Assembly: GCA_017560095.1 (NCBI GenBank)
Contig: JAFYOU010000014.1
Location: 51,678-115,677 of the forward strand
Length of the DNA: 64,000 bases
Source: Candidatus Gastranaerophilales bacterium
GTDB lineage: Bacteria; Cyanobacteriota; Vampirovibrionia; Gastranaerophilales; Gastranaerophilaceae
Reading direction: 5' to 3'
The notes below the pieces were generated by a model that did not search any database, was not told where the DNA came from, and saw only the letters and a list, made by a program, of their open reading frames with translations. Both the position numbers and the translations under genes were made by a program. Every line of letters begins with the position of its first letter. Positions within the stretch are counted from its first letter, which is position 1. Below, in pieces: positions 1 through 64,000 of this stretch.

Positions 1-534
1 TCCAAATGGAGCAACTGTTTCATACATCAATTTAACATCTTCAACCTTAGCACCCACGCCATTTTTAACAAAACCCGTTGAAGTCTTAACAAAATTAGCA
101 CCACTTTCAGCTGCAATTTTTGAAGCTGTTGCAATTTCTTCTTTGGTCAATAAATCTGTTTCTAAAATAACTTTTAAATTATGTTTTTGGCAAACATCTT
201 TTGTTCTTTTTATATCAAGTTCAACTTTTCTATAATCTTTATTTTTAAGCGCTGAAATGTTTAAAACAGTATCAATCTCATCAGCACCAAGCTTTAAAGC
301 CAATTCTGTTTGATACTGAGTCATTTCAATAGTACTATTTGCAAGCGGAAAATTAACAACAGTTACAATTTTTGTTCTACTTCCATTCAATAGTTCTTTA
401 GTTAATGCAATATAATTTGGGTTAATACAAACACCAAAAAAATCATATTTTACAGCATCCGCCACCATTTTTTTAATGTCTTCAACTGTAGCATTTGGTT
501 TTAAAACTGTGTGTTCAATATAATTGTTTATCAT
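1..534 (-). CDS. deoC: Deoxyribose-phosphate aldolase (partial, C-terminus outside window)
   Basis: Class I aldolase that cleaves 2-deoxyribose-5-phosphate to acetaldehyde and glyceraldehyde-3-phosphate in deoxynucleoside catabolism. The frame is open from an ATG at 534 to the window edge, 178 codons of a usual 215-250, so the C-terminus is missing. Family landmarks are visible: EHTVLKP near the start, GADEID in the middle, KVILETDLL, and FVKTSTGF, where K150 is the expected Schiff-base lysine. The start lies 10 bp downstream of the hydroxyacid dehydrogenase stop on the same strand, so the two are probably co-transcribed. Its acetaldehyde and triose products would feed fermentative metabolism (inference). 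Confidence 0.93.
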   Translation of the reverse strand, partial: MINNYIEHTVLKPNATVEDIKKMVADAVKYDFFGVCINPNYIALTKELLNGSRTKIVTVVNFPLANSTIEMTQYQTELALKLGADEIDTVLNISALKNKDYRKVELDIKRTKDVCQKHNLKVILETDLLTKEEIATASKIAAESGANFVKTSTGFVKNGVGAKVEDVKLMYETVAPFG

Positions 535-544
535 AGCAAGCTAA

Positions 545-1549
545 TTATAACAAAACCAAATTTTTTGCGCCATAACTTATATCGAAAGATGAATTAATAT
601 TTTCAATTGTTATATCCAAAATTCTTTTTTGTGCTTCTTTTGTATTATAGGCATTGTGCGGAGTTATAAGAACATTTTGCAACTGCAAAAGTTTTTGATT
701 GAAAAAAAACTTTTTAAAACAAGTTGATTTAATTCCAATATTTTTATTACATTTTTTCCAATTTTGGCATAAATACTCTTCGCACTCAACAACATCAAGT
801 GCTGCGCCTTTGATTTTATTTTCGGCTAGTGCATAATAAAGCGCCTCACTATCAATAATTTCACCTCTTGCGGTATTAATCAAAATTGCATTTTTTTTCA
901 TCTTAGAAATTGCAATTTTATCAATTAAATTTCTTGTATGCTCATTTAAAGGGCAATTTATTGATACAAAATCCGATTTTTTTAACAATTCATCAAGCTC
1001 AACAAAATTATAGGCTCCATTTTTATTTACATCGTAAGCTAAAACATCCATTCCAAAACCATACGCGATATTAACGACTTTTCTTCCGATTGCACCAACG
1101 CCAATTACGCCCATTGTTTTTTGAAATAATTCAATCCCTCTTAGATATTCTTGCTCAATATCTCCATTGATTATTGCTTTATGCCCTTGGATTATCTTTT
1201 TTGATAAAGCTAACAAAAGCGCAAAAACATATTCTGCAACTGTTGAATTACCGTAATTGGGAGTGTTAAAAACATAAATATTATTATTTTTGCAATATTC
1301 TAAATCAACATTAGAATATCCAACACTCCTTAAAAATATGAACTTTAAATTTTTAAATTTAGATAATACTTTCTGATTTAATTCAGAACCAACAAAGACA
1401 GACAAAGCCTCAACATCAAAATATTTTGAATCAACATAAACCGTTTCATTGATTAAATTTTTAAAAAAGTATGCTTCAACTTTTTCTGGCAAACGCTCTA
1501 AAAAATATTCAAGCTCATTTTTTTTAACATCATAAAAAAGTATCTTCAT
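545..1549 (-). CDS. D-isomer-specific 2-hydroxyacid dehydrogenase, D-lactate dehydrogenase-like
   Basis: NAD-dependent reduction of a 2-keto acid to a D-2-hydroxy acid in the cytoplasm. The 334-residue protein has the family layout: an N-terminal substrate domain, a Rossmann GVIGVGAIG motif near residue 148, NTARGEIID with the catalytic Arg, an acidic VECEE segment and TPHNA with the catalytic His. The roughly 25-residue Lys/Phe-rich stretch between VECEE and TPHNA is like the extended loop of D-lactate dehydrogenases, so pyruvate to D-lactate is the likeliest reaction, but phosphoglycerate or other 2-keto acid substrates cannot be excluded. It is the first gene of a short minus-strand unit with deoC. 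Confidence 0.85.
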   Translation of the reverse strand: MKILFYDVKKNELEYFLERLPEKVEAYFFKNLINETVYVDSKYFDVEALSVFVGSELNQKVLSKFKNLKFIFLRSVGYSNVDLEYCKNNNIYVFNTPNYGNSTVAEYVFALLLALSKKIIQGHKAIINGDIEQEYLRGIELFQKTMGVIGVGAIGRKVVNIAYGFGMDVLAYDVNKNGAYNFVELDELLKKSDFVSINCPLNEHTRNLIDKIAISKMKKNAILINTARGEIIDSEALYYALAENKIKGAALDVVECEEYLCQNWKKCNKNIGIKSTCFKKFFFNQKLLQLQNVLITPHNAYNTKEAQKRILDITIENINSSFDISYGAKNLVLL

Positions 1550-1605
1550 AAAAAAAATATACTTTTAATAAAATAAAAACCAATCACCAAATTGGATAAA
1601 TAAAA

Positions 1606-2856
1606 TTAACATTCTTTTTTTGCTAAGAATCTCTTCATTTTATCATGATCAAAATCATTTTCCCAACGAGCAACAACAGTTGTTGCAACACAATTTCCAA
1701 TTAAATTAACTGTTGTTCTTCCCATATCCAATATTTGATCAATCCCCAGCAACACTGCAACACCAACCAAAGGAAGGCCGAAACTAGCTAAGGTTCCAGT
1801 TAAAATCACCAATGAAACTCTTGGCACACCCGCTATTCCTTTTGAAGTTAACATCAAAGTCAACATAATCATTATTTGCTGTTGTATAGAAATCTCTACA
1901 CCTACAACTTGAGCACAAAATAAAGTTGCAAGCGTCAAATACATTGTTGTTCCGTCAAGATTAAAAGTATACCCCATTGGCATAACAAAACTTACAATAC
2001 TTTTTGGAACTCCAAACTTTTCCATTAATTCCATAGCCTTAGGCAATGCAGCTTCAGAGGAAGCCGTAGTAAAAGCTAACAATGCAGGATCCTTAATTGT
2101 TTTCAATAATCCCATAAATGGAACTTTTATTATTCTACATGCAACAACCAAAACTATAGCTACAAAAATAATTAAAGAAAAATATGTTATTGCAATCAAT
2201 TTCAAATAACTTACAAGAATTGCAATCCCATTTTGTCCAATAGTAGCAGACATTGCACCAAAAACACCAATTGGAGCAAATTGCATAACATATTGCGTAA
2301 ATTTAAACATAATATCACAAGTGCTTTGCAAAATATCTAAAACAGGACGTGCTTTTTGCCCAACAGCGCAAACAGCAAGAGCAAAAAATATCGCAAAAAC
2401 AACTATTTGCAACAAATCTCCATTTGCCATAGCTTCAATCACGCTTTCTGGAACGCTATGCACTAAAGTTTGCGCAAAATCCATTCCGTTGGGAACATTT
2501 TTCATAGATTCGACAGCATTCATTGAAATTGAGCTAGCATCAATTTTAAAACCAGCACCCGGTTTTAAAAGATTTGCCATAACAAGTCCTAGAACAAGAG
2601 CAATAGTTGTAGCTATTTCAAAATAAACAATTGTTTTAAAGCCAATTTTTCCTAAATTTTTAACACTACCATGCCCTGCAATTCCCACAACCAAAGTTGC
2701 AAAAATCAAAGGAGCAATAATCATTTTAACCATTCTTAAAAACAAATCACCTAATGGTTGCATTTTAACGGCATACTGAGGCAATAGCCAACCAAATAAA
2801 ACGCCAGCCACTAATGCAATAAAAATATGCAAAGTCAGTTTTTTAGAATTTTTCAA
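1606..2856 (-). CDS. Dicarboxylate/amino acid:cation symporter (DAACS/SDF family)
   Basis: Secondary transporter of the GltP/DctA family in the inner membrane, 416 residues, the usual length. It has about eight hydrophobic helices plus the two re-entrant hairpins: HP1 with TTASSEAALP and HP2 with TSKGIAGVPRVS. Helix 7 carries NLDGTTMY, and helix 8 reads DMGRTTVNLIGN, so the substrate-binding Arg of the family is kept, while the aspartate that follows the helix-8 Asn in sodium-coupled glutamate transporters is Asn here, as in DctA-type members. Glutamate/aspartate or C4-dicarboxylate substrates are both possible. It begins 22 bp after glyS ends and is probably in the same transcript. Confidence 0.9.
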   Translation of the reverse strand: MKNSKKLTLHIFIALVAGVLFGWLLPQYAVKMQPLGDLFLRMVKMIIAPLIFATLVVGIAGHGSVKNLGKIGFKTIVYFEIATTIALVLGLVMANLLKPGAGFKIDASSISMNAVESMKNVPNGMDFAQTLVHSVPESVIEAMANGDLLQIVVFAIFFALAVCAVGQKARPVLDILQSTCDIMFKFTQYVMQFAPIGVFGAMSATIGQNGIAILVSYLKLIAITYFSLIIFVAIVLVVACRIIKVPFMGLLKTIKDPALLAFTTASSEAALPKAMELMEKFGVPKSIVSFVMPMGYTFNLDGTTMYLTLATLFCAQVVGVEISIQQQIMIMLTLMLTSKGIAGVPRVSLVILTGTLASFGLPLVGVAVLLGIDQILDMGRTTVNLIGNCVATTVVARWENDFDHDKMKRFLAKKEC

Positions 2857-2878
2857 TTACTACTCCAAATTGGAAAAT

Positions 2879-4933
2879 TTATAGTTTTTCAAAATCGCAA
2901 ACTACATTGAATTTTTCTTTTAATTTATTTAAAAGAGCAATTCTATTGTTTTTTACATTTTCATCTTTATCCATTACCAATACTTTTTCAAAGAAATTGG
3001 CCGTTGGTTGAATTAAAGATTTTAACGATTGAATATAACAATTAAGATCATCATTCGATTTATGATTTAAAATTGCACTATATAGATTTTTTTCTTCATC
3101 TAAAATAAATAATTTCTCATCAACCATATTATATTCATTATCTTTTAAAATTCTTGAAACTCTTGTTGCATTCTCTTTAATCTGTGCAAATTCTTTATCA
3201 TCTTGATATTTCATTAAAGTTTCAGCTCTTTTAATAAAACTTGATAAATCTGCTAAAGGATTAAAGTTTGCAATAGAACTTAAAATATTTGCACTTAAAT
3301 CTTTTTCGTACATAAATATCAATCTTTGCACAAAAAACTCTTTAAGTTCATCAAACAAAGCTTCTTCAATATCGATTGAAAACTCTTTAGACAATGCCTC
3401 AATTGAATATTTAATTAATTCTTCAATATTAACATCTAATTTATTTTCAATAATTGTTCTCAATATCCCAATTGCAGCCCTTCTTGCCCCTAATGGATCA
3501 TTAGAGCCTGTTGGACGTTTTTTCTTCTTGTCACCTTGAGTTGAAATAAATAAAGCACAAATTGTATCAATTTTATCTGCAATTGAAACTATCTGACCTT
3601 CAATTGAGCTTGGCAATTCTCCGTTGGCTCCCAATGGGAAATAATGTTGCGCAATTCCAAGGGCAACATTTTCTTTTTCGCCATTTTGAATAGCATAATC
3701 TTGACCAATAAAGCCTTGTAATTCAGTAAATTCAAAAACAAGTTTTGTTGAAAGATCGCTTTTGGCCAGTTTTGCCACTCTTAATATATCATCTTTAGTT
3801 TTAATCTTTAAAACATCTGCAATTTTAGACGATAAATTAATTAACCTTTGCGTTTTATCAAAAAGCGTTCCCAATCCTTTTTGAAAAGTCATACCTTTAA
3901 GATTTTCAATTTTATCAATCAATTTTGTTTTTGTATCTTCTTGATAAAAGAATACGCCATCTTCAAGACGAGCGCAAATTACTCTTTGATTACCCGCTTT
4001 AATGTTAGAAAACTCTGAACCAACATAATTAGCCATAGTAATAAAATGATTCGACAACTTGCCAGTCTTATCCCAAAGAGGGAAATATCTTTGATGTTGC
4101 GTCATAACTGTTGTTGTAACAATTTCTGGCACTTGAAGATATTTTTCACTAAAATCACACAACACAGGAATCGGCCATTCGTTGATAAATGTTACTTCTT
4201 CAAGAAGTTCTTCCATGTTGTCAAATTTTATTTCTAAATTATTTTCATCAGCACATTTTTTCGCCAATTCAACAATTAAATCTTTTCTTTCATCTTGATC
4301 AACAATTACATTACCTTTTTTTAGAGTTTCAATATATTTTTTTGGTTCATCAATTGTTAATTCACGATTTTGTGAATATCTATGTCCAATAGTTTTATTT
4401 GTTGCAATTTTTTCTAAAATTTTTAAATCTACAACTTCATTGCCTAAAAGTGCAACAACATTTTCAATTGGACGAGAAAATTTCTCAGTATTATATGCCC
4501 AACGCATAAAATGAGCACCTTGAAGTTTTAAAATTAAATTCTCAATATTTTCTTTTAAAATATCAATTGTTGAATTACCTTTAACTTCAATACGAGCCCA
4601 AATATAATTATCTTTTTCATATAAATCAGATAATTCTACATTATTTTTCTTTGCAAAACCAATTGCAGCAGGAGAAAACTCTCCGCTTTCGGTTTTGGCT
4701 ATATTTAAAATTGGGCCTTTAACATCCTTTGAAACGGTTTGTTGGCTTAGCGCCAAATTATCAACCAAAACAGCAAGCCTACGAGGAGTAGCATAAACTT
4801 TAATTTCACCATGTTCTAGGCCATTTTCGCTAAACAGTTTTTCAAAAGAGCTTTTCAATTGCACAATTGCGCTAGGTATAAACTTATATGGTAGCTCTTG
4901 AACCAGTACTTCTAATAAAAAATCTTTTCTCAT
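2879..4933 (-). CDS. glyS: Glycyl-tRNA synthetase beta subunit
   Basis: Beta chain of the bacterial alpha2-beta2 glycyl-tRNA synthetase, needed for tRNA-Gly recognition. The 684-residue length is normal. It starts with the typical FLLEVLVQELPYKFIP segment, has the conserved TTTVMTQHQRYFPL motif, an HD-like middle region (IADKIDTICALF) and GSNDPLGARRAAIGILRT. The catalytic alpha subunit gene glyQ, which is often directly upstream, is not adjacent: the upstream neighbour is divergent. It leads a minus-strand unit that includes the symporter. Confidence 0.95.
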   Translation of the reverse strand: MRKDFLLEVLVQELPYKFIPSAIVQLKSSFEKLFSENGLEHGEIKVYATPRRLAVLVDNLALSQQTVSKDVKGPILNIAKTESGEFSPAAIGFAKKNNVELSDLYEKDNYIWARIEVKGNSTIDILKENIENLILKLQGAHFMRWAYNTEKFSRPIENVVALLGNEVVDLKILEKIATNKTIGHRYSQNRELTIDEPKKYIETLKKGNVIVDQDERKDLIVELAKKCADENNLEIKFDNMEELLEEVTFINEWPIPVLCDFSEKYLQVPEIVTTTVMTQHQRYFPLWDKTGKLSNHFITMANYVGSEFSNIKAGNQRVICARLEDGVFFYQEDTKTKLIDKIENLKGMTFQKGLGTLFDKTQRLINLSSKIADVLKIKTKDDILRVAKLAKSDLSTKLVFEFTELQGFIGQDYAIQNGEKENVALGIAQHYFPLGANGELPSSIEGQIVSIADKIDTICALFISTQGDKKKKRPTGSNDPLGARRAAIGILRTIIENKLDVNIEELIKYSIEALSKEFSIDIEEALFDELKEFFVQRLIFMYEKDLSANILSSIANFNPLADLSSFIKRAETLMKYQDDKEFAQIKENATRVSRILKDNEYNMVDEKLFILDEEKNLYSAILNHKSNDDLNCYIQSLKSLIQPTANFFEKVLVMDKDENVKNNRIALLNKLKEKFNVVCDFEKL

Positions 4934-5081
4934 AATACCTTGATTATATTATAAAAATTTTAAATCCAAGAATTTTTTATTAAGAAACGCAACAAAAGAA
5001 GAAAAATACTAATATTTTTTTTGAAAATTATTCTTGTATGTGTCAAATTATTATATAAAGAGTTATTGGTTTATATAGATA

Positions 5082-6665
5082 ATGCAAAATGTTGATATCA
5101 TTGAAATAAACGAGGAACAGGCATATAATGCCAAATTACTAGCCAGCAAAATGAGTACGCCTCAAATAAGAAAAAGAGGCATGATTGATATGCTTGGCAT
5201 ATCTTGCGCAATAAATTATCTACACGCCAAAAGAATTAGAGTTGATAACAAAAGAAGCGTATATAAAATTCCTCTTTTATTTGAAGAATTCAAGATTTCC
5301 GACATATATTATAACAACTATAGAGTTGACGTTATAACTCTTTTTAAAGAAAAAACTATCAAAATTCCAAAAATCCATGTTGATATGGAAATTTTACCCG
5401 ATTTTTATTTTATTGTTCAAATTGGTGGAAAAATAAAAGAAGCCAAAATGATTGGCTTTATTGAAGGCAAAAAAATTCAAAGATGTTCTTCTGATTCAAA
5501 ATATCATTATCCAACCCTTGATATGATATTAGATCTTGAAAAATTTACGCAACTTACAAAACATTCAACCCCAACAAAAACTCTTCTTGGTAAACATGTT
5601 GATTGTATGGGACTATTTTTAAAATTTATAGATAAAGATTTATCTTCCGTATACAAAAGACAATTAATACAACATTTAATGAATTGTGATTCATGCAGAA
5701 GTCGCTTCATCGACACAATGGAATTTGAAAGAATGGCAGGAAATATTCAATATTATCCTGAATTATCAAAAAAATATGAATCAAAAACTAAATTTGAAGA
5801 TGTTTCTTTTAAATTTAATCAATTAGATGAACAAAAAAGCTTTGAAGAAAGTATTAATAAAGCTATTATAGCAAACAATGACAAAGAACTAGAACAAAAT
5901 TTCATTAACATCGAACAAAGCGAAAATAATATTGAAGAAACTCCAAAAACTGTTCAGATGTTCGATATAGCCGATCCAAAACAACTAAAAAACGGCGTAA
6001 TTGATACAATATTTAATGAAATTCCAAAACTTGAATTACCGCAAATCAAAACAATTGCCAATGCAAAAACAAAACGCGCTCTTTTAATAATTTTTGTAAT
6101 ATTGTTTGTTTTCAGCAGTTTCCTTCTTATATCTTTCAAAGGAACATCTGAAACAATCGAACAAAATAACGAGATTGCAAACTTTGATGAATTCGAAGAA
6201 GAATACGACTATGAAGATTACAATAACAACTCTGAAGGATATGCCCAATTAATCCCAAAAGAAAATACAACTATTGATAATTTTTCCATTAGGCATCCAA
6301 AAATTACTAAAGCAACATATACTCCAACCATTACAAATATCTCTTGGGAAGCTCCTGAAAGCTTAGTCAAAAAAGCCAATTACACTAAATTTTTACAACT
6401 TATTGGGAAAAATGTTAAATTAAATCTCCAAAATGATTTATTACTTGTAAATGATGTTCCAATAAATAAGCTTGTTAAAGTGGATATCAATATAGCGCCA
6501 AATGGTAATGTTAATTCAATTAAATTAACATCATCCTCAGGTTCTCCTTCAATAGATTCTTCTATTAAAAAAGTGGTAACAGATACTCTCACCTATATGA
6601 AACCACCAAGCCATGGGGTTATTTCAAAATCCGTTAACATAACTTTAAGCGTAGAGTTGAATTAA
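5082..6665 (+). CDS. Single-pass membrane protein with zinc-finger-like Cys/His motif and TonB C-terminal-like domain
   Basis: Function not known. The 527-residue protein has an N-terminal region of no obvious family, then an anti-sigma-like cluster near residues 170-205 with a conserved H, a C and CDSC (HLMNCDSC), an acidic linker, one membrane helix near residues 330-350 (LLIIFVILFVFSSFLLI), a very acidic EEEYDYEDY stretch and a C-terminal domain. That last domain reads VDINIAPNGNVNSIKLTSSS followed by a PP near the end, typical of TonB family C-terminal domains. The topology implied is cytoplasmic zinc finger and periplasmic TonB-like end. A promoter for the next gene overlaps its stop codon, so the two may be only partly co-expressed. 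Confidence 0.6.
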   Translation: MQNVDIIEINEEQAYNAKLLASKMSTPQIRKRGMIDMLGISCAINYLHAKRIRVDNKRSVYKIPLLFEEFKISDIYYNNYRVDVITLFKEKTIKIPKIHVDMEILPDFYFIVQIGGKIKEAKMIGFIEGKKIQRCSSDSKYHYPTLDMILDLEKFTQLTKHSTPTKTLLGKHVDCMGLFLKFIDKDLSSVYKRQLIQHLMNCDSCRSRFIDTMEFERMAGNIQYYPELSKKYESKTKFEDVSFKFNQLDEQKSFEESINKAIIANNDKELEQNFINIEQSENNIEETPKTVQMFDIADPKQLKNGVIDTIFNEIPKLELPQIKTIANAKTKRALLIIFVILFVFSSFLLISFKGTSETIEQNNEIANFDEFEEEYDYEDYNNNSEGYAQLIPKENTTIDNFSIRHPKITKATYTPTITNISWEAPESLVKKANYTKFLQLIGKNVKLNLQNDLLLVNDVPINKLVKVDINIAPNGNVNSIKLTSSSGSPSIDSSIKKVVTDTLTYMKPPSHGVISKSVNITLSVELN

Positions 6666-6686
6666 AGGCTTTATTTTTGCTATAAT
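6657..6686 (+). promoter_or_regulatory. Sigma-70-type promoter for the ATPase-folD-alr-gcv run
   Basis: TTGAAT at 6657-6662 and a perfect TATAAT at 6681-6686, spacing 18, overlap the stop codon of the preceding gene and lie 27 bp upstream of the next start. This could drive the genes from 6713 to 12266 independently of the upstream gene. Confidence 0.5.
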
Positions 6687-6712
6687 TTAATAACATTAAA
6701 CAAGGATATTAA

Positions 6713-7444
6713 ATGACCTCAACTATAGCTTTTATTGGAAAATCTGGTAGCGGAAAAACAACTTTAGCGAAAAACTTTACCAAATTAATTAGTAAAAATT
6801 TTCCAGACAAAACAATCTTATTAATTGATAATGACTTAACTCTTGAACTATCAGATAGTTTTGGAATTAAAACAAGAAATACAATCTACGGGGTTAAATC
6901 TGGAAAACATGAATATAAAACAGGCATCCCCGAAGGAATGTCAAAACAAGAGTACATTGAATGGGCGCTTGAAGATATAATCATTGAAGTTGATGAAAAC
7001 ATCGATATGATTGCTTCATGGTTTGTAACTCCAAAAGATTGTATGTGCCCAAGTACAAAATTAATGAGAGATTCGCTAACAAAGCTAATTTCAAGATACG
7101 ATTTTGCAATTTTTGATTGCGAATATGACTTAAAATATTTAAATTTATTAATAGACTGTAAAATTGATGAAGCCATTATAGTTACAAAATGCAAAAAAGA
7201 AGCCATTGCACTTAGTGCAAAAATAGCCGAATCTTCAAAAAAATATGTATATGATGGTCAACTAGGCGTAATTTTAAACAAAGCCAAAAAAGATGACTTA
7301 CCAAAAGCAACAGAACTACTAAAAAACCTTGAATTATATAATTTAGGACATATAGAAAACCAAGAAAATATTGATTCAGATAAACTTATAAATACATTAG
7401 AAATAATTTATTCAAGAATGAATTTACCCCAAATCGAAAGATAA
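6713..7444 (+). CDS. ParA/MinD superfamily ATPase, CooC-like
   Basis: A P-loop ATPase of 243 residues. The Walker A is FIGKSGSGKTTLAKN, which keeps the signature lysine two residues after the Ile as in deviant Walker A proteins, but has S-G-S instead of G-G-V. A switch-like aspartate follows in LLIDND. FAIFDCEYDL is the Walker B-like strand and VILNKAKK the nucleotide base strand. It resembles CooC-type metal-centre maturation ATPases more than plasmid ParA, but no CO dehydrogenase lies nearby. It is followed by folD after 5 bp. Function is not established; roles in localisation or cofactor insertion are both possible. Confidence 0.65.
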   Translation: MTSTIAFIGKSGSGKTTLAKNFTKLISKNFPDKTILLIDNDLTLELSDSFGIKTRNTIYGVKSGKHEYKTGIPEGMSKQEYIEWALEDIIIEVDENIDMIASWFVTPKDCMCPSTKLMRDSLTKLISRYDFAIFDCEYDLKYLNLLIDCKIDEAIIVTKCKKEAIALSAKIAESSKKYVYDGQLGVILNKAKKDDLPKATELLKNLELYNLGHIENQENIDSDKLINTLEIIYSRMNLPQIER

Positions 7445-7449
7445 GCAAA

Positions 7450-8310
7450 ATGACAACAATAATAGATGGCAAACTCTGCGCAAAAAAAATATTAGATAAA
7501 CTAAGAAATAAAACTGCCAAACTAGAAAAAAAACCTAGTTTGGCCGTAATTCTAGCTAACAATGATGAATCAAGCAAACTTTATGTAGCTTCAAAAGAAA
7601 AAACTTCAAATAGCTTAGGGTTTGAATCATGTGTTTATCGCTTTGATAAATCAATTACACAAGGTGAATTAATTAAGTTAATCCATGAGTTAAATGAAAA
7701 CCCAAACATTAACGGGATTTTAGTGCAATTACCTTTGTATGAACATCTTGATAGTCAAGAAATAATAGAATTAATTAATCCCAAAAAAGATGTTGATGGC
7801 TTTCATCCAATTAATGTAGGAAGGCTAAATTGCGGACTTGAACCATATGCAATTTGTTGCACTCCAAAAGGAATAATTAAACTTTTAAAAGAATATGAAA
7901 TAAACTTGGTTGGGAAAAACGTTGTTGTAATTGGCCGTTCAAACATCGTGGGGAAACCCACTTCAACCCTTTTAATGAATGAAAACGCAACAGTTACCTT
8001 GGCTCACTCGAAGACTAAAAACTTGAAAGAAATAACAAAAACTGCCGATATCATTGTAAGTGCAACAGGAGTTGCAAAATTAATTAAAGCGGATATGGTC
8101 AAAAAAGGAGCTGTTGTAATTGATGTTGGAATAAACAAGCAATCAAACGGCAAATTAATTGGAGATGTCGATTTTGATAAAGTTAAAAATATTGCTAGCT
8201 TTATCACCCCAGTTCCGGGCGGAGTTGGTCCAATGACAATTGCTTGCTTAATGGAAAATACGTACGAATTATTTTTAACGCAAAATGGATTGCAAGATGC
8301 AAAATTTTAG
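7450..8310 (+). CDS. folD: Bifunctional methylene-THF dehydrogenase / methenyl-THF cyclohydrolase
   Basis: Interconverts 5,10-methylene-THF, methenyl-THF and 10-formyl-THF in the cytoplasm. The 286-residue protein carries the catalytic SSKLYVASKEKTSNSLG segment with the conserved Tyr and Lys, GILVQLPLYEH, DVDGFHPINVG, the NADP-binding GRSNIVGKP and the C-terminal signature TPVPGGVGPMT. It sits upstream of glycine cleavage genes that feed one-carbon units into the same folate pool, so the operon is metabolically coherent. The 3' end overlaps alr by up to 26 bp. Confidence 0.95.
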   Translation: MTTIIDGKLCAKKILDKLRNKTAKLEKKPSLAVILANNDESSKLYVASKEKTSNSLGFESCVYRFDKSITQGELIKLIHELNENPNINGILVQLPLYEHLDSQEIIELINPKKDVDGFHPINVGRLNCGLEPYAICCTPKGIIKLLKEYEINLVGKNVVVIGRSNIVGKPTSTLLMNENATVTLAHSKTKNLKEITKTADIIVSATGVAKLIKADMVKKGAVVIDVGINKQSNGKLIGDVDFDKVKNIASFITPVPGGVGPMTIACLMENTYELFLTQNGLQDAKF

Positions 8311-9436
8311 AGGGACATTTATAAATAAAAATCGAGATGCTTGGGTTGAAATTAATCTTAGCAATTTAGAACACAACATTCTTGCAATTAAAAAATTCCT
8401 AAAAGAAAATTGCCCTCAAGAGCCTGATTTATTTGCCGTAGTTAAGGCTGATGGGTATGGACACGGTTCTTTGATGTGTGCACCAATTTTGAATGCTTGC
8501 GGAGTTAATTATTATGGCGTAGCCAGTATTGATGAAGGAATAGAATTAAGAGAACACAAAGTTACTCAACCAATTCTTGTTTTAGGCGCAAGTCCTTTGT
8601 GGGCTATGGAAAATGCCATCAAATATGATATAGCCGTTTCTGTTTTTAATGATGAGCATATTGAAATGGCAAATCAATTACATGAACGCTTAAATAAAAA
8701 ATTAAAAGTTCATATTAAAATAGACACCGGCATGAATAGAATTGGAATTAGTAAAGATGACGCCAAAAAGTTCATTCAAAAAATTTTAAATTCAAAATCA
8801 ATTGAACTTAAAGGAATTTTTACTCATTTTGCTGATGTCGAAAACGAAAATTTATTCAAAAAACAAATTCAAGAATTTCAAGAAATTGTTGAGCCATATA
8901 AAAATTATGATATCAAAATTCACTGTTTAAATTCACCGGGAATGTTTTTATATCCCGAATTTTCATATGATATGGTTCGCATGGGAATAATTATGTGGGG
9001 ATTAACTCCATATTCAAAAGAAAATGAAAAAATGCCAAAAGTTAAACCAGTTATGGGTTTAAAAGCTAGAATCACTAATATTCACACTCTTAAAAAAGAT
9101 GATGGCATTAGCTATGGGCACACATACATTGCAAAACAAGATTTAAAAGTTGCAACTATTCCAATAGGGTATGCTGATGGCATTGCTAGAAGCTTATCTG
9201 GTAAAATTACAGCTATATTAAATGGCAAAGAAATTAAACAAATTGGAAGGATTACTATGGATCAAATTATGTTTGATGTAACAAATATAGATTGTTCTGT
9301 TGGGGATATAGTTGTTCTTTTAGGTGAAGAAAATAAAAATGATACAATTGACACATGGGCCAAAAAACTTGATACAATTAATTATGAATTAACATGTAGA
9401 TTAAAAATGAGATTACCAAGAATTTATGTGAGGTAA
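8285..9436 (+). CDS. alr: Alanine racemase
   Basis: PLP enzyme that makes D-alanine for peptidoglycan. The 383-residue protein has the PLP lysine motif VVKADGYGHG near residue 58, the substrate-proximal MVRMGIIMWG, the second catalytic base in ISYGHTY and IGRITMDQIMFDVT. The first ATG at 8285 overlaps folD by 26 bp; a second in-frame ATG at 8297 is equally plausible because neither has a strong ribosome binding site. Translational coupling to folD is likely. Confidence 0.95.
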   Translation: MDCKMQNFRGTFINKNRDAWVEINLSNLEHNILAIKKFLKENCPQEPDLFAVVKADGYGHGSLMCAPILNACGVNYYGVASIDEGIELREHKVTQPILVLGASPLWAMENAIKYDIAVSVFNDEHIEMANQLHERLNKKLKVHIKIDTGMNRIGISKDDAKKFIQKILNSKSIELKGIFTHFADVENENLFKKQIQEFQEIVEPYKNYDIKIHCLNSPGMFLYPEFSYDMVRMGIIMWGLTPYSKENEKMPKVKPVMGLKARITNIHTLKKDDGISYGHTYIAKQDLKVATIPIGYADGIARSLSGKITAILNGKEIKQIGRITMDQIMFDVTNIDCSVGDIVVLLGEENKNDTIDTWAKKLDTINYELTCRLKMRLPRIYVR

Positions 9437-9438
9437 AA

Positions 9439-10608
9439 ATGATAGTTAAGGAAGATAAAAAAACAAGTCTTTACGAAGAACACCTTAAACTAGGTGCAAA
9501 AATTGTTCCTTTTGGTGGTTGGGCAATGCCTGTTCAATATGAAGGAATTATCAAAGAACACAATACAACAAGAGAATCAGCAGGGCTTTTTGATGTTTCA
9601 CATATGGGTGAAGTTTATATTAAAGGCTCTGATAGTTTAAAATTTTTACAATCTATAGTTCCTCAAAATCTAAAAGATTTGGAAGCTGGAAAAGCAATAT
9701 ATTGTCATCTGCCAAATAAAGATGGCGGTCTAATTGATGACATCATTGTCTATAATGCAAAAGGAATAATTGAAGAAATTGATTATTTAATTGTCATTAA
9801 TGCCTCAAGAATTGATTATGATGTACCTCATATGTTAAAAGAAGCAAAAAACTTTAATGTTGAAGTAATTAACAAAAGTGATGATTTTTCAATGTTGGCT
9901 CTTCAGGGACCAAATGCCAAATTCATTATTGAAAAAATGGGTGTTAAATTAGAAGAACAACCTAAATTCTTTACTTTTAAAACTGCAATTTTAGATAGTT
10001 GTCCTGTATTTTTGACTCGCACAGGATACACTGGTGAAGATGGCTTTGAAATTATTTTTGAACACAAATACGCTCCTCAATTATGGAATAAAATTTTATC
10101 CTATAAAGAAAATTTTGGCGTTGTTCCTGTTGGCCTTGGCGCAAGAGATACTTTAAGATTGGAAGCAGGTTTACCACTATATGGTCATGAATTAAATGAA
10201 AACACAACTCCAATTGAATCATCTTTGGGTTTCTTTATTCCAAAAGAAAAAGAAGAAGATTACAATGGAAAGACATTAATACAAGATCAAAAAAACAAAC
10301 TAGTGCCATTAAGAAGGAAGCTTTTTGCTTTTGCTATGGAAGATAGAATGATTGCACGTGCTGAATATCCTGTTTACATCAATGATGTTGAATGTGGTGT
10401 TGTAACTTCAGGTGCTCCAAGTCCAACTTTAGGAAAAAATATCGGCTTTTGCATGGTTGAATTTGAAAAACTTGATTCTTCTTTAGTATCAAAACTTAAC
10501 AATGTTCAAGAAAGTCTTGGCATGACTATACAAATTATGGTAAGAAATAAATTGTATAATGCAAAAATAGTTAAAAAACCATTTATTGAAAAGAAATATA
10601 ATAAATAG
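9439..10608 (+). CDS. gcvT: Aminomethyltransferase (glycine cleavage T-protein)
   Basis: T-protein of the glycine cleavage system: releases ammonia and moves the methylene group from the aminomethyl-lipoyl H-protein onto THF. The 389-residue length is normal with FDVSHMGEV, SMLALQGP, TGYTGEDGFEI and GLGARDTLRLEAGLPLYGHEL in order. The start is 2 bp after the alr stop, and gcvH follows after 11 bp with a strong AGGAG, so gcvT-gcvH-gcvPA form one unit. Confidence 0.96.
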   Translation: MIVKEDKKTSLYEEHLKLGAKIVPFGGWAMPVQYEGIIKEHNTTRESAGLFDVSHMGEVYIKGSDSLKFLQSIVPQNLKDLEAGKAIYCHLPNKDGGLIDDIIVYNAKGIIEEIDYLIVINASRIDYDVPHMLKEAKNFNVEVINKSDDFSMLALQGPNAKFIIEKMGVKLEEQPKFFTFKTAILDSCPVFLTRTGYTGEDGFEIIFEHKYAPQLWNKILSYKENFGVVPVGLGARDTLRLEAGLPLYGHELNENTTPIESSLGFFIPKEKEEDYNGKTLIQDQKNKLVPLRRKLFAFAMEDRMIARAEYPVYINDVECGVVTSGAPSPTLGKNIGFCMVEFEKLDSSLVSKLNNVQESLGMTIQIMVRNKLYNAKIVKKPFIEKKYNK

Positions 10609-10619
10609 GAGATAAAAAA

Positions 10620-10997
10620 GTGAATATACCAGAAGGAATTTTATGTTCTAAAACACATGAATGGATATCACAAGAAGAAAATGTAGCTGTTATTGGTCTA
10701 ACCGATTGGGCTGTTGAACAATTAGGTGATATTGTTTTTGTTGAATTACCCGAAATAGGGTCAACCTATACAAAAGATGAAACTTTTGCAACAATTGAAT
10801 CTGTAAAAGCTGCAAGCGAAATATATATGCCAGTAGGCGGAGAAGTTGTCGAAATTAACGAAGCATTAATCAATTCTCCTGAATTAATTAATGAAGATGC
10901 TTTTGGTTCTTGGTTAATTAAAATTAATCCTAGCAATTTCCAAGAAGATTCTCAAGGATTAATGGAATATAACGATTATAAAGACGAAGTTCAATAA
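10620..10997 (+). CDS. gcvH: Glycine cleavage H-protein (GTG start)
   Basis: Lipoyl carrier of the glycine cleavage system, 125 residues, normal length. The lipoylated lysine lies in ATIESVKAASEIYMPV, and the C-terminal WLIKI strand is present. Translation starts at GTG 10620, chosen because AGGAG lies at the right distance (10608-10612) and the frame begins MNIPEGILCSKTHEW as expected. It sits between gcvT and gcvPA with tight spacing. Confidence 0.96.
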   Translation: MNIPEGILCSKTHEWISQEENVAVIGLTDWAVEQLGDIVFVELPEIGSTYTKDETFATIESVKAASEIYMPVGGEVVEINEALINSPELINEDAFGSWLIKINPSNFQEDSQGLMEYNDYKDEVQ

Positions 10998-11006
10998 GAA
11001 GGTAAA

Positions 11007-12266
11007 ATGTACAATTTTGAAGCTTTAAGCAATTCCGATAGAGAAGAAATGCTATCATCGATTGGCGTAAATTCTGTCGATGATTTATTTAATGTTATTC
11101 CCGATATCGCAAAAATGGAAGAATTAAATCTTTCCAATGGTTGTGATGAAATAGAAGCACAACAAATCCTTAAAAAAATATCTCAACAAAATAAAACAAA
11201 TTATTCATATTTCATTGGCTCAGGCGCAAGAAATCGCTATATTCCAAGCTTAATAAATGATATAGCCTCAAGATTTGAATTTTTATCTTGCTATACTCCT
11301 TATCAAGCTGAAATCTCTCAAGGTTCGCTTCAGTCGATGTATGAATTTCAATCATTAATGTGCACCCTAACAAATCAAGATGTTTCAAATGCATCCGTTT
11401 ACGATGGAGCAAGTGCAACCGCTGAAGCAATTTTGATGGCAGTACGCTTAACTAAGAAAAATAAGGTTTTTGTTTATGATGATATCAATGAAAATTATCT
11501 AGAAGTCATCAAAACATACCTTTGGGCAAACGATATTGAAATTATCACAGGAAAAAGCGCACCAGAAGAAGAAATTTGTGCGCAAGTTTATCAAACACCT
11601 AATAAATACGGTGAACTAATTGAAATGCCACAAAAATTAGGTAAAGAATTAATTATTTCAATTGTTGATTTGATGAGTTTAGCATTATTTGAACCACCAA
11701 ATTCCGATATTACAGTTGGCGATATTCAATCCTTTGGCATTGGTTTAAATTTCGGTGGGGCATATGCTGGTTTTATTACGTGTAAAGATGCTCATAAAAG
11801 ACAGCTGCCAGGAAGAATTTGTGGAAAAACCGTTGATAAAAACGGGAAAACAGCATATTGCTTAACTCTTCAAGCTCGTGAACAACACATTAGAAGAGAA
11901 AAAGCAACTTCTAATATCTGCTCAAATCAAGCTTTAGTCGCATTTTGTGCTAATTTATATTTAAGAAAATTAGGCAAAATAGGTTTATTGAATGTTGCTC
12001 AAAAATCTTATGATAATGCACATAAACTTGCAAAATTGCTTCAAGAAAATGGGTTTGAAGTTGAAAACAAAGAATTTTTTGATGAATTTTGTCTTAATGT
12101 TGGAATGAGTGAAAAATTCTTAGCATTTATGAAAGAAGCAAAGATTCTTGCTGGCGTAAAATTAGATGAACAAAGAATCTTAGTAAGCGTATCTGAAATT
12201 AATACACAAGAAGAAATTGAAAACTATATTCAAAACGCAAAAAAACTATCCTTGGCAAAAATATAA
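11007..12266 (+). CDS. gcvPA: Glycine dehydrogenase (decarboxylating) subunit 1
   Basis: Alpha half of the split P-protein that decarboxylates glycine and loads the H-protein. The 419-residue protein has the P-protein N-terminal signature YFIGSGARNRYIPS, TPYQAEISQGSLQSMYEFQ, NASVYDGASATAEA and the later TLQAREQHIRREKATSNICSNQAL. The PLP-lysine subunit, gcvPB, normally directly downstream, is absent here; the operon ends with a hairpin 25 bp after the stop. gcvPB must be elsewhere in the genome if the system works. Confidence 0.94.
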   Translation: MYNFEALSNSDREEMLSSIGVNSVDDLFNVIPDIAKMEELNLSNGCDEIEAQQILKKISQQNKTNYSYFIGSGARNRYIPSLINDIASRFEFLSCYTPYQAEISQGSLQSMYEFQSLMCTLTNQDVSNASVYDGASATAEAILMAVRLTKKNKVFVYDDINENYLEVIKTYLWANDIEIITGKSAPEEEICAQVYQTPNKYGELIEMPQKLGKELIISIVDLMSLALFEPPNSDITVGDIQSFGIGLNFGGAYAGFITCKDAHKRQLPGRICGKTVDKNGKTAYCLTLQAREQHIRREKATSNICSNQALVAFCANLYLRKLGKIGLLNVAQKSYDNAHKLAKLLQENGFEVENKEFFDEFCLNVGMSEKFLAFMKEAKILAGVKLDEQRILVSVSEINTQEEIENYIQNAKKLSLAKI

Positions 12267-12290
12267 ATTAGACAAATATGGAATTAATTT

Positions 12291-12330
12291 AAAACCTCCT
12301 TTAAATTAAACTATTACAAAAGGAGGTTTT
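12291..12330 (+). promoter_or_regulatory. Perfect 12-bp inverted repeat containing the next gene's ribosome binding site
   Basis: AAAACCTCCTTT at 12291-12302 and AAAGGAGGTTTT at 12319-12330 pair perfectly around a 16-nt loop. The right arm includes a full AAAGGAGG Shine-Dalgarno 5 nt before the ATG at 12332, and it is followed by a T run. The same hairpin can therefore end the gcv operon and hide the ribosome binding site of read-through transcripts. Structure is seen directly; regulation is inferred. Confidence 0.7.
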
Positions 12331-12331
12331 T

Positions 12332-12604
12332 ATGTGTAAAACATATGATGCAATTTACGAAATTGCAAAATTTGTAGAATCAAATATTTTAATTTGCCAT
12401 ACTGGACAAATCAAATATGAAGGCGAAATTCATAAATGTGATTGCTTTTCAAATGACTGCAAGTGCATTGATGGAATAATCACCCTAAAAAATGCGAAAA
12501 TAACTTGCAAAAACGGACAAGAACATGGATTCAAATGGATTAACATTTCATCAAAACATATTGAATCCTTCAGTTTTTCCTGTTGTCAAAACGAAAAAGA
12601 GTAA
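12332..12604 (+). CDS. Small Cys-rich protein of unknown function
   Basis: A 90-residue protein with nine cysteines, including a KCDC...DCKC cluster at about residues 35-45 and a terminal CC. There is no signal peptide or membrane helix, so a cytoplasmic metal-binding or redox role is possible, but no family is recognised. The AAAGGAGG ribosome binding site is the strongest in the window but is locked in the hairpin at 12291-12330. It stands alone, converging on the lipoprotein gene that ends at 12612. Confidence 0.6.
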   Translation: MCKTYDAIYEIAKFVESNILICHTGQIKYEGEIHKCDCFSNDCKCIDGIITLKNAKITCKNGQEHGFKWINISSKHIESFSFSCCQNEKE

Positions 12605-12611
12605 TTGCAGA

Positions 12612-14501
12612 TTATAAACCGCTTTCTTCATCTTCAATAGGCTTTCCTATTTCATCTGTAGGAGGTTGAGATGGTTCAGTAGGACAGTTTGGAAGCTCTG
12701 TATTTCCACCTTCTCCGCCTTCTCCACCTTCTCCTGGAGGAAGTTCTGGTTTTTCACCTCCTATAGAATCATCTGAAATATCTATATCTGGCAAAACTCC
12801 ACAATCCGGATCGGTTGGATCAGTTGGCTCAGTTGGCTCAGTTGGTTTAGTTGGCTCAGTTGGCTCAGTTGGCTCAGTTGGCTCAGTTGGTTTAGTTGGA
12901 TCAGTTGGTTTAGTTGGATCAGTTGGTTTAGTTGGATCAGTCGGATCAGTTGGTTTAGTTGGTTTAGTTGGTTTATTACCCGAAGTTACACCTGAACCTT
13001 TTGGTTGCACACATGCAATCGCAATTGGTTGAAGATTGATTCTTGCATCTTCATCAGAAAAATCATTGTAATCCAATTCCATATATAGGTCATCAAGAAC
13101 AAATTCAGTTATTCCAAATGTATTTAATAAATAATTATCATTATCTACAATTTGTCTCCAAACAGCCAAAGCAAGGCCAGCATATGTTTCTTTATCAGCT
13201 TTAAGAGCTTTCTTCAAAGAAATACCATCAGCAAGAATAATTGTATCTAAAATATCTATTGGCCTAACAATCTTGTCTTCCATGCCACTTAAGTCATACA
13301 CTGCTTCGTCTGACGCTATATAGCTAATTACAAATTCTGAATTATTTTTTGCAAGCAATTCCTTTACTGCCATATCTTGATTTTTATCATCAATTACAGT
13401 AACTGCAATCCTTGGAAGAAGCAGAGTTATAGAATCATTTTTATTTATATAATCCAATAAAGCTTTTCTAGTATCTTTTTCGCTTGCTTTCGCAAATATA
13501 TCATAATTTGATTCATCAATTGCTATCCCATGCCATATTGCAACTCCGGCACATGAATCCATTGTTGTGATTTGATACTCATTTGCAATTATATTATTTA
13601 AAATAGCAACTTTTTCATTATAACTTTTTGCCTTGGCAAAATCTTCTTTTGATAACTCAATTTCTAATTCGCCATTCTCGTCTCCGCCTGCAGGCGTAAA
13701 TTCAGTGCTTATATTTAAAAATGTTTTATTATTTTTTTCAGTTCTAATTAAAACATTAACTTCAGGCAAATAAACTTCTTTTCCTTCGGTTTTAGAAGTA
13801 GAATAATCAGTAGATAAAATTAATTCAGGGTCAATGTTTGTAATGTCACCTTCCTCAAAATCAACAATTCCTTGAGCTACCAAACCAGCCATCCAAGGGT
13901 TAGCTTTCAATATAGCTTGAGCTATAAGCCATTTAGTTTGTACATCTTTATCTTTGACCCCATATACGTTTTTTATAATGGAATTCAAATCTGCAAATTC
14001 ATTTTTCTTATCCGGTTTTTCTGATAAACAAATGCGCGATACGCTTGGTTTTAATTTAAGTGGTTGATAATTTTCAGTAAAGTCAAAAGTTAAAGATGGG
14101 GAATCTAGCACTTGATCCATTTGAAATTCAAAATCCAACTCAAGTTTTTCTTTTTGATTATCAGCATTTACGACAATGGTTGGCACGGTTGAACCAGAAG
14201 TTTCTTCTATTGACGCAGCACCAGTTTCAGAATAAGCTGGACCGGTGCTGGGTTCAGTTACTGTTGTTGACGCAGTTGAGTTTGAATTATTGCCACAGCC
14301 AGTCAAAACCGTCGCTGCAGCTAAAATTCCTGCCAGTAATTTTTTACCTCTTCCCATAAAGGGTATTTCTTGCGACAATTCTTTATTTTTAAAACTTACA
14401 CTGTCTGTATGCTGAAAATTATTTTTTTGCATCTGCCTAGATTTATTATAAATTCTATTTGTTTTATTAGATTTTATGCTTGCAACTGCTGCTATCTTCA
14501 T
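12612..14501 (-). CDS. Predicted lipoprotein with SFK leader and XPT tandem-repeat tail
   Basis: Function unknown. The 629-residue protein starts with an unusual basic N-terminal extension carrying VSFK at residues 35-38 and IPFMG at 46-50, followed by GKK, a hydrophobic stretch (55-66) and a lipobox LTGC with the candidate lipidated Cys at 69. A normal lipoprotein signal would start near residue 50, so the first 50 residues are extra. A Ser/Thr-rich linker, an unrecognised folded region, about 18 KPT/DPT/EPT units and a Gly/Glu/Pro-rich tail with two cysteines follow. The repeat resembles extended stalks of surface proteins (inference). Confidence 0.7.
   Translation of the reverse strand: MKIAAVASIKSNKTNRIYNKSRQMQKNNFQHTDSVSFKNKELSQEIPFMGRGKKLLAGILAAATVLTGCGNNSNSTASTTVTEPSTGPAYSETGAASIEETSGSTVPTIVVNADNQKEKLELDFEFQMDQVLDSPSLTFDFTENYQPLKLKPSVSRICLSEKPDKKNEFADLNSIIKNVYGVKDKDVQTKWLIAQAILKANPWMAGLVAQGIVDFEEGDITNIDPELILSTDYSTSKTEGKEVYLPEVNVLIRTEKNNKTFLNISTEFTPAGGDENGELEIELSKEDFAKAKSYNEKVAILNNIIANEYQITTMDSCAGVAIWHGIAIDESNYDIFAKASEKDTRKALLDYINKNDSITLLLPRIAVTVIDDKNQDMAVKELLAKNNSEFVISYIASDEAVYDLSGMEDKIVRPIDILDTIILADGISLKKALKADKETYAGLALAVWRQIVDNDNYLLNTFGITEFVLDDLYMELDYNDFSDEDARINLQPIAIACVQPKGSGVTSGNKPTKPTKPTDPTDPTKPTDPTKPTDPTKPTEPTEPTEPTEPTKPTEPTEPTDPTDPDCGVLPDIDISDDSIGGEKPELPPGEGGEGGEGGNTELPNCPTEPSQPPTDEIGKPIEDEESGL
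12808..12975 (-). repeat. Tandem 9-bp repeat encoding XPT units
   Basis: About 18 nearly identical 9-bp units (AGTTGGCTC, AGTTGGATC, AGTTGGTTT on the plus strand) encode KPT, EPT and DPT in the tail of the lipoprotein. The units are ordered in blocks, a pattern expected from slippage, so copy number may vary between strains. Confidence 0.9.
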
Positions 14502-14792
14502 TGAAGCTCTCCCACTTATTACAATGTTTTCAATTTATTAAGACACCTAAATAATTAATTTTGCGCAAAATATAACAAAATAATTATATTTGCACATTTT
14601 CTAATATATAACAAAAATTTCAACTTTTCTTATACCTGTTGTGCTTTTCAATTAATTGTAAAGAAATATTAAAAAATAATCCACTAAAATGTTATAACCA
14701 TAAAACTTGTGGAATTAAAATACCAGATAGACAAAAGGCGTACTAGCCAAAATGCTATATCTGCAAGTAATTTAAAGCAAAGGTGGTAAAAA
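14502..14792. other. Divergent intergenic region
   Basis: This 291-bp AT-rich gap separates the lipoprotein gene (minus) from the coiled-coil protein gene (plus). It must hold both promoters, but no pair of convincing -35/-10 boxes stands out. The only clear element is AAAGGTGG at 14781-14788, the ribosome binding site of the plus-strand gene. Confidence 0.5.
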
Positions 14793-16076
14793 ATGGGATT
14801 ATCAGCAAGTCAAGGCAGATTGCTCCTATTAACAGCGAAAAGAAGTGATTTAGAATTCAGAGCGCAACAAATTTCTCAAAAGAGATTGCTATTATCTCAA
14901 CAACTTGAAGAAATAAGCTTAGAATATGAAGCCGCTACTTCAAATCGTCAAATGAGCATTATGCTTTATCAAACTCAAGCAAACAATTCTTCAGAACAGA
15001 GCTATCGTTCTAGCAACTTAACTTATGCAAGTTTAGTTAGTGGCACAGTCGGAATGGGTGGCCCAGGTGCTGATATTGCTGGCATTCAAGCAAGCGGCAA
15101 TGCAGGCACAGAATACTATGCCTTTTCAAGCAACACCGCATATCGACTTGTTAGCACCAGCGGAGCTCTTGTTGTATCAGATGCATCAGAAATTCCTGGA
15201 TATAACGAAGATGGAGTTGGCGAGTATAATTACACACATACAGTATATAAAGCTGCAGAACAACTAAAAAATGGTGACAATCCTCTATTTGGTGGTAATG
15301 CCTATGTAACAAATAACCAAGATAATTCAAAATCATATTCATTTGTTGCAAATGGCGTATTAGCTGAGTTACTTGGTGAAAATAATACAACTGCCGCTAT
15401 TCAATTCGATCGCAACAATGGCCTTATCAAATATAATGACAAAAATGGTGATGTAAAATATTGCAAACTTGGCGCAGACGGCAATTTTGAAGAAGTAACC
15501 CTAGAAGAAGACAGTGACACTACATACAGCTGGGATAATGCAACTCTATACAAAGATAAAGCTTCAATACCACAAAGTGCAATTAAACAAACCGATAAAC
15601 TTACAACGGAAGTAGTTGAAGGCGCTGATGGTCTAATAACAATATTTAGACTCGATGAAAACGGCGAACATATTGATGGTGGCACAAGATATATCGTTGA
15701 CGAATCATTAAGATATGGCTCAACTGATGGTAATGGCTCAACCGATGGCCCAAATTATCTTCAAGATTGTTTAAGAAATGGAAAATACTTAATCCAAAAA
15801 GGTAGCGTTGACCAAAACAATGATCTAGGTTATAGATGGTCAAATGTATCTTGGGATGCAACCGTAAACATTTCAGACAGCTACTACACAGCAGATGACG
15901 ATGCTGCAAAAGCAAAATATGACAGACTTCAAAATCAAATTCAAGCACAAGATAAAAAATTAGAACTTGAATTAGACAACATTGAAACTCAAAGAAGCGC
16001 TGTTACAACAGAAATTGAATCAGTAGAAAATGTTATCAAAGAAAATATTGAAAGCACATTTAATACTTTCGGTTAA
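14793..16076 (+). CDS. Axial-like protein with terminal coiled coils, unknown function
   Basis: A 427-residue protein without a Sec signal peptide. Residues 1-60 are a predicted amphipathic helix (MGLSASQGRLLLLTAKRSDL onwards) and the last 60 residues are another, rich in Gln/Glu/Leu heptads and ending in ESTFNTFG. Between them is a Gly/Ser/Asn-rich, Tyr-rich globular region. Helical ends around a variable centre recall rod, hook or filament proteins exported by flagellar/type III systems, but sequence identity to those is not evident to me. It is a single-gene unit with a good ribosome binding site and a strong terminator. Confidence 0.6.
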   Translation: MGLSASQGRLLLLTAKRSDLEFRAQQISQKRLLLSQQLEEISLEYEAATSNRQMSIMLYQTQANNSSEQSYRSSNLTYASLVSGTVGMGGPGADIAGIQASGNAGTEYYAFSSNTAYRLVSTSGALVVSDASEIPGYNEDGVGEYNYTHTVYKAAEQLKNGDNPLFGGNAYVTNNQDNSKSYSFVANGVLAELLGENNTTAAIQFDRNNGLIKYNDKNGDVKYCKLGADGNFEEVTLEEDSDTTYSWDNATLYKDKASIPQSAIKQTDKLTTEVVEGADGLITIFRLDENGEHIDGGTRYIVDESLRYGSTDGNGSTDGPNYLQDCLRNGKYLIQKGSVDQNNDLGYRWSNVSWDATVNISDSYYTADDDAAKAKYDRLQNQIQAQDKKLELELDNIETQRSAVTTEIESVENVIKENIESTFNTFG

Positions 16077-16121
16077 AACTTTTAACTTATAAACCCACAT
16101 TCCGCTTAACTTAAATTACTT

Positions 16122-16148
16122 AAAGCAGGCATTAGCCTGCTTTTTTTT
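16122..16148 (+). terminator. Rho-independent terminator
   Basis: GCAGGC-ATTA-GCCTGC stem flanked by AAA and eight T residues, 46 bp after the coiled-coil protein gene. Confidence 0.92.
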
Positions 16149-16174
16149 ATGCAAAGCTAGTGCTAAATAAAATT

Positions 16175-16864
16175 TTATCCCTTCAAAGGAATTTCAAATC
16201 CAAACACACTAACATCTTCAGGATAACTTTTTGCAATCATAGTTCCATTATGAGCATTAATTATTTCTTTTGATAAAAATAATCCCAATCCAATTCCATT
16301 TTTATTATACAAGGCACACATTTTATATTTACTAAAAATTTCCCTTAAAACTTCTTCTTCTATATATGGACTATTATTTTTAATTTCAAAAACAATTTTG
16401 TCATTAAACCTTAAAAGTCTCACTTCAATTTTAGAATTTTTAAAAGCATAATTTACGCTATTTGACAACAAACTTTCAATTACTTTTTTAATTTGAGCTT
16501 TATCTGCACCAATAATTATTTCTTTTTCTGAATTAAATTCCAATTGCAATTCATTATACTTAACCAAAATCCTAATTTCATCAATTAATTCATGAATCAA
16601 TTCGACAATATTGAACTCTTCGTAATTCAAAACCAAAGGTTCAAAATTTAATTTGTATACAGAATTAAAAACTTCAACCGTTTTATACAAATACTTACAA
16701 GAATTTAAAGTTAACTCAATCAAATCTTTTTCATCTGGCGAAATCTTGCTACTTGCAGTATGCAAAAAAGATTCCAAAGCAACAATTTGAGCAATCATAG
16801 GGCTTTCAATATCGCGAATTATTTTTGAAATATACTGATCTTTTTTTATATTTAAACTATTCAT
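16175..16864 (-). CDS. Histidine-kinase-like ATPase lacking the phosphoacceptor histidine
   Basis: A soluble 229-residue protein of HisKA-like plus HATPase_c build. The ATP domain has SLLSNSVNYAFKN (N box), a FEIKNNSPYI G1-like segment and KNGIGLGLFLSKEI (G2). In the dimerisation helix the expected H-[DE]-x-x-[ST]-P reads R17-D-I-E-S-P, with R17 encoded by CGC, one base from CAC His. No membrane or sensor domain and no adjacent response regulator is present. It may bind ATP and a partner without phosphorylating itself, or act as a phosphotransfer regulator. Confidence 0.75.
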   Translation of the reverse strand: MNSLNIKKDQYISKIIRDIESPMIAQIVALESFLHTASSKISPDEKDLIELTLNSCKYLYKTVEVFNSVYKLNFEPLVLNYEEFNIVELIHELIDEIRILVKYNELQLEFNSEKEIIIGADKAQIKKVIESLLSNSVNYAFKNSKIEVRLLRFNDKIVFEIKNNSPYIEEEVLREIFSKYKMCALYNKNGIGLGLFLSKEIINAHNGTMIAKSYPEDVSVFGFEIPLKG

Positions 16865-16945
16865 ACCTACTCTATTCTATAAAATACAGTATAGTATAAA
16901 ATAATTAAATATGTAAATATAATTTATATAATTAATATAAATATA

Positions 16946-17539
16946 TTATTTAGATATAACAAAAACAACCTCTTGAGAAAAGAAATTTGCAATATGTCTA
17001 ATTAAAAAACCGCTTCTTGATTTGTTTCTTGTCAAATAAACAGATTTTTCAATTTTAATATTTCTTTTTTTGCAAAATTCAAAAAAATCACCAATGGTTA
17101 ACAAATGAATATTTGGGGTATCGTACCACTCGTAAGGCAATTGTTCTGATTTTGGCATTCTGCCTTTAAAAAATAAATAAAATCTAACTCTCCAATATGC
17201 AAAATTTGGAAAAGAAACAATGCCTTTTTTTGCAACTCTAAGCATTTCATCAATGATCATTTCGGGATATTTTGTTGATTGCAGGGTTTGATTTAAAATT
17301 GCATAATCATACATATTATCCTGAAATTCATCAAGCCCTTTATCAATATCTCCTTGAATTACGCTCAAACCTTTAACTAAGGCTTCAAGAAGACTATCTT
17401 GGTTAATTTCAACTCCAAAACCTTTAACTTGTTTTTCTGTTTTTAAAAGTTCAAGGAGCTCACCTTGCCCACAACCTAAATCCAAAACACGAGAGTTTTT
17501 TTCAATTAAATCACATACAACTTTATAATTTAAATTCAT
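16946..17539 (-). CDS. metW: Methionine biosynthesis protein MetW
   Basis: SAM-dependent methyltransferase-fold protein of 197 residues with motif I VLDLGCGQGELLELL near residues 18-32, followed by QGDIDKGL and NQTLQSTKYP, typical of MetW. In many bacteria MetW is paired with MetX and supports homoserine acetylation. Here it starts 2 bp after metX stops, so the pair is a coupled operon. Confidence 0.93.
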   Translation of the reverse strand: MNLNYKVVCDLIEKNSRVLDLGCGQGELLELLKTEKQVKGFGVEINQDSLLEALVKGLSVIQGDIDKGLDEFQDNMYDYAILNQTLQSTKYPEMIIDEMLRVAKKGIVSFPNFAYWRVRFYLFFKGRMPKSEQLPYEWYDTPNIHLLTIGDFFEFCKKRNIKIEKSVYLTRNKSRSGFLIRHIANFFSQEVVFVISK

Positions 17540-17541
17540 TG

Positions 17542-18636
17542 TTAACCCCTCAAGAAACTTTTTATTATTTTTGTTTGCTTTTCAAATTCCAACAAAAATG
17601 CATCATGCCCGCACTTACTTTCAAGTTCAACAAAAGAAACATCTTTATCAACCGATACCAATGCATTAACCATTTGCTTAGATTGAGTTGTTGTAAATAA
17701 CCAATCTGTTGAAAAAGAAATAATCAAGAAACGAGAATTGGTATTTTTAAATGCCGCTTCTAAAGACCCATATTCTTTTATTGGATCATAGTAGTCAACA
17801 GCTTTTGTAATGTATAAGTAACTATTTGCATCAAATCTATCTACAAAAACTTTACCTTGATGTTGCAGATAACTTTCAACTTGGAAATCGATTCCAAAAT
17901 CAAAACTTGGACCATCTTTAAACTCTCTTCCAAATTTTTTAAACATAGCCTCTTCGCAAAGATATGTAATATGTCCAATCATACGAGCAATCGAAAGACC
18001 CGAAGAAGGATTTTGCCCATTATAATAATTGCCATTATTGAAATTTGAATCAGTCAAAATTGCATTTCTAGCAACTGCATTAAATGCAATCCCTTGAGCA
18101 TTTAATCTTGCACTTGTTGCAATTAAAATTGTTGAATTAACTACATCTGGATATCGAATTGACCACTCAATTGCTTGCATTCCACCCATTGAGCCACCCG
18201 CAACAATTAATTTTTCAATTCCCAAGTAATCAATCAATTTTTTTTGAACATCAACTATATCTTCGATTGTAACAACCGGAAAATCTAGCGCATATTGCTT
18301 ACCTGTCTCAGGATTAATTGAAGCAGGGCCTGTTGTTCCATAGCAACCACCTAGAACATTTGATGAAATAATAAAGTATTTATTAGTATCAAATGCTTTA
18401 TTGGGCCCAATCATATCATCCCACCAACCAGCTTTTCCTGTATCTTTATGGATATATGCTGCATGAGCACTTCCCGTCAACGCATGCAAAACCAATATGG
18501 CGTTATCTTTGTTTTCATTCAATCTTCCATAAGTTTCGTAAGCAATTTCAACATTCGAAAGAACCTTTCCTGATTTAAGAACAATCGGTTCTTTTACTTT
18601 TAATATTTTAGTTTCTGAATAATTTATATTTCCCAT
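17542..18636 (-). CDS. metX: Homoserine O-acyltransferase (MetX type)
   Basis: Alpha/beta-hydrolase-fold enzyme that acylates L-homoserine, the first committed step of methionine synthesis. The 364-residue protein has LTGSAHA, GWWDDMIGPNKAFDTNKYF, the nucleophile elbow GGSMGGMQ, the catalytic Asp in FSTDWLF and the His in KCGHDAFLLE. Members of this family use acetyl-CoA or, after specific substitutions, succinyl-CoA; I cannot decide the donor by eye. It forms an operon with metW. Confidence 0.94.
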   Translation of the reverse strand: MGNINYSETKILKVKEPIVLKSGKVLSNVEIAYETYGRLNENKDNAILVLHALTGSAHAAYIHKDTGKAGWWDDMIGPNKAFDTNKYFIISSNVLGGCYGTTGPASINPETGKQYALDFPVVTIEDIVDVQKKLIDYLGIEKLIVAGGSMGGMQAIEWSIRYPDVVNSTILIATSARLNAQGIAFNAVARNAILTDSNFNNGNYYNGQNPSSGLSIARMIGHITYLCEEAMFKKFGREFKDGPSFDFGIDFQVESYLQHQGKVFVDRFDANSYLYITKAVDYYDPIKEYGSLEAAFKNTNSRFLIISFSTDWLFTTTQSKQMVNALVSVDKDVSFVELESKCGHDAFLLEFEKQTKIIKSFLRG

Positions 18637-18767
18637 ATATTTATTTTACCATCTTAAACCAAAGTATAAAAATATATTAACTATTGTATAATTTTTTTAA
18701 AAAACACTTCAGTTTTTAAAAAATATGCCGTTATGTTAAAATATAAGTGGCACAGGATTGGGTATTT

Positions 18768-20057
18768 ATGAACAAAACCAGGAAAGTAAAAGAACAAGAC
18801 AATTCTTCAATGTATACAAGAAGTATTAATTTACTTGAAGATGACCCATTAGAAGAGATATTTGCGCTAAATTTAGGAGATTTTTTAACAGAACATTTGA
18901 TTAATCCCGAATTTGCGAATAAAATTTCAAAAAAAGCTAAAACAAAAGATAAAAAAGAAAGCTTAAAAGAGCAACTAAATGAATTAATTTCGTTTTATTC
19001 AATTGATAACACATTGAACCTTTTAGGATTTAATGATAGCGAAGATTTTATAATCTATAATTCTATTGCAAAAACAGTTAAACTGATGTTAAGCCTTGTA
19101 GAGTGTAATATCTTCTTAGCAAAGAAAAATGAACCATTACGCCATGCAGGCTCATCTGACGAAGAATTATCAAATGATAACATAACCAAATATATTAAAG
19201 AGGTTATGAAAGTAGAGCATGAAAGAGTTATTGAAACAGATGAAGTTCAGATTTCATTATTTCCAATGAAAAATAACTTTGAATGTATTGGTGTAATTGA
19301 AATTATAAGAAAAATTGAACGTCCATTAGAATTCGAATACGCTGACTTGATTCAAAATATGGCAGGTTTATTTGTAACTTCACTTGGTCTTCAAAAATTA
19401 ATTGATGAAGTAAAAAGATTGTTATCAATCGATAGCGTAGCTGTTTTAGAGCTTCAAAACCTAAGGGCACAACTAACTGCAATTATTGGAGATTTAGGAG
19501 ATCAACAACAAACTTTTGTTGAAAAATTAGCTTACGCTTCAGACCTAAAAGGACAATATAAGAGATCTCATTCTAATGAATGCGCTGAGTTATCTCGTGA
19601 AATTTGTAATCATTTAGGTTTGAATGAAAAAACAACAGATTTAATCTATTATGCAGGATTGCTTCAAAATATAGGCAAAATCACATTATCTGAAGAATTA
19701 TTCACCAAAAAAGATAAGTTAACAGATGCCGATTGGAATGAACTTAAAAACACTCCAAATGCAGGTGTTGATTTATTAATGAATATCAACTTTATGTCTG
19801 AAGTTGTTCCATATATTAATTATCAACAAGAAAGATATAATGGTGGTGGATACCCAGAAGGCTTAAAAGGAAATTCAATTCCTCTAGGTTCAAGAATTAT
19901 AGCTTTGGCTGGTGCATATTGCGCACTAACTCAAGATAGAGCTCATAGAAAAGCAATGTCCAACGAAGAAGCTTTAAAAATAATTAAAGAAGAATCAGGA
20001 ATTAAATGGGATCCAGCCATTGTTGAAGTTTTATTAGAAATTAAAAAGACCGCCTAA
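18768..20057 (+). CDS. Degenerate HD-GYP domain protein with GAF-like N-terminal region
   Basis: A 429-residue signalling protein. The N-terminal half looks GAF-like and ends in an alpha-helical linker; the C-terminal half is an HD-GYP fold. GYP is kept (GGGYPEGLKG) and an early His is present (RSHSNECAEL), but the HD pair is Q300-N301 (LLQNIGKI) and the HH pair is Q353-Q354 (YQQERYNGGGYP), so the metal ligands for c-di-GMP hydrolysis are missing. ATG 18768 is preferred to an upstream GTG at 18747, which has no ribosome binding site. It probably binds a ligand or partner rather than hydrolysing c-di-GMP. Confidence 0.78.
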   Translation: MNKTRKVKEQDNSSMYTRSINLLEDDPLEEIFALNLGDFLTEHLINPEFANKISKKAKTKDKKESLKEQLNELISFYSIDNTLNLLGFNDSEDFIIYNSIAKTVKLMLSLVECNIFLAKKNEPLRHAGSSDEELSNDNITKYIKEVMKVEHERVIETDEVQISLFPMKNNFECIGVIEIIRKIERPLEFEYADLIQNMAGLFVTSLGLQKLIDEVKRLLSIDSVAVLELQNLRAQLTAIIGDLGDQQQTFVEKLAYASDLKGQYKRSHSNECAELSREICNHLGLNEKTTDLIYYAGLLQNIGKITLSEELFTKKDKLTDADWNELKNTPNAGVDLLMNINFMSEVVPYINYQQERYNGGGYPEGLKGNSIPLGSRIIALAGAYCALTQDRAHRKAMSNEEALKIIKEESGIKWDPAIVEVLLEIKKTA

Positions 20058-20069
20058 GCGGTCTTTTTT
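20043..20069. terminator. Bidirectional terminator, copy 1 of a duplicated hairpin
   Basis: AAAAAGACCGC-CTAA-GCGGTCTTTTT lies between convergent genes and overlaps the HD-GYP stop codon. The identical 26 bases recur at 21662-21687. Confidence 0.92.
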
Positions 20070-21270
20070 AGAATAATTTAATTGGATTTGATTCATCACA
20101 AGAATATTCATGAGGAATCCATTTGCTTTCTGGATTTGCAAGCGAAAAACGACTCACTATTCCATTTTTAACTTCAAATTCTATATCACCATTATAGCCA
20201 CAGCCTATATCTCTACTAGAAACAAAGCTAGATATTCTTCCTCCTTCTTCGTTATTAAAAATAATTTTTAAAGAACCACCCATACAAGCGCCATTTTGTC
20301 TAAGTTCATCTATTCCATACACATTGCCACCATTTAAATAAATTGTTCTAGTATTTCCATTTGGCATTTTACCTCGTATGGTTTTAAAAACATCAGTGGT
20401 TGATGTTTCTTGAATATCAGTTAAGCCTTTTTTCAAATCTTCAAGATTTGGGGCTTTAAAATCTTCAGTAAAATAACCACTCTTTTTAAATGCTTCAATT
20501 GCGCCAACTAATTCACTTTGAGCCTTTTTAGAACCAAAGAGATCAAATATTTCTTCTTGTGCTTTTATATCTTGCCCAAGAGAATTTACGGCTTTTTTCT
20601 CTAAAATTTCACCAGTATTTGCATTTTTTGTAATTTTAAAGAAATCACCATCTTTGCATTCGTATGTTTCTCGAATAGAAAGCCAAGAACCATCTTTTTG
20701 TTTTATAGTATTATGAGTTAATTTTCCTTTATAAAAACCATTTACTTCAGCATGTTGAGTTCTTACAACTTCATTTTTGCCGATAACTGTTTCAGTCAAC
20801 AGTCTTCCATCTTTTGCCGTTTTTTTAATGATTTTAGTACCATTTTCGCCATCTAAATAAGTTTTTGATGTTAAAGCATTTTTAACTTTACTTCCATCTA
20901 AATCAACTTCACTAAATTTTGTTGATTTAGTTAATTTTCCATCTATATACTCTAGGGCAAATTTACCTTCTTTATTTGCAACTTCAATTGTACCGGTATA
21001 AGGTTTTCCTTTAACAAGAGCTTGACCTTTATCAAATTTACCAAGTTTTTTAAATTCTTCTATAGATAATTCTTTAGGAACTTTTCCTTTTTTAATTGCC
21101 ATTGTAATTCCAACAGAAGCAACGCCCACCGTAGCTAAGCCTGCTAAAGCAAGCATTAATTTCTTTTTATCACCTTTTTGCTCAGTTTTTGGTTGCGTTT
21201 TAGTTTCGGCAGTTACTTTTGTTGAAGAAAAAGAAACTTGAGAAGCCGAATTAACACTTTCTATACTCAT
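20068..21270 (-). CDS. Leader/transmembrane protein of unknown function with MORN-like N-terminal part
   Basis: Function unknown. ATG 21270 is chosen because GAAAGG lies 6 nt upstream; a longer frame to 21345 lacks support. The 400-residue protein begins MSIESVNSASQVSFSSTKV with VSF at residues 12-14, then a Lys-rich segment and a hydrophobic helix (LMLALAGLATVGVASVGI) ending in KKGK. Residues about 75-230 contain repeated G-K-x-Y-x-G/beta-hairpin-like segments (GKPYTGTIE, NGFYKGKLT) similar to MORN or phage-type antitoxin-like repeats. The C-terminal region has several cysteines. It is monocistronic. Confidence 0.6.
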   Translation of the reverse strand: MSIESVNSASQVSFSSTKVTAETKTQPKTEQKGDKKKLMLALAGLATVGVASVGITMAIKKGKVPKELSIEEFKKLGKFDKGQALVKGKPYTGTIEVANKEGKFALEYIDGKLTKSTKFSEVDLDGSKVKNALTSKTYLDGENGTKIIKKTAKDGRLLTETVIGKNEVVRTQHAEVNGFYKGKLTHNTIKQKDGSWLSIRETYECKDGDFFKITKNANTGEILEKKAVNSLGQDIKAQEEIFDLFGSKKAQSELVGAIEAFKKSGYFTEDFKAPNLEDLKKGLTDIQETSTTDVFKTIRGKMPNGNTRTIYLNGGNVYGIDELRQNGACMGGSLKIIFNNEEGGRISSFVSSRDIGCGYNGDIEFEVKNGIVSRFSLANPESKWIPHEYSCDESNPIKLF

Positions 21271-21404
21271 GCAAAACCTTTCATAACTGGCTATTATATC
21301 TACATAAAACAAAACTATTAGGTTATCTTGCCAATATTTTAGCAAAATTTTACAAATTTTAATAGTTATTAGCTATTATTTATATACTAGCGACCATTAG
21401 AAAA

Positions 21405-21431
21405 TAGGTAATATAGCTTATATAATACCTA
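21405..21431 (+). promoter_or_regulatory. Palindromic operator over a -10 box, upstream of XRE regulator
   Basis: TAGGTA (21405-21410) and TACCTA (21426-21431) are perfect inverted arms around an AT-rich near-palindrome. A TATAAT sits at 21421-21426 inside the repeat. The ATG at 21437 is only about 10 bases further on and has no Shine-Dalgarno, so the mRNA is probably leaderless and the site a candidate for autorepression. Confidence 0.55.
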
Positions 21432-21436
21432 CTAAT

Positions 21437-21661
21437 ATGGATTTGAACAAAGATATTGAAAAGAAATTTGGTGCAAAATTAGCATACATTAGAAAATCTA
21501 AAAGGCTTTCTCAAATGAAATTAGCCGAAATTGTTAATATGAATTTTAACTATATTGGTCAAATTGAACGTGGAGAAGCGAATGTCACAATTAAAACAAT
21601 GAAACTTTTAGCTAATGCTCTTGGTGTTGAATTAAACGTTTTATTTGATTTTAAGTTTTAA
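21437..21661 (+). CDS. XRE-family HTH transcriptional regulator
   Basis: A 74-residue single-domain Cro/C1-type DNA-binding protein. The HTH covers about residues 12-66 with LAYIRKSKRLSQMKLAEIVNM, the recognition helix and YIGQIERGEANVTIKTMKLLANAL. There is no effector domain. A palindrome overlaps its promoter, as expected for an autoregulator. Neighbours on the plus strand do not suggest a restriction-modification or toxin partner. Confidence 0.9.
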   Translation: MDLNKDIEKKFGAKLAYIRKSKRLSQMKLAEIVNMNFNYIGQIERGEANVTIKTMKLLANALGVELNVLFDFKF

Positions 21662-21687
21662 AAAAAGACCGCCTAAGCGGTCTTTTT
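21662..21687. terminator. Bidirectional terminator, copy 2 of a duplicated hairpin
   Basis: Same 26 bases as 20043-20068, immediately after the XRE stop codon and facing the YtxH gene that ends at 21706. Confidence 0.92.
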
Positions 21688-21705
21688 AATTTTCATTTAT
21701 TCATA

Positions 21706-21984
21706 CTAAGCTTCTTGAGCTTCACCTTTTTCTTTTTGTTTATCAATCATTCCTTGAATTTTATTAATTAATTCTTCGCCCTTTTTAGCCATTTCACTTG
21801 AAATAGTTTCCGCTTTTTCTTGAATTTCTTTAACTGCAGATTGAGCTTTGTCGTATGCTTTTTGAGAAGAATCCTTGATTTTCTCCCTTGTTTCTTCGCC
21901 AGATTGTGGAGCTAATAATACTCCAGTAACCGCACCAACGATACCACCTACAATAAAACCTGCTATAAATTTACCTGCTGACAT
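21706..21984 (-). CDS. YtxH-domain protein
   Basis: A 92-residue membrane-associated protein. A Gly-rich hydrophobic helix (FIAGFIVGGIVGAVTGVLLAP) is followed by SGEETREKIKD and a long charged amphipathic helix. This is the YtxH build linked with general stress proteins in Firmicutes. It is the third gene of a YtxH-DUF948-YtxH operon and is a short paralogue of the first. Confidence 0.85.
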   Translation of the reverse strand: MSAGKFIAGFIVGGIVGAVTGVLLAPQSGEETREKIKDSSQKAYDKAQSAVKEIQEKAETISSEMAKKGEELINKIQGMIDKQKEKGEAQEA

Positions 21985-21998
21985 AAATTATTCCTTTC

Positions 21999-22346
21999 TT
22001 ATTTTTTAAACATTTTCATCCCAAAAGAAATGCCTTTTGAAATGCCTTGTATAAAATCTTTTAATTTACCGCCAAAACAAGCAGTTAAACCTAATGCAGA
22101 AGCGATTCCAACCTTTGCATTTTTAAATTTTATATCCGCGTTATTTGCAATTGAATTAATTGATTTAACAGCTTCTTTTAGTTCTTGAAGTGTAGGTTCA
22201 ATTTCTTTTGAAACACTCGTTGCAATAGTGCTTGCATTATCTGATAATTTAGTAATACTGATTACAAATTTTATAACGAAAACAGATAAAGCAATAATAC
22301 AAATAGTTGTAGTCAAAAGTAAAATAATCAAGCTTGTATTAACCAT
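21999..22346 (-). CDS. DUF948-like membrane protein
   Basis: A 115-residue protein with an N-terminal membrane helix (LIILLLTTTICIIALSVFVIKFV) and an amphipathic helical region (STIATSVSKEIEPTLQELKEAVKSI style), as in DUF948 proteins, which commonly occur beside YtxH genes. It is 14 bp from the next gene and 6 bp from the previous one, so it is co-transcribed with both. Confidence 0.75.
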   Translation of the reverse strand: MVNTSLIILLLTTTICIIALSVFVIKFVISITKLSDNASTIATSVSKEIEPTLQELKEAVKSINSIANNADIKFKNAKVGIASALGLTACFGGKLKDFIQGISKGISFGMKMFKK

Positions 22347-22352
22347 TTTTAC

Positions 22353-22664
22353 CTACATTTCATCTACATTTGTTTCATTATTTTTTGCTTTTGCTAATTG
22401 TCTAGCTTTCAAATAATCATTAAACTTTTTATATGCATCTTCAACTTTTTCTTTTGAACTTTTTATCGCACTTAATGCTTGTTCTTTTGCTTGGATAATT
22501 TCAGGAGAATATTTTTCTTTTAATTCATCAATTGCTTCCTTTAATTCTTTTCTTGATTCTTCTCCTGATTTTGGAGCAAAAAGAATTCCGGCAACAACTC
22601 CGCCAACCATCCCAGCCAAAATACCCATTGCGAATCCGAACGAGTTATCTTCTTTTCTACTCAT
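22353..22664 (-). CDS. YtxH-domain protein
   Basis: A 103-residue paralogue of the protein ending at 21706, with FGFAMGILAGMVGGVVAGILFAPKSGEE-type N-terminal helix and a Lys/Glu-rich helical tail. It is the first gene of the three-gene envelope/stress operon and has AGGAG a few bases before its ATG. Confidence 0.85.
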   Translation of the reverse strand: MSRKEDNSFGFAMGILAGMVGGVVAGILFAPKSGEESRKELKEAIDELKEKYSPEIIQAKEQALSAIKSSKEKVEDAYKKFNDYLKARQLAKAKNNETNVDEM

Positions 22665-22770
22665 ATTTTCTCCTTTTAAATATGTGTTAATTATAGCATT
22701 TTTTAAACAAGTTTAAAAGTAGAAGAAAGTATAAAATATTTTTCAACTAAATAAATAAAAATACACACTT

Positions 22771-22968
22771 TTATTCAGGGGTTAATTTTTGAAACGGAAA
22801 TAAATCACTCAAAATAGAATTTAAAGCTCTGCTAAAAGTTCCTTGTGATAATCTGTCATAACCTTTGAAGTCCTTATTCTTGCATCATGTTGCGAATGCT
22901 TCACACATAAAGGCATTTTGTCCATTTTTATCAGCAACTTCGCTAGTAAATAATTTAACAGCAATATC
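22771..22968 (-). pseudogene. Decayed coding remnant of unknown family
   Basis: On the minus strand a 66-codon stretch reads like a real protein: DIAVKLFTSEVADKNGQNAF, then a TGA at 22885-22887, then KDFKGYDRLSQGTFSRALNS and ILSDLFPFQKLTPE to a TAA at 22771. A second in-frame stop lies just upstream of 22968 and there is no start or ribosome binding site. This is the 3' end of an inactivated gene. The family is not recognised. Confidence 0.5.
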
Positions 22969-23196
22969 AAATCAAAATTTTTACAACGGTTTTCTTTAAT
23001 TTTACTATTAAAGTTTGTTTCAAAATTTTACAATAAAATATTAATGTTATTCACTTTTGACCCCATTTTTGATTTTTTGCCACACTCAAGTAAAACTATA
23101 TAAATAAAATTTAAAAAATACTTGCGCAAAATTTATTTTTTGATATTATAAAAAAGTACCCCAAAGGTACAAAACATAAAATATTAAAAACAATAA
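22969..23196. other. Non-coding AT-rich stretch upstream of tRNA-Asn
   Basis: Together with the decayed remnant this forms a gap of about 530 bp between the YtxH operon and tRNA-Asn. Apart from the remnant and AT-rich tracts that may contain the tRNA promoter, I see nothing with coding character. Confidence 0.5.
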
Positions 23197-23268
23197 TCCT
23201 CAGTAGCTCAATGGCGGAGCAACCGGCTGTTAACCGGTAGGTTGTTGGTTCGAGTCCAACCTGGGGAG
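23197..23268 (+). tRNA. tRNA-Asn (anticodon GTT)
   Basis: Cloverleaf: acceptor TCCTCAG/CTGGGGA with discriminator G, D arm GCTC...GAGC, anticodon stem ACCGG/CCGGT around the loop CTGTTAA (anticodon GTT), and T arm GTTGG-TTCGAGT-CCAAC. CCA is not encoded. It is followed by a perfect hairpin terminator. Confidence 0.95.
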
Positions 23269-23274
23269 TTTTTT

Positions 23275-23311
23275 CATATAAAAAGCAGGGTTTATCCCTG
23301 CTTTTTATATG
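23275..23311 (+). terminator. Perfect 16-bp hairpin after tRNA-Asn
   Basis: CATATAAAAAGCAGGG (23275-23290), loop TTTAT, and CCCTGCTTTTTATATG (23296-23311) pair without mismatch; the right arm holds the T run. Likely terminator of the tRNA transcript. Confidence 0.9.
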
Positions 23312-23337
23312 AAAAGTTTTACAATGTTGGCGAGAAC

Positions 23338-23505
23338 CGTTCGAGTCCAGCGGATTTTGACTAGGGTGCCGTGTGAGCGATAGCGAACCCAACCCGTCTG
23401 CTCGAGTAGATTTTTGGAGTGAAAGAAAATCTTTGATTTTCTGGAACGGAATACTAAATCTACGAGTTGTCAAAATCCAAGACACCTGGGGAGTTTTTTA
23501 TTGCA
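23338..23505 (+). repeat. Nested-hairpin element splitting a second copy of the tRNA-Asn 3' end
   Basis: Two pieces of the tRNA-Asn 3' end reappear here: GTTCGAGTCCA at 23340-23350 and CCTGGGGAGTTTTTT from about 23485. Between them lies an imperfect long hairpin: outer arms GGATTTTGAC (23352-23361) and GTCAAAATCC (23469-23478), middle arms CTCGAGTAGATTT (23401-23413) and AAATCTACGAG (23456-23466), and inner arms AGAAAATC (23424-23431) and GATTTTCT (23435-23442). No protein frame is convincing. It looks like a small inverted-repeat element inserted in a duplicated attachment-like site. Confidence 0.55.
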
Positions 23506-23524
23506 AAAGAATACGCTAAAACAT

Positions 23525-24198
23525 TTATTTCCAATGAGCAGAAATTGCTTTTTCCTCTGGGGCTTTGTTGAAAAATGCAGCAAAAGTTTTTCCAATATCC
23601 CACTTAAAACGTCCATTTTGCTCATTAATGCTTAACAATTCTTTTACACTTAATTTTCCAACAATTTCAATAGAATCAACGGGAATATCTTCCTGATAAA
23701 TATGTTCAATTGGGCATTTTCTTTGTTTGAATAAATTTGTTTGTGTTGCAGGCACTCCTCTTGTCATATGTTCTAGGTTATCATTTGAAGTTGCTTTGCC
23801 ATTATTTAAAACAGTTTCAAAAAAACATCTTGACTTCTTATTCTTAAATTATCAGGCTTCAATTTTTTCGTTGGAATTCTTAAAAGCACCAAAGTGTCGG
23901 TATCTTTTTCAAAATAAGCTGTAACCTCATCTAAAAGCGCTTCTTGCAACGAAATGCCTCTTATTTTTTTACCCCAATCTTTCAAAAAATTCATTAGGTC
24001 AAACATGAATATACTTTTTTTCTCAAGAAATCTGTCGTTTGAACTTGCGTAACAAAACATATCGTTTTGCATTTTTGCAAAATTTTCTGCAGTTGTAAAA
24101 TGATATAAATATCGAGGTATTTTCCCTTTGTTAGCCCCTTGTGTAATTTGTGTAGCTATATGTGAACTATTGGTAATTAATTTTTCAATTCCTGCCAT
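23525..24198 (-). pseudogene. ART-like protein gene broken by a one-base frameshift
   Basis: Two minus-strand frames form one protein of about 224 residues. The first (24198 to about 23806) contains IPRYLYHFTTAENFAKMQND, a motif style of ADP-ribosyltransferase-fold toxins and related proteins. The second continues from the region of 23825 through GKATSNDNLEHMTRGVPATQ and IPVDSIEIVGKLS to a stop at 23525. The break is at a run of seven A (23819-23825); eight would restore one frame. It lies beside tRNA-Asn and tRNA-like debris, a typical site for integrated genes. It could be a real pseudogene, a phase-variable gene or a sequencing error. Confidence 0.55.
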
Positions 24199-24508
24199 AT
24201 TAAAATAAAAACATCGATAGAAAAAAAGTGCTAAATAATCTAAGATTTTAATAACATTTTAAATTTAAAATTTTCCTAAAAAGGTTATTATCAGTACTGT
24301 TTATTGCCTTATGTAACTCAACGCAAAAAGTTCGAATCTTGGACGGCTTGGGAAATTTTTTCACAATTTTAATCATTTTATTGTTTACAATTTATTTATG
24401 TTATTATTACTAACGGCTTAAAAATTATTCAAAAATCATATCAAAAAGAATTTTAACCACATAAGCCATTTTAGAAAATACGGAACATTAACAACAACAA
24501 GGATAATT
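24199..24508. other. Intergenic region with a degenerate tRNA 3'-end-like segment
   Basis: A 310-bp gap. Around 24330-24366 there is GTTCGAATC followed by CTTGGGA and a T run, resembling a decayed T arm and acceptor end related to tRNA-Asn 3' sequence. The rest is AT-rich and must hold the pyk promoter; TTTACA at 24384-24389 is a possible -35, but no convincing -10 with normal spacing follows. Confidence 0.4.
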
Positions 24509-25951
24509 ATGCAAACAACAATAAATCAAGGTAAAACAAAAATCATTGCTACACTTGGCCCTGTTTCATCAACTTATGAAATGATTAAAAAATTAGCACA
24601 ATCTGGTGCTTCAATGTTTAGATTAAATACTTCACATGGAGACATCAAGCAACACGAAACAAATTTACAAGCCATAAGGCAGGTTTCAAAAGAATTAGAT
24701 GCTTTTATTCCGGTTTTAGTTGATTTACAAGGCCCAAAAATTAGAGTTGCAAATATTTCTGAATCAATTTCAATTAAAGAAGATCAAAATATCAAATTAT
24801 CTTCTAAAGTAAAAAAAGAAGATATAATTCCCATTGATTATGATGGTATTGCAGATGATGTTAAAAAAGGAGATAAAATCCTTATTGATGACGGTAAAGT
24901 TGGCTTAGAAGTTATCGATGTTATTGATGATGTAGTTAGCACAAAAGTTTTATATGGAAAACTTATCAAATCAAGAAAAGGTATAAATTTGCCAGGTGCA
25001 ACAGCAAGTCTTAGTGCTGTTACAAAAAGAGATATTGATTTTATAAAGTTTGCTGTTCAAAATAATGCAGATTATATTGCTCTATCTTTTGTAAGAGAAG
25101 CAAAAGACATTGAATTAGCCAACAAATATATTCAAGAATTTGGTGGAGCAATTCCTGTAATTGCAAAAATAGAAAAACCTCAAGCAATTGAAAATTTAGA
25201 TGAAATTTTAAAAATCGCCGATGGAATTATGGTTGCTCGTGGCGATCTAGGAATTGAAATGTCTCCTGAGGATGTTCCAATCGAGCAAAAAATAATCATT
25301 GATAAAGCAACCCAACAAAGAAAAGTTTGCATTGTTGCAACACAAATGCTTGAATCAATGATTGAAGAGCCAATTCCAACAAGAGCTGAAGCAAGCGATG
25401 TTGCAAACGCTATTATTGATGGAGCAGATGCCGTTATGCTTTCAGGAGAAACCGCAGCAGGAAAATATCCAATTGAAGCAGTTTCCATGATGAGAAAAAT
25501 TGCAAATAACACAGAAAATTGCGGACTATGTTTATCTGATATAACACTAGATATTAATGAATGTTACGATATAACACCTCAAGCAATTGCAAATGCTGCT
25601 ATAGAAATGGCACAAGATTTAGATGCAAAAGCTATTTTAGCTTTTACACACACTGGATACACTCCAAGACTTTTAGCAAAACTTCGATCGTCTGTTCCAA
25701 TAATTGTTATATCAGACAAAGAATCAACTTGCAGAAGGCTTAATCTATATTGGGGCATAAAACCACACTATAGAGAATGGGATTGCGTTATAGATTCTTA
25801 CATGCTTTCTAAAATTGATGAATTTTTATATACAAATACTGATTTAAAAGATGATGATAGAATTATAATTGTTGGTTCTATCCCAAAATTAATTTCAGGA
25901 AGAACAAATTTCATAAGAGTACATAGAATTGGCGCACAAGATAATAAATAG
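24509..25951 (+). CDS. pyk: Pyruvate kinase
   Basis: Final ATP-forming step of glycolysis, phosphoenolpyruvate to pyruvate. The 480-residue protein has TKIIATLGPVSS, MFRLNTSHG, LVDLQGPKIR, IIAKIEKP-type VIAKIEKPQAI, MVARGDLGIE (metal/substrate site), TQMLESM and SGETAAGKYP. The C-terminal allosteric domain is present. It is a single gene preceded by AAGGAT. With the D-lactate dehydrogenase-family enzyme at 545-1549 it fits a fermentative lifestyle. Confidence 0.97.
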   Translation: MQTTINQGKTKIIATLGPVSSTYEMIKKLAQSGASMFRLNTSHGDIKQHETNLQAIRQVSKELDAFIPVLVDLQGPKIRVANISESISIKEDQNIKLSSKVKKEDIIPIDYDGIADDVKKGDKILIDDGKVGLEVIDVIDDVVSTKVLYGKLIKSRKGINLPGATASLSAVTKRDIDFIKFAVQNNADYIALSFVREAKDIELANKYIQEFGGAIPVIAKIEKPQAIENLDEILKIADGIMVARGDLGIEMSPEDVPIEQKIIIDKATQQRKVCIVATQMLESMIEEPIPTRAEASDVANAIIDGADAVMLSGETAAGKYPIEAVSMMRKIANNTENCGLCLSDITLDINECYDITPQAIANAAIEMAQDLDAKAILAFTHTGYTPRLLAKLRSSVPIIVISDKESTCRRLNLYWGIKPHYREWDCVIDSYMLSKIDEFLYTNTDLKDDDRIIIVGSIPKLISGRTNFIRVHRIGAQDNK

Positions 25952-25978
25952 CAATTGTTAAAATTTTAAATTCTAAGA

Positions 25979-26545
25979 TCATTGCTCATTATATACATAT
26001 GGACAATTTGTATTATCGAAATGCTTATTCATTGTATTATTTGCTTTCAAGTGAGTTGCGCCAAGCCCCAAAAAGAAAGCTATCAATAAAATCGAAACAA
26101 TCATTTCAAAAAAACAAGATATAACGCATGAAATTTTTGAAACTTTAAACATATCTTTTGGCAAACTCACAATATATTCTTGCTTGGTTCTTTTTGCAAT
26201 ATTATATAATCTTCTTGATAAATAAGGGTGAGTTGCCCCAATTTCCCCAACCCAAGCACTATGATTATATTCTTTATCAGCTGTAATTAAAAATTCTCTT
26301 ATATTTACTTTTTTATACAGCTCTTTTCCAGCCAATAAAACCAATAATCCTTCAAGAGAATTATTTGGGACTATGCAGTAGCAATATTATCACATGTTGT
26401 TTCACAAGCTCTAGAAAAAGCGTTTTTTAGCGCTGGTACACAAACGGAAGGAAATGTCAAAGTATATTTTAATATGTGATTTCTGTGTAAGTGAGCTAGT
26501 TCATGCGCAACCACAAAGTCATACCTTGTAGATAAATTAACTATG
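25979..26545 (-). pseudogene. M48-family metallopeptidase remnant, truncated and frameshifted
   Basis: Reading the minus strand from about 26545: LSTRYDFVVAHELAHLHRNH contains the HExxH zinc motif, followed by SRACETTCDNIAT, the conserved third zinc-ligand region. A TAG then appears at about 26388; adding one base there restores IVPNNSLEGLLVLLAGKELY and the rest to 25979, which ends in a membrane helix. The N-terminal third is missing at the junction near 26540. Intact relatives are membrane proteases. This copy is almost certainly non-functional. Confidence 0.75.
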
Positions 26546-26773
26546 TTAAATTCAACTTTTGCTCAAAGAATGTCTGAAATGACTGCAACATTCATGAATA
26601 TGGGTAACGATTTTATAACCGCACAACATATAGCAATGGGTAACATATATAAGCAACTTACTATGCATTCAGCAATTTCAGCCTATATGAATGCATATAA
26701 AATCTATGCCTTAGCAGCAATTATAGTTATTCCGCTTGTATTTATTTTAAAAAAATGCAGTCAAAACAAATAA
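26522..26773 (+). pseudogene. C-terminal fragment of a DHA2-type MFS efflux transporter
   Basis: The plus-strand frame with ATG at 26543 reads MLNSTFAQRMSEMTATFMNM, later HIAMGNIYKQLTMHSAISAY and a final helix LAAIIVIPLVFILKK. This matches the last loop and last helix of EmrB/QacA-type multidrug transporters. About 85% of the gene is missing. The frame stays open leftward into the M48 remnant, so both genes were cut at the same junction. Confidence 0.6.
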
Positions 26774-26774
26774 T

Positions 26775-27881
26775 TTATTTTTTTCTAACTACAAAAACAC
26801 CATCAGTCATTAAAGCCATTTCAGCAAAACTATATTCACCTGCATTAAAAATTGTAGCCTGACAAGCTTCTTGCTGTCCATTTGTCTTTGACCCTTCATT
26901 CATTTTAGCAAGAACACTACTAACAGTAGTCTGAGCACAACCGAGCATTTGAGCAATTTGCTTTTGAGTATATCCTTGCCTACTAAGCTGTAGTATTTGT
27001 TCTCCATATCTTGATTTCATATTGGCTTGCTTTGCTTGCGTGTCAATTCCAGCTTCTTGCAATATCTTTCTAATTGTAGCCGTGCCACATTTATATATTG
27101 AAGCAAGTTTAAATTGACTCATATTTTCATCGCAATAAAGTCTTACAATCTCAGCTTTATTTTTTTCAGCCAAACTTAATTCTTTTTCTATTTTTTGACC
27201 CCATCCGCGAAGGGCATTTCTAATATCACTTTCTTTACATTTAGTTATTTGCGCAATTTCTTTTATTGGCACTTTTTCATTACAAAGCTTCAAAATTAAA
27301 TCCTTATTTTGTTCAACGGGACTTTTAATTTCACCCCAAGCTTTAAGAGCTCGCTCAACAAGTCTGCCACTACATCCAATTTCTTGGCCAATTTCAAAAA
27401 AAGGCACTTCTAGTTTAAAAAGTTCAATAATCCTATCCTTATTTTGCTCAATTACTTCCTCTATTGTCCACATATCCCAACGCTTAAAAGCCATTACAAT
27501 ATCACCTGAATTACAACCAATTTCTCTGCAAATTTCTGCTTGAGTTGCGCCCGATTTATAAAGCTCAACAATTCTAGGTTTATTTTGCTCCATTAACCCA
27601 TATGCTTGTGTTTTAACACCCAAGTACCTAAAAGCATAAGAAACCGTACTTGGATGGCATTCTGCACCTTCTGCAATTTGAACTTGAGTCTCTCCCGCAT
27701 TATGCATATCAATCATTTCTTGCTTTTTTCGACTCGTTACCCCAGTGGTCATTCCACCAAAAGATATTGAAGCATTTACATCAATCGGTGTTTTATAGCA
27801 ACCTTTAAGATTAACAACATTGACTTGCTTTAAATTATTCTTATACTGACATGTATTTATTAAGTAGTTAGGAATTAACAT
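26775..27881 (-). CDS. Six-unit tandem helix-turn-helix array protein with SFGG leader
   Basis: A 368-residue protein made mostly of six consecutive HTH units of 45-50 residues. Each has the pattern [R/K/N]-x-x-I-[V/I/L]-x-L...G-x-[T/P]-x-x-x-I-A-x-x-x-x-C, with the turn Cys at 75, 123, 170, 215, 265 and 315. Units 2-4 begin with EQNK, unit 5 with EKNK, and several end in W-G. No catalytic domain follows; the last 40 residues are unrelated. The first 50 residues are a leader with ISFGG at 39-43. The build suggests a modular DNA-binding protein that could contact a long site. A classical transposase or resolvase is unlikely, since no nuclease part is present. Confidence 0.7.
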   Translation of the reverse strand: MLIPNYLINTCQYKNNLKQVNVVNLKGCYKTPIDVNASISFGGMTTGVTSRKKQEMIDMHNAGETQVQIAEGAECHPSTVSYAFRYLGVKTQAYGLMEQNKPRIVELYKSGATQAEICREIGCNSGDIVMAFKRWDMWTIEEVIEQNKDRIIELFKLEVPFFEIGQEIGCSGRLVERALKAWGEIKSPVEQNKDLILKLCNEKVPIKEIAQITKCKESDIRNALRGWGQKIEKELSLAEKNKAEIVRLYCDENMSQFKLASIYKCGTATIRKILQEAGIDTQAKQANMKSRYGEQILQLSRQGYTQKQIAQMLGCAQTTVSSVLAKMNEGSKTNGQQEACQATIFNAGEYSFAEMALMTDGVFVVRKK

Positions 27882-28076
27882 AGTTTTTACAAAAATTAAC
27901 TTTATTCAGATTAACTAACAAAAAACATATAAAAAAATTGCCAAAAAATTTTATATACTTTTAAAAAATTTACAATTGCAACTTTTTAATCTTATATAAA
28001 TTCAACTCCCAGCAAAAAGAATTCTTTACAAGTTTTATATCTTAAGCAAACACATAACAACTTAACTGGAGGAAAA

Positions 28077-28916
28077 ATGATTAACATATATACAAGCAAC
28101 TTTACTTATGGCTTATATTCTAAAAATTCTGACAACATAATAAATTTTAATTCTAAACGAAACACAAACAAAACCAAAAAAGCTTCTATTAGTTTCAAAG
28201 GAAGCAATGTTCAAGAATTAGAACAAAATGATTTGTCTTCTTCTATATTGCGTTATATGACAGGAATGAAAAATCGCTTAATTACAATTCTTGAACAAGA
28301 AGGATTGTTAACAATTAAAGATATTGAAAAAATTACAAAAGCGTTTGATGAAGAAATTAATCCAAATAGCACCACAATGCAACATATGCTTGAAGATATA
28401 GAATTTATGAAGTCTACTTCAAAATTATTAAATAATAGCGATGATCCAAAAATGATTTTAGCTCAAGATACTGTTCCTGTAAGATTTTATTACGAAGTAG
28501 CACATAAATTATACAATAATAATGAACAAGCTTTGGGTATGCAAGTTGCTAAAAAAAGTACACAAATCACAGGGGCTCAAATTTATCCAGGCGCAAAAAT
28601 TGAACCAGGCGTCATGTTTAGTCATGGCATAGGGGTGGTTATAGGCAACACTGCACATGTTGGCGCCAAGAGCACAATATATCAAAATGTTACTCTTGGC
28701 AGACGAAGTGGGCCTAATGCTATGCAAGCAAACAGGGATTTCAGACATCCACAAGTTGAAAATGGGACAACAATTGGCGCTGGCGCAATATTATTAGGTC
28801 CAATTATTATTAAAGACAATGCAAAAGTAGGTGCTGGTGCGATAGTAACCCATGATATGCCCGAAGGTTCAGTTGCAAGATATAAAGCTTCAGATATTTA
28901 TCCCGCCATTAGTTAA
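28077..28916 (+). CDS. Serine O-acetyltransferase-like hexapeptide protein with SFKG leader
   Basis: The C-terminal half (about residues 130-279) is a left-handed beta-helix acetyltransferase closest to CysE: GAQIYPGAKIEPGVMFSHGI, GVVIGNTAHVG, TIYQNVTLGRR, the RHPQVENG loop and VGAGAIV. The two active-site-region histidines of CysE are present. The first 45 residues form a basic Asn/Lys-rich leader with ISFKG at 38-42, absent from normal CysE. ACTGGAGG precedes the ATG. It may still make O-acetylserine or acetylate another substrate. It overlaps the convergent ART gene by 8 bp. Confidence 0.75.
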   Translation: MINIYTSNFTYGLYSKNSDNIINFNSKRNTNKTKKASISFKGSNVQELEQNDLSSSILRYMTGMKNRLITILEQEGLLTIKDIEKITKAFDEEINPNSTTMQHMLEDIEFMKSTSKLLNNSDDPKMILAQDTVPVRFYYEVAHKLYNNNEQALGMQVAKKSTQITGAQIYPGAKIEPGVMFSHGIGVVIGNTAHVGAKSTIYQNVTLGRRSGPNAMQANRDFRHPQVENGTTIGAGAILLGPIIIKDNAKVGAGAIVTHDMPEGSVARYKASDIYPAIS

Positions 28917-29949
28917 TTTTTTCCCAAAAAATAAATTTATCTAAAAGTTGATTAAAAAGATCTTCATGACTAAAAGTAAATTCAGGAATACCAAATATTC
29001 CTCCTCTTTTAATTTCGGGAAGCTTTCGAAGCTGCTCTCTAATTTGTTTTATTAAATCCTCGCTAGGTTGTTCAATTCTTCTATACTTATCGTCAGGGCT
29101 CAATAAAATTTCTTTTTCAGATCTCAACCCAACATCACTAATTTTACCTTTGCTTATTTTTTGTACTTGAGCCCTAACTTCATCTAACTTATGACCATTA
29201 TCAACTAAAATGACATTAAGAGCTTCATGTTCATTACCAAATAAAACTTCTGTTCCAAAAGATGTTGAATAAAAATGGTCGGTTGTAAATTCGCTTGCAC
29301 CTTTTTCGCCAAAAAATCCATGCCTAAATACCACACCTTGATACTGCCCAAACTGTTCATCGGCTTTTTTTAGGTCATAGGTTAAACACCTTACAAGACT
29401 TTCCATAAAAGCTTTGCCGTAAAAAGAATTTTTTCCTGTCATCATATAGTCATTAATACTCATATGACAAGCACTAAAACAACTATAGGGTATTACCCCT
29501 GTTGCAAAAATATTATCATCGTCAAGTTTCCAATTATCTGAATATTTAGGATGTTGCATTAATTTTCTTGCCAATTCTTTATATTCATCATCGTTTTGTA
29601 TTGGCGATGTTATTTTTCCATATTCTTTATCAAATTTCTCAATAAAATTCTTTTCATTTTTCAAAGGATCTTTAAATCTTTGACCAAAAGACACAAAAAA
29701 ACTTTCAAGAAATTCTTTTGGTTTTGCGCCAAACTTTCCATTTTTAATAAGCAAAAAACTCGCGCAAGCAAACCCCGTTATTGCAAGCAAACCTAATCCA
29801 AGTTTTTTATTATTTTTCTTTTTTATTTCAGAAATATCCACAGTCAATTTGTCTGTAGTCATTTTTTGCCCTATTTTGCTTTTTGCCCTTTGGATATATG
29901 CAAAATTAGCCTGACTTAATACAATTTGTTTCATACTTTCAATTATCAT
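28909..29949 (-). CDS. Membrane-anchored R-S-E mono-ADP-ribosyltransferase candidate
   Basis: A 346-residue protein with one hydrophobic helix (about 50-68) after a basic N-terminus, then a domain with all three marks of R-S-E ADP-ribosyltransferases in order: R209 in GVVFRHG, S228-T-S230 in HFYSTSFG, and E278-x-E280 in SEKEILLSP. The segment INDYMMTGKNSFYGKAFMES and the following helix fit the ART helical lobe. The ExE biglutamate is typical of arginine-modifying enzymes. The substrate is unknown. A possible internal start at residue 30 would keep the helix. No immunity gene is adjacent, and the neighbour is convergent. Confidence 0.65.
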   Translation of the reverse strand: MIIESMKQIVLSQANFAYIQRAKSKIGQKMTTDKLTVDISEIKKKNNKKLGLGLLAITGFACASFLLIKNGKFGAKPKEFLESFFVSFGQRFKDPLKNEKNFIEKFDKEYGKITSPIQNDDEYKELARKLMQHPKYSDNWKLDDDNIFATGVIPYSCFSACHMSINDYMMTGKNSFYGKAFMESLVRCLTYDLKKADEQFGQYQGVVFRHGFFGEKGASEFTTDHFYSTSFGTEVLFGNEHEALNVILVDNGHKLDEVRAQVQKISKGKISDVGLRSEKEILLSPDDKYRRIEQPSEDLIKQIREQLRKLPEIKRGGIFGIPEFTFSHEDLFNQLLDKFIFWEKIN

Positions 29950-30051
29950 TAACCAAATACAAAATAATAAAACCTAGATAACTAAATAAATTGCCTTTTA
30001 TACATTAAAAATTTTACAATCAGTCTAAATTTATATAGTAAAATAAAACCA

Positions 30052-30708
30052 ATGGGAGTTAAACTATTGGAAAATTTTGAAAAAAAAATTAATAATTTTG
30101 TTGAACTTTTAATTAATTTTGATAAATCTATTTTTAAAAGAAATATTTTTAACCCATGGAGCGAATTTGATGAATCTGATATTTCGCCTGAAGCCCCAAA
30201 AATCAGAGCAGCAAATTTAAAAAAATATTTACTAAACCATAAAAACGCATCATATGTTTTAATTGCCGAATCTCCTAGCACAGGTGCTAGATACTCTGGG
30301 ATTGCTATGACATCGGAAAAAGTTATCTATACAAACAATCTTGAATATGATTACAGCTCAGTTAAATCTACAGATAAAAAATATGTTTACGAATTAACTG
30401 CAAAAAAAGTTTGGGATGAGATTTTAACAAATAAAGAAAATTTTGTTATGTGGAACGCCTTTGCTTTTAATATCCATGAAAAAGAAAATCGTTGGTTTGA
30501 AAACCCAACAAACGAAGAATTAGAACAAAATTTAAGCTTATTAAATTCTTTTTTGTCACTTTATAAAAACGCAAAAATAATAACCGTTGGCACAACTGCA
30601 AAAAATGCCCTGCAAATACTTAATTTTTCTAATTTTGAATCCATAAGACATCCTTCAAACGATTTTAAAAAAGAATTCCCTGAGCAATTTAAAAGATACA
30701 TTAGTTAA
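30052..30708 (+). CDS. Uracil-DNA glycosylase superfamily-like protein
   Basis: A 218-residue protein with UDG-fold landmarks: VLIAESPSTGARYSGIAMTS (motif 1 region, GE-P-G like), VMWNAFAFNIHEKENRW with NPTNEE, IITVGTTAKNALQIL and SIRHPSND (motif 2 region with His). The set matches small UDG-like proteins of uncertain substrate rather than classical Ung. An alternative TTG start at 30067 has a better ribosome binding site (GGGAG). It begins a plus-strand run with a membrane protein and the thioesterase. Confidence 0.7.
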   Translation: MGVKLLENFEKKINNFVELLINFDKSIFKRNIFNPWSEFDESDISPEAPKIRAANLKKYLLNHKNASYVLIAESPSTGARYSGIAMTSEKVIYTNNLEYDYSSVKSTDKKYVYELTAKKVWDEILTNKENFVMWNAFAFNIHEKENRWFENPTNEELEQNLSLLNSFLSLYKNAKIITVGTTAKNALQILNFSNFESIRHPSNDFKKEFPEQFKRYIS

Positions 30709-30724
30709 TAATAAAGGCAAAAAA

Positions 30725-31345
30725 ATGATTAAAAATTTTATCAAAAATCACATTGATTTTAAATTTTATCCAGTAACTTGGGTTGTACTCTTTACAGCTT
30801 TATCTATAATTCCAATGTTGATGTTCGTGCCACAAAAATTTGGTTTTGAAAATGGACTTCTTGAAAATATTCAAATGATAATACTATTTATAATAATGTA
30901 TCTTTGCTTAAGTGCAAAAGTTAATGTCAATTTCTTTAAATTTGCAGCATTAGCACTAACTTTAATAATAATAAGAGAAGTAAATTGTGGAAGAACACTT
31001 TTTTTCCCGATTCCAGGAGAATATCACAAATATTACTCTTGGAGAGACCTTCCTTGGCCTTGGCTTGGAAAAGTTGTCCACGGACTTTATGGAACCTGGA
31101 TAGCTATTGTTAGTTTAATTTTTATCAAGAAAAAAGTTTATATTGATTTATGGAATACATTAAAAAATATAAAAATACCTTTTTGGAGTATTTTATTTGC
31201 AATTTTTGCAATGTTTATGGGTGCAATTGCAGAAAAATTAACCAATAACAACTTTATATTTGAAGAAGGTTTTGAATTACTTTTCTATGTTTCAATATTA
31301 AGCCTTGTTTGGCTATATTCAAGAAATAAAAACTTTATAATATAA
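30725..31345 (+). CDS. Polytopic membrane protein, unknown function
   Basis: A 206-residue protein with about six hydrophobic helices. It has a conserved-looking polar patch, LIIIREVNCGRTLFFP and HKYYSWRDLPWPWLGKVVHG, between helices 3 and 4, and GAIAEKLTNN before the last helix. No family is recognised. It is 16 bp after the UDG-like gene, so it is likely co-transcribed. Confidence 0.6.
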   Translation: MIKNFIKNHIDFKFYPVTWVVLFTALSIIPMLMFVPQKFGFENGLLENIQMIILFIIMYLCLSAKVNVNFFKFAALALTLIIIREVNCGRTLFFPIPGEYHKYYSWRDLPWPWLGKVVHGLYGTWIAIVSLIFIKKKVYIDLWNTLKNIKIPFWSILFAIFAMFMGAIAEKLTNNNFIFEEGFELLFYVSILSLVWLYSRNKNFII

Positions 31346-31363
31346 AACAAAAAGAGGTAATAT

Positions 31364-32101
31364 ATGTTAAATCCAATCTTTGAAAATACTTACAAAATCA
31401 GATATTCGGAACTTGATTGCAATTTATCTTTAAAACCATCATCGCTTTTGCAACTTTTGCAAGATATTGCAAGCGAAGATGCTCAAAACAAAGATTTTGG
31501 CTATTCATTCTTAGCTTCAAAAAACTTGGGTTGGTTTTTGTTGAAATATCATATTGAATTTAACGATATTCCAAAAGGAATTTGCGACATTAAAATTCAA
31601 ACAGAATCTCGTGGTTATAATAAACTTTTTGCTTTTCGCGATTTTGAAGTTTATTCAAATAATATTTCAATAGCTCGTGCAACAACCACTTGGGGCTTAA
31701 TTGATTTAAAAACAAAATCAATGGGAAATATTGTTGAAATTTTATCTGATAATGAAAATATTTCTCATTTTGAAAAAAGAGAAGATGATTTAAAATACAA
31801 TAAAATTGCTTCCATTCAAGAAACTACAAATAAAAAAGAGTTTGCTGTTCGTTTTGATGATCTTGATGTTAATCAACATGTTAATAATTCAAACTATATT
31901 TTATGGGCATTAGAAGCTCTTAATTTTGATTTTAGAAAAAATAAAACCCTAAAAACTCTTGACATCGTATTCAAAAAAGAAGCAAAATATTCTGACACCA
32001 TTTCAAGCGAAGTTCAAGTAATTGATAATACAACAATTCATGTAATTAAAAATCAAAAAACAAACGAAGATCTTTGTTTAATTCAAGCAAGTTGGGAATA
32101 G
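31364..32101 (+). CDS. Acyl-ACP thioesterase
   Basis: Double hotdog-fold thioesterase of 245 residues that releases free fatty acids from acyl-ACP. The N-terminal hotdog has YKIRYSELDCNLSLKPSSLL, NLGWFLLKYHIEF and ARATTTWGLIDLKTKS. The second has VRFDDLDVNQHVNNSNYILW, containing the catalytic D-x-N-x-H-x-N arrangement of the family. Membrane remodelling together with the acyl ligase at 34823 is plausible (inference). AGAGG precedes the ATG. Confidence 0.9.
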   Translation: MLNPIFENTYKIRYSELDCNLSLKPSSLLQLLQDIASEDAQNKDFGYSFLASKNLGWFLLKYHIEFNDIPKGICDIKIQTESRGYNKLFAFRDFEVYSNNISIARATTTWGLIDLKTKSMGNIVEILSDNENISHFEKREDDLKYNKIASIQETTNKKEFAVRFDDLDVNQHVNNSNYILWALEALNFDFRKNKTLKTLDIVFKKEAKYSDTISSEVQVIDNTTIHVIKNQKTNEDLCLIQASWE

Positions 32102-32120
32102 CAATTAAAAATTACACTAA

Positions 32121-32148
32121 AAAAGACCGGCTCAAAAGCCGGTCTTTT
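32121..32148. terminator. Bidirectional terminator
   Basis: AAAAGACCGGCT-CAAA-AGCCGGTCTTTT, a perfect 12-bp stem between the convergent thioesterase and TolC-fusion genes. Confidence 0.93.
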
Positions 32149-32157
32149 AATTTCATC

Positions 32158-34659
32158 TTACAGAGTGAAGTCTTCAACAGCTGGAAGAATATCAGGAATT
32201 CCATGGATAAATTTCTTAGCTTTGTCGTTTGCTTTTGTCCAATTGATTGCAAGCAATCCTCTTTGTACCCATAATAACTCTTTAAAGAAGTTATATTGTG
32301 AATTCATTGCATCCACTTTCGAATGAGTGTAAAGATCTTGTGCGTCAACCAATTGAGCAATTGGAGCTTCACCCCTTAAGTATTTAGCTTTAACTCTTTG
32401 ATAGTTTTCAGCTTGAGCGAACATTGATTTATATGATTTTTCAATCAGGAAGTATTTAGCAATTGCTCTATTTACTGTTTCTCTAACGTTCATTTCAAGC
32501 TCTGTATTTACTTGAGTTAAATATGCATTCAATTCATTTAATTCAGATTTGCAACGTGCAATTTCAGCGATTTTATGACCACCTTCAATTGGTTTCCATT
32601 GTGCTGCAATCATTAAACGAGTTGATGATTCATTTAAACCATAATATGGACCCATTGGTTGTCCTTTAAATGGATTTCTGTCTGCCAAAGCTGTTCCTTG
32701 GAAAGGTCCCATTGGACCAGTAGTCAAACCATTCCATAAACCAGCATAACCAGCAGCAGGATAATGGCCTGAAGATTCATAAGGCAAATCTCTATCAAAT
32801 TGTTTTGTAAATTCTAAAGATAATTTTGCACTTGGAAGGATGAATTTTTGAGCATAATTACCCATTTCGGCTTTTTTCATTGCAATTGCTGCTCTTAATT
32901 TAGTTGTTTCTGGAGACATTGCAATTACTTCTTTAACCAACATATCAGTAAATTGAGCTAATTTTTCAGGTGTGCTTACGTGATTAATTACATGAAGCTC
33001 ACTTGTGAAGAATGCTGGATCTTTTGCTGTTAATGGTTTGAAATTATATTCTTCTTTTTGATCTTTAAATAAGATTTTGTTAATTGTAATTTTCAAGTTT
33101 GCAAATTCAGCTTTCATATTAAGAAGTTTTTTCTCAGCTTCATTAACATGACCTGCCCAGCGAAGAGCTTCTTCAGGACCACATTTTCCTGCTTTTTCTC
33201 TAACACGAGCAATAGCTAAGTTTTCTCTTGATTCTTTAACAAGTTCTTCTTGAACTTTAATCATGTTTTCAAAAATTAAAGTTTCAATGTACAAGTTGCC
33301 TAAATTATGACCAACTGTTTGTTCAATTAACAATCTTTCAGCTTTATCAAATTTAAGCTTTTTGTTTTTAACAATAATATTGGTAACTAAATCAGGTGAA
33401 TAAATTACTTGATCAATACCAATTGTAAACATGCCAGCTGTTCTTGGAACATCAGTATAAGATTCAGCATATGAATCATTATATGTTTGGTGTCCTAAAT
33501 CAATTCTAAGAGTTGGCAAATATCTTAAAACTGAAGAAATTGCACTTCTTCTTGCTGCATCAACTAAATATTTTTTACGTTTAATATCTAAGTTGTTATC
33601 AGACATTGTATTTAACACATAAGATAAATCATAAATTGGTTTTTCTTTATTTGAAATAACTTGTGCATTGTTTAAAAGTCTTAAAGGTGCACTATAACCT
33701 AATTCCTCACCAGTATCTTTGTTGTAATAAATTACTTCATCATCAAAGAATTGAATTTTTTCATTCTTAACCGCTTTACCATGAAGAACTCCATGGATAG
33801 AAAAAGATGTAGCTTCAGCTAATTTTCTATCTAAATCTGGAGTTGAAGTTCCCATTAAAGCACCTAATTTAACATCTTCTATACCAACAGATGTGAATGT
33901 TGGAAGCTTTTTAGAATTTAAATTAGCATATAATTCTTTTCTTTGTTCAATTGACAAGTTAAACATCGGCGTAACGAATACTGAATCAACATCAGATGGA
34001 ATTTTATCCAGTGAACCTGTTAAATTTTTTGCACTAACAGGCACAACCACAAAATTCATATCTAATTTCTTTTCTTTGAATTTTTTATCAATAATGGCAT
34101 GCCAATTTTTTTGAGTTCTATAGAAATTTTCATTTAACAAAACTGCTGTTTTTTGTTGTGTTGGAACTAATTTCTTGAACAAAATAAAATCGTTTACATA
34201 TTGTTTAACAGGGTTAAAAAATGCATCTGAGCCAAGCTCTCTTAAACCATATTCATCAATTGTTAAAACAAATTTATTATTATTTTGTTTATTGGTTAAA
34301 TACATGCTTGACATATAGCCAAGTGAAATAACCATTTTAGCACGTGATGCTAAAGCTTTGTTTGAAGCTGCTTTTGCACCTGTTTCTGTCCAATCACCAA
34401 CAAAGATTAAATCTTTTGGAAATGATGCTTTGTAATCTGGATACAAAGACTTTGCAATTGTTTCTTGGAATGCTTTTGAAACACCAGCATTTTTATCTGA
34501 TGGACCGTCAAATACAAAAGCTAATTCCATAGTTCTAACTGTTTGTATAGCTGCTTTTTTAGGTGTCGCCTTTGGCTCAACTATTGCATGCGCTACACCG
34601 CTATACATTGCAAAAATTAACAATGTCAGCATAAAGGATAATAATTTCTTAATTCTCAT
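32158..34659 (-). CDS. Fusion of an ABC substrate-binding-like domain and a TolC-family outer-membrane domain
   Basis: An 833-residue exported protein with a clear signal peptide (MRIKKLLSFMLTLLIFAMYS, ending near AHA). Residues about 40-345 look like a periplasmic binding fold of the ABC_sub_bind type (LAFVFDGPSDKNAGVSKAF, VISLGYMSS, TAVLLNEN, VDSVFVTPMFNLS). Residues about 350-833 are TolC-like, with two long alpha-helical hairpins and paired beta segments (TLRIDLGHQ, ENLAIARVREKAGKC, AKLSLEFTKQF, AQWKPIEGGHKIAE). A normal TolC is about 450-500 residues. The fused sensor could gate or select cargo. It is monocistronic with no adjacent RND or ABC partner. Confidence 0.8.
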   Translation of the reverse strand: MRIKKLLSFMLTLLIFAMYSGVAHAIVEPKATPKKAAIQTVRTMELAFVFDGPSDKNAGVSKAFQETIAKSLYPDYKASFPKDLIFVGDWTETGAKAASNKALASRAKMVISLGYMSSMYLTNKQNNNKFVLTIDEYGLRELGSDAFFNPVKQYVNDFILFKKLVPTQQKTAVLLNENFYRTQKNWHAIIDKKFKEKKLDMNFVVVPVSAKNLTGSLDKIPSDVDSVFVTPMFNLSIEQRKELYANLNSKKLPTFTSVGIEDVKLGALMGTSTPDLDRKLAEATSFSIHGVLHGKAVKNEKIQFFDDEVIYYNKDTGEELGYSAPLRLLNNAQVISNKEKPIYDLSYVLNTMSDNNLDIKRKKYLVDAARRSAISSVLRYLPTLRIDLGHQTYNDSYAESYTDVPRTAGMFTIGIDQVIYSPDLVTNIIVKNKKLKFDKAERLLIEQTVGHNLGNLYIETLIFENMIKVQEELVKESRENLAIARVREKAGKCGPEEALRWAGHVNEAEKKLLNMKAEFANLKITINKILFKDQKEEYNFKPLTAKDPAFFTSELHVINHVSTPEKLAQFTDMLVKEVIAMSPETTKLRAAIAMKKAEMGNYAQKFILPSAKLSLEFTKQFDRDLPYESSGHYPAAGYAGLWNGLTTGPMGPFQGTALADRNPFKGQPMGPYYGLNESSTRLMIAAQWKPIEGGHKIAEIARCKSELNELNAYLTQVNTELEMNVRETVNRAIAKYFLIEKSYKSMFAQAENYQRVKAKYLRGEAPIAQLVDAQDLYTHSKVDAMNSQYNFFKELLWVQRGLLAINWTKANDKAKKFIHGIPDILPAVEDFTL

Positions 34660-34754
34660 ACTCCTAATCCCGAATAATATGTAACAAACTCCACGCTAAC
34701 AAAAACCACACCAAAAGTCAAAAAATAGCAAGCGAATTGTAAAGATAAATTATT

Positions 34755-34783
34755 TTGACATTTGGCAAAATAATGAATAGAAT
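34755..34783 (+). promoter_or_regulatory. Sigma-70-type promoter of the acyl ligase gene
   Basis: TTGACA at 34755-34760, spacing 17, TAGAAT at 34778-34783; about 40 bp upstream of the ATG at 34823, which is preceded by AGAGG. Confidence 0.75.
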
Positions 34784-34822
34784 GAAATTAAGTATATAGA
34801 TTATTATTAGAGGATGTGTTAA

Positions 34823-36493
34823 ATGGGGTTAAGAAGTAAAGATATCTTATCTGTTTTAGAAGACAAAACTCGTGACTATCAAGACAAAATTGCTCTTGGA
34901 ACAAAAGATGTGTATGGTTGGAAAGAATTTACCTACAAAGGCATAGGACAACTATCAAGAAAAGTTGCAAGATATGTTATTGAAGAATTAAATATACCAA
35001 AAGGCGAAAAACTTGCAATTCTATCTGAATCCAAACCAGAATATGCAACAGCAGTTTTTGCTTCAGCATTATCAGGCATGGTTACAGTTCCATTAGATGT
35101 TAAACTAACAAAATATGAATTAAAATCAATTTTAATGGATGCACAACCAACAGTATTATTTACTTCTCAATATTATTTAGAAACAGCTCGTGCGCTAAAA
35201 GAAGAAATTCCAAGTATTAAATATATATTTGTATTAGATCAACATTCAAAACATACAGATGTAATCAATGTTTATGATGTTCCTGATATTTTTAATGCAA
35301 AATGGAGAAGAAGAAGTCCAAAATCTACAGCATTTATTATTTATACATCAGGAACAACTGGTCAACCAAAAGGCGTTGAAATCACTTTTGCAAACATTAC
35401 AAGCCAATTAGAAGACTTGGGTTATGCGCTAGCTGAAATTTTAGAAGATAAAAAAGTTACATGCCTTTCAATTCTTCCAATGAATCATTTATTTGAAATG
35501 ACTGTTGGTTTTTGTACATTCTTAAACTACGGTTTTTCGGTTTATTATACTCAAAGCTTAAAGCCTAAAGATATTTTAGGAATTATGCAAGAGAAAAAAG
35601 TTGAATTCATGATTGTTGTTCCAGCTTTCTTGAAACTATTAAAAGCAGGTATTGAAACAGAGCTTAAAAATGCTCCAAAAATTACACAATTTTTATTCAA
35701 CACCATGTATCACATAGCAAAATTCATTCCAAGCTATGCAATTAAAAAAGTATTATTCAAAAAAATCCATGATAAATTTGGCGGAAACTTCATCGGTTGT
35801 ATTTCAGGTGGTGCACCTCTTGATATCGGAGTTGGTAATTTCTTTGAAAGAATCGGCATTAAAGTATATCAAGGTTATGGTTTATCTGAAACAAGCCCTG
35901 TGGTTTGCGTTAATACCGACAGAAGAAATGATTTAGCTTCAGTTGGTCGTCCTTTAAAACATTTCGAAGCAAGAATCGATTCTCAAACAGGTGAATTGCA
36001 ATTAAAAGGTCCATCTGTTATGAAAGGCTACCATAATCAACCTGAATTAACTTCAGAAGTAATTGATGAAGATGGATGGTTACATACTGGTGATATTGCA
36101 AAAATTGATAGAGGTCATATTTACATCACAGGCAGAATTAAAAACATGATTGTTTTAGCTGGTGGTAAAAAAGTATTCCCTGAAGAAGTTGAAGCAGTTT
36201 TAGAAAAATCTGAATATTTAGCAGAAACCTGCGTAATGGGTATCAATCGTTCATTTGGCGCAAAAGATGGTATGGAAGAAGTTACAGCCATAGTTGTTCC
36301 TAAAGAAGATTTATACAAAAACCATTCTGATGAAGAAGTTGAAAAAATGGTTAGAGATGATATCAAAGCGTTATCTATGCAATTAACTCAATATAAACGT
36401 CCAAGCACGGTAATTATCAAAAAGGAACCGCTTCCGAGAACGACAACAAGAAAAGTCAAAAGAAACGAAGTTAAAAAATTAATTGAAGTTTAA
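34823..36493 (+). CDS. Long-chain acyl-CoA/ACP synthetase, AMP-forming
   Basis: A 556-residue ANL-superfamily enzyme that activates a fatty acid via acyl-AMP. Motifs in order: FIIYTSGTTGQPKGVEIT (P-loop-like A3), LPMNHLFEMT, YQGYGLSETSPVVCVN (A5), GWLHTGDIAKID (A7), GRIKNMIVLAGGKKVFPEEVE (A8) and the A10 lysine in TTRKVKRNEV. Substrate length cannot be read by eye; acyl-CoA and acyl-ACP products are both possible. It probably recycles fatty acids set free by enzymes such as the thioesterase at 31364. Confidence 0.92.
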   Translation: MGLRSKDILSVLEDKTRDYQDKIALGTKDVYGWKEFTYKGIGQLSRKVARYVIEELNIPKGEKLAILSESKPEYATAVFASALSGMVTVPLDVKLTKYELKSILMDAQPTVLFTSQYYLETARALKEEIPSIKYIFVLDQHSKHTDVINVYDVPDIFNAKWRRRSPKSTAFIIYTSGTTGQPKGVEITFANITSQLEDLGYALAEILEDKKVTCLSILPMNHLFEMTVGFCTFLNYGFSVYYTQSLKPKDILGIMQEKKVEFMIVVPAFLKLLKAGIETELKNAPKITQFLFNTMYHIAKFIPSYAIKKVLFKKIHDKFGGNFIGCISGGAPLDIGVGNFFERIGIKVYQGYGLSETSPVVCVNTDRRNDLASVGRPLKHFEARIDSQTGELQLKGPSVMKGYHNQPELTSEVIDEDGWLHTGDIAKIDRGHIYITGRIKNMIVLAGGKKVFPEEVEAVLEKSEYLAETCVMGINRSFGAKDGMEEVTAIVVPKEDLYKNHSDEEVEKMVRDDIKALSMQLTQYKRPSTVIIKKEPLPRTTTRKVKRNEVKKLIEV

Positions 36494-36496
36494 TAT

Positions 36497-36526
36497 AAAA
36501 TGGATTAGCAAAAGCTAATCCATTTT
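36497..36526 (+). terminator. Rho-independent terminator
   Basis: AAAATGGATTAGC-AAAA-GCTAATCCATTTT, perfect stem just after the acyl ligase stop. Confidence 0.9.
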
Positions 36527-36629
36527 AATTTTAATATTATACAATTATTCCATTAACACCCTAGTTGATTAATTATATTATTTCTTGCTTTTTTATAACA
36601 TACTAAAGCTAATAAAACTTTAGGAAATT

Positions 36630-37253
36630 ATGTTAAATACAATCACCTGCAAACAATTAATCACTCATATTTTCAAACATAAAAAAATCCTATTAAATGA
36701 AAAACAAAAAATGCTAAACGAAGAGTTTTATAACCCTTCTCTTGATTACATTCTTTTTAAAGAACGGCAAAATTGTAAAAGTTTATGTCACAAATTTAAT
36801 CAATTATATCCAGAAAATTTAAAAGAAAGACATAAACTAATTAAACAAATCATAGGAAAAACAGGCTCAATTTTCATGGTTGAACAACCTTTTATGTGCG
36901 ATTATGGGTACAACATAACTTTTGGAGAAAATTTTGCCTCGAATCACAACCTATTGATTCTAGATTGTGCTAAAGTAACATTTGGGAAAAATGTCATGGT
37001 TGGTCCAAATTGTGGTTTTTATACAACAATGCATCCACTTAAAACATCTGTTAGAATTCAAAATTTGCAATTTGCAAAACCCATAGTTGTTGAAGACAAC
37101 GTTTGGTTTGGAGCAAATGTGATTGTTTTGGCTGGGGTTACAATTGGAAAAAATTCAGTAATTGGAGCAGGAAGCGTTGTCCGAAAGAGCATTCCCGAAA
37201 ATTCACTTGCAGTCGGAAACCCTTGTCGAATTATTAAAAAAATAAACAACTAA
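36630..37253 (+). CDS. Maltose/galactoside O-acetyltransferase-like hexapeptide protein
   Basis: A 207-residue acetyl-CoA-dependent acetyltransferase of the Maa/LacA/NodL group. An N-terminal helical cap (EEFYNPSLDYILFKERQNCK) is followed by hexapeptide repeats. FMCDYGYNITFGENFASNHN, TTMHPL with the catalytic His, and GNPCRIIKKI at the end are typical. The true substrate is probably a sugar or envelope glycan. It overlaps the convergent DUF3137-like gene by 4 bp. Confidence 0.88.
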   Translation: MLNTITCKQLITHIFKHKKILLNEKQKMLNEEFYNPSLDYILFKERQNCKSLCHKFNQLYPENLKERHKLIKQIIGKTGSIFMVEQPFMCDYGYNITFGENFASNHNLLILDCAKVTFGKNVMVGPNCGFYTTMHPLKTSVRIQNLQFAKPIVVEDNVWFGANVIVLAGVTIGKNSVIGAGSVVRKSIPENSLAVGNPCRIIKKINN

Positions 37254-38362
37254 AAACTAGCTTCTTTTTTTATCTGCTTTATATAATCAATTACTTTATA
37301 CACAAGAGTCAAATGCATACAAAAATTCACACAAGAGCTCACATCAGTTATTGGTGTATTTATATCCCCGAATTCAAATAAATCTATATTTGAATTTTTA
37401 GGAAATCTTAGACTAATTAAAATAGTATTATTATCGATAAACAATTGAGGCCTACCATGATAATTTATTTTTGAACATATTCTTTGTAAATCATACAAAT
37501 TTATTTCATTTTTACATTGATTGTTAGCATTTACTTCGGTTTTATCAAATTTAGTATAAAGATTACATTGCCAATTAACAAGCAATACAAATATTATGAA
37601 CATGCAAGCAGATACAAAAATAATATATTCAGATTCTACAACAGACGGCAATATTATAGCTAAAGCTAACGCCAAATACGCAAACACATTTAAAATCAAT
37701 TTCATATATTTATTTTTTTCAGTCTCTTTCTGTATTGTTTCTTTTAAAAACACATCTTTAGCACCATCAATATTTTCAATAAGCATATTTAAGTGTCTGT
37801 ATATGCTTGGGTGCTTTCCACCAGTCCTAAAAATATCCTCAGATACTTTAAATCTATATCCTTTATATTCGCCAGCAAACTCATCTTCAGCCGTCCTGTA
37901 GTTGTAAAGCATATTTCCAGGACAACCATAAAAACCGATAGCAATAAATTCTTCTTCAGATATTATTTTCTTTCCTTTTGAGTAACTTAAGCCATCAAAC
38001 ATAGGCATTATGACTGGTAAAAAATTTTCTTTAATAATTCTTTTAAACCTATTTTCATAATTGCGCACATAAACCCATAAAATAATACCAATTATTGGAA
38101 AAGTAAATATTGCTATAGAATAAGATATAACAAAAGTATCAGAATAAGTAACAGAAAATAATGAATAAAAATTTGGAAAGAACACTGGAACAAAAGTAAA
38201 TACAACAAAAAGCACAAAAGGGATAAATAAAAATAAAAAAAGAGCTATTGCATTTATTATTTTATGCTTCTTTAACATTCTTTGCCTTAAGGCTTCCAAA
38301 GGAAGCAATCTTAAAGAAATTTCACCCTTGCAGAATTTTTCAAACTTTTCCAAATAATCCAT
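37250..38362 (-). CDS. DUF3137-like membrane protein
   Basis: A 370-residue protein with two pairs of membrane helices (about residues 35-60 and 75-100, then 225-265) around a soluble region containing EDEFAGEYKGYRFKVSEDIF, a segment resembling DUF3137 proteins. Function is unknown. It is a single gene, upstream of which lies the rplI terminator. Confidence 0.6.
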   Translation of the reverse strand: MDYLEKFEKFCKGEISLRLLPLEALRQRMLKKHKIINAIALFLFLFIPFVLFVVFTFVPVFFPNFYSLFSVTYSDTFVISYSIAIFTFPIIGIILWVYVRNYENRFKRIIKENFLPVIMPMFDGLSYSKGKKIISEEEFIAIGFYGCPGNMLYNYRTAEDEFAGEYKGYRFKVSEDIFRTGGKHPSIYRHLNMLIENIDGAKDVFLKETIQKETEKNKYMKLILNVFAYLALALAIILPSVVESEYIIFVSACMFIIFVLLVNWQCNLYTKFDKTEVNANNQCKNEINLYDLQRICSKINYHGRPQLFIDNNTILISLRFPKNSNIDLFEFGDINTPITDVSSCVNFCMHLTLVYKVIDYIKQIKKEASF

Positions 38363-38411
38363 TACAAAAACATGTTAGCAAATATCAAAAACATAATAAA
38401 GACTACAAATA

Positions 38412-38437
38412 AAAAACCCATCAAGCGATGGGTTTTT
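38412..38437 (-). terminator. Rho-independent terminator of rplI
   Basis: AAAAACCCATC-AAGC-GATGGGTTTTT (plus-strand view) directly downstream of rplI on the minus strand. Confidence 0.9.
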
Positions 38438-38466
38438 AACAAGATTTATCTTATTTTAATTCTTAA

Positions 38467-38955
38467 TTATTCAGCAACTTCTTCTTCAAAAACTTCTTTA
38501 ATTGTTTCAGAAGCAGTTACTTCAACATTCAATTGAGCTTTAACTTTAGAAGAAAGTTTAATTGTCATTAAGAAATTGCCAACATGATTAATAGGTCTAT
38601 CAAGAATAATAGATTTTTTGTCAATTTCCATACCGCATTTTGCCAATAGTTCTTCTGAAAGTTTTTTAGTTGTTATTGTACCAAATAATTTACCAGATTC
38701 ACCAGCTTTTGCACTTAAAGTAATTGTTTCAATTTTTTCAATCTCTTCTTTTGCAGCCAACGCTTCTTGGTGTAATTTTTCAGCTTTTGCTTTAATTCTT
38801 GCAATATTTCTTTCTCTTTGAGCTAAAGCACCAGGTGTAGCTACCTCAGCCAAGGCATTAGGAATTAAGAAGTTTCTAGCGTAACCATCTTTAACGTTAA
38901 CTAAATCGCCAACTTCACCTATATTTTGTACATCTTTTTTTAATATAACTTGCAT
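38467..38955 (-). CDS. rplI: 50S ribosomal protein L9 (bL9)
   Basis: A 162-residue ribosomal protein. The N-terminal rRNA-binding domain is clear (MQVILKKDVQNIGEVGDLVN, GYARNFLIPNALA), followed by the long connecting helix (AQRERNIARIKAKAEKLHQE) and a C-terminal domain with SGKLFGTIT. The tail EVFEEEVAE is acidic. rpsF-rpsR, common neighbours, are absent; it is upstream of a hairpin and downstream of the min cluster. Confidence 0.96.
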   Translation of the reverse strand: MQVILKKDVQNIGEVGDLVNVKDGYARNFLIPNALAEVATPGALAQRERNIARIKAKAEKLHQEALAAKEEIEKIETITLSAKAGESGKLFGTITTKKLSEELLAKCGMEIDKKSIILDRPINHVGNFLMTIKLSSKVKAQLNVEVTASETIKEVFEEEVAE

Positions 38956-39039
38956 TATCTTCTCCTTACGTTATTGTGATGAGCTAATTTTAATCATATT
39001 TAAAACAAAATTAAATTTCAAGCCATGCCAAATTATTGA

Positions 39040-39549
39040 TTATTTACCTTTTTTGGTTGTTTTATTTTCTTCTTTCGGCTGTTCTTCCAAATTTTTATTT
39101 TGTTCTTTTTCTTCTTGAGCCACTTCGCCTTCAGATTCTTCTGTAAGCTGTTCTGCTAACTCTTGCGCTTTTTCTTTAACAAGCTCTTGTAGCTCATCAA
39201 CTATTTCTTGAGTTTTTTCTATTTTTTGCTTTTCTTGCGCATTAAGTGCTTCATCAATCTCTTCATCTGTTTTTGTTCTCAAAACAGGAATGCTTAAATT
39301 TAAAATTGTTGCATTTTCCTTTGCGTCAATACTTAAATCAAAAGACTCTTCGTCAATTTCCAAATATTTTGAAATTGATTCAATTAAATCATCTTTAAGC
39401 ATTTGCATAGCACGCTCAGAAAAACCAACTCTATCCTGCATTAAAACAGTTCTTAAGCGACTTTTTGCCATTACTTTTGTATCGTCTGAGCTTTGTGTTG
39501 TAAAGAAACTCAAAACTCTATCATATAAATCCGAAAATATATCTTTCAT
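39040..39549 (-). CDS. minE: Cell division topological specificity factor MinE with long acidic tail
   Basis: MinE releases MinD from the membrane and sets the division site. The first 90 residues are a normal MinE: the anti-MinCD helix with AKSRLRTVLMQDR and the dimer domain (LKDDLIESISKYLEIDEESF, LNLSIPV). About 80 extra residues follow, very rich in Glu/Lys/Gln and ending KTTKKGK, so the protein is nearly twice the usual 85-95 length. It is 9 bp downstream of minD in a minC-minD-minE operon. Confidence 0.93.
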   Translation of the reverse strand: MKDIFSDLYDRVLSFFTTQSSDDTKVMAKSRLRTVLMQDRVGFSERAMQMLKDDLIESISKYLEIDEESFDLSIDAKENATILNLSIPVLRTKTDEEIDEALNAQEKQKIEKTQEIVDELQELVKEKAQELAEQLTEESEGEVAQEEKEQNKNLEEQPKEENKTTKKGK

Positions 39550-39558
39550 TTCCTAGCC

Positions 39559-40362
39559 CTACGCTTTCTTAGCAAAGAATTTCTTAATTTTATCTATAAT
39601 TGTAGTTGGTTCATCAATGTCCAACAATGGTACATCTTCGCCTGTTATTCTTTTTGCAACATTAATATATGCCATACCAGCCAAAGATTTTTCATCATTT
39701 ACAACAGGTTCGCCTTTATTTGTAGATGTAATAATATTTGTATCTTCTGGAATTACGCCAATTAAATCACAAGATAAAATTTCAACAACATCGTCAACGC
39801 CCATCATATCATTTGATTTGATTAATTTTGGACGAACCCTGTTAACCAATAGGCGGTATTTCTCAACACCTTCTTTTGATTCCAACAACCCAATGATTCT
39901 ATCAGCGTCACGAATTGCACTCATTTCAGGAGTTGTTACAACAATTGCTTCATTTGCACCAGCTACAGCATTTTGGAAGCCTTGTTCAATACCTGCAGGG
40001 CAATCAACTAAAACATAATCAAAATCTTCTTTCAATTTTTCGCATATATCTTTTAATTGATCCGCATCAACAGCTGATTTATCACGAGTTTGTGCTGCAG
40101 CCAACAAACAAAGATTAGGATTTTTCTTGTCTTTTACGAGAGCTTGCTTTAATTTACAACGCTCTTCAACAACGTCAACAATTGTATAAACAATTCTATT
40201 TTCCAAACCCAATAACAAATCTAAATTTCTTAAACCAATATCTGTATCAATCAGAACAACTTTATAGCCCAAATGTGCCAGAGCTGTGCCAATATTAGCA
40301 GATGTTGTAGTTTTACCTACTCCACCCTTTCCAGATGTAATAACAATAACAGAACCTGCCAT
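39559..40362 (-). CDS. minD: Septum site-determining ATPase MinD
   Basis: A 267-residue ParA-type ATPase that recruits MinC to the membrane. It has the deviant Walker A GKGGVGKTTTSANIG, the switch I/II motifs (LIDTDIGLRNLDLLLG, VLVDCPAGIEQGF) and a C-terminal amphipathic membrane helix (IIDKIKKFFAKKA). It lies between minC and minE, 13 and 9 bp away respectively. Confidence 0.97.
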   Translation of the reverse strand: MAGSVIVITSGKGGVGKTTTSANIGTALAHLGYKVVLIDTDIGLRNLDLLLGLENRIVYTIVDVVEERCKLKQALVKDKKNPNLCLLAAAQTRDKSAVDADQLKDICEKLKEDFDYVLVDCPAGIEQGFQNAVAGANEAIVVTTPEMSAIRDADRIIGLLESKEGVEKYRLLVNRVRPKLIKSNDMMGVDDVVEILSCDLIGVIPEDTNIITSTNKGEPVVNDEKSLAGMAYINVAKRITGEDVPLLDIDEPTTIIDKIKKFFAKKA

Positions 40363-40375
40363 TTATTTTGCTCCT

Positions 40376-41479
40376 TTAGTTTTGATTAATCTTAAACAAC
40401 ATAATTTCACCATCAATTACACGTGCCTCCTCTGGAGTAAAAATTGATGATCTGATGATATATGGAATATTAGTGCCATCAGGACGTCTTGAATAACAAT
40501 TCCCAATTCTTAATTGAACTGCATTCATCTTTAACGCTCTAACTTTTGCATTAATATTTCCTTTGCAACCCGCATGGGCAATACCTGACAAAACACCCCA
40601 AACTGTAATATCTCCAAGAGCACGAACCTCGCTTCCTGGATGGCAATCTCCAATAATAACAACGTTACCATCAGCTTCTAATATCTGACCTGAACGAAGT
40701 GTTTGGTTGATGTATGTTGTATTTTTTGTATCAGATACAACAGGATCACTTGTTGGAGTTTCATAAAAATCAACTTCTTCCCACTGATTATCCTGTATTT
40801 GATTTTCGTCATAAGCTTTTTTATATACACCAATTGAATTTTTTTCTACATTTTCAAATTCTTTGTTTTCTTCAAAAGTAGCTGTTGAATAACTAATGCT
40901 TTCGGCAACAGTAGAAATATTTGAGCATTCTTCAACTTTAGGAAGAATTTCTTCAGTTTGATATTGGCTTGAAATTTGAGCTTCAATTGTCTTAAAGTCA
41001 CTTCTTGGATTAATTCCAGCTTCTCTTAAATCATTATTTATGTTAATTTCATTTTGTTGCTTTTGTATAGCATCCAAATCAGCCTCAAAATGAAGGCCAT
41101 TAACTTCTTTTAATGAAATAATATCTGGCTCTTTATTCAATTTTAATGAAAAAGGTTGAAATTCTTCGTTTTTTTGAGCAGGGTATTTTTCTTCAATCCT
41201 TTTTTCAATAGGCTTTTGAACATAAATATTCATGTTTTCAGCAATTCTTGCAGTATCATCATTGATTGTTTCAACAGTATCCAATATACACCCGTAACTT
41301 GTAATTAAAGATTGAATACTCAACATTTGAGATTGATTTAAATAGCTTTCATTTAATTTTAAAACAATTTTTTTTCCTGTATGATTTAATGTTTCTAATG
41401 CCAAAGAAATGCTATTTATAATTTCACCGGTAGATGTGCATGAGGCCATATCGACCACAAAGTATTCATTGTCATACAT
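40376..41479 (-). CDS. minC: Septum site-determining protein MinC with expanded linker
   Basis: FtsZ inhibitor, first gene of the min operon. The C-terminal beta-helical MinD-binding domain (about residues 250-365) is typical: TLRSGQILEADGNVVIIGDC, VRALGDITVWGVLSGIAHAG. The N-terminal 95 residues fit the MinC_N fold loosely. Between them is a disordered acidic linker of about 150 residues, so the protein is 367 residues against about 230 in E. coli. Confidence 0.9.
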   Translation of the reverse strand: MYDNEYFVVDMASCTSTGEIINSISLALETLNHTGKKIVLKLNESYLNQSQMLSIQSLITSYGCILDTVETINDDTARIAENMNIYVQKPIEKRIEEKYPAQKNEEFQPFSLKLNKEPDIISLKEVNGLHFEADLDAIQKQQNEININNDLREAGINPRSDFKTIEAQISSQYQTEEILPKVEECSNISTVAESISYSTATFEENKEFENVEKNSIGVYKKAYDENQIQDNQWEEVDFYETPTSDPVVSDTKNTTYINQTLRSGQILEADGNVVIIGDCHPGSEVRALGDITVWGVLSGIAHAGCKGNINAKVRALKMNAVQLRIGNCYSRRPDGTNIPYIIRSSIFTPEEARVIDGEIMLFKINQN

Positions 41480-41616
41480 AAAATAAAATACCTTAAACTT
41501 TCTAATACTTTAGATAAGATTACATTAAACATTCTTTCCCTACAATTAAATATAAAGGAATGTTAACCAAGGTTTTTAAGTGCACTATTTACAATAAAAT
41601 AAAATTTAAATTAAAA

Positions 41617-41640
41617 AGCCTTACCGAATTCGATAAGGCT
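41617..41640 (-). terminator. Rho-independent terminator
   Basis: On the minus strand AGCCTTA-TCGAATTCGG-TAAGGCT is followed by TTTTTAATTT, about 50 bp after the stop of the 84-residue protein gene. Confidence 0.75.
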
Positions 41641-41692
41641 GTTGTTTGTTGTTTATGCTTCGAGATTGTGTTGTTAGGTGTTGATAATGCTT

Positions 41693-41947
41693 TTACACGA
41701 TTGTGTTAATTTTATTTTCTACATTCAATCCATTTTCTATGCTTAATTGACGTTTCATAAATGTTTCATAGAACAATGGAGATTGTTTAATAGTTCCTAG
41801 AAAATCTGTTAAAAAACTTGTCTCATTCTTTGAACTTGTATTATTTATTACGTCAGCTCCATAGTTAGATTGAACACCAGCTTTAAAGCTTACTTTTTTA
41901 TTATTAATTGTATTTTGTACATTTTTTATTGAACTTACTTTTAACAT
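41693..41947 (-). CDS. Small SFKAG-leader protein, unknown function
   Basis: An 84-residue, mostly polar protein without signal peptide or membrane helix. Its first 24 residues end in KKVSFKAG (VSFKAG at 19-24), the same leader style as other proteins in the window; here the leader is almost a third of the protein. It has its own strong promoter, an AGAGGTGAG ribosome binding site and a terminator, so it is an independently transcribed and probably well expressed gene. No family is recognised. Confidence 0.65.
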   Translation of the reverse strand: MLKVSSIKNVQNTINNKKVSFKAGVQSNYGADVINNTSSKNETSFLTDFLGTIKQSPLFYETFMKRQLSIENGLNVENKINTIV

Positions 41948-42016
41948 TTTGGTTTTCTCACCTCTTTGTTTTTTTTAGTTTTTAGTGTCTGCGTAACACT
42001 TAATCCTTATGTTTTT

Positions 42017-42045
42017 ATTATGCATCTAAAAATTATATTTGTCAA
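42017..42045 (-). promoter_or_regulatory. Near-consensus sigma-70 promoter of the 84-residue leader protein
   Basis: On the minus strand TTGACA (42045-42040), spacing 17, CATAAT (42022-42017). The predicted 5' leader of about 60 nt can fold AGTGT...ACACT before the ribosome binding site. Confidence 0.8.
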
Positions 42046-42240
42046 CCCCTATTTTTAAATATTTTTTTTCAAGCTATTTGTAGCTTTTGACTGTTTTATT
42101 TATTTTTTTATTAATAACTGTCAATTATACACTTATTATTTTTATAGTTTTTGGGAAATACTACCCACATGTCTAATTGTTTTATGCATATGTATATATT
42201 TATATATAAATAATCTTTTTCATACTTCCAGCTATTCTTA
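42046..42240. other. AT-rich intergenic stretch upstream of glyA
   Basis: Part of a 446-bp gap between divergent genes. Beyond the promoter at 42017-42045, the candidate small RNA at 42225-42277 and a CGGAGG ribosome binding site before glyA, it contains only long A/T tracts. No glycine riboswitch pattern is recognisable. Confidence 0.45.
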
Positions 42241-42277
42241 ATTCCAGACAGTTTGGGGCACAAAGCCCCTTTTTTTT
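42225..42277 (+). ncRNA. Candidate short RNA ending in an orphan terminator
   Basis: GGGGC-ACAAA-GCCCC (42255-42269) followed by eight T residues is a strong plus-strand terminator with no coding gene before it; the upstream gene points the other way and glyA starts 117 bp later. A short transcript starting in the AT-rich region near 42200-42230 is the simplest explanation. It could instead be an attenuator in the glyA leader. Confidence 0.4.
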
Positions 42278-42393
42278 ATATATTATTTGCTTTTGTTTTA
42301 ATTTTCATCTTTGAGTTAACAAAATAAAACAATTACGCCTAAAACATGTTTTTAATGTAAAATTAAAACAACAATAATTAATCGGAGGATAAA

Positions 42394-43632
42394 ATGGAAC
42401 TTGACGTTATAAAAAATACTGACCCAGAAGTGGCAAAATATATTGCTCTTGAGCTGGAAAGACAAAGAAACACAATTGAATTGATTGCTTCTGAAAATTT
42501 CACATCTCAAGCTGTTATGGCTGCTTGCGGAAGCGTTTTAACAAACAAATATGCTGAAGGAAAACCATACAAAAGATTTTACAATGGTTGCGAAAACGTT
42601 GATAAAATTGAAGAATTAGCTCAAAAAAGATGTTGCGAACTTTTTGGCTGTGATCACGCTAATGTTCAACCACATAGCGGAGCTCAAGCCAATATGGCAG
42701 TGTTTATGTATGCACTAAACATAGGCGATACTGTAATGGGTATGGATTTATCAAACGGCGGACATTTATCTCACGGCTCTCCTGTCAACTTTTCAGGATT
42801 GAACTACAACATTGTTTCATATGGTGTCGATAAAAATGGCGTTATAGATTACGAAGATGTTGAGAAAAAAGCGCGTGAACACAAGCCAAAAATGATTATC
42901 GCAGGTGCAAGCAATTATTCAAGAATAATTGATTTTGAAAGATTTTCGCGCATTGCAAAAGAAATTGGCGCATATTTAATGGTTGATATCGCCCATATTG
43001 CAGCATTGGTTGCAGCTGGCGTTCATCCATCTCCTGTTCCTTATGCTGATTTTGTTACAACTACAACTCATAAAACTCTTCGTGGCCCTCGTGGTGGAAT
43101 TATTATGTGCAAAGAAGAGCACGCTCTAGGAATCGATAAAGCAGTATTTCCTGGACTTCAAGGTGGCCCATTAGAACATATCATTGCAGGAAAAGCAGTT
43201 GCTTTATTAGAAGCTCAACAACCGGCTTTTAAAGAATATGCAGCTCAAGTTGTTGAAAATTCAAAATGCCTAGCAGCTGAACTTATTGCAAATGGAATCG
43301 ATATCGTTGGCGGAAAATCCGAAAATCATGTTATGACAATTGATTTAAGAAGATTAGGGAAAACTGGTAAAGATATTGCCAATTTGCTTGAAGAAGTTGG
43401 AATAACTGCAAATAAAAACACCGTTCCGAACGACCCACAATCTCCATTTGTTACCTCAGGAGTAAGAATTGGCACCGCAGCAACAACAACTCGCGGAATG
43501 AAAATTCCTGAAATGAAAAAAATAGCTAAAATTATTGCTGATGCAATTTTAGAGCATGATACTATTGAAAATCTAAAAGCGAAAAGCTTAGAATTATGTA
43601 AAGAATTTCCTTTATATGGAGATATGCAATAA
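42394..43632 (+). CDS. glyA: Serine hydroxymethyltransferase
   Basis: PLP enzyme interconverting serine and glycine with THF. The 412-residue protein has [41 protein letters not shown], the PLP lysine in [14 protein letters not shown] and the C-terminal [19 protein letters not shown] lies 7 nt before the start. With folD and the gcv genes elsewhere in the window it completes glycine one-carbon metabolism. The next gene starts directly after its stop. Confidence 0.97.
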
Positions 43633-44679
43633 ATGATTAAATTATCTCAAGCACACGTTTTAGGGACAATAATTGCTTATTTACTTGGAATTTTTATTGT
43701 TCCTTTGGTAATATATTATTCAAAAAAGAAAAACTTGGTTGATATTCCAAACGAAAGAAAGATTCACCACGGAGCAATTTCTCGTCTTGGAGGAGTTGCA
43801 ATTTGGCTTTCTGTTATGCTAACTTTCGTTTTCTTGGTTTTCCTAAGCTATTACCCAAAGGGACAAGGGCTAAGTGCAATTATTGTCGGTGGTTCCTTAA
43901 TGTTTTTAATGGGATTAATTGATGATGTTTATGGATTGAATGCTAAATTTAAATTATTCATACAAATTGCAATAGCAACAATAGTTATCCTTTTAGGTGT
44001 TAGAATCGAAACATTCTATAACCCATTCGGAGCTGATATTACACTTGGTTGGATGAGCTATCCTATAACTTTATTGTGGATTGTAGGAATAACAAATGCA
44101 ATTAATTTCATAGATGGTGTTGATGGTCTAGCAGGTTCAATCGTAAGCATATCGGCCCTTGCTATTGGTCTTGTTTCATTAGCCTTAGCTCCCGCTGTTC
44201 CAATCACGGCGTTAATTGCTTTTATTTTAATGGGTGCAATGTGTTCATTTTTAACATTTAACTATAACCCAGCTAAAATATTTATGGGTGATTCTGGCGC
44301 ATTATATGCTGGATTTTTGCTTGCAACACTATCTATAACGGGAATAGTAAAACCATCAACAGGAATTTCTATGTATCTTCCAATTTTAATTCTTGCAGTT
44401 CCTTTAATGGATGTTGCTTTTTCTTCAAGCAGAAGAATGCTCAAAGGAACAAGTCCATTTGTAGCTGATAGCGAACACATTCATCATAAATTGCTTCATG
44501 CAGGCTATTCTCAAGATAAACTAGTATTACTATTAGCAAGTTTTTCGATGGTTTGCGCTTTATTATCAATTTTTGTTGTTACAACAAAAAGTAAATTTAT
44601 AATAACAGCACTAAGTTTAATTGCAGTTCTTTTAATATTAAACACTGTTTCAAAATTAATTAAGAAAAAAGATAATTAA
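43633..44679 (+). CDS. WecA/TagO-type undecaprenyl-phosphate sugar-1-phosphate transferase
   Basis: An integral membrane enzyme of the MraY/WecA superfamily, 348 residues with about ten helices. Key motifs: NERKIHHGAISRLGG, LIDDVYGLNAK (Asp pair), NFIDGVDGLAGS, NPAKIFMGDSGAL and the C-terminal cytoplasmic loop HIHHKLL, which is the His-rich loop of WecA/TagO rather than MraY. It starts envelope glycan assembly on undecaprenyl phosphate. It begins at the base after the glyA stop, suggesting translational coupling. Confidence 0.92.
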   Translation: MIKLSQAHVLGTIIAYLLGIFIVPLVIYYSKKKNLVDIPNERKIHHGAISRLGGVAIWLSVMLTFVFLVFLSYYPKGQGLSAIIVGGSLMFLMGLIDDVYGLNAKFKLFIQIAIATIVILLGVRIETFYNPFGADITLGWMSYPITLLWIVGITNAINFIDGVDGLAGSIVSISALAIGLVSLALAPAVPITALIAFILMGAMCSFLTFNYNPAKIFMGDSGALYAGFLLATLSITGIVKPSTGISMYLPILILAVPLMDVAFSSSRRMLKGTSPFVADSEHIHHKLLHAGYSQDKLVLLLASFSMVCALLSIFVVTTKSKFIITALSLIAVLLILNTVSKLIKKKDN

Positions 44680-44706
44680 AAAAGCTCCCTTCAAAGGGAG
44701 CTTTTT
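44679..44706. terminator. Bidirectional terminator
   Basis: AAAAAGCTCCCTT-CA-AAGGGAGCTTTTT between the convergent WecA-like and DegT aminotransferase genes. Confidence 0.93.
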
Positions 44707-44722
44707 ATTAAATTTGTTTATC

Positions 44723-45844
44723 CTATGCAGTAACAACTGATTTTTCAACTGCTTCAATTAATACTCTTGCAACTTCTCTTTGCTCTTCTTCAGTAATTTC
44801 AGCAAACATCGGAAGAGAAAGAACAAGTTTTGTATTTTCTTCTGTTATTGGGAGCATACCTTCTTTAAAGTTATATTTTTCATGAACTTTTTGAAGATGT
44901 AATGGAATAGGATAATAAATCATAGCGCCAATACCAGCATCTGCAAGCATTTTATGAACACCATCTCTATTTGGAATTTTAACTGTATATTGATGATATA
45001 CACAATATGTTGCATCTAATTCTTTTGGAGTTTCAATCAAAGAGCAGTTTTTAAATAATTCATTATATAGCTTTGCATGCTCTCTTCTTGCACCATTCCA
45101 TTTATCAATATATGGAAGTTTTACTCTTAAAATTGCTGCTTGAATCTCATCAAGTCGAGAATTAACACCAATTTCATCATGATGATATCTAATAGCTCCG
45201 CCATGGTTTCTTAAAGCAATTACTCTATCTTTAATATATTGGGAATTTGTTGATAATAAACCACCATCACCCATAGTTCCTAAGTTTTTAGTTGGATAGA
45301 AGCTAAAGCAACCAACATCACCAATGGTTCCTACTTTTCTTCCTTTATATTCAGCGCCAATTGCTTGACAAGCGTCTTCAATTACAAATAAATTATGACG
45401 TTTAGCTATATCAATAATTGGGTCCATATCACAAGGTTGGCCATATAAATGAACTGGAATAATTGCTTTTGTTTTTGGCGTTATTGCTGCTTCGATTTTT
45501 AATGGGTCAATATTAAATGTATCAGCATCAATATCAACAAAAACAGGTTTAGCTCCAACTATTCCAATTGATTCAGATGTTGCAACAAAAGTAAATGCTG
45601 TTGAAATTACTTCGTCACCCTCACCTATATCTAACGCTCTCAGCGCTAAATGAAGAGCATCAGTTCCTGAATTTAGCGCAACTGTGTGTTTGCAATCTAA
45701 ATATTCACACATTTCAGCTTCAAATTCTTTATTATTATTGCCTAAAATATATGAGCCACTTCTCATAACTTCCAAAACCGCAGCTTCGGCTTTTTGGGCA
45801 ATTGTTTCATATTGTCTTTTTGAATTAATAATAGGAATTCTCAT
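44723..45844 (-). CDS. DegT/DnrJ/EryC1/StrS family aminotransferase
   Basis: PLP-dependent sugar aminotransferase of 373 residues acting on nucleotide-linked keto-sugars. It shows the family's GSYILGNNNKEFEAEM start, LNSGTDALHLALRAL, EDACQAIGAEYKGRKVGTIG, the PLP lysine in FSFYPTKNLG and the HHDEIGVNSRLDEIQAAILR block. ATG 45844 is preferred to an ATG at 45859 because the AGGAG between them is the ribosome binding site. The role is probably in surface glycan synthesis, in line with the convergent WecA-like gene. Confidence 0.92.
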   Translation of the reverse strand: MRIPIINSKRQYETIAQKAEAAVLEVMRSGSYILGNNNKEFEAEMCEYLDCKHTVALNSGTDALHLALRALDIGEGDEVISTAFTFVATSESIGIVGAKPVFVDIDADTFNIDPLKIEAAITPKTKAIIPVHLYGQPCDMDPIIDIAKRHNLFVIEDACQAIGAEYKGRKVGTIGDVGCFSFYPTKNLGTMGDGGLLSTNSQYIKDRVIALRNHGGAIRYHHDEIGVNSRLDEIQAAILRVKLPYIDKWNGARREHAKLYNELFKNCSLIETPKELDATYCVYHQYTVKIPNRDGVHKMLADAGIGAMIYYPIPLHLQKVHEKYNFKEGMLPITEENTKLVLSLPMFAEITEEEQREVARVLIEAVEKSVVTA

Positions 45845-45975
45845 ACTTTTTCTCCTCATTTCTACTTTAATGTATTAATAATAACATATTTAGTTGTATG
45901 AAGTTATTAAGATTGTATTAAGAAACGCAAAAATTTTTCTTTAGAAATTTTATATAATCAAATCTAAGGAAAAAC

Positions 45976-47369
45976 ATGAGAATATCACCAGTTTACAGCA
46001 TAAACTTTGGTTACAATAAAAAACTAAGTCAAAGATTAAATAACCGATTAAACAATAGTGAGCAAACTCCAACAATCAAGCTTATCGGAGAAATGAATTC
46101 AACTTGCAATAGCGTTGAATCAATGATTGTTCAACTTGAAAATCCTAATAGTGGCGGAGTGGACAGAAACGAAGAACAAATAAATATTCTTCTAAGCTAT
46201 TTTTTGACAACAAAAAGAACTCTTTGTCATTTAGTAGAAAGAATTTTTCCCGATTTAAATTTTTTAAAGAAAACAATTGATACTCTTGATAGCGAGCAAG
46301 TAGAAAATGCAGAGATATACAAAAACGAATCTCCTGATGATTTAAACAAACCTTGTTATTCTTGGAGAGAAATTCTTTATCAAGAATTAAACAAAGATTT
46401 AGTTTCAAAAACAAATTTATCAACCCCTATTGGATTAAGTGGTGTTGGTGTTGGTATTGAGGAAGGTGGAAATCGAACTTTTTTAACAAAATTCGAGCCA
46501 TCTTCTTCATCTCCTAAATCTTTAGATGATGTTGTTGGACTTGATAAATACAAAAAGAAAATTAAAAATTTTATAATTTTCCCACTTGAAGACCCAGAAA
46601 AAGCAAAACAAAGAGAAATAGATTATGGAATAAAATTCCTGGTTTTAGCGTGTTTTATGGTCCTCCGGGATGTGGTAAAACAATGCTTGCTGAAGCAATT
46701 GCAGCTGAATCAGGCTGTGATATGTATAAACTTGATTTATCTCAAGTTGGTTCAACTTATGTAAATGGAACAGTTGTCAATATTGCAAAAGCATTCAATG
46801 AATTAGAAGAAATTGCAAAAAGATCACAAAAGCCTATATTATTATTTATGGATGAAATGGACTCTTTAATGTCCAAAAGAGATGGTTCAGAGTCTAAATC
46901 AGAAGAAGACAATAAAGTTGTCAATACCCTTTTACCGCTAATTTTAGGTGCACAAGATAAAAATATTTTAATAATTGGCGCAACAAATATGTACAATTCG
47001 CTTGACCCCGCTATTAAAGATAGGGTTAAATTTAGCGCATACATTGGTTTACCTAATGAATCAGAAATTAAAAAACTTTTAGCAAAAGTTTTAAATAAAT
47101 ACAAAATGAGCCAAAACTTAGCAAATAATGATAAGGCATTAACAAATTTATCTAAAAAATTAATTAACTACTCTCCTAGAAGCATAACTAATATGCTTTC
47201 TTTAGCCCTAGAATATGCTTGGGAAGAATCAAGAGAATTAATTGAAGCCGATATCGAAAAAGCAATAACTGAAGGAAATTTTGAAAAAATTAACGAAGAA
47301 GAATATCTTCCTCAAAATAAAAAGCAAAGCAAGGTAGTTGATGGATTTTTAGGAGCACATCAAGGTTAA
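45976..47369 (+). pseudogene. AAA+ ATPase with INFG leader, split by a one-base frameshift
   Basis: Two plus-strand frames form one protein of about 464 residues. Frame 1 has a leader with INFG at 9-12, a helical region and the start of an AAA module (LDDVVGLDKYKKKIKNF). Frame 2 carries Walker A GPPGCGKT, Walker B LLFMDEMDS, sensor 1 GATNM and an Arg-finger-like DRVKF, plus a lid domain. The frames meet at a run of four A (46632-46635). One extra A gives DYGIKIPGFSVFYGPPGCGK in one frame. It may be a pseudogene, a slippage-controlled gene or a consensus error. Confidence 0.8.
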
Positions 47370-47436
47370 TTTTACCAGACTTGCGCAAAATTCCTTGTTT
47401 TATTAAGATAAAAATAGGTAAATAAAGGAATTTTAA

Positions 47437-48651
47437 ATGGGAATATTTGAAGAACTTCAAGAACGTCAATTAATTGCTCAAATTACAAATGAGCAAGAAG
47501 TTAAAGATTTAATAAATTCGGGAAATGCTCGTTTTTACATAGGTTTTGACCCAACGGCAGATTCATTACATGTTGGTCATTTCATGGCTTTATGTTTAAT
47601 GAAACGCCTGCAAATGGCGGGAAATAAGCCAATTGTTTTAATTGGTGGCGGAACAGGTCACATTGGAGACCCATCAGGACGCTCTGATATGCGCTCTATG
47701 ATGACATCAGAAATAATTAATCATAATTGCGAATGTTTTAAAAAACAAATGGAAAGATTTATTGAATTTGGCGAAGATAAAGCAATTATGGTAAATAACG
47801 CTGATTGGCTTCTAAAACTAAACTACATTGAACTATTAAGAGATGTTGGAGCTTGTTTTTCTGTTAATAATATGCTTCGCGCTGAATGCTACAAACAAAG
47901 AATGGAAAAAGGTTTAAGTTTCCTTGAATTCAACTATATGATTATGCAAGCTTATGATTTTTATTATTTAAATGAAAATTATAATTGCAATCTTCAGTTT
48001 GGCGGAGATGATCAATGGTCAAATATGTTAGCTGGTTCAGATTTAATTAGAAGGAAAACCGGCAAAGATGCTCATTCAATGACAATTACTTTGTTGATGA
48101 ATTCTCAAGGTAAAAAAATGGGTAAAACTGCATCAGGCGCTGTTTGGTTAGATAAAAATAAAACTTCAGTTTATGATTTTTACCAATATTGGAGAAATGT
48201 TGAAGATGATGATGTATTAAAATGCATTAAAATGCTCACTTTCTTACCATTAGATGAAATTAAAAAAATGGAATCATGGCAAGGAGCTGAATTAAATAAA
48301 GCAAAAGAAATTTTAGCTTATGAATTAACTTCATTAGTTCATGGTGAAGACGAAGCGCGTATTGCACAAGAATCTGCAAGAGCATTATTCTCAGGCGGTG
48401 GTGATGATTCAAATATGCCAACAACCGAATTAGAATTTGCTGATGATGAAATTTCTTTGATTGATGTTTTAATTAAAACAAATTTATGCCAAAGTCGCGG
48501 TGAAGCAAAAAAATTAATTCAACAAGGCGGAATATCAATTGAAGAAGAAAAAATTAACGATCTAAATTATAAATTCACACGCATTGCTTTAAAAGATGGC
48601 ATAAAGATCAAAAAAGGAAAAAAAATATATCATCGCATAATTTCAAAATAA
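47437..48651 (+). CDS. tyrS: Tyrosyl-tRNA synthetase
   Basis: Class Ic aminoacyl-tRNA synthetase of 404 residues. The HIGH motif is HVGH in GFDPTADSLHVGHF, and the KMSKS motif reads KKMGKT, as is common in TyrRS. QFGGDDQWSNMLAG is the tyrosine/ATP site. The last 60 residues are an S4 RNA-binding domain (NLCQSRGEAKKLIQQGGISI). AAAGGAA precedes the ATG. No T-box leader is visible. Confidence 0.96.
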   Translation: MGIFEELQERQLIAQITNEQEVKDLINSGNARFYIGFDPTADSLHVGHFMALCLMKRLQMAGNKPIVLIGGGTGHIGDPSGRSDMRSMMTSEIINHNCECFKKQMERFIEFGEDKAIMVNNADWLLKLNYIELLRDVGACFSVNNMLRAECYKQRMEKGLSFLEFNYMIMQAYDFYYLNENYNCNLQFGGDDQWSNMLAGSDLIRRKTGKDAHSMTITLLMNSQGKKMGKTASGAVWLDKNKTSVYDFYQYWRNVEDDDVLKCIKMLTFLPLDEIKKMESWQGAELNKAKEILAYELTSLVHGEDEARIAQESARALFSGGGDDSNMPTTELEFADDEISLIDVLIKTNLCQSRGEAKKLIQQGGISIEEEKINDLNYKFTRIALKDGIKIKKGKKIYHRIISK

Positions 48652-48736
48652 CGTAATTATTAACTTAAAATTTAAACTACTATAAATGTATTACATTTCT
48701 TAATAATAGCTTTCTTTTTTTATATATTAAAGTTAT

Positions 48737-48798
48737 TATAATCTTGTTGTTAATGCTTCGGCTAGTATGCGAATTGGGGTCTGTACCCCATTTTTTTT
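48737..48798 (+). ncRNA. Candidate short RNA with its own -10 box and terminator
   Basis: A perfect TATAAT at 48737-48742 is followed about 34 bp later by the hairpin TGGGGT-CTGT-ACCCCA (48775-48790) and eight T residues, with no open frame between. The expected RNA of about 50 nt also contains GC-TTCG-GC. It ends well before the next gene. The -35 region is weak. Confidence 0.45.
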
Positions 48799-48879
48799 GC
48801 CTTAAAATCATACTTTTATATTAAACATCTCAATAAAAGATATGCTAAACTCGTAATGTACGAAAGGAGTTTATCTAAA

Positions 48880-49347
48880 ATGGAATCAAAAGATGAAAAA
48901 TATCTAATTTTAGAGCAATATAGAATTTATTCTGACGCAAAAGAAAAATTTATTGAAAGACAATTTGCTACAAACAGATTTTATTTAGTAATAAATATAA
49001 TCATGCTTATTGCAATATATATATTAAATGTTTTAACACCACAATACACTCCAATTATCATTTTATCAGTAATTGGCTTTGCAATGACAATGATGTGGTG
49101 GATGAACATAGACTCATATCAAACACTCATCAAAGTTAAATATGCAAAAGTTTTAGAATATCTTGAAACAAAATTACCAGAGCAACCATACCATAAAGAA
49201 TTTGTTGATTACGCAGAAATGAAAAAGAAAAACAATTTAATTGTTTTTGGCGATTTTCAAAAATACTTAACTCTCGCAATCGCTCTAGTATATGTTGTAT
49301 TTTTTGCAAACAGTATTACTAATATGATTAAATATCAAATTATGTAA
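48880..49347 (+). CDS. Two-helix-pair membrane protein, RipA-like
   Basis: A 155-residue protein with a charged N-terminus (YSDAKEKFIERQFATNRFYL), two helices near 35-80, a cytoplasmic segment with WWMNIDSYQTLIKVKYAKVL and LEYLETKLPEQPY, and a final helix. This pattern (Trp, then ConservedTyr-LI-x-x-Lys-Y-x-VL-x-x-LE-x-x-LP) resembles RipA-type octameric membrane proteins. ATG 48880 is chosen because AAAGGAG is upstream; the ATG at 48856 has none. Function is unknown. Confidence 0.55.
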   Translation: MESKDEKYLILEQYRIYSDAKEKFIERQFATNRFYLVINIIMLIAIYILNVLTPQYTPIIILSVIGFAMTMMWWMNIDSYQTLIKVKYAKVLEYLETKLPEQPYHKEFVDYAEMKKKNNLIVFGDFQKYLTLAIALVYVVFFANSITNMIKYQIM

Positions 49348-49363
49348 TAATAAACATATTTTT

Positions 49364-49390
49364 AAAAAGCCACCCAAAAGGTGGCTTTTT
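49364..49390. terminator. Bidirectional terminator
   Basis: AAAAAGCCACC-CAAAA-GGTGGCTTTTT between convergent genes. Confidence 0.92.
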
Positions 49391-50812
49391 CTATTTAAAA
49401 CCTTCAATAGGGATGACTTTTGTTGCTATTTTTGAATCATCTGGATCTTTTCCGGATAATATTTTCAAAAAATCATCAACACCTTTTTGAACATCAGAAT
49501 AAAAATCAGAATTAGTTAAATAATTCAAAATGGCTTCTCTATCCATTCTATTAAATAATTCCGGTTGTTTCAGTCTGTAATTTTCAAGATCTTCAATTCT
49601 TTGTTTCAACTCTTTTGCCATCAGCAACATGTCTAAAGTTGCAATACGGCATCTTTTACCATGTTTATTTGTTGTTATCTTGGTAATTAACTCGTCCGAC
49701 ATTGAATTTAAAGCTTGAATATTTGTTTGCCTTAAGCTTCTATCATGTCTAAATGACATAGATGCATCAAATCTTAGTTGTTTTGCTGACAAAACTTTTA
49801 TGAATTTATTAGTATCTAATAATGCAACATCATCATAAAAATCAGCAAAAGCTCCGTTAGTTTCATGATTTAAAGCACTAATTAATTCTGGTATAGTCTC
49901 ATAATGCATTTTTGTATTTAATACCATAATATTTGAAGGTTTTGTTGATTCTTCTCGTCTCGCCAATGTATCAAAATCTTTTTGCCACAAATCATAACTT
50001 GCCATATCAAACAAACTATAACCTCTATGTTTGTTGTATTTAATATAATTATTAAGAGCACTGATATCTTGAGGCATATAGCTATTTGTAGCAAGGATTG
50101 CTGCTTCTTGTTTGCTAAATGGACGAATTAATCCTGATTTTAATTCACCATTATCGCCTCTTTCATCCGATACCCATTCTTTGATTATTTCTAAACTATT
50201 TGCTATTTGCAATGCGCTATATTCAGCTTGTTGCACATTATTATTTTGCAAATACATATCAGATTGCAGAAGCTTATAATACTCATTGACTTCCATTGCA
50301 ACATCTTTGCTCAACTTACCCTTTAAAATTAAACCGCTTAATACTAAATCAAAACCTTTTAAATTGTACTTTGCAAGCTCGATTGGTAAAAACTCAGCTT
50401 CGCCGATTTGATGAGAACTAGCATCAACCGAACTTTTTTCATAAAATTCCGGCAAAACGTCACTATGTTGCATATAATAATCATCCATATCAAATTCTAA
50501 ATATAAAATAGCTTCAGCCGGATTTAAATGTCTGTCAATACCTACCCAATGTGCTATTGATTCATCATCCGCAAATCCTTGAGTTAATTCTTTATATTTA
50601 TCTGTGTTTATATATTTTGAAACAAGTTCATTTGCCGTTTTTATGTCATAACCAGCTTCTTGCAATTCGGCAACAATTTGATTGCGTTTTATTGCCCTAT
50701 CGGAAAATTGAATTATATCGTTCCTTGATTTAAAAGATACCTTTGTTAAATTATTTTTATTTGTTTTGCCACACATTGAAATAGAATTTAATTTTAATAA
50801 GCTTATATCCAT
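49391..50812 (-). CDS. SFK-leader protein of unknown function
   Basis: A 473-residue protein with VSFK at residues 25-28 of a basic/polar N-terminal leader. The rest is largely alpha-helical by composition, with no hydrophobic helix, cofactor motif or repeat that I recognise. Segments such as DRHLNPAEAILYLEFDMDDY, RPFSKQEAAILATNSYMPQD and SFRHDRSLRQTN look conserved-protein-like. It is a single gene between two terminators. No function is proposed. Confidence 0.65.
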   Translation of the reverse strand: MDISLLKLNSISMCGKTNKNNLTKVSFKSRNDIIQFSDRAIKRNQIVAELQEAGYDIKTANELVSKYINTDKYKELTQGFADDESIAHWVGIDRHLNPAEAILYLEFDMDDYYMQHSDVLPEFYEKSSVDASSHQIGEAEFLPIELAKYNLKGFDLVLSGLILKGKLSKDVAMEVNEYYKLLQSDMYLQNNNVQQAEYSALQIANSLEIIKEWVSDERGDNGELKSGLIRPFSKQEAAILATNSYMPQDISALNNYIKYNKHRGYSLFDMASYDLWQKDFDTLARREESTKPSNIMVLNTKMHYETIPELISALNHETNGAFADFYDDVALLDTNKFIKVLSAKQLRFDASMSFRHDRSLRQTNIQALNSMSDELITKITTNKHGKRCRIATLDMLLMAKELKQRIEDLENYRLKQPELFNRMDREAILNYLTNSDFYSDVQKGVDDFLKILSGKDPDDSKIATKVIPIEGFK

Positions 50813-50911
50813 CTACAACACCATTTTTCTTCTTATAATTATAAAAAAATACAAGCAATAAAAAATGCTAATGTGTAAATAAATATTAAAATATCAGATT
50901 TTTTATTAAAA

Positions 50912-50946
50912 AAAGCAGAGTCAAATCATAATACAAACTCTGCTTT
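50912..50946 (-). terminator. Rho-independent terminator of the GGDEF gene
   Basis: AAAGCAGAGT (50912-50921) and ACTCTGCTTT (50937-50946) form a 10-bp stem; on the minus strand a T run follows. Confidence 0.8.
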
Positions 50947-51003
50947 AATCCTTTTTTGTTATTTATACTTTGTTTTACCAAAAATAGGTTTTTGCATTTC
51001 AGT

Positions 51004-51879
51004 TTAACAACCAAGATTCATTTTTGAAAATTCTACAATTTTATTCTTACCTGATTGTTTTGCATTATACAACGCATGTTCTGCATAGCGAATTAGAGTA
51101 TTTGAATTTTCTTCAACCGCTTCCATGCAAGGGAAAGATGAAATACCACCAGAAATTGTAATAGGATGTCTTTCTTCTTCGTTAGCAGGAATAAATTCCA
51201 TTTTTTCAACATCTCTTCTGAAACGCTCCGCGAAAATCATTGCCTGTTGTTCGGTTGTTTCCGGTAAAATTATAATAAACTCTTCATCACCATATCTTGT
51301 CAAAACATCTTCTTTACGAACTAATGCAGATAACATCTGAGCAATTTTTCGAAGCAAAATATCGCCCCAATCATACCCATACATGTCATTAACAATTTTA
51401 AAATAATCTATATCTAGCAATAAACAAGAAAGATTTGTTCCATAACGTTTTGCACGAGAAATTTCAGAATCCAAACGAAGATGTAAATATTTTCTATTAT
51501 ACAAACCTGTCAATTCATCACACATAGCTGTTTTAAGTAGCTCTCTTTTAGTAGAATAAGTTTTCAAAAGAGCATTCAAGCGAACATTTAATTCTGTTTC
51601 ATTAATTGGTTTTTTAATAAAATCATAACTTAATGCTCTAATTGTTAAGCCGTCAGGAATTTCATTCACTGGAACCAAAACAGGAAATTCAAGCTTTCTT
51701 ACTGCGCAAAATTCACGAACTTTATTAAGCTCCATATCGAGAACTAAAACGCTAGGATTATACTGTTTATAATTTTCTAGCTCAGATAAATCAAACTCTC
51801 TTAATTCTGTTTCATCATCAAGCTTAATTAAATTTGCAAAATCAGAAGAACCTGTTTCGCTATAAATAACTACATTCAT
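51004..51879 (-). CDS. Receiver-like plus GGDEF domain protein with variant active site
   Basis: A 291-residue putative diguanylate cyclase. Residues 1-110 have a receiver-like fold (SVLVLDME strand with Asp, KKP near 88). The GGDEF domain starts at DELTGLYNRKYLHLRL and has LLDIDYFKIVNDMYGYDWGD. The signature is R-Y-G197-D-E-E-F rather than R-Y-G-G-[DE]-E-F, so the second Gly is Asp. The inhibitory I-site R-K-E-D is kept five residues upstream. Activity is therefore uncertain; it may be a weak enzyme or a c-di-GMP receptor. Confidence 0.82.
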   Translation of the reverse strand: MNVVIYSETGSSDFANLIKLDDETELREFDLSELENYKQYNPSVLVLDMELNKVREFCAVRKLEFPVLVPVNEIPDGLTIRALSYDFIKKPINETELNVRLNALLKTYSTKRELLKTAMCDELTGLYNRKYLHLRLDSEISRAKRYGTNLSCLLLDIDYFKIVNDMYGYDWGDILLRKIAQMLSALVRKEDVLTRYGDEEFIIILPETTEQQAMIFAERFRRDVEKMEFIPANEEERHPITISGGISSFPCMEAVEENSNTLIRYAEHALYNAKQSGKNKIVEFSKMNLGC

Positions 51880-51977
51880 GAAAACTCCTTCAAAAATAAC
51901 TAATTCTTTAAATTAAGTATACCATATTTTTAATACCCAAAAAGGATAATAATAATCATTTTTCATCTAAATATATT

Positions 51978-53231
51978 ATGTTTTATTTTACGGTATTTAT
52001 TAAACTGGTATGGTGGTCAGATTATCGGTATTTTGTATTGTCTAATCCTTTAAAAAAGCAAACATATAAAAACTATCAAGGAATATATGAATACAATCAT
52101 TCATATTATGATTTTGCACAAGAAGCAAACCCAAAAAGAAAAAGGGTTCCTTCAAAAAAGAAAAACAAAAATATATTTAAAAAATTTATTACAACTTTTT
52201 TTGCTTTAATGCTACTAAGCACATATGGTTACTTTATATGCACATATAATTTTAAAAATTATTTTGAGCCACTTTATTTAAATAGAATTTTAAATTACAA
52301 AATCAACTTAAAGACAAAAGAATTTGCATTTCCTACAAACAATTATTTGCATAATTCGTATTTTTTAGGAGAATATCTTTTAACTCCACGAGCAACAAAA
52401 ACAAAAACGATTTCAGATATTCAAATTATTTCTGAAATGACAAACACAAAAAATAAACTATTGGAACTAGCCAAAAATTATTCAAAATTGGAACCAAGTA
52501 TATTTGTTTGGGAATATTCAACAGGCTCTGGGCTTGAAATAAATTCAGACAAAATCTTTCCGTCTGCAAGCATAATTAAAGTCCCAATAGCTTTTGAACT
52601 AATTAGACTTATAGATAAAACATCAAATTCAATCAACCCAATTAGCTTAACCGACAAAAGAGTATTTCGTGATGAATATAGAACTCTTGGCTCAGGAGAT
52701 TTGCAATATACCAAAAGCGATGTAACATACTCTCTAGATTATCTAGCAAATATAATGATAGCTAATTCAGATAATTCAGCAACAAATATGCTTTTATACG
52801 AAATAGGCGGAATTGATAGTTTTAATCGGGAAATGCGAAATTTAGGCTTAAATGCAATATCAATGGGCGAATGGCTTCCTGATTTAGATGGCAACAACAA
52901 AATCACCGCAAGGGAAATTTCAAAAATTTTATATAACATAGATAACCCTAATTACATTAATCCAAAATACAAAAATATCTTAAAAGAATATTTAGGAAAC
53001 ACTAAAAATACTCATCTAATAAAAGAAAAACTACCAAAAGACGTTATGGTGTTACACAAAACAGGTGATATAGGAACAATGCTTGGTGATAGCGGAATAG
53101 TATACACTGATAATGGCAAAAAATACATAGTAACTATTTTAACCAAACGTCCCCATAATGACTACGGCGCAAAAGTGTTTATTCAAGAAGCATCTTTGCT
53201 AATATATAACGATATAAAAGCTTTATTATAA
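51978..53231 (+). CDS. Membrane-anchored class A beta-lactamase-like serine hydrolase
   Basis: A 417-residue protein with a basic N-terminus, a membrane helix (about 68-90, FITTFFALMLLSTYGYFIC) and a C-terminal serine hydrolase domain. Class A motifs are complete: S198-I-I-K201, S264-D-N266 and K361-T-G363, with an acidic segment (GEWLPDLDGN) at the omega-loop position. It could hydrolyse beta-lactams or act on peptidoglycan peptides. The 100-residue linker between anchor and domain is unusual. The start is uncertain, with no good ribosome binding site at 51978. Confidence 0.78.
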   Translation: MFYFTVFIKLVWWSDYRYFVLSNPLKKQTYKNYQGIYEYNHSYYDFAQEANPKRKRVPSKKKNKNIFKKFITTFFALMLLSTYGYFICTYNFKNYFEPLYLNRILNYKINLKTKEFAFPTNNYLHNSYFLGEYLLTPRATKTKTISDIQIISEMTNTKNKLLELAKNYSKLEPSIFVWEYSTGSGLEINSDKIFPSASIIKVPIAFELIRLIDKTSNSINPISLTDKRVFRDEYRTLGSGDLQYTKSDVTYSLDYLANIMIANSDNSATNMLLYEIGGIDSFNREMRNLGLNAISMGEWLPDLDGNNKITAREISKILYNIDNPNYINPKYKNILKEYLGNTKNTHLIKEKLPKDVMVLHKTGDIGTMLGDSGIVYTDNGKKYIVTILTKRPHNDYGAKVFIQEASLLIYNDIKALL

Positions 53232-53237
53232 TTTTTC

Positions 53238-53266
53238 TTGACTCTAAAAAGCAATTATTAGATAAT
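53238..53266 (+). promoter_or_regulatory. Sigma-70-type promoter of the SLH protein gene
   Basis: TTGACT at 53238-53243, spacing 17, GATAAT at 53261-53266, about 55 bp upstream of the ATG. Confidence 0.7.
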
Positions 53267-53320
53267 TAACATATACTATTGTGTTACAAAGTTTTACAAA
53301 CTAAGAATAAGGAGTAAGTG

Positions 53321-54757
53321 ATGAAAAAAACTACACAAGCTTTATCTGTAACTTTAGCTTTGTTTTTAACTTGCGCTGGCGTAATCGCTAAAGAACCATG
53401 TGCATGTAAAAAAGGAGAAAAAGTACAAGTATACGCACACCCATCTTTAATGAATGCTGATGCCACAGAATTCAAAGATGCAGATTCAATCTACAGAATC
53501 GGTGGAAAAGTTCTAAAACAAAAAAATAGATTAGGTTTTACCAATAAAGAAAATTTATATGTAAACGCTTTCTCTAAAGACTTATTAAACACAATGAGCG
53601 TAAGAAAAGGTGACAGAGATTTCGATATTAAAATGCCTATTTCAAGAGCTGAATTAGCATTTATGTTATCTCAAGGCTTAAACATGAGCCAAGTTAATGC
53701 CGTTAAAAATTACACAGACGTAACTAATGCATACTGGGCAAATGACGAAATCAACAAAGCTACTGCAGCTGATGTTATGATTGGTTACCCAGATAAATCA
53801 TTCAAACCAGACCAAGCAATTACAAAAGCAGAAGTGTTTGCTACAATTGCTAAATTAATTGATGTTGACTATGTAAACGATGGCTCAGCTCCAGCAATTA
53901 ATGGCCAAAAAGTTGAAAACATCCCTACATGGGCTTATGGTTGTACAAAAGAAGTTATTGCTTCTGGTTTAGTTGATAATATGCCAGATCCAAAAGCTTT
54001 ATTTGCTAACCCATACTTATCAAGACACCAAGTTGCAACTTTGGTATCTGAATTAAGATTAAAATATGCTTCAAATGGCAAATTAATCGGCGATGCATTC
54101 AAATCTTCAGGCGTTCCTGTAGCAATCAAAGTTAAAATGCTAGATCGAGTTGATGCTAAACATTCTAATATTGGTGACAGATTTGTTGCTAAAACATTAG
54201 CTGAAGTTACTGTTGATGGCAAAACTTTCCCAACAGGTTCTGAAGTATTCGGACAAGTTGTTACCGTTCAAAGACCAGGCTTAGGCAAACACCCTGGAAC
54301 AGTTACTGTTAAATTTACAGAAATCAAAAATGGTGACTGTGTTGCACATTTCCCAAAAGAAATGACAAGCGCAACTGCTGATAAATTAAACAATCCAAAC
54401 ATCTTTGCTAGAATTCTAGGCCTTCCACTTACTACTGCTGCAAGAGTAGTTGGTGTAACTGGTCGCGGAATTGGACAAATTGTTAATATTACAGGTAACG
54501 GTCTAGAAGAATACGGCGACAGATTATCAGATACTTTAGTTGAAACATTCACAGGTCACCTAGGACGTGGTGTTGCAAGCTTTGGTAACTCATTCGTAAC
54601 ACTTGGAAAAGGCGTTTATGGAATCGTTAAAACTGTCGTTTCTGGAACATTTGGCATCGTTTATGAAATTGGCGACGAATTATTATACACAATCGTTCCT
54701 TCAGTTTCAAATTCAGCTGCTTTAAATCCAAACGAAGAGTTAACAGTTATCTTCTAA
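53321..54757 (+). CDS. SLH-domain envelope protein
   Basis: A 478-residue exported protein. The signal peptide MKKTTQALSVTLALFLTCAG is followed by a Cys-containing N-terminus, then an SLH-type region at about 110-250 (NYTDVTNAYWANDEINKATA, PDKSFKPDQAITKAEV) that would bind cell-wall polymers. A C-terminal part has a beta-rich stretch (PVAIKVKMLDRVDAKHSNIG, TFPTGSEVFGQV) and a Gly-rich hydrophobic end. ATG 53321 is used because AAGGAG is 6 nt upstream; an adjoining GTG at 53318 is less likely. In cyanobacterial-type envelopes SLH proteins link outer membrane to peptidoglycan. Confidence 0.85.
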   Translation: MKKTTQALSVTLALFLTCAGVIAKEPCACKKGEKVQVYAHPSLMNADATEFKDADSIYRIGGKVLKQKNRLGFTNKENLYVNAFSKDLLNTMSVRKGDRDFDIKMPISRAELAFMLSQGLNMSQVNAVKNYTDVTNAYWANDEINKATAADVMIGYPDKSFKPDQAITKAEVFATIAKLIDVDYVNDGSAPAINGQKVENIPTWAYGCTKEVIASGLVDNMPDPKALFANPYLSRHQVATLVSELRLKYASNGKLIGDAFKSSGVPVAIKVKMLDRVDAKHSNIGDRFVAKTLAEVTVDGKTFPTGSEVFGQVVTVQRPGLGKHPGTVTVKFTEIKNGDCVAHFPKEMTSATADKLNNPNIFARILGLPLTTAARVVGVTGRGIGQIVNITGNGLEEYGDRLSDTLVETFTGHLGRGVASFGNSFVTLGKGVYGIVKTVVSGTFGIVYEIGDELLYTIVPSVSNSAALNPNEELTVIF

Positions 54758-54774
54758 GATTCTATAAAGAAATT

Positions 54775-54801
54775 AAAGCCACTCGATTGAGTGGCTTTTT
54801 T
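54775..54801. terminator. Rho-independent terminator
   Basis: AAAGCCACTC-GATT-GAGTGGCTTTTTT just after the SLH gene, facing infC. Confidence 0.92.
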
Positions 54802-54837
54802 AATACATAAAAATAGGGTTTAAGTCCTCTTTTGATT

Positions 54838-55368
54838 TTATTTTGAACTTGGAGCAAGAATCATTACGACATTTCTTCCTTCAATCATAGGTTTCTTTTC
54901 AATAATTACCGAACCTTCTTCAAATTCACCTTGGAATTTATTAATTAAATCCATTGCAAGATGAGAATGTTGCATTTCTCTTCCTCTAAGCATTACAACA
55001 ACTTTTACTTTATTTCCTGAAACTAAGAATTTTTTTGCTGCTTTCAATCTAACTTCATAATCATGAACATCAATTTTATAGCGCATTTTAACTTCTTTAA
55101 TATCAACAGTATGTTGTTTTTTCTTGGCTTCTTTTGCTCTTTTTTCTGTTTCGTATTTATATTTGCCCCAATCAAGAATTTTTGCTACCGGTGGAGCTTG
55201 ATTTGCAGATACAACAACCAAATCTAAATCTTTTTCTCTTGCCATTTGAAGGGCTTTGGCTGTTGGGATTGTACCATGGTTTACACCTTCATCATCAATT
55301 AATCTAACTTCTCTGGCTCTAATTTTTTCATTTAATAACTCATTTTGAGCTTTGTTATCTCTACTAAT
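54838..55368 (-). CDS. infC: Translation initiation factor IF-3 (AUU start)
   Basis: IF3 discriminates start codons on the 30S subunit. The C-terminal domain (DIKEVKMRYKIDVHDYEVRL, KVKVVVMLRGREMQHS) and N-terminal domain (NEKIRAREVRLIDDEGVNHG) are both complete only if the frame is extended past the internal ATG at 55245. The extended frame has no ATG, GTG or TTG; the start is ATT at 55366-55368 with AGGAG 8 nt upstream, giving 176 residues, the usual length. An AUU start allows negative autoregulation by IF3. rpmI and rplT do not follow. Confidence 0.93.
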   Translation of the reverse strand: MSRDNKAQNELLNEKIRAREVRLIDDEGVNHGTIPTAKALQMAREKDLDLVVVSANQAPPVAKILDWGKYKYETEKRAKEAKKKQHTVDIKEVKMRYKIDVHDYEVRLKAAKKFLVSGNKVKVVVMLRGREMQHSHLAMDLINKFQGEFEEGSVIIEKKPMIEGRNVVMILAPSSK

Positions 55369-55441
55369 GGTTTTATCTCCTATTATCTGCTACATTTTAT
55401 TTATACCACAGTATTTTTATTTTGTAAAAGCGGTATTTCAA

Positions 55442-56476
55442 TTATTCAAACAGTTTATGTATTTCGCTTGGTTTAAAAATACCATATTCTGTAATAATTC
55501 CAGTTATTAACTCAGCTGGAGTGACATCGAATCCGGGATTTATGACATTTACTTTGTCTGTACAAATTGGTTTATCATTTACTATAGTAACTTCTTCTTT
55601 GTTTCTTAATTCAATTACAATTTCGTCCCCTGATTTAATGGATGGATCGATTGTTGATTTTGGAGCCGCTATATAAAATGGAATATTATGATATTTAGCA
55701 GCGATTGCAACCATATAAGTTCCAATTTTGTTTGCACTATCTCCATTTAGTGCAATTCTATCAGCACCAACCACCACAACATCAATCATTCCTTTTTTCA
55801 TAAAATATGCGCCCATACCATCCGTAATTAATGTTGTATCTATTCCATCTCTTGTTAATTCATATGTTGTAATGCGAGCACCTTGACCACGGGGGCGAGT
55901 TTCATCTGCAAAAACTTTAATTGTTGGATCGTTTTTAAATGCGGAACGAACAACACCAAGCGCAGTTCCATATCCAACAGTAGCTAATGCTCCTGCATTA
56001 CAATGAGTTTGAATAGTTGCTCCTTTTGGAATTATAGTTGCACCAAAATCACCTATTTTTTTATTTATTTCAATATCTTCATTTTCAAGTTTTATTGCAT
56101 TTTCAACTAAAAGTCTTATTATTTCATCAACTGATTTTTCTTTATTATCTTCCAATACTTTAATTTGTTCTTTTATTGCCCAAGCAAGATTAACAGCAGT
56201 CGGACGAGAAGAATTTATATAATCAGAAATTCTTTTAACTTCATCTATAAAATTAGATTTATCTTTTGATTCAATTGCAGCTAAAACTACTCCATGGGCA
56301 CCAGCAATACCAATCGCAGGGGCACCACGAACAATCATAGTTTTAATTGCATCATACATCTCATTAGTTGTTTTTATATCAACTTTTTTATACTCATACG
56401 GGATAACCAATTGATCAACCATTCTTGAAACGCCTGTGGTTTCACCTGTTTTAATCCATTCAATAGTCTTTTCCAT
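55442..56476 (-). CDS. mtnA: S-methyl-5-thioribose-1-phosphate isomerase
   Basis: Isomerase of the methionine salvage pathway, 344 residues. It has RGAPAIGIAGAHG, the catalytic Cys in QTHCNAGALATVGYGTALG, DETRPRGQGARITTYEL and the Asp in VGADRIALNGDSANKIGTY. ATG 56476 is preferred to a TTG at 56488 because GAGG lies between them. In anaerobes mtnA can act in the DHAP shunt that recycles methylthioribose; deoC in this window makes a related acetaldehyde product (inference). It is the third gene of ruvC-membrane protein-mtnA. Confidence 0.93.
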   Translation of the reverse strand: MEKTIEWIKTGETTGVSRMVDQLVIPYEYKKVDIKTTNEMYDAIKTMIVRGAPAIGIAGAHGVVLAAIESKDKSNFIDEVKRISDYINSSRPTAVNLAWAIKEQIKVLEDNKEKSVDEIIRLLVENAIKLENEDIEINKKIGDFGATIIPKGATIQTHCNAGALATVGYGTALGVVRSAFKNDPTIKVFADETRPRGQGARITTYELTRDGIDTTLITDGMGAYFMKKGMIDVVVVGADRIALNGDSANKIGTYMVAIAAKYHNIPFYIAAPKSTIDPSIKSGDEIVIELRNKEEVTIVNDKPICTDKVNVINPGFDVTPAELITGIITEYGIFKPSEIHKLFE

Positions 56477-56477
56477 T

Positions 56478-56957
56478 TTATTCCTCAATTTTTATATCTA
56501 ATCTAGCATCAACATTTTCCGGTTCTTTTTGTATTTGATTTAAAATCCAAGTGGTCCCCATGCCTGTTGCACTATTTGTTAAAGCAAAAATAATTCCAAC
56601 CATAAATACAAGCACAAAAAATAACCACATAGCATCTTTCAGCATATCGGGAATCATATAAGAATAATATGATTTAAAAATTAATTTTAAAATACAAACC
56701 ATTGGGCTAAAAGTTATAAAAAAACCTATTGTTGCAAAAAAACCAACAATTCCACCCATAATTGCACCTTGTTCATTTGTTAAATATGCAAGATGCTTTT
56801 CATTCTTTTTCATATAAAGCATAATTATTGTTGAAGAAAAAAAGGATAAAACAAACAAACAAAAACCCACAAAAAAAGGCAAAAGGGATGCTAAACCAAT
56901 TGCGGCACCAAATATTAATGCAAACAAAGCTGCTCTTTTTGCAATTATTTGATTCAT
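56478..56957 (-). CDS. Four-helix membrane protein, unknown function
   Basis: A 159-residue protein with about four hydrophobic helices and short charged loops (KKNEKHLAYLTNEQGAIMGG). The acidic tail ends in DIKIEE. Its start overlaps ruvC by 4 bp and its stop nearly touches mtnA, so it is translationally coupled to both. No family is recognised. Confidence 0.6.
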   Translation of the reverse strand: MNQIIAKRAALFALIFGAAIGLASLLPFFVGFCLFVLSFFSSTIIMLYMKKNEKHLAYLTNEQGAIMGGIVGFFATIGFFITFSPMVCILKLIFKSYYSYMIPDMLKDAMWLFFVLVFMVGIIFALTNSATGMGTTWILNQIQKEPENVDARLDIKIEE

Positions 56958-57454
56958 TTTATCTCCTCCTTAAATCTTAAATTTTGCGCATGACACAATG
57001 CAAGTGCTATAGAATCTATTGTATCATCTAATTTTATATTTTTATCTAATTCTATGTAATTTTTAACCATCATTTTAACAGTAGTTTTATCAGCCCTTCC
57101 GTGGCCTGTTATTGTTTGTTTAACAACAAGTGGAGTATACTCGAATGAGCTTACATTATTTTCCTCTAAAGTCAAAAGAATAACTCCTCTTGCTTGTGCA
57201 ACAGGAATAATTGTTTTTTGATTTTTAAAGAAAAAAAGCTGTTCAATTGAAGCGCAATCCGGCTTGTATTTTTTAATTAAAAAATCAATATCCACCTTTA
57301 ACTCTAAAAGTCTTTTTGGATGTGTAGCATTTTTATCCGTTTGAATTGAACCCGAAGTGATTAAATTAAAATAATCACCTTTTGATGTATTTTGATACTC
57401 TATAAAACTATAACCCGTTATACCAATCCCGGGGTCTATTCCCATAATCAACAT
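56954..57454 (-). CDS. ruvC: Crossover junction endodeoxyribonuclease RuvC
   Basis: Holliday-junction resolvase of 166 residues. The acidic catalytic residues lie in MGIDPGIGITGYSF (first Asp), SIEQLFFFKNQKT (Glu) and KLDDTIDSIALALCHA (last Asp pair). PVAQARGVILL and the TGHGRADKTTV loop are also typical. It leads a three-gene operon. Confidence 0.95.
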   Translation of the reverse strand: MLIMGIDPGIGITGYSFIEYQNTSKGDYFNLITSGSIQTDKNATHPKRLLELKVDIDFLIKKYKPDCASIEQLFFFKNQKTIIPVAQARGVILLTLEENNVSSFEYTPLVVKQTITGHGRADKTTVKMMVKNYIELDKNIKLDDTIDSIALALCHAQNLRFKEEIK

Positions 57455-57499
57455 ACCATTATGCTATTTTATAGAATATCTTTTGTCAAAAAATTAACG

Positions 57500-59104
57500 T
57501 TATTTAACCCAATATTGACTTGCAACTGTAACTTCTGTTTTAATTTTTTTGAAATCTTTATCTAATTTATCAACTAATTTATATTGAATCCCATATTCAT
57601 TCATTCTAAATATAATTGTTGTGTCATCCTCATTAAATGGAGTTTTAGACATATAGACTTCAAGTGGTCTTTGAAGAGATTTTTGATATAGGTTATTATA
57701 ATAATTATTCATAACATAAGTTTTGTATGCATTAACTGCCAAATTTTCTTTCATTACCCATAAACCATTAAAAATTAAAAGCAATGATAATATATAAAAA
57801 ATTTGATTATTTTTTCTAAAATAATAACAATTCAAAACGGGCAACAAATGCAGCTGTGGAACAAAACGAGCCCACCAGCAAATTGGATTCAATAGAGTGG
57901 TTAACGCTATTATACAAAGTGCAAAAACACCTTTTCTTCTTTTGAATTGAATTATTGACAAAATAACGCTTATTATAAATATCCCAGAAAACAAATGGCC
58001 AAAACCATTAATTCTAACATCCTCCGCTCCATATGGCATATCAAAATGAGACGTAAATGGAACTTTATAAAATAATCTTGGCGTTTGTGGATTATTCATT
58101 CGAGCATCAGAAGCTGACGAAAACATGCTTCTAAAAAATTTATACAAATAAGGTTTATTTTTAAATTCTTTTGGATTTTGCTTAGTCATAAAATCAAGCT
58201 TATTATGACCCATTGAAGGATATAGTGGGTTTTTAAATTTAACAATATTTGTTATATATGGTTGAAAACATAAAACCAAACTCAAAATTCCAATCAACAA
58301 GCTTGTTTTTAAAATTATTTTTTTTCTTTTTAATATAAACCAAAGGACAAGAACAATAACTACATTAAAAAGACCTACGTATTTTGCTGCAACTGATAAA
58401 ACACTTGATGAAATTAAAACAAAAAGATTTTGTTTAACATCTATTTTTTTATCAATCAAAATAATTGAAAACAATTGAAATAAAAATAAATAATAAATTA
58501 AAAAATCCGCCATTTTTGTTGTAATTTGACAAACCACAACAGCACAAAGAAAAATTGACGAAGACAAAATAAAACTTTTAATCTTATTCAATTTGTTTAA
58601 AAAGAAATATTGGGAATAAAAAAAACCACCAAAAACAAAAAGGAGATTAACAATTTTGCTCGATTCCATATTGTTAAACAAAAGATAAAAGTTACCTCTT
58701 AATACTTCAAGAGCGTTAGGATAGCTATTTGCAAACAATAAATTGTAATATATATTATGCTCATTTGCAAAAGTTTTTATATCATCATAAATCGGATTAT
58801 ATCCTAATTTAAAAAGGTTTTCCAAAGTAAAATGATAGCATCTACCATCAAAAGATGTATCTATAAAAAAATTTGCAAAAAGAAACGATAAAAAGAAAAC
58901 AAATAAGATTATACCAGTTTTTTTATAAAAATCTCCGCTTTTAAATAAATAAAACAAAGCTAATAGACACGAAATTATAATATAACCAATATTAATTGAA
59001 GCTTTAACTAAAAACCCAAGATTCGATATTGCAAACAACACAAAAAGAAAAATTAATATAAAAACAGCCAAATTCAAAAAATATTTTTTGCTTTTTAAAT
59101 TCAT
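57500..59104 (-). CDS. Polytopic membrane protein, glycosyltransferase-like
   Basis: A 534-residue protein with roughly ten or more membrane helices. A periplasmic-type loop (TSFDGRCYHFTLENLFKLGY) follows the second or third helix, and the C-terminal 60 residues are soluble. The D-x-x-x-Y-H arrangement (DGRCYH) is reminiscent of GT-C fold (GT39/GT83-like) lipid-linked sugar transferases, but the assignment is weak. It is a single gene divergent from nadE. Confidence 0.5.
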   Translation of the reverse strand: MNLKSKKYFLNLAVFILIFLFVLFAISNLGFLVKASINIGYIIISCLLALFYLFKSGDFYKKTGIILFVFFLSFLFANFFIDTSFDGRCYHFTLENLFKLGYNPIYDDIKTFANEHNIYYNLLFANSYPNALEVLRGNFYLLFNNMESSKIVNLLFVFGGFFYSQYFFLNKLNKIKSFILSSSIFLCAVVVCQITTKMADFLIYYLFLFQLFSIILIDKKIDVKQNLFVLISSSVLSVAAKYVGLFNVVIVLVLWFILKRKKIILKTSLLIGILSLVLCFQPYITNIVKFKNPLYPSMGHNKLDFMTKQNPKEFKNKPYLYKFFRSMFSSASDARMNNPQTPRLFYKVPFTSHFDMPYGAEDVRINGFGHLFSGIFIISVILSIIQFKRRKGVFALCIIALTTLLNPICWWARFVPQLHLLPVLNCYYFRKNNQIFYILSLLLIFNGLWVMKENLAVNAYKTYVMNNYYNNLYQKSLQRPLEVYMSKTPFNEDDTTIIFRMNEYGIQYKLVDKLDKDFKKIKTEVTVASQYWVK

Positions 59105-59149
59105 AACCTTATTTTATGCTAAAATCACGATATAGAAAAGGAATCTAGT

Positions 59150-60724
59150 ATGAATATAGTATTAGCACAACTAAACCCAATTCCAGCAGATATCAATTAT
59201 AATAAAAAGAAAATTATCGAAGTCGTTAAAAACACACAAGCTGAACTTATAATTTTCCCTAAACACTTTATATATGGCTATCACAACTTTGATATGTTAG
59301 AAAAATTTTCTTTTATAAAAGATCAAATTAACTGCGCTATAGCCGAAATCCAAAAATACACTAAAAACTACCTTTTAATAAGCTCAATTGACGGAAATTA
59401 TTTAATCAATCAAAATGAAATAAAAAAAGTTGATGCTTTTGAATTAAATGGCGAGAGTTTTAAAATTATTGAAAATGAAAATATTGAAACAACAGCTACC
59501 AATCTAATTTATCTTGATTTAGCAATTTCAAAAACAAATAGTGAATATTTTAGGAATAAAAAACTAATTGAAATAGCGAAATCTCAAAATAAAAATCTAT
59601 ACTATTTAAATCAAATTGGCGCAATTGATGAATACGTTTATGACGGAATAAGCAGAATTATTAACAAAAATGGTGAAATCATTGCGCTAGCCAAAGCCTT
59701 TGAAGAAGACTTATTAACAATTGGAAAAATAGAAAAAAATGAATATCTAGCTCCTATAAACCTTGAAAGCTTTAGCTTAAATTATGAAAACGATTTAAAA
59801 AGAACTTATGAATCTACAATTCTTGCTATTAAAGATTATTTTTCAAAGAACAACTTCAAACAAGCTGTCTTAGGATTATCCGGCGGATTAGACTCAACTA
59901 TTTGTGCCGTATTACTAGCTGATGCACTAGGAGCCAAAAATATTCTTGGCGTTTCAATGCCATCAAAACTTACTTCTATTGAATCAAAATCTGATGGAAA
60001 AATTTTAGCAAATAATTTAGGTATAAATTATATCGAAGCACCAATTAAAAATTATCATCACACATTTTCAGAAGGTTTTGAAGAAATTTTTAAAGATACC
60101 TCAAAATATTGGTGTAATAGATACACTAATTCTTTTACACAAGACAATATTCAAGCTAGAAGCAGGGCAATGATTTTATGGGGAATAGCAAATGAATATG
60201 GGTCAACCCTCCCCATTGCAACGTCTGATAAATCGGAAACTTATATGGGTTACGCTACAATCAATGGTGACATGTCAGGTGGTTTTGCTCCAATTCTAGA
60301 TATCACAAAAACAAAATTATTTGCTCTTGCAAGATGGATGAATGAAAATCGTTCTCGAAAAAATGCAATTCCTGAATCAGTTATTCTAAAACCACCAGGG
60401 GCAGAACTTGCTATAGACCCAAACACAGGCGAAACTTTAAAAGCAGAAGACGCCTTAATGCCTTATGAATTTTTAGATGAAGTCATCTGGCGAATAGAAA
60501 ATCTTCATCAATCAATTAATAATATGATGCAAGAACAATTTTTATATGAGAAAAAGAATACAGTGAATAAAGAAACTAAAAAGCTTTGGCTTGAAAAATT
60601 CTTTAAAAGAATGAATTGCGCAATCTACAAATGGTATATTGCAGCACCAAGTCCAATAGTTGATAGTTACTCAATCAATAAAGCAATTTACAAACAACCT
60701 ATAGTTTCAAATATAAATTATTAA
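59150..60724 (+). CDS. nadE: NAD+ synthase with degenerate glutaminase domain
   Basis: Makes NAD+ from deamido-NAD, ATP and an amide donor. The synthetase domain (about 225-524) is intact: LGLSGGLDSTICAVLLADAL with the PP-loop, QARSRAMILWGIANE, ATSDKSETYMGYAT and PGAELAI. The N-terminal 220 residues align with the nitrilase-type glutaminase domain, but the catalytic Glu position is K38 (IIFPKHFIYGY), the CED-type nucleophile Cys segment is absent and the domain is shorter than usual. It probably uses free ammonia, or a separate amidase. Confidence 0.88.
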   Translation: MNIVLAQLNPIPADINYNKKKIIEVVKNTQAELIIFPKHFIYGYHNFDMLEKFSFIKDQINCAIAEIQKYTKNYLLISSIDGNYLINQNEIKKVDAFELNGESFKIIENENIETTATNLIYLDLAISKTNSEYFRNKKLIEIAKSQNKNLYYLNQIGAIDEYVYDGISRIINKNGEIIALAKAFEEDLLTIGKIEKNEYLAPINLESFSLNYENDLKRTYESTILAIKDYFSKNNFKQAVLGLSGGLDSTICAVLLADALGAKNILGVSMPSKLTSIESKSDGKILANNLGINYIEAPIKNYHHTFSEGFEEIFKDTSKYWCNRYTNSFTQDNIQARSRAMILWGIANEYGSTLPIATSDKSETYMGYATINGDMSGGFAPILDITKTKLFALARWMNENRSRKNAIPESVILKPPGAELAIDPNTGETLKAEDALMPYEFLDEVIWRIENLHQSINNMMQEQFLYEKKNTVNKETKKLWLEKFFKRMNCAIYKWYIAAPSPIVDSYSINKAIYKQPIVSNINY

Positions 60725-60743
60725 ATTTAAAAAGGAGAAAGCT

Positions 60744-61208
60744 ATGAAAAAAAGTTTATTAACATTGGCATTATGTTCATTTACTTTTGGGCTAGGTTTT
60801 GGTATGAACAACATTGCATTTTCAAATATAACACCTGCAAAAGTTGCTTATGTAAATGTTCCAAAACTACTAAATGCCTCTAAAACACTAAAAGCAGCGC
60901 AAGAAACTCAAGTAAAAGAAACAAAAGACATGTTAAAGTGGTATGACACAGCAAGTGCAGATATTCAAAAACAAACCACTGAAGCAGGAAAAAAAGCTTT
61001 AATTAAAAAATATGAAGCGCAATTAACACAAAAGAAAAAAACAATAAAAGAAACATATTCTAAAAAAGTAACTCAAGTAGATACACAATTAGATACAGCT
61101 ATTACAACAAAAGCTAAAGCCATGGGCTATGAGCTCGTATTAAGAAAGGATGCAGTCCTTTTTGGTGGTACAGATATCACGGCTGAAATTTTACCTTTGG
61201 TGAAATAA
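60744..61208 (+). CDS. OmpH/Skp-family periplasmic protein
   Basis: A 154-residue exported protein: signal peptide MKKSLLTLALCSFTFGLGFG, then AKVAYVNVPKLLNASKTLKA (the Skp beta strand and helix), a long coiled-coil hairpin rich in Lys and Gln, and a C-terminal strand with LRKDAVLFGGTDITAEIL, typical of OmpH proteins. Chaperoning of outer-membrane proteins is the expected role. AAAGGAG lies before the ATG. Confidence 0.85.
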   Translation: MKKSLLTLALCSFTFGLGFGMNNIAFSNITPAKVAYVNVPKLLNASKTLKAAQETQVKETKDMLKWYDTASADIQKQTTEAGKKALIKKYEAQLTQKKKTIKETYSKKVTQVDTQLDTAITTKAKAMGYELVLRKDAVLFGGTDITAEILPLVK

Positions 61209-61260
61209 TTTTGTAAAGTTAAGATTTGAAAATCTTTTATTAAATAAAAAATAAGTGTAA

Positions 61261-61285
61261 AAATCACTCTATATCGGAGTGATTT
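61261..61285 (+). terminator. Rho-independent terminator
   Basis: AAATCACTC-TATATCG-GAGTGATTT followed by T residues, about 50 bp after the OmpH-like gene. Confidence 0.8.
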
Positions 61286-61487
61286 TTATCTTTTAAAAAA
61301 TAATTAAAGAAATACACCAAAAACACTGTACCCATGCTTCAAAATTTATAGTAAAATGATAAAAATAAGAAAATTAGTTTATGGATAAGCTGAAGCATAT
61401 TTGTCATCGGCAAAACAATTTTCATGTAGGATTAAGAACAAATACGGGAATGCATTTTTTGGGGAAATGCGGCTTAGGAGGAATTTA

Positions 61488-63737
61488 ATGCAGAAGATTT
61501 CAAACGATATAAACACACAATCGCAAGCTCAGTCGCACAGCGTTGTGTCTGATGCAATCAAAGCTAGCAGCGAAAACCTTGTTAATATAATCAATTTTTC
61601 AAGACGAAACCTAAGCAACGTAACGATAATTAAAAAAGACGGAACAAAAGAAAAATATAATATCGAAAAAGTTGTAGAAGCTATTAAAAAATCTGCAACA
61701 AGAATGCTTGTAGAATTTTCAGAAAAAGAAATTAAAGATATTTGCGCTTTTGTTAACAAGTCTGTTTCAGATATGAATAAAGACGAAGTTGCAATCGCTC
61801 AAATGCACAATATTGTTGAATCTGCTCTTCAAGCGCTAAGTCCAGAAGTAGCTGAAAGCTACAGAAACTACAGAAATTATAAAACCGATTTTGTTCACAT
61901 GCTTGATAAAGTTTATCAAGAATCTCAAAGAATCATGTACATTGGTGATAAAGAAAACGCTAATGCTGATTCAACTTTAGTCTCTACAAAACGTTCATTA
62001 ATTTTCAATGAATTAAACAAAGAACTTTATAAAAAATTCTTCTTAACTGTTGAAGATAAACAAGCTATAAAAGAAGGCTATATCTACATCCATGATATGT
62101 CAGCAAGAAGAGACACAATGAACTGTTGCTTATTTGATGTTGCAACCGTTTTAAAAGATGGATTTGAAATGGGCAACATTTGGTACAATGAACCAAAAAG
62201 CCTTGATGTAGCATTTGATGTTATTGGCGATATCGTTATGGCTGCCGCAAGTCAACAATATGGCGGTTTTACCGTTCCTGAAGTTGATAAAATTCTAGCT
62301 CCATACGCTCAAAAAACATACGATAGACAATACGATAGATATATCTGTATGGGTCTTTCGTTTGAAAAAGCCAGAGAAGAAGCCATGAAAGACGTTCAAT
62401 CTGATTACGAACAAGGCTTCCAAGGCTGGGAATATAAATTCAATACTGTTGCTTCATCTCGTGGCGATTATCCATTTATCACAGTTACAACGGGTCTCGG
62501 AACAGATGAATTTGAAAAAATGGCCTCTATGGCATGTTTAAAAACTCGTGCTGGCGGTCAAGGCAAAAAGGAATGCAAAAAACCAGTATTATTCCCAAAA
62601 ATTGTATTCTTATATGATGAAGAAATCCATGGCGAAGGCAAAATCTCTTATGATTTATTCCAAGCAGGAGTTGAATGTTCAAAGAAAACAATGTATCCGG
62701 ATTGGTTAAGCATGTCAGGAGAAGGTTATGTTGCTTCTATGTATAAAAAATACAAAAGAGTAATTTCTCCAATGGGATGCCGTGCTTTTCTTTCTCCTTG
62801 GTTTGAAAAAGGTGGAGCAGAACCTGCAGATGAAAACGATAAGCCAATTTTTGTTGGTCGTTTCAACATTGGCGCAATCAGCTTGCACTTACCAATGATT
62901 TACGCTAAAGCAAAACAAGAATCTAAAGATTTTTATGAAGTTTTAGATTACTATATGAATTTAATTAGAAAAATTCACATCAGAACTTATGAATATCTAG
63001 GAGAAATGAGAGCTTCGGTTAACCCTCTTGCATATTGCGAAGGCGGCTTCTATGGTGGTCATTTAAGTCATAACGACAAAATTAAACCATTATTGAAATC
63101 TGCAACTGCTTCATTTGGCATTACTGCTCTAAATGAACTTCAAGAATTGCATAATGGTAAATCATTAGTTGAAGATGGCGAATTTGCCCTTGAAGTCATG
63201 AGATATATCAATAAAAAAGTTGATGAGTTCAAAAAAGAAGATGGTCACTTATACGCTCTTTATGGAACCCCAGCAGAAAATTTATGCGGACTTCAAGTTA
63301 AACAATTTAGAAAAAAATACGGCATAATTGGAGATGTTTCTGATAAACCATATGTTTCTAACTCATTCCACTGCCACGTATCCGAACAAATCAGCCCAAT
63401 TGAAAAACAAGATATTGAAGGCAGATTCTGGGATTTGATGAATGGTGGTAAAATCCAATATGTTAAATATCCTATTTCATACAATACAAAAGCCGTTGAA
63501 ACTTTAATTAGACGTGCTATGAAAAAAGGGTTCTATGAAGGTGTAAATCTTTCTTTATCATACTGTGATGACTGCGGACACCAAGAATTAAATATGGATG
63601 TTTGCCCTAAATGCGGATCTAAAAACTTAACCAAAATTGATAGGATGAATGGCTATTTAGCTTATTCAAGAGTCAAAGGTGATTCTCGTTTAGCAGATCA
63701 CAAAATGGAAGAAATTAAAGACAGGGTTTCTATGTAA
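61488..63737 (+). CDS. nrdD: Anaerobic (class III) ribonucleoside-triphosphate reductase
   Basis: Glycyl-radical enzyme making deoxyribonucleotides without oxygen. With ATG 61488, chosen for the AGGAGG 6 nt upstream, it has 749 residues. An ATP-cone (VTIIKKDGTKEKYNIEKVVE) is followed by the catalytic barrel (MNCCLFDVATVLKDGFEMGN, QQYGGFTVPEV) and a zinc site CDDC...CPKC. The glycyl radical loop reads RMNGYLAYS near the C-terminus. A GCATTT/AAATGC hairpin (61452-61470) lies just before the ribosome binding site. The activase nrdG is not in the window. Confidence 0.94.
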   Translation: MQKISNDINTQSQAQSHSVVSDAIKASSENLVNIINFSRRNLSNVTIIKKDGTKEKYNIEKVVEAIKKSATRMLVEFSEKEIKDICAFVNKSVSDMNKDEVAIAQMHNIVESALQALSPEVAESYRNYRNYKTDFVHMLDKVYQESQRIMYIGDKENANADSTLVSTKRSLIFNELNKELYKKFFLTVEDKQAIKEGYIYIHDMSARRDTMNCCLFDVATVLKDGFEMGNIWYNEPKSLDVAFDVIGDIVMAAASQQYGGFTVPEVDKILAPYAQKTYDRQYDRYICMGLSFEKAREEAMKDVQSDYEQGFQGWEYKFNTVASSRGDYPFITVTTGLGTDEFEKMASMACLKTRAGGQGKKECKKPVLFPKIVFLYDEEIHGEGKISYDLFQAGVECSKKTMYPDWLSMSGEGYVASMYKKYKRVISPMGCRAFLSPWFEKGGAEPADENDKPIFVGRFNIGAISLHLPMIYAKAKQESKDFYEVLDYYMNLIRKIHIRTYEYLGEMRASVNPLAYCEGGFYGGHLSHNDKIKPLLKSATASFGITALNELQELHNGKSLVEDGEFALEVMRYINKKVDEFKKEDGHLYALYGTPAENLCGLQVKQFRKKYGIIGDVSDKPYVSNSFHCHVSEQISPIEKQDIEGRFWDLMNGGKIQYVKYPISYNTKAVETLIRRAMKKGFYEGVNLSLSYCDDCGHQELNMDVCPKCGSKNLTKIDRMNGYLAYSRVKGDSRLADHKMEEIKDRVSM

Positions 63738-63752
63738 AAACGAAGTGAAGCA

Positions 63753-63783
63753 CAAAAATTAGGCGCCTTGTGGCGCCTTTTTT
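63753..63783 (+). terminator. Rho-independent terminator of nrdD
   Basis: AGGCGCC-TTGT-GGCGCCT core (63761-63778) with flanking CACAAAAA/TTTTTTGTG, about 20 bp after the stop. Confidence 0.92.
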
Positions 63784-63800
63784 GTGCAAACGAGCAATAG

Positions 63801-64000
63801 GATGTGAGAGTGTGATGTCAAAGCGTTGAGCTTTGACAGACAACTCGACACTGGACTATGGCGACGTAAGAATTTACGAAAGTAAATTCCACAGGAGCAA
63901 AAGGCGTAAGCCGGAGTGAAAACGTTAAGAAAATGCCATTGCGTTGAGCGATGGCATTTTTAGTTGCAACTATCGATAGGCGACGTAAGAATTTACGAAA
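63801..64000 (+). repeat. Multi-hairpin non-coding element with 22-bp direct repeat
   Basis: Four compact hairpins occur in 150 bases: TGTCAAAGC-GTTGA-GCTTTGACA (63816-63838), GAATTTAC-GAAA-GTAAATTC (63870-63889), GGC-GTAA-GCC (63903-63912) and AAAATGCCATTGC-GTTGA-GCGATGGCATTTT (63930-63960). A 22-bp sequence beginning GGCGACGTAAG recurs at 63860 and 63979, and the second copy reaches the window edge, so the unit of about 119 bp may continue. No protein frame is present. Confidence 0.6.

Follow-up and report, generated by a model that had tools for sequence, protein, structure and literature searches.

Effectors of injectisomes, the non-flagellar type III systems, carry polar, Ser/Asn/Ile-rich, non-Sec and disordered N-termini on unrelated bodies, and these signals are not known to share a consensus. 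The N-terminal leader described here, which heads proteins of the window (the whole 64,000-nucleotide stretch of Candidatus Gastranaerophilales DNA that was analysed; Table 1), is likewise polar, Ser/Asn/Ile-rich, non-Sec, disordered and placed on unrelated bodies, but differs in that its short motif is invariant within families. Like a Sec signal peptide, it is N-terminal and found on exported enzyme families, yet the hydrophobic core is missing in the leaders measured. Early flagellar (rod and hook) subunits are described as having an N-terminal hydrophobic signal and a gate recognition motif that are at least 26-30 residues apart (PMC8983047). The leader departs from this scheme in its downstream motif, F-x-G, in its short and variable spacing (F at residues 12-54) instead of a separation of that length, and in heading enzymes and unknown proteins rather than rod or hook proteins. 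Flagellar basal bodies without a filament are reported for Buchnera (PMC8109811), and incomplete flagellar gene sets of Gastranaerophilales have been interpreted as decay (PMC3787301, PMC4040986). In the literature searched, which included passages of PMC3787301, PMC4040986 and PMC5877343 and had subscription papers and preprints mostly outside its scope, no description of the leader or of a type III system in this group was found.

A first, sequence-only reading of the window had pointed to six proteins with VSFK- or ISFKG-type motifs and to a looser seventh with INFG, and the translations agree with it at each of these positions (Table 1).

Table 1. Leader-bearing proteins of the window, with the motif as read in the translation and Pfam matches at E 0.01
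Position	Strand	Protein	Motif (residues)	Leader and neighbouring features	Pfam
12612..14501	-	629 aa	VSFK (35-38)	VSFKN, residues 35-39 (~14385-14399), then LTGC; Pro/Thr-rich tail	no match
20068..21270	-	400 aa	VSF (12-14)	VSFSS, residues 12-16, then transmembrane-like segment near residue 37; TTG 25 codons upstream is the start of the longest ORF	no match
26775..27881	-	368 aa, helix-turn-helix array	ISFGG (39-43)	ISFGG, residues 39-43	helix-turn-helix families
28077..28916	+	279 aa, hexapeptide-repeat (CysE-like)	ISFKG (38-42)	ISFKG, residues 38-42	hexapeptide repeats
41693..41947	-	84 aa	VSFKAG (19-24)	VSFKAG, residues 19-24	no match
45976..46764	+	262-aa ORF	INFG (9-12)	short leader; looser member	no match
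49391..50812	-	473 aa	VSFK (25-28)	VSFKS, residues 25-29	no match

The bodies had been called unrelated, and the helix-turn-helix and hexapeptide assignments stand, but the AAA+ similarity included among them sits in an overlapping ORF (46650-47369) and not in ORF 45976, which has no AAA+ match. That ordinary homologues lack the leader was followed up for the 28077 protein and agrees with what was found there, as a search for close relatives returned only distant CysE-like proteins, which match it only from residue 77 on. The 49391 protein had no relatives among the 97 family genomes searched. The proposed non-Sec character is not clean for the 12612 protein, because a lipoprotein-like signal (LTGC, residues 66-69) lies C-terminal to the leader. 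An internal start of the same protein at M49 is disfavoured, since a Shine-Dalgarno-like sequence (GGGAGAG) precedes M1 and none precedes M49.

Motif sites were counted in an N-terminal zone, namely residues 2-60, against the rest of the protein, for a literal motif, [VI]SF[KG] (VSF-K/G), and for a broader core, [VI][SN]F[KGSTNQ][GASN], in short [VI][SN]F-x-[GASN]. Among the 61 window proteins of at least 80 aa, the literal motif has five N-terminal sites and four elsewhere (odds 5.4, p = 0.015), and the broader core, which was chosen partly on these matches, has seven and two (odds 15, p = 2e-4). The N-terminal enrichment expected from the sequence-only reading holds for the broader core in the sampled host genome outside the window (7/25429 versus 10/120430, odds 3.3, p = 0.019), but not for the literal motif (1/25429 versus 10/120430, p = 0.88), and VSF-K/G is therefore too narrow a definition. 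Both forms are commoner N-terminally in two genomes unused for the choice of motif (literal, 10/43483 versus 17/197659, odds 2.7, p = 0.015; broader, 12/43483 versus 18/197659, odds 3.0, p = 0.004), and across stretches of four genomes the core is enriched 4.4-fold (35/91863 versus 37/427946, p = 2e-9), which none of 119 order permutations matched. For single genomes, permutations scored as high in 8 of 119 cases for G145 and in 33 of 119 for G032. An independent flank set of 318 proteins gave no significant core enrichment (4/17808 versus 12/83781, p = 0.30) and only a 1.8-fold excess of [STN]F.G (p = 0.04).

The start of the proteins is also biased: M-[KRN]-[ILV] opens 24 of 50 leader proteins and 125 of 1507 others, and supplies the small non-polar residues near the start that belong to early flagellar signals. 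In the independent 318 proteins, the corresponding association of M.[IV] with [STN]F.G is missing (2/49 versus 11/269). When proteins were selected on start and polarity alone, SF.G (11/87 versus 22/1927) and VSF (10 versus 22) came out as the top F-patterns. The codons for the motif vary freely, hence selection acts on the protein, and a motif at the level of DNA or of a ribosome site was rejected. When N-termini were examined simply for enriched k-mers, membrane and prepilin patterns dominated, and a self-trained weight matrix for the leader was overfitted and dropped. Searches with DNA patterns of the motif at genome scale found 38, 39 and 22 matches, below the permutation means of 54.0, 43.1 and 29.6, so that pattern scans were not used for its distribution. 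Prepilin-like proteins were frequent in the protein sample.

Three results speak for an effect of chance, or of composition, in N-termini rich in Asn, Ser and Ile: the literal motif fails in the host genome beyond the window, the independent set gives a weak signal, and permutations score high in G145 and G032. We nevertheless hold such an effect to be highly improbable, as it is already contradicted by two conserved families, and conservation in homologue families is the strongest evidence for the leader. In a kinase-like family, the Phe and Gly of F-x-G are invariant in all 26 aligned homologues and make up two of only eight invariant columns, although the leader upstream is hypervariable in sequence and length (top-residue fraction 0.15 versus 0.41 in the domain). 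A strict F-x-G rule is passed by 42 of 46 distinct N-termini of this family, the Phe lying at residue 12-54 (median 26, 42 proteins), and in the sister family f10 SFGG stands at the same place. The second family, 5'-nucleotidases unrelated to the first, has a short polar leader, with F-x-[GSA] present in all 16 close members. Taken with the N-terminal enrichment and the M-[KRN]-[ILV] association, this invariance in two unrelated families bears out much of the earlier proposal of a lineage-specific tag, and the leader is almost certainly a real, selected one.

In an AlphaFold2 model of a kinase-like protein, residues 1-39 have pLDDT below 50 and the fold begins at the motif. A structure search with this model gave weak matches, none at E 0.001, with HEAT-like repeats among those to the second half; the first half may resemble a kinase, to judge from Gly, Lys, Glu and Asp residues at conserved sites. 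A motif at the junction of a disordered stretch and a fold, preceded by a part that drifts in sequence and length, would also be expected if F-x-G were a processing site at which a protease frees the body from a disposable pro-sequence; this is unlikely, since a mere cut site would not need the M-x-[IV] start tendency.

5'-Nucleotidases are ordinarily exported enzymes, and their N-termini allow the leader to be compared with Sec signals. In the host family of genomes (f1), 0 of 19 carry a Sec signal and the 12-residue hydropathy maximum is at most 0.92, against 2.20-2.63 for Sec-type relatives; the four enzymes read from genomes negative for both FlhA and FliP all carry hydrophobic Sec signals (2.28-2.61). 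The 5'-nucleotidase leader thus occupies the place that a Sec signal has in lineages without the FlhA apparatus. In other FlhA- or FliP-positive lineages, 6 of 10 N-termini are polar, 3 Sec-type and 1 ambiguous, F-x-G being mostly missing from the polar leaders outside f1; two of four ordinary f1 5'-nucleotidases have no F motif at all, yet are non-Sec. Of the sorting, secretion and processing roles first suggested for the tag, secretion is the best supported, as a prediction from these sequences, because the leader stands where relatives carry a Sec signal peptide.

Some kind of export signal is the probable function. An intracellular sorting or docking tag, in which F-x-G would be a short linear motif that binds one cytoplasmic or membrane partner without export, would suit the cytosolic-type enzymes and regulators among the bodies (CheR, DHH, PGM, NTP transferase, GGDEF+HD, HTH), the transmembrane-like segments in 14 of 54 leader proteins and the position of the motif at the edge of a fold. 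It is rather unlikely, however, as retention of the 5'-nucleotidases, which carry Sec signals in the FlhA-negative relatives read, would need a change of role.

A candidate route for export is a second flagellar-type apparatus. Of 146 family genomes, 145 have FlhA (FHIPEP) matches, which fall into two score classes; in six the matches are only partial, and G031 has none. A second, non-flagellar FlhA is kept in at least 119 of the 146, being, by score class, the best match in at least 81 and also present in at least 38 of 58 that have a flagellar copy. It forms a separate clade (split 100/100), 36-40% identical to flagellar FlhA, and its 76-98% identity between genera (17 rows) argues that one part was kept for use. 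FliP was found in all 12 genomes tested, twice in each of the four that have flagellin, the host's own among them, and once in each of the eight that keep the second machine and in which flagellin was not found at E 0.001; rod proteins (PF00460) occur in 12 of 12. One operon (G145) encodes FlhB, SLT, FliE, FliF, FliH and FlhA by Pfam, and its gene order recurs, by eye, in L140, L136 and L271. As in Buchnera, flagellar export parts are retained without a filament, but what is retained here belongs to a second FlhA lineage of its own, which in part of the family stands beside a full flagellar set.

In 20 stretches that surround FlhA copies, leader genes were not grouped close to the machine, and its FliE and SLT protein lack the motif. 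No clear leader was seen in 80 sampled proteins of the machine-positive family f6, a tiny outgroup sample, and since F-x-G is also mostly missing from the polar 5'-nucleotidase leaders outside f1, motif and machine are not distributed alike across the class. The absence from the f6 sample, together with the frequent prepilin-like proteins, would favour a real export signal that uses another route, either type IV pilus/type II machinery or a secretion system of unknown kind. We regard such a route as distinctly unlikely, because the 5'-nucleotidases of the few lineages read divide into Sec and non-Sec in step with whether FlhA/FliP is present, and give the putative second flagellar-type machine a little less than an even chance of being the export route.

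With this machine as the route, the leader of Candidatus Gastranaerophilales would be a bipartite N-terminal signal for non-Sec export, made up of an M-x-[IV]-type start, a variable polar disordered stretch and [STNP]-F-x-[GAS] just before the folded body, with S-F-x-G as its best form. The cytoplasmic parts of FlhA-2/FlhB-2 would recognise the leader, and the protein would then pass the FliP-type gate and end up outside the cytoplasm. A broader and more tentative possibility is that, throughout this order of gut bacteria related to the cyanobacteria, a filament-less flagellar export machine was converted into a general secretion system. By way of the F-x-G tag it may send out at least some 2% of the proteins, most of them unnamed and quick to change, and a part of these may enter adjacent cells or those of the host. 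It would be unusual for a type III signal to be recognisable by a motif, and the invariant core of the tag would make it possible to list, from sequence alone, which proteins an uncultured gut lineage secretes.

The seven window proteins for which the sequence-only reading proposed a shared VSF-K/G leader on unrelated bodies are encoded where it placed them, and their translations carry the motif within the first 45 residues. The bodies do appear unrelated, as Pfam searches at E 0.01 returned a helix-turn-helix array in 26775, hexapeptide repeats in 28077 and no family for the other five (12612, 20068, 41693, 45976 and 49391; proteins are named by start coordinate). Of the two overlapping ORFs at 45976-47369, the second is similar to the AAA+ part of a leader protein that genome G032 encodes as one 521-aa chain; the locus is either two genes or one gene broken or misassembled. 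The host assembly comprises 2.07 Mb in 58 contigs (98.7% complete, 7.07% contamination; GC 30% in the sampled part), and its relatives by name are Candidatus Gastranaerophilales or Melainabacteria metagenome assemblies.

Positions of the features discussed
Source	Position	Feature
Window	12612-14501	Leader protein; lipoprotein-like signal after the leader, then a long Pro-Thr-Asp/Glu/Lys repeat tail
Window	45976-47369	Leader locus; two overlapping ORFs in different frames
L081 (G073)	C2:109728	Leader protein of the kinase-like family
L272 (G000)	C51, 573-2024	483-aa soluble protein matching only the C-terminal half of FlhA (~positions 310-655)
L093	11296-12246	316-317 aa protein between FliF and FliH of the second operon
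L271	2941-3894	316-317 aa protein between FliF and FliH of the second operon
L140	4855-5475	Prepilin-like protein
L140	12041-12868	Prepilin-like protein

Motif sites in residues 2-60 were compared with those in the remainder of each protein, using genes read from stretches of four genomes of the family, namely 556 kb of the window's own genome (window included) and 385-400 kb from each of G073, G145 and G032. The broader core [VI][SN]F[KGSTNQ][GASN] occurred at 35/91863 N-terminal against 37/427946 other positions (odds 4.4, p=1.9e-9), whereas the literal [VI]SF[KG] was not enriched in the own genome beyond the window (1/25429 vs 10/120430), so that the shared motif lies above chance in the broader form rather than in the form first described. 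The core had been selected after inspection of hits in the own genome and G073; in the two genomes outside that selection (G145 and G032) its odds were 3.0 (p=0.004), and the literal form was also enriched there (odds 2.7, p=0.015). None of 119 position reorderings of the core scored as high over all four genomes, while 8 did so in G145 alone and 33 in G032 alone. In an independent set of 318 proteins, taken from around one gene in 23 named genomes and largely from the same neighbourhood, core enrichment was not significant (p=0.30) and [STN]F.G was enriched 1.8-fold (p=0.04); most of these 23 records are labelled Gastranaerophilales, Melainabacteria or uncultured bacterium, and a few carry other labels. 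The excess of leaders above background in the four-genome sample is ~27/1557 proteins (~1.7%).

The conservation of F-x-G in the L081 family is the decisive test for a tag. Of the 194 class genomes, 54 contain relatives of L081; 52 of these belong to the family, one comes from a sister family within the same order, and one weak match lies elsewhere. In 33 N-terminal or partial ORFs the leaders are mutually dissimilar and end in VSFSG, PTFTG, PSFCG, QNFNG and the like, directly preceding the conserved body. When 25 of these ORFs were aligned with the G032 seed (26 rows; eight fragments or outliers excluded), the Phe and Gly of F-x-G formed two of the eight invariant columns, with the middle residue free, after 11 to 41 leader residues, and the mean top-residue fraction was 0.15 in the leader vs 0.41 in the body. 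A strict F-x-G rule was passed by 42 of 46 distinct N-termini, outliers counted, the others being a C-terminal fragment, F-N-G before a different residue, F-G-S and one lacking Phe. The sister family's copy has ASFGG at the same place. In the AlphaFold2 model for this kinase-like family (mean pLDDT 86.6), residues 1-39 fall below 50, the fold starts at the motif, and the second half resembles HEAT repeats by structure comparison.

A start of the form M-[KRN]-[ILV] was present in 24/50 leader proteins vs 125/1507 others, although this motif-start association was not seen among the 318 flank proteins. When 87 of 2014 proteins were picked by start and polar composition, ignoring the motif, the top enriched Phe patterns were SF.G and VSF. 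Val, Ser and the residues after them in the motif are encoded by many different codons, hence a DNA-level signal was rejected in favor of a protein signal. Among 30 proteins of leader type, a few of them without the motif, 11 had Pfam matches at E 0.001 and 19 had none; the bodies include 5'-nucleotidase, 4-alpha-glucanotransferase, amidohydrolase, alpha/beta hydrolase, CheR, nucleotidyl transferase, DHH, GGDEF+HD, AAA+, RNase T and phosphoglucomutase. The leader is a genuine, selected N-terminal tag common to many unrelated proteins.

UshA-type metallophosphatase/5'-nucleotidases are ordinarily exported, and the leader occurs on one such family too. Its 16 close members detected across the 194 class genomes all lie within the window's family of bacteria. 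Each of the 16 has a short polar leader with F-x-[GSA] immediately N-terminal to the catalytic domain (15 from one set and one, the same record as L217, from the flank set), whereas the G032 seed reads F-K-Q. Sec signals are likewise missing from four ordinary 5'-nucleotidases of these bacteria, two of which have an F motif (TFKS, ISFG). In FlhA- and FliP-negative genomes, the four copies read (G146, G166, G205 and G151; three further places were left out) all have clear Sec signals, with 12-residue hydropathy maxima of 2.28-2.61. Ten from other FlhA- or FliP-positive lineages comprise six polar (two each in families f3, f8 and f9), three Sec (f3, f5, f10) and one, from f10, that is ambiguous at 1.71. 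Sec loss therefore accompanies the second, flagellar-type export machine in the few lineages read. F-x-G is mostly missing from the polar leaders of f3, f8 and f9; this form is a refinement observed within the order Gastranaerophilales.

FHIPEP (FlhA) matches occur in 145/146 family genomes and form two score classes. The flagellar class (~848-885 bits) is found in 58, and the second class alone (~705-736 bits), by score, in 81 more; among the matches listed the second also accompanies the first in at least 38 of the 58, the own genome included, giving at least 119/146 by score class. Six genomes have partial matches only (G045, G054, G056, G067, G125, G126), and the search found none in G031 (63% complete). 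Second-type FlhA from 17 genomes share 76-98% identity, vs 36-40% to seven flagellar FlhA, from which a fully supported branch separates them. The G145 operon encodes FlhB, a lytic transglycosylase, FliE, FliF, an unnamed 316-aa protein, FliH and FlhA, and in the own genome the genes running from the transglycosylase-like one through FlhA are, by eye, arranged identically. FliP and rod proteins were present in 12/12 genomes: eight with one FliP and no flagellin, and four, among them the own genome, with flagellin plus two copies of FliP. Incomplete flagellar sets in these bacteria are described as reduction or loss in PMC3787301 and PMC4040986.

Several side observations concern this machine. 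The protein of L272 that matches only the C-terminal half of FlhA might be a substrate receptor; ORFs like it (~485-515 aa) recur across family genomes among the matches listed. The 316-317 aa protein occupies the position expected for FliG; Pfam at E 0.01 gave no family for the G145 copy. Several prepilin-like proteins, in L140 and other G073 stretches, start GFTLAEVLITLGIIG, and some adjoin the second operon. FlhA is absent from the f2 and f7 genomes listed, unlike the remaining class families, and one f4 genome, G168, also has no match; 20 genomes lacking a match fall outside that listing.

In the proposed export, the leader would remain unfolded, the second apparatus would read its start and F-x-G through cytoplasmic domains, and the body would then pass the gate. 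Early flagellar subunits likewise carry a two-part signal, a hydrophobic start and a gate recognition motif (PMC8983047); compared with that account, the leader's spacing is short and variable. Several results count against this model, as no clear leader was found among 80 proteins of the machine-positive family f6, leader genes are not clustered around the second machine, the motif is absent from its own FliE and transglycosylase, and membrane-like segments occur in 14/54 leader proteins, a lipobox in one. Of the sorting, secretion or processing tag first suggested, the tag itself is upheld; its likeliest role would be secretion, and the likeliest route would be the filament-less flagellar machine.
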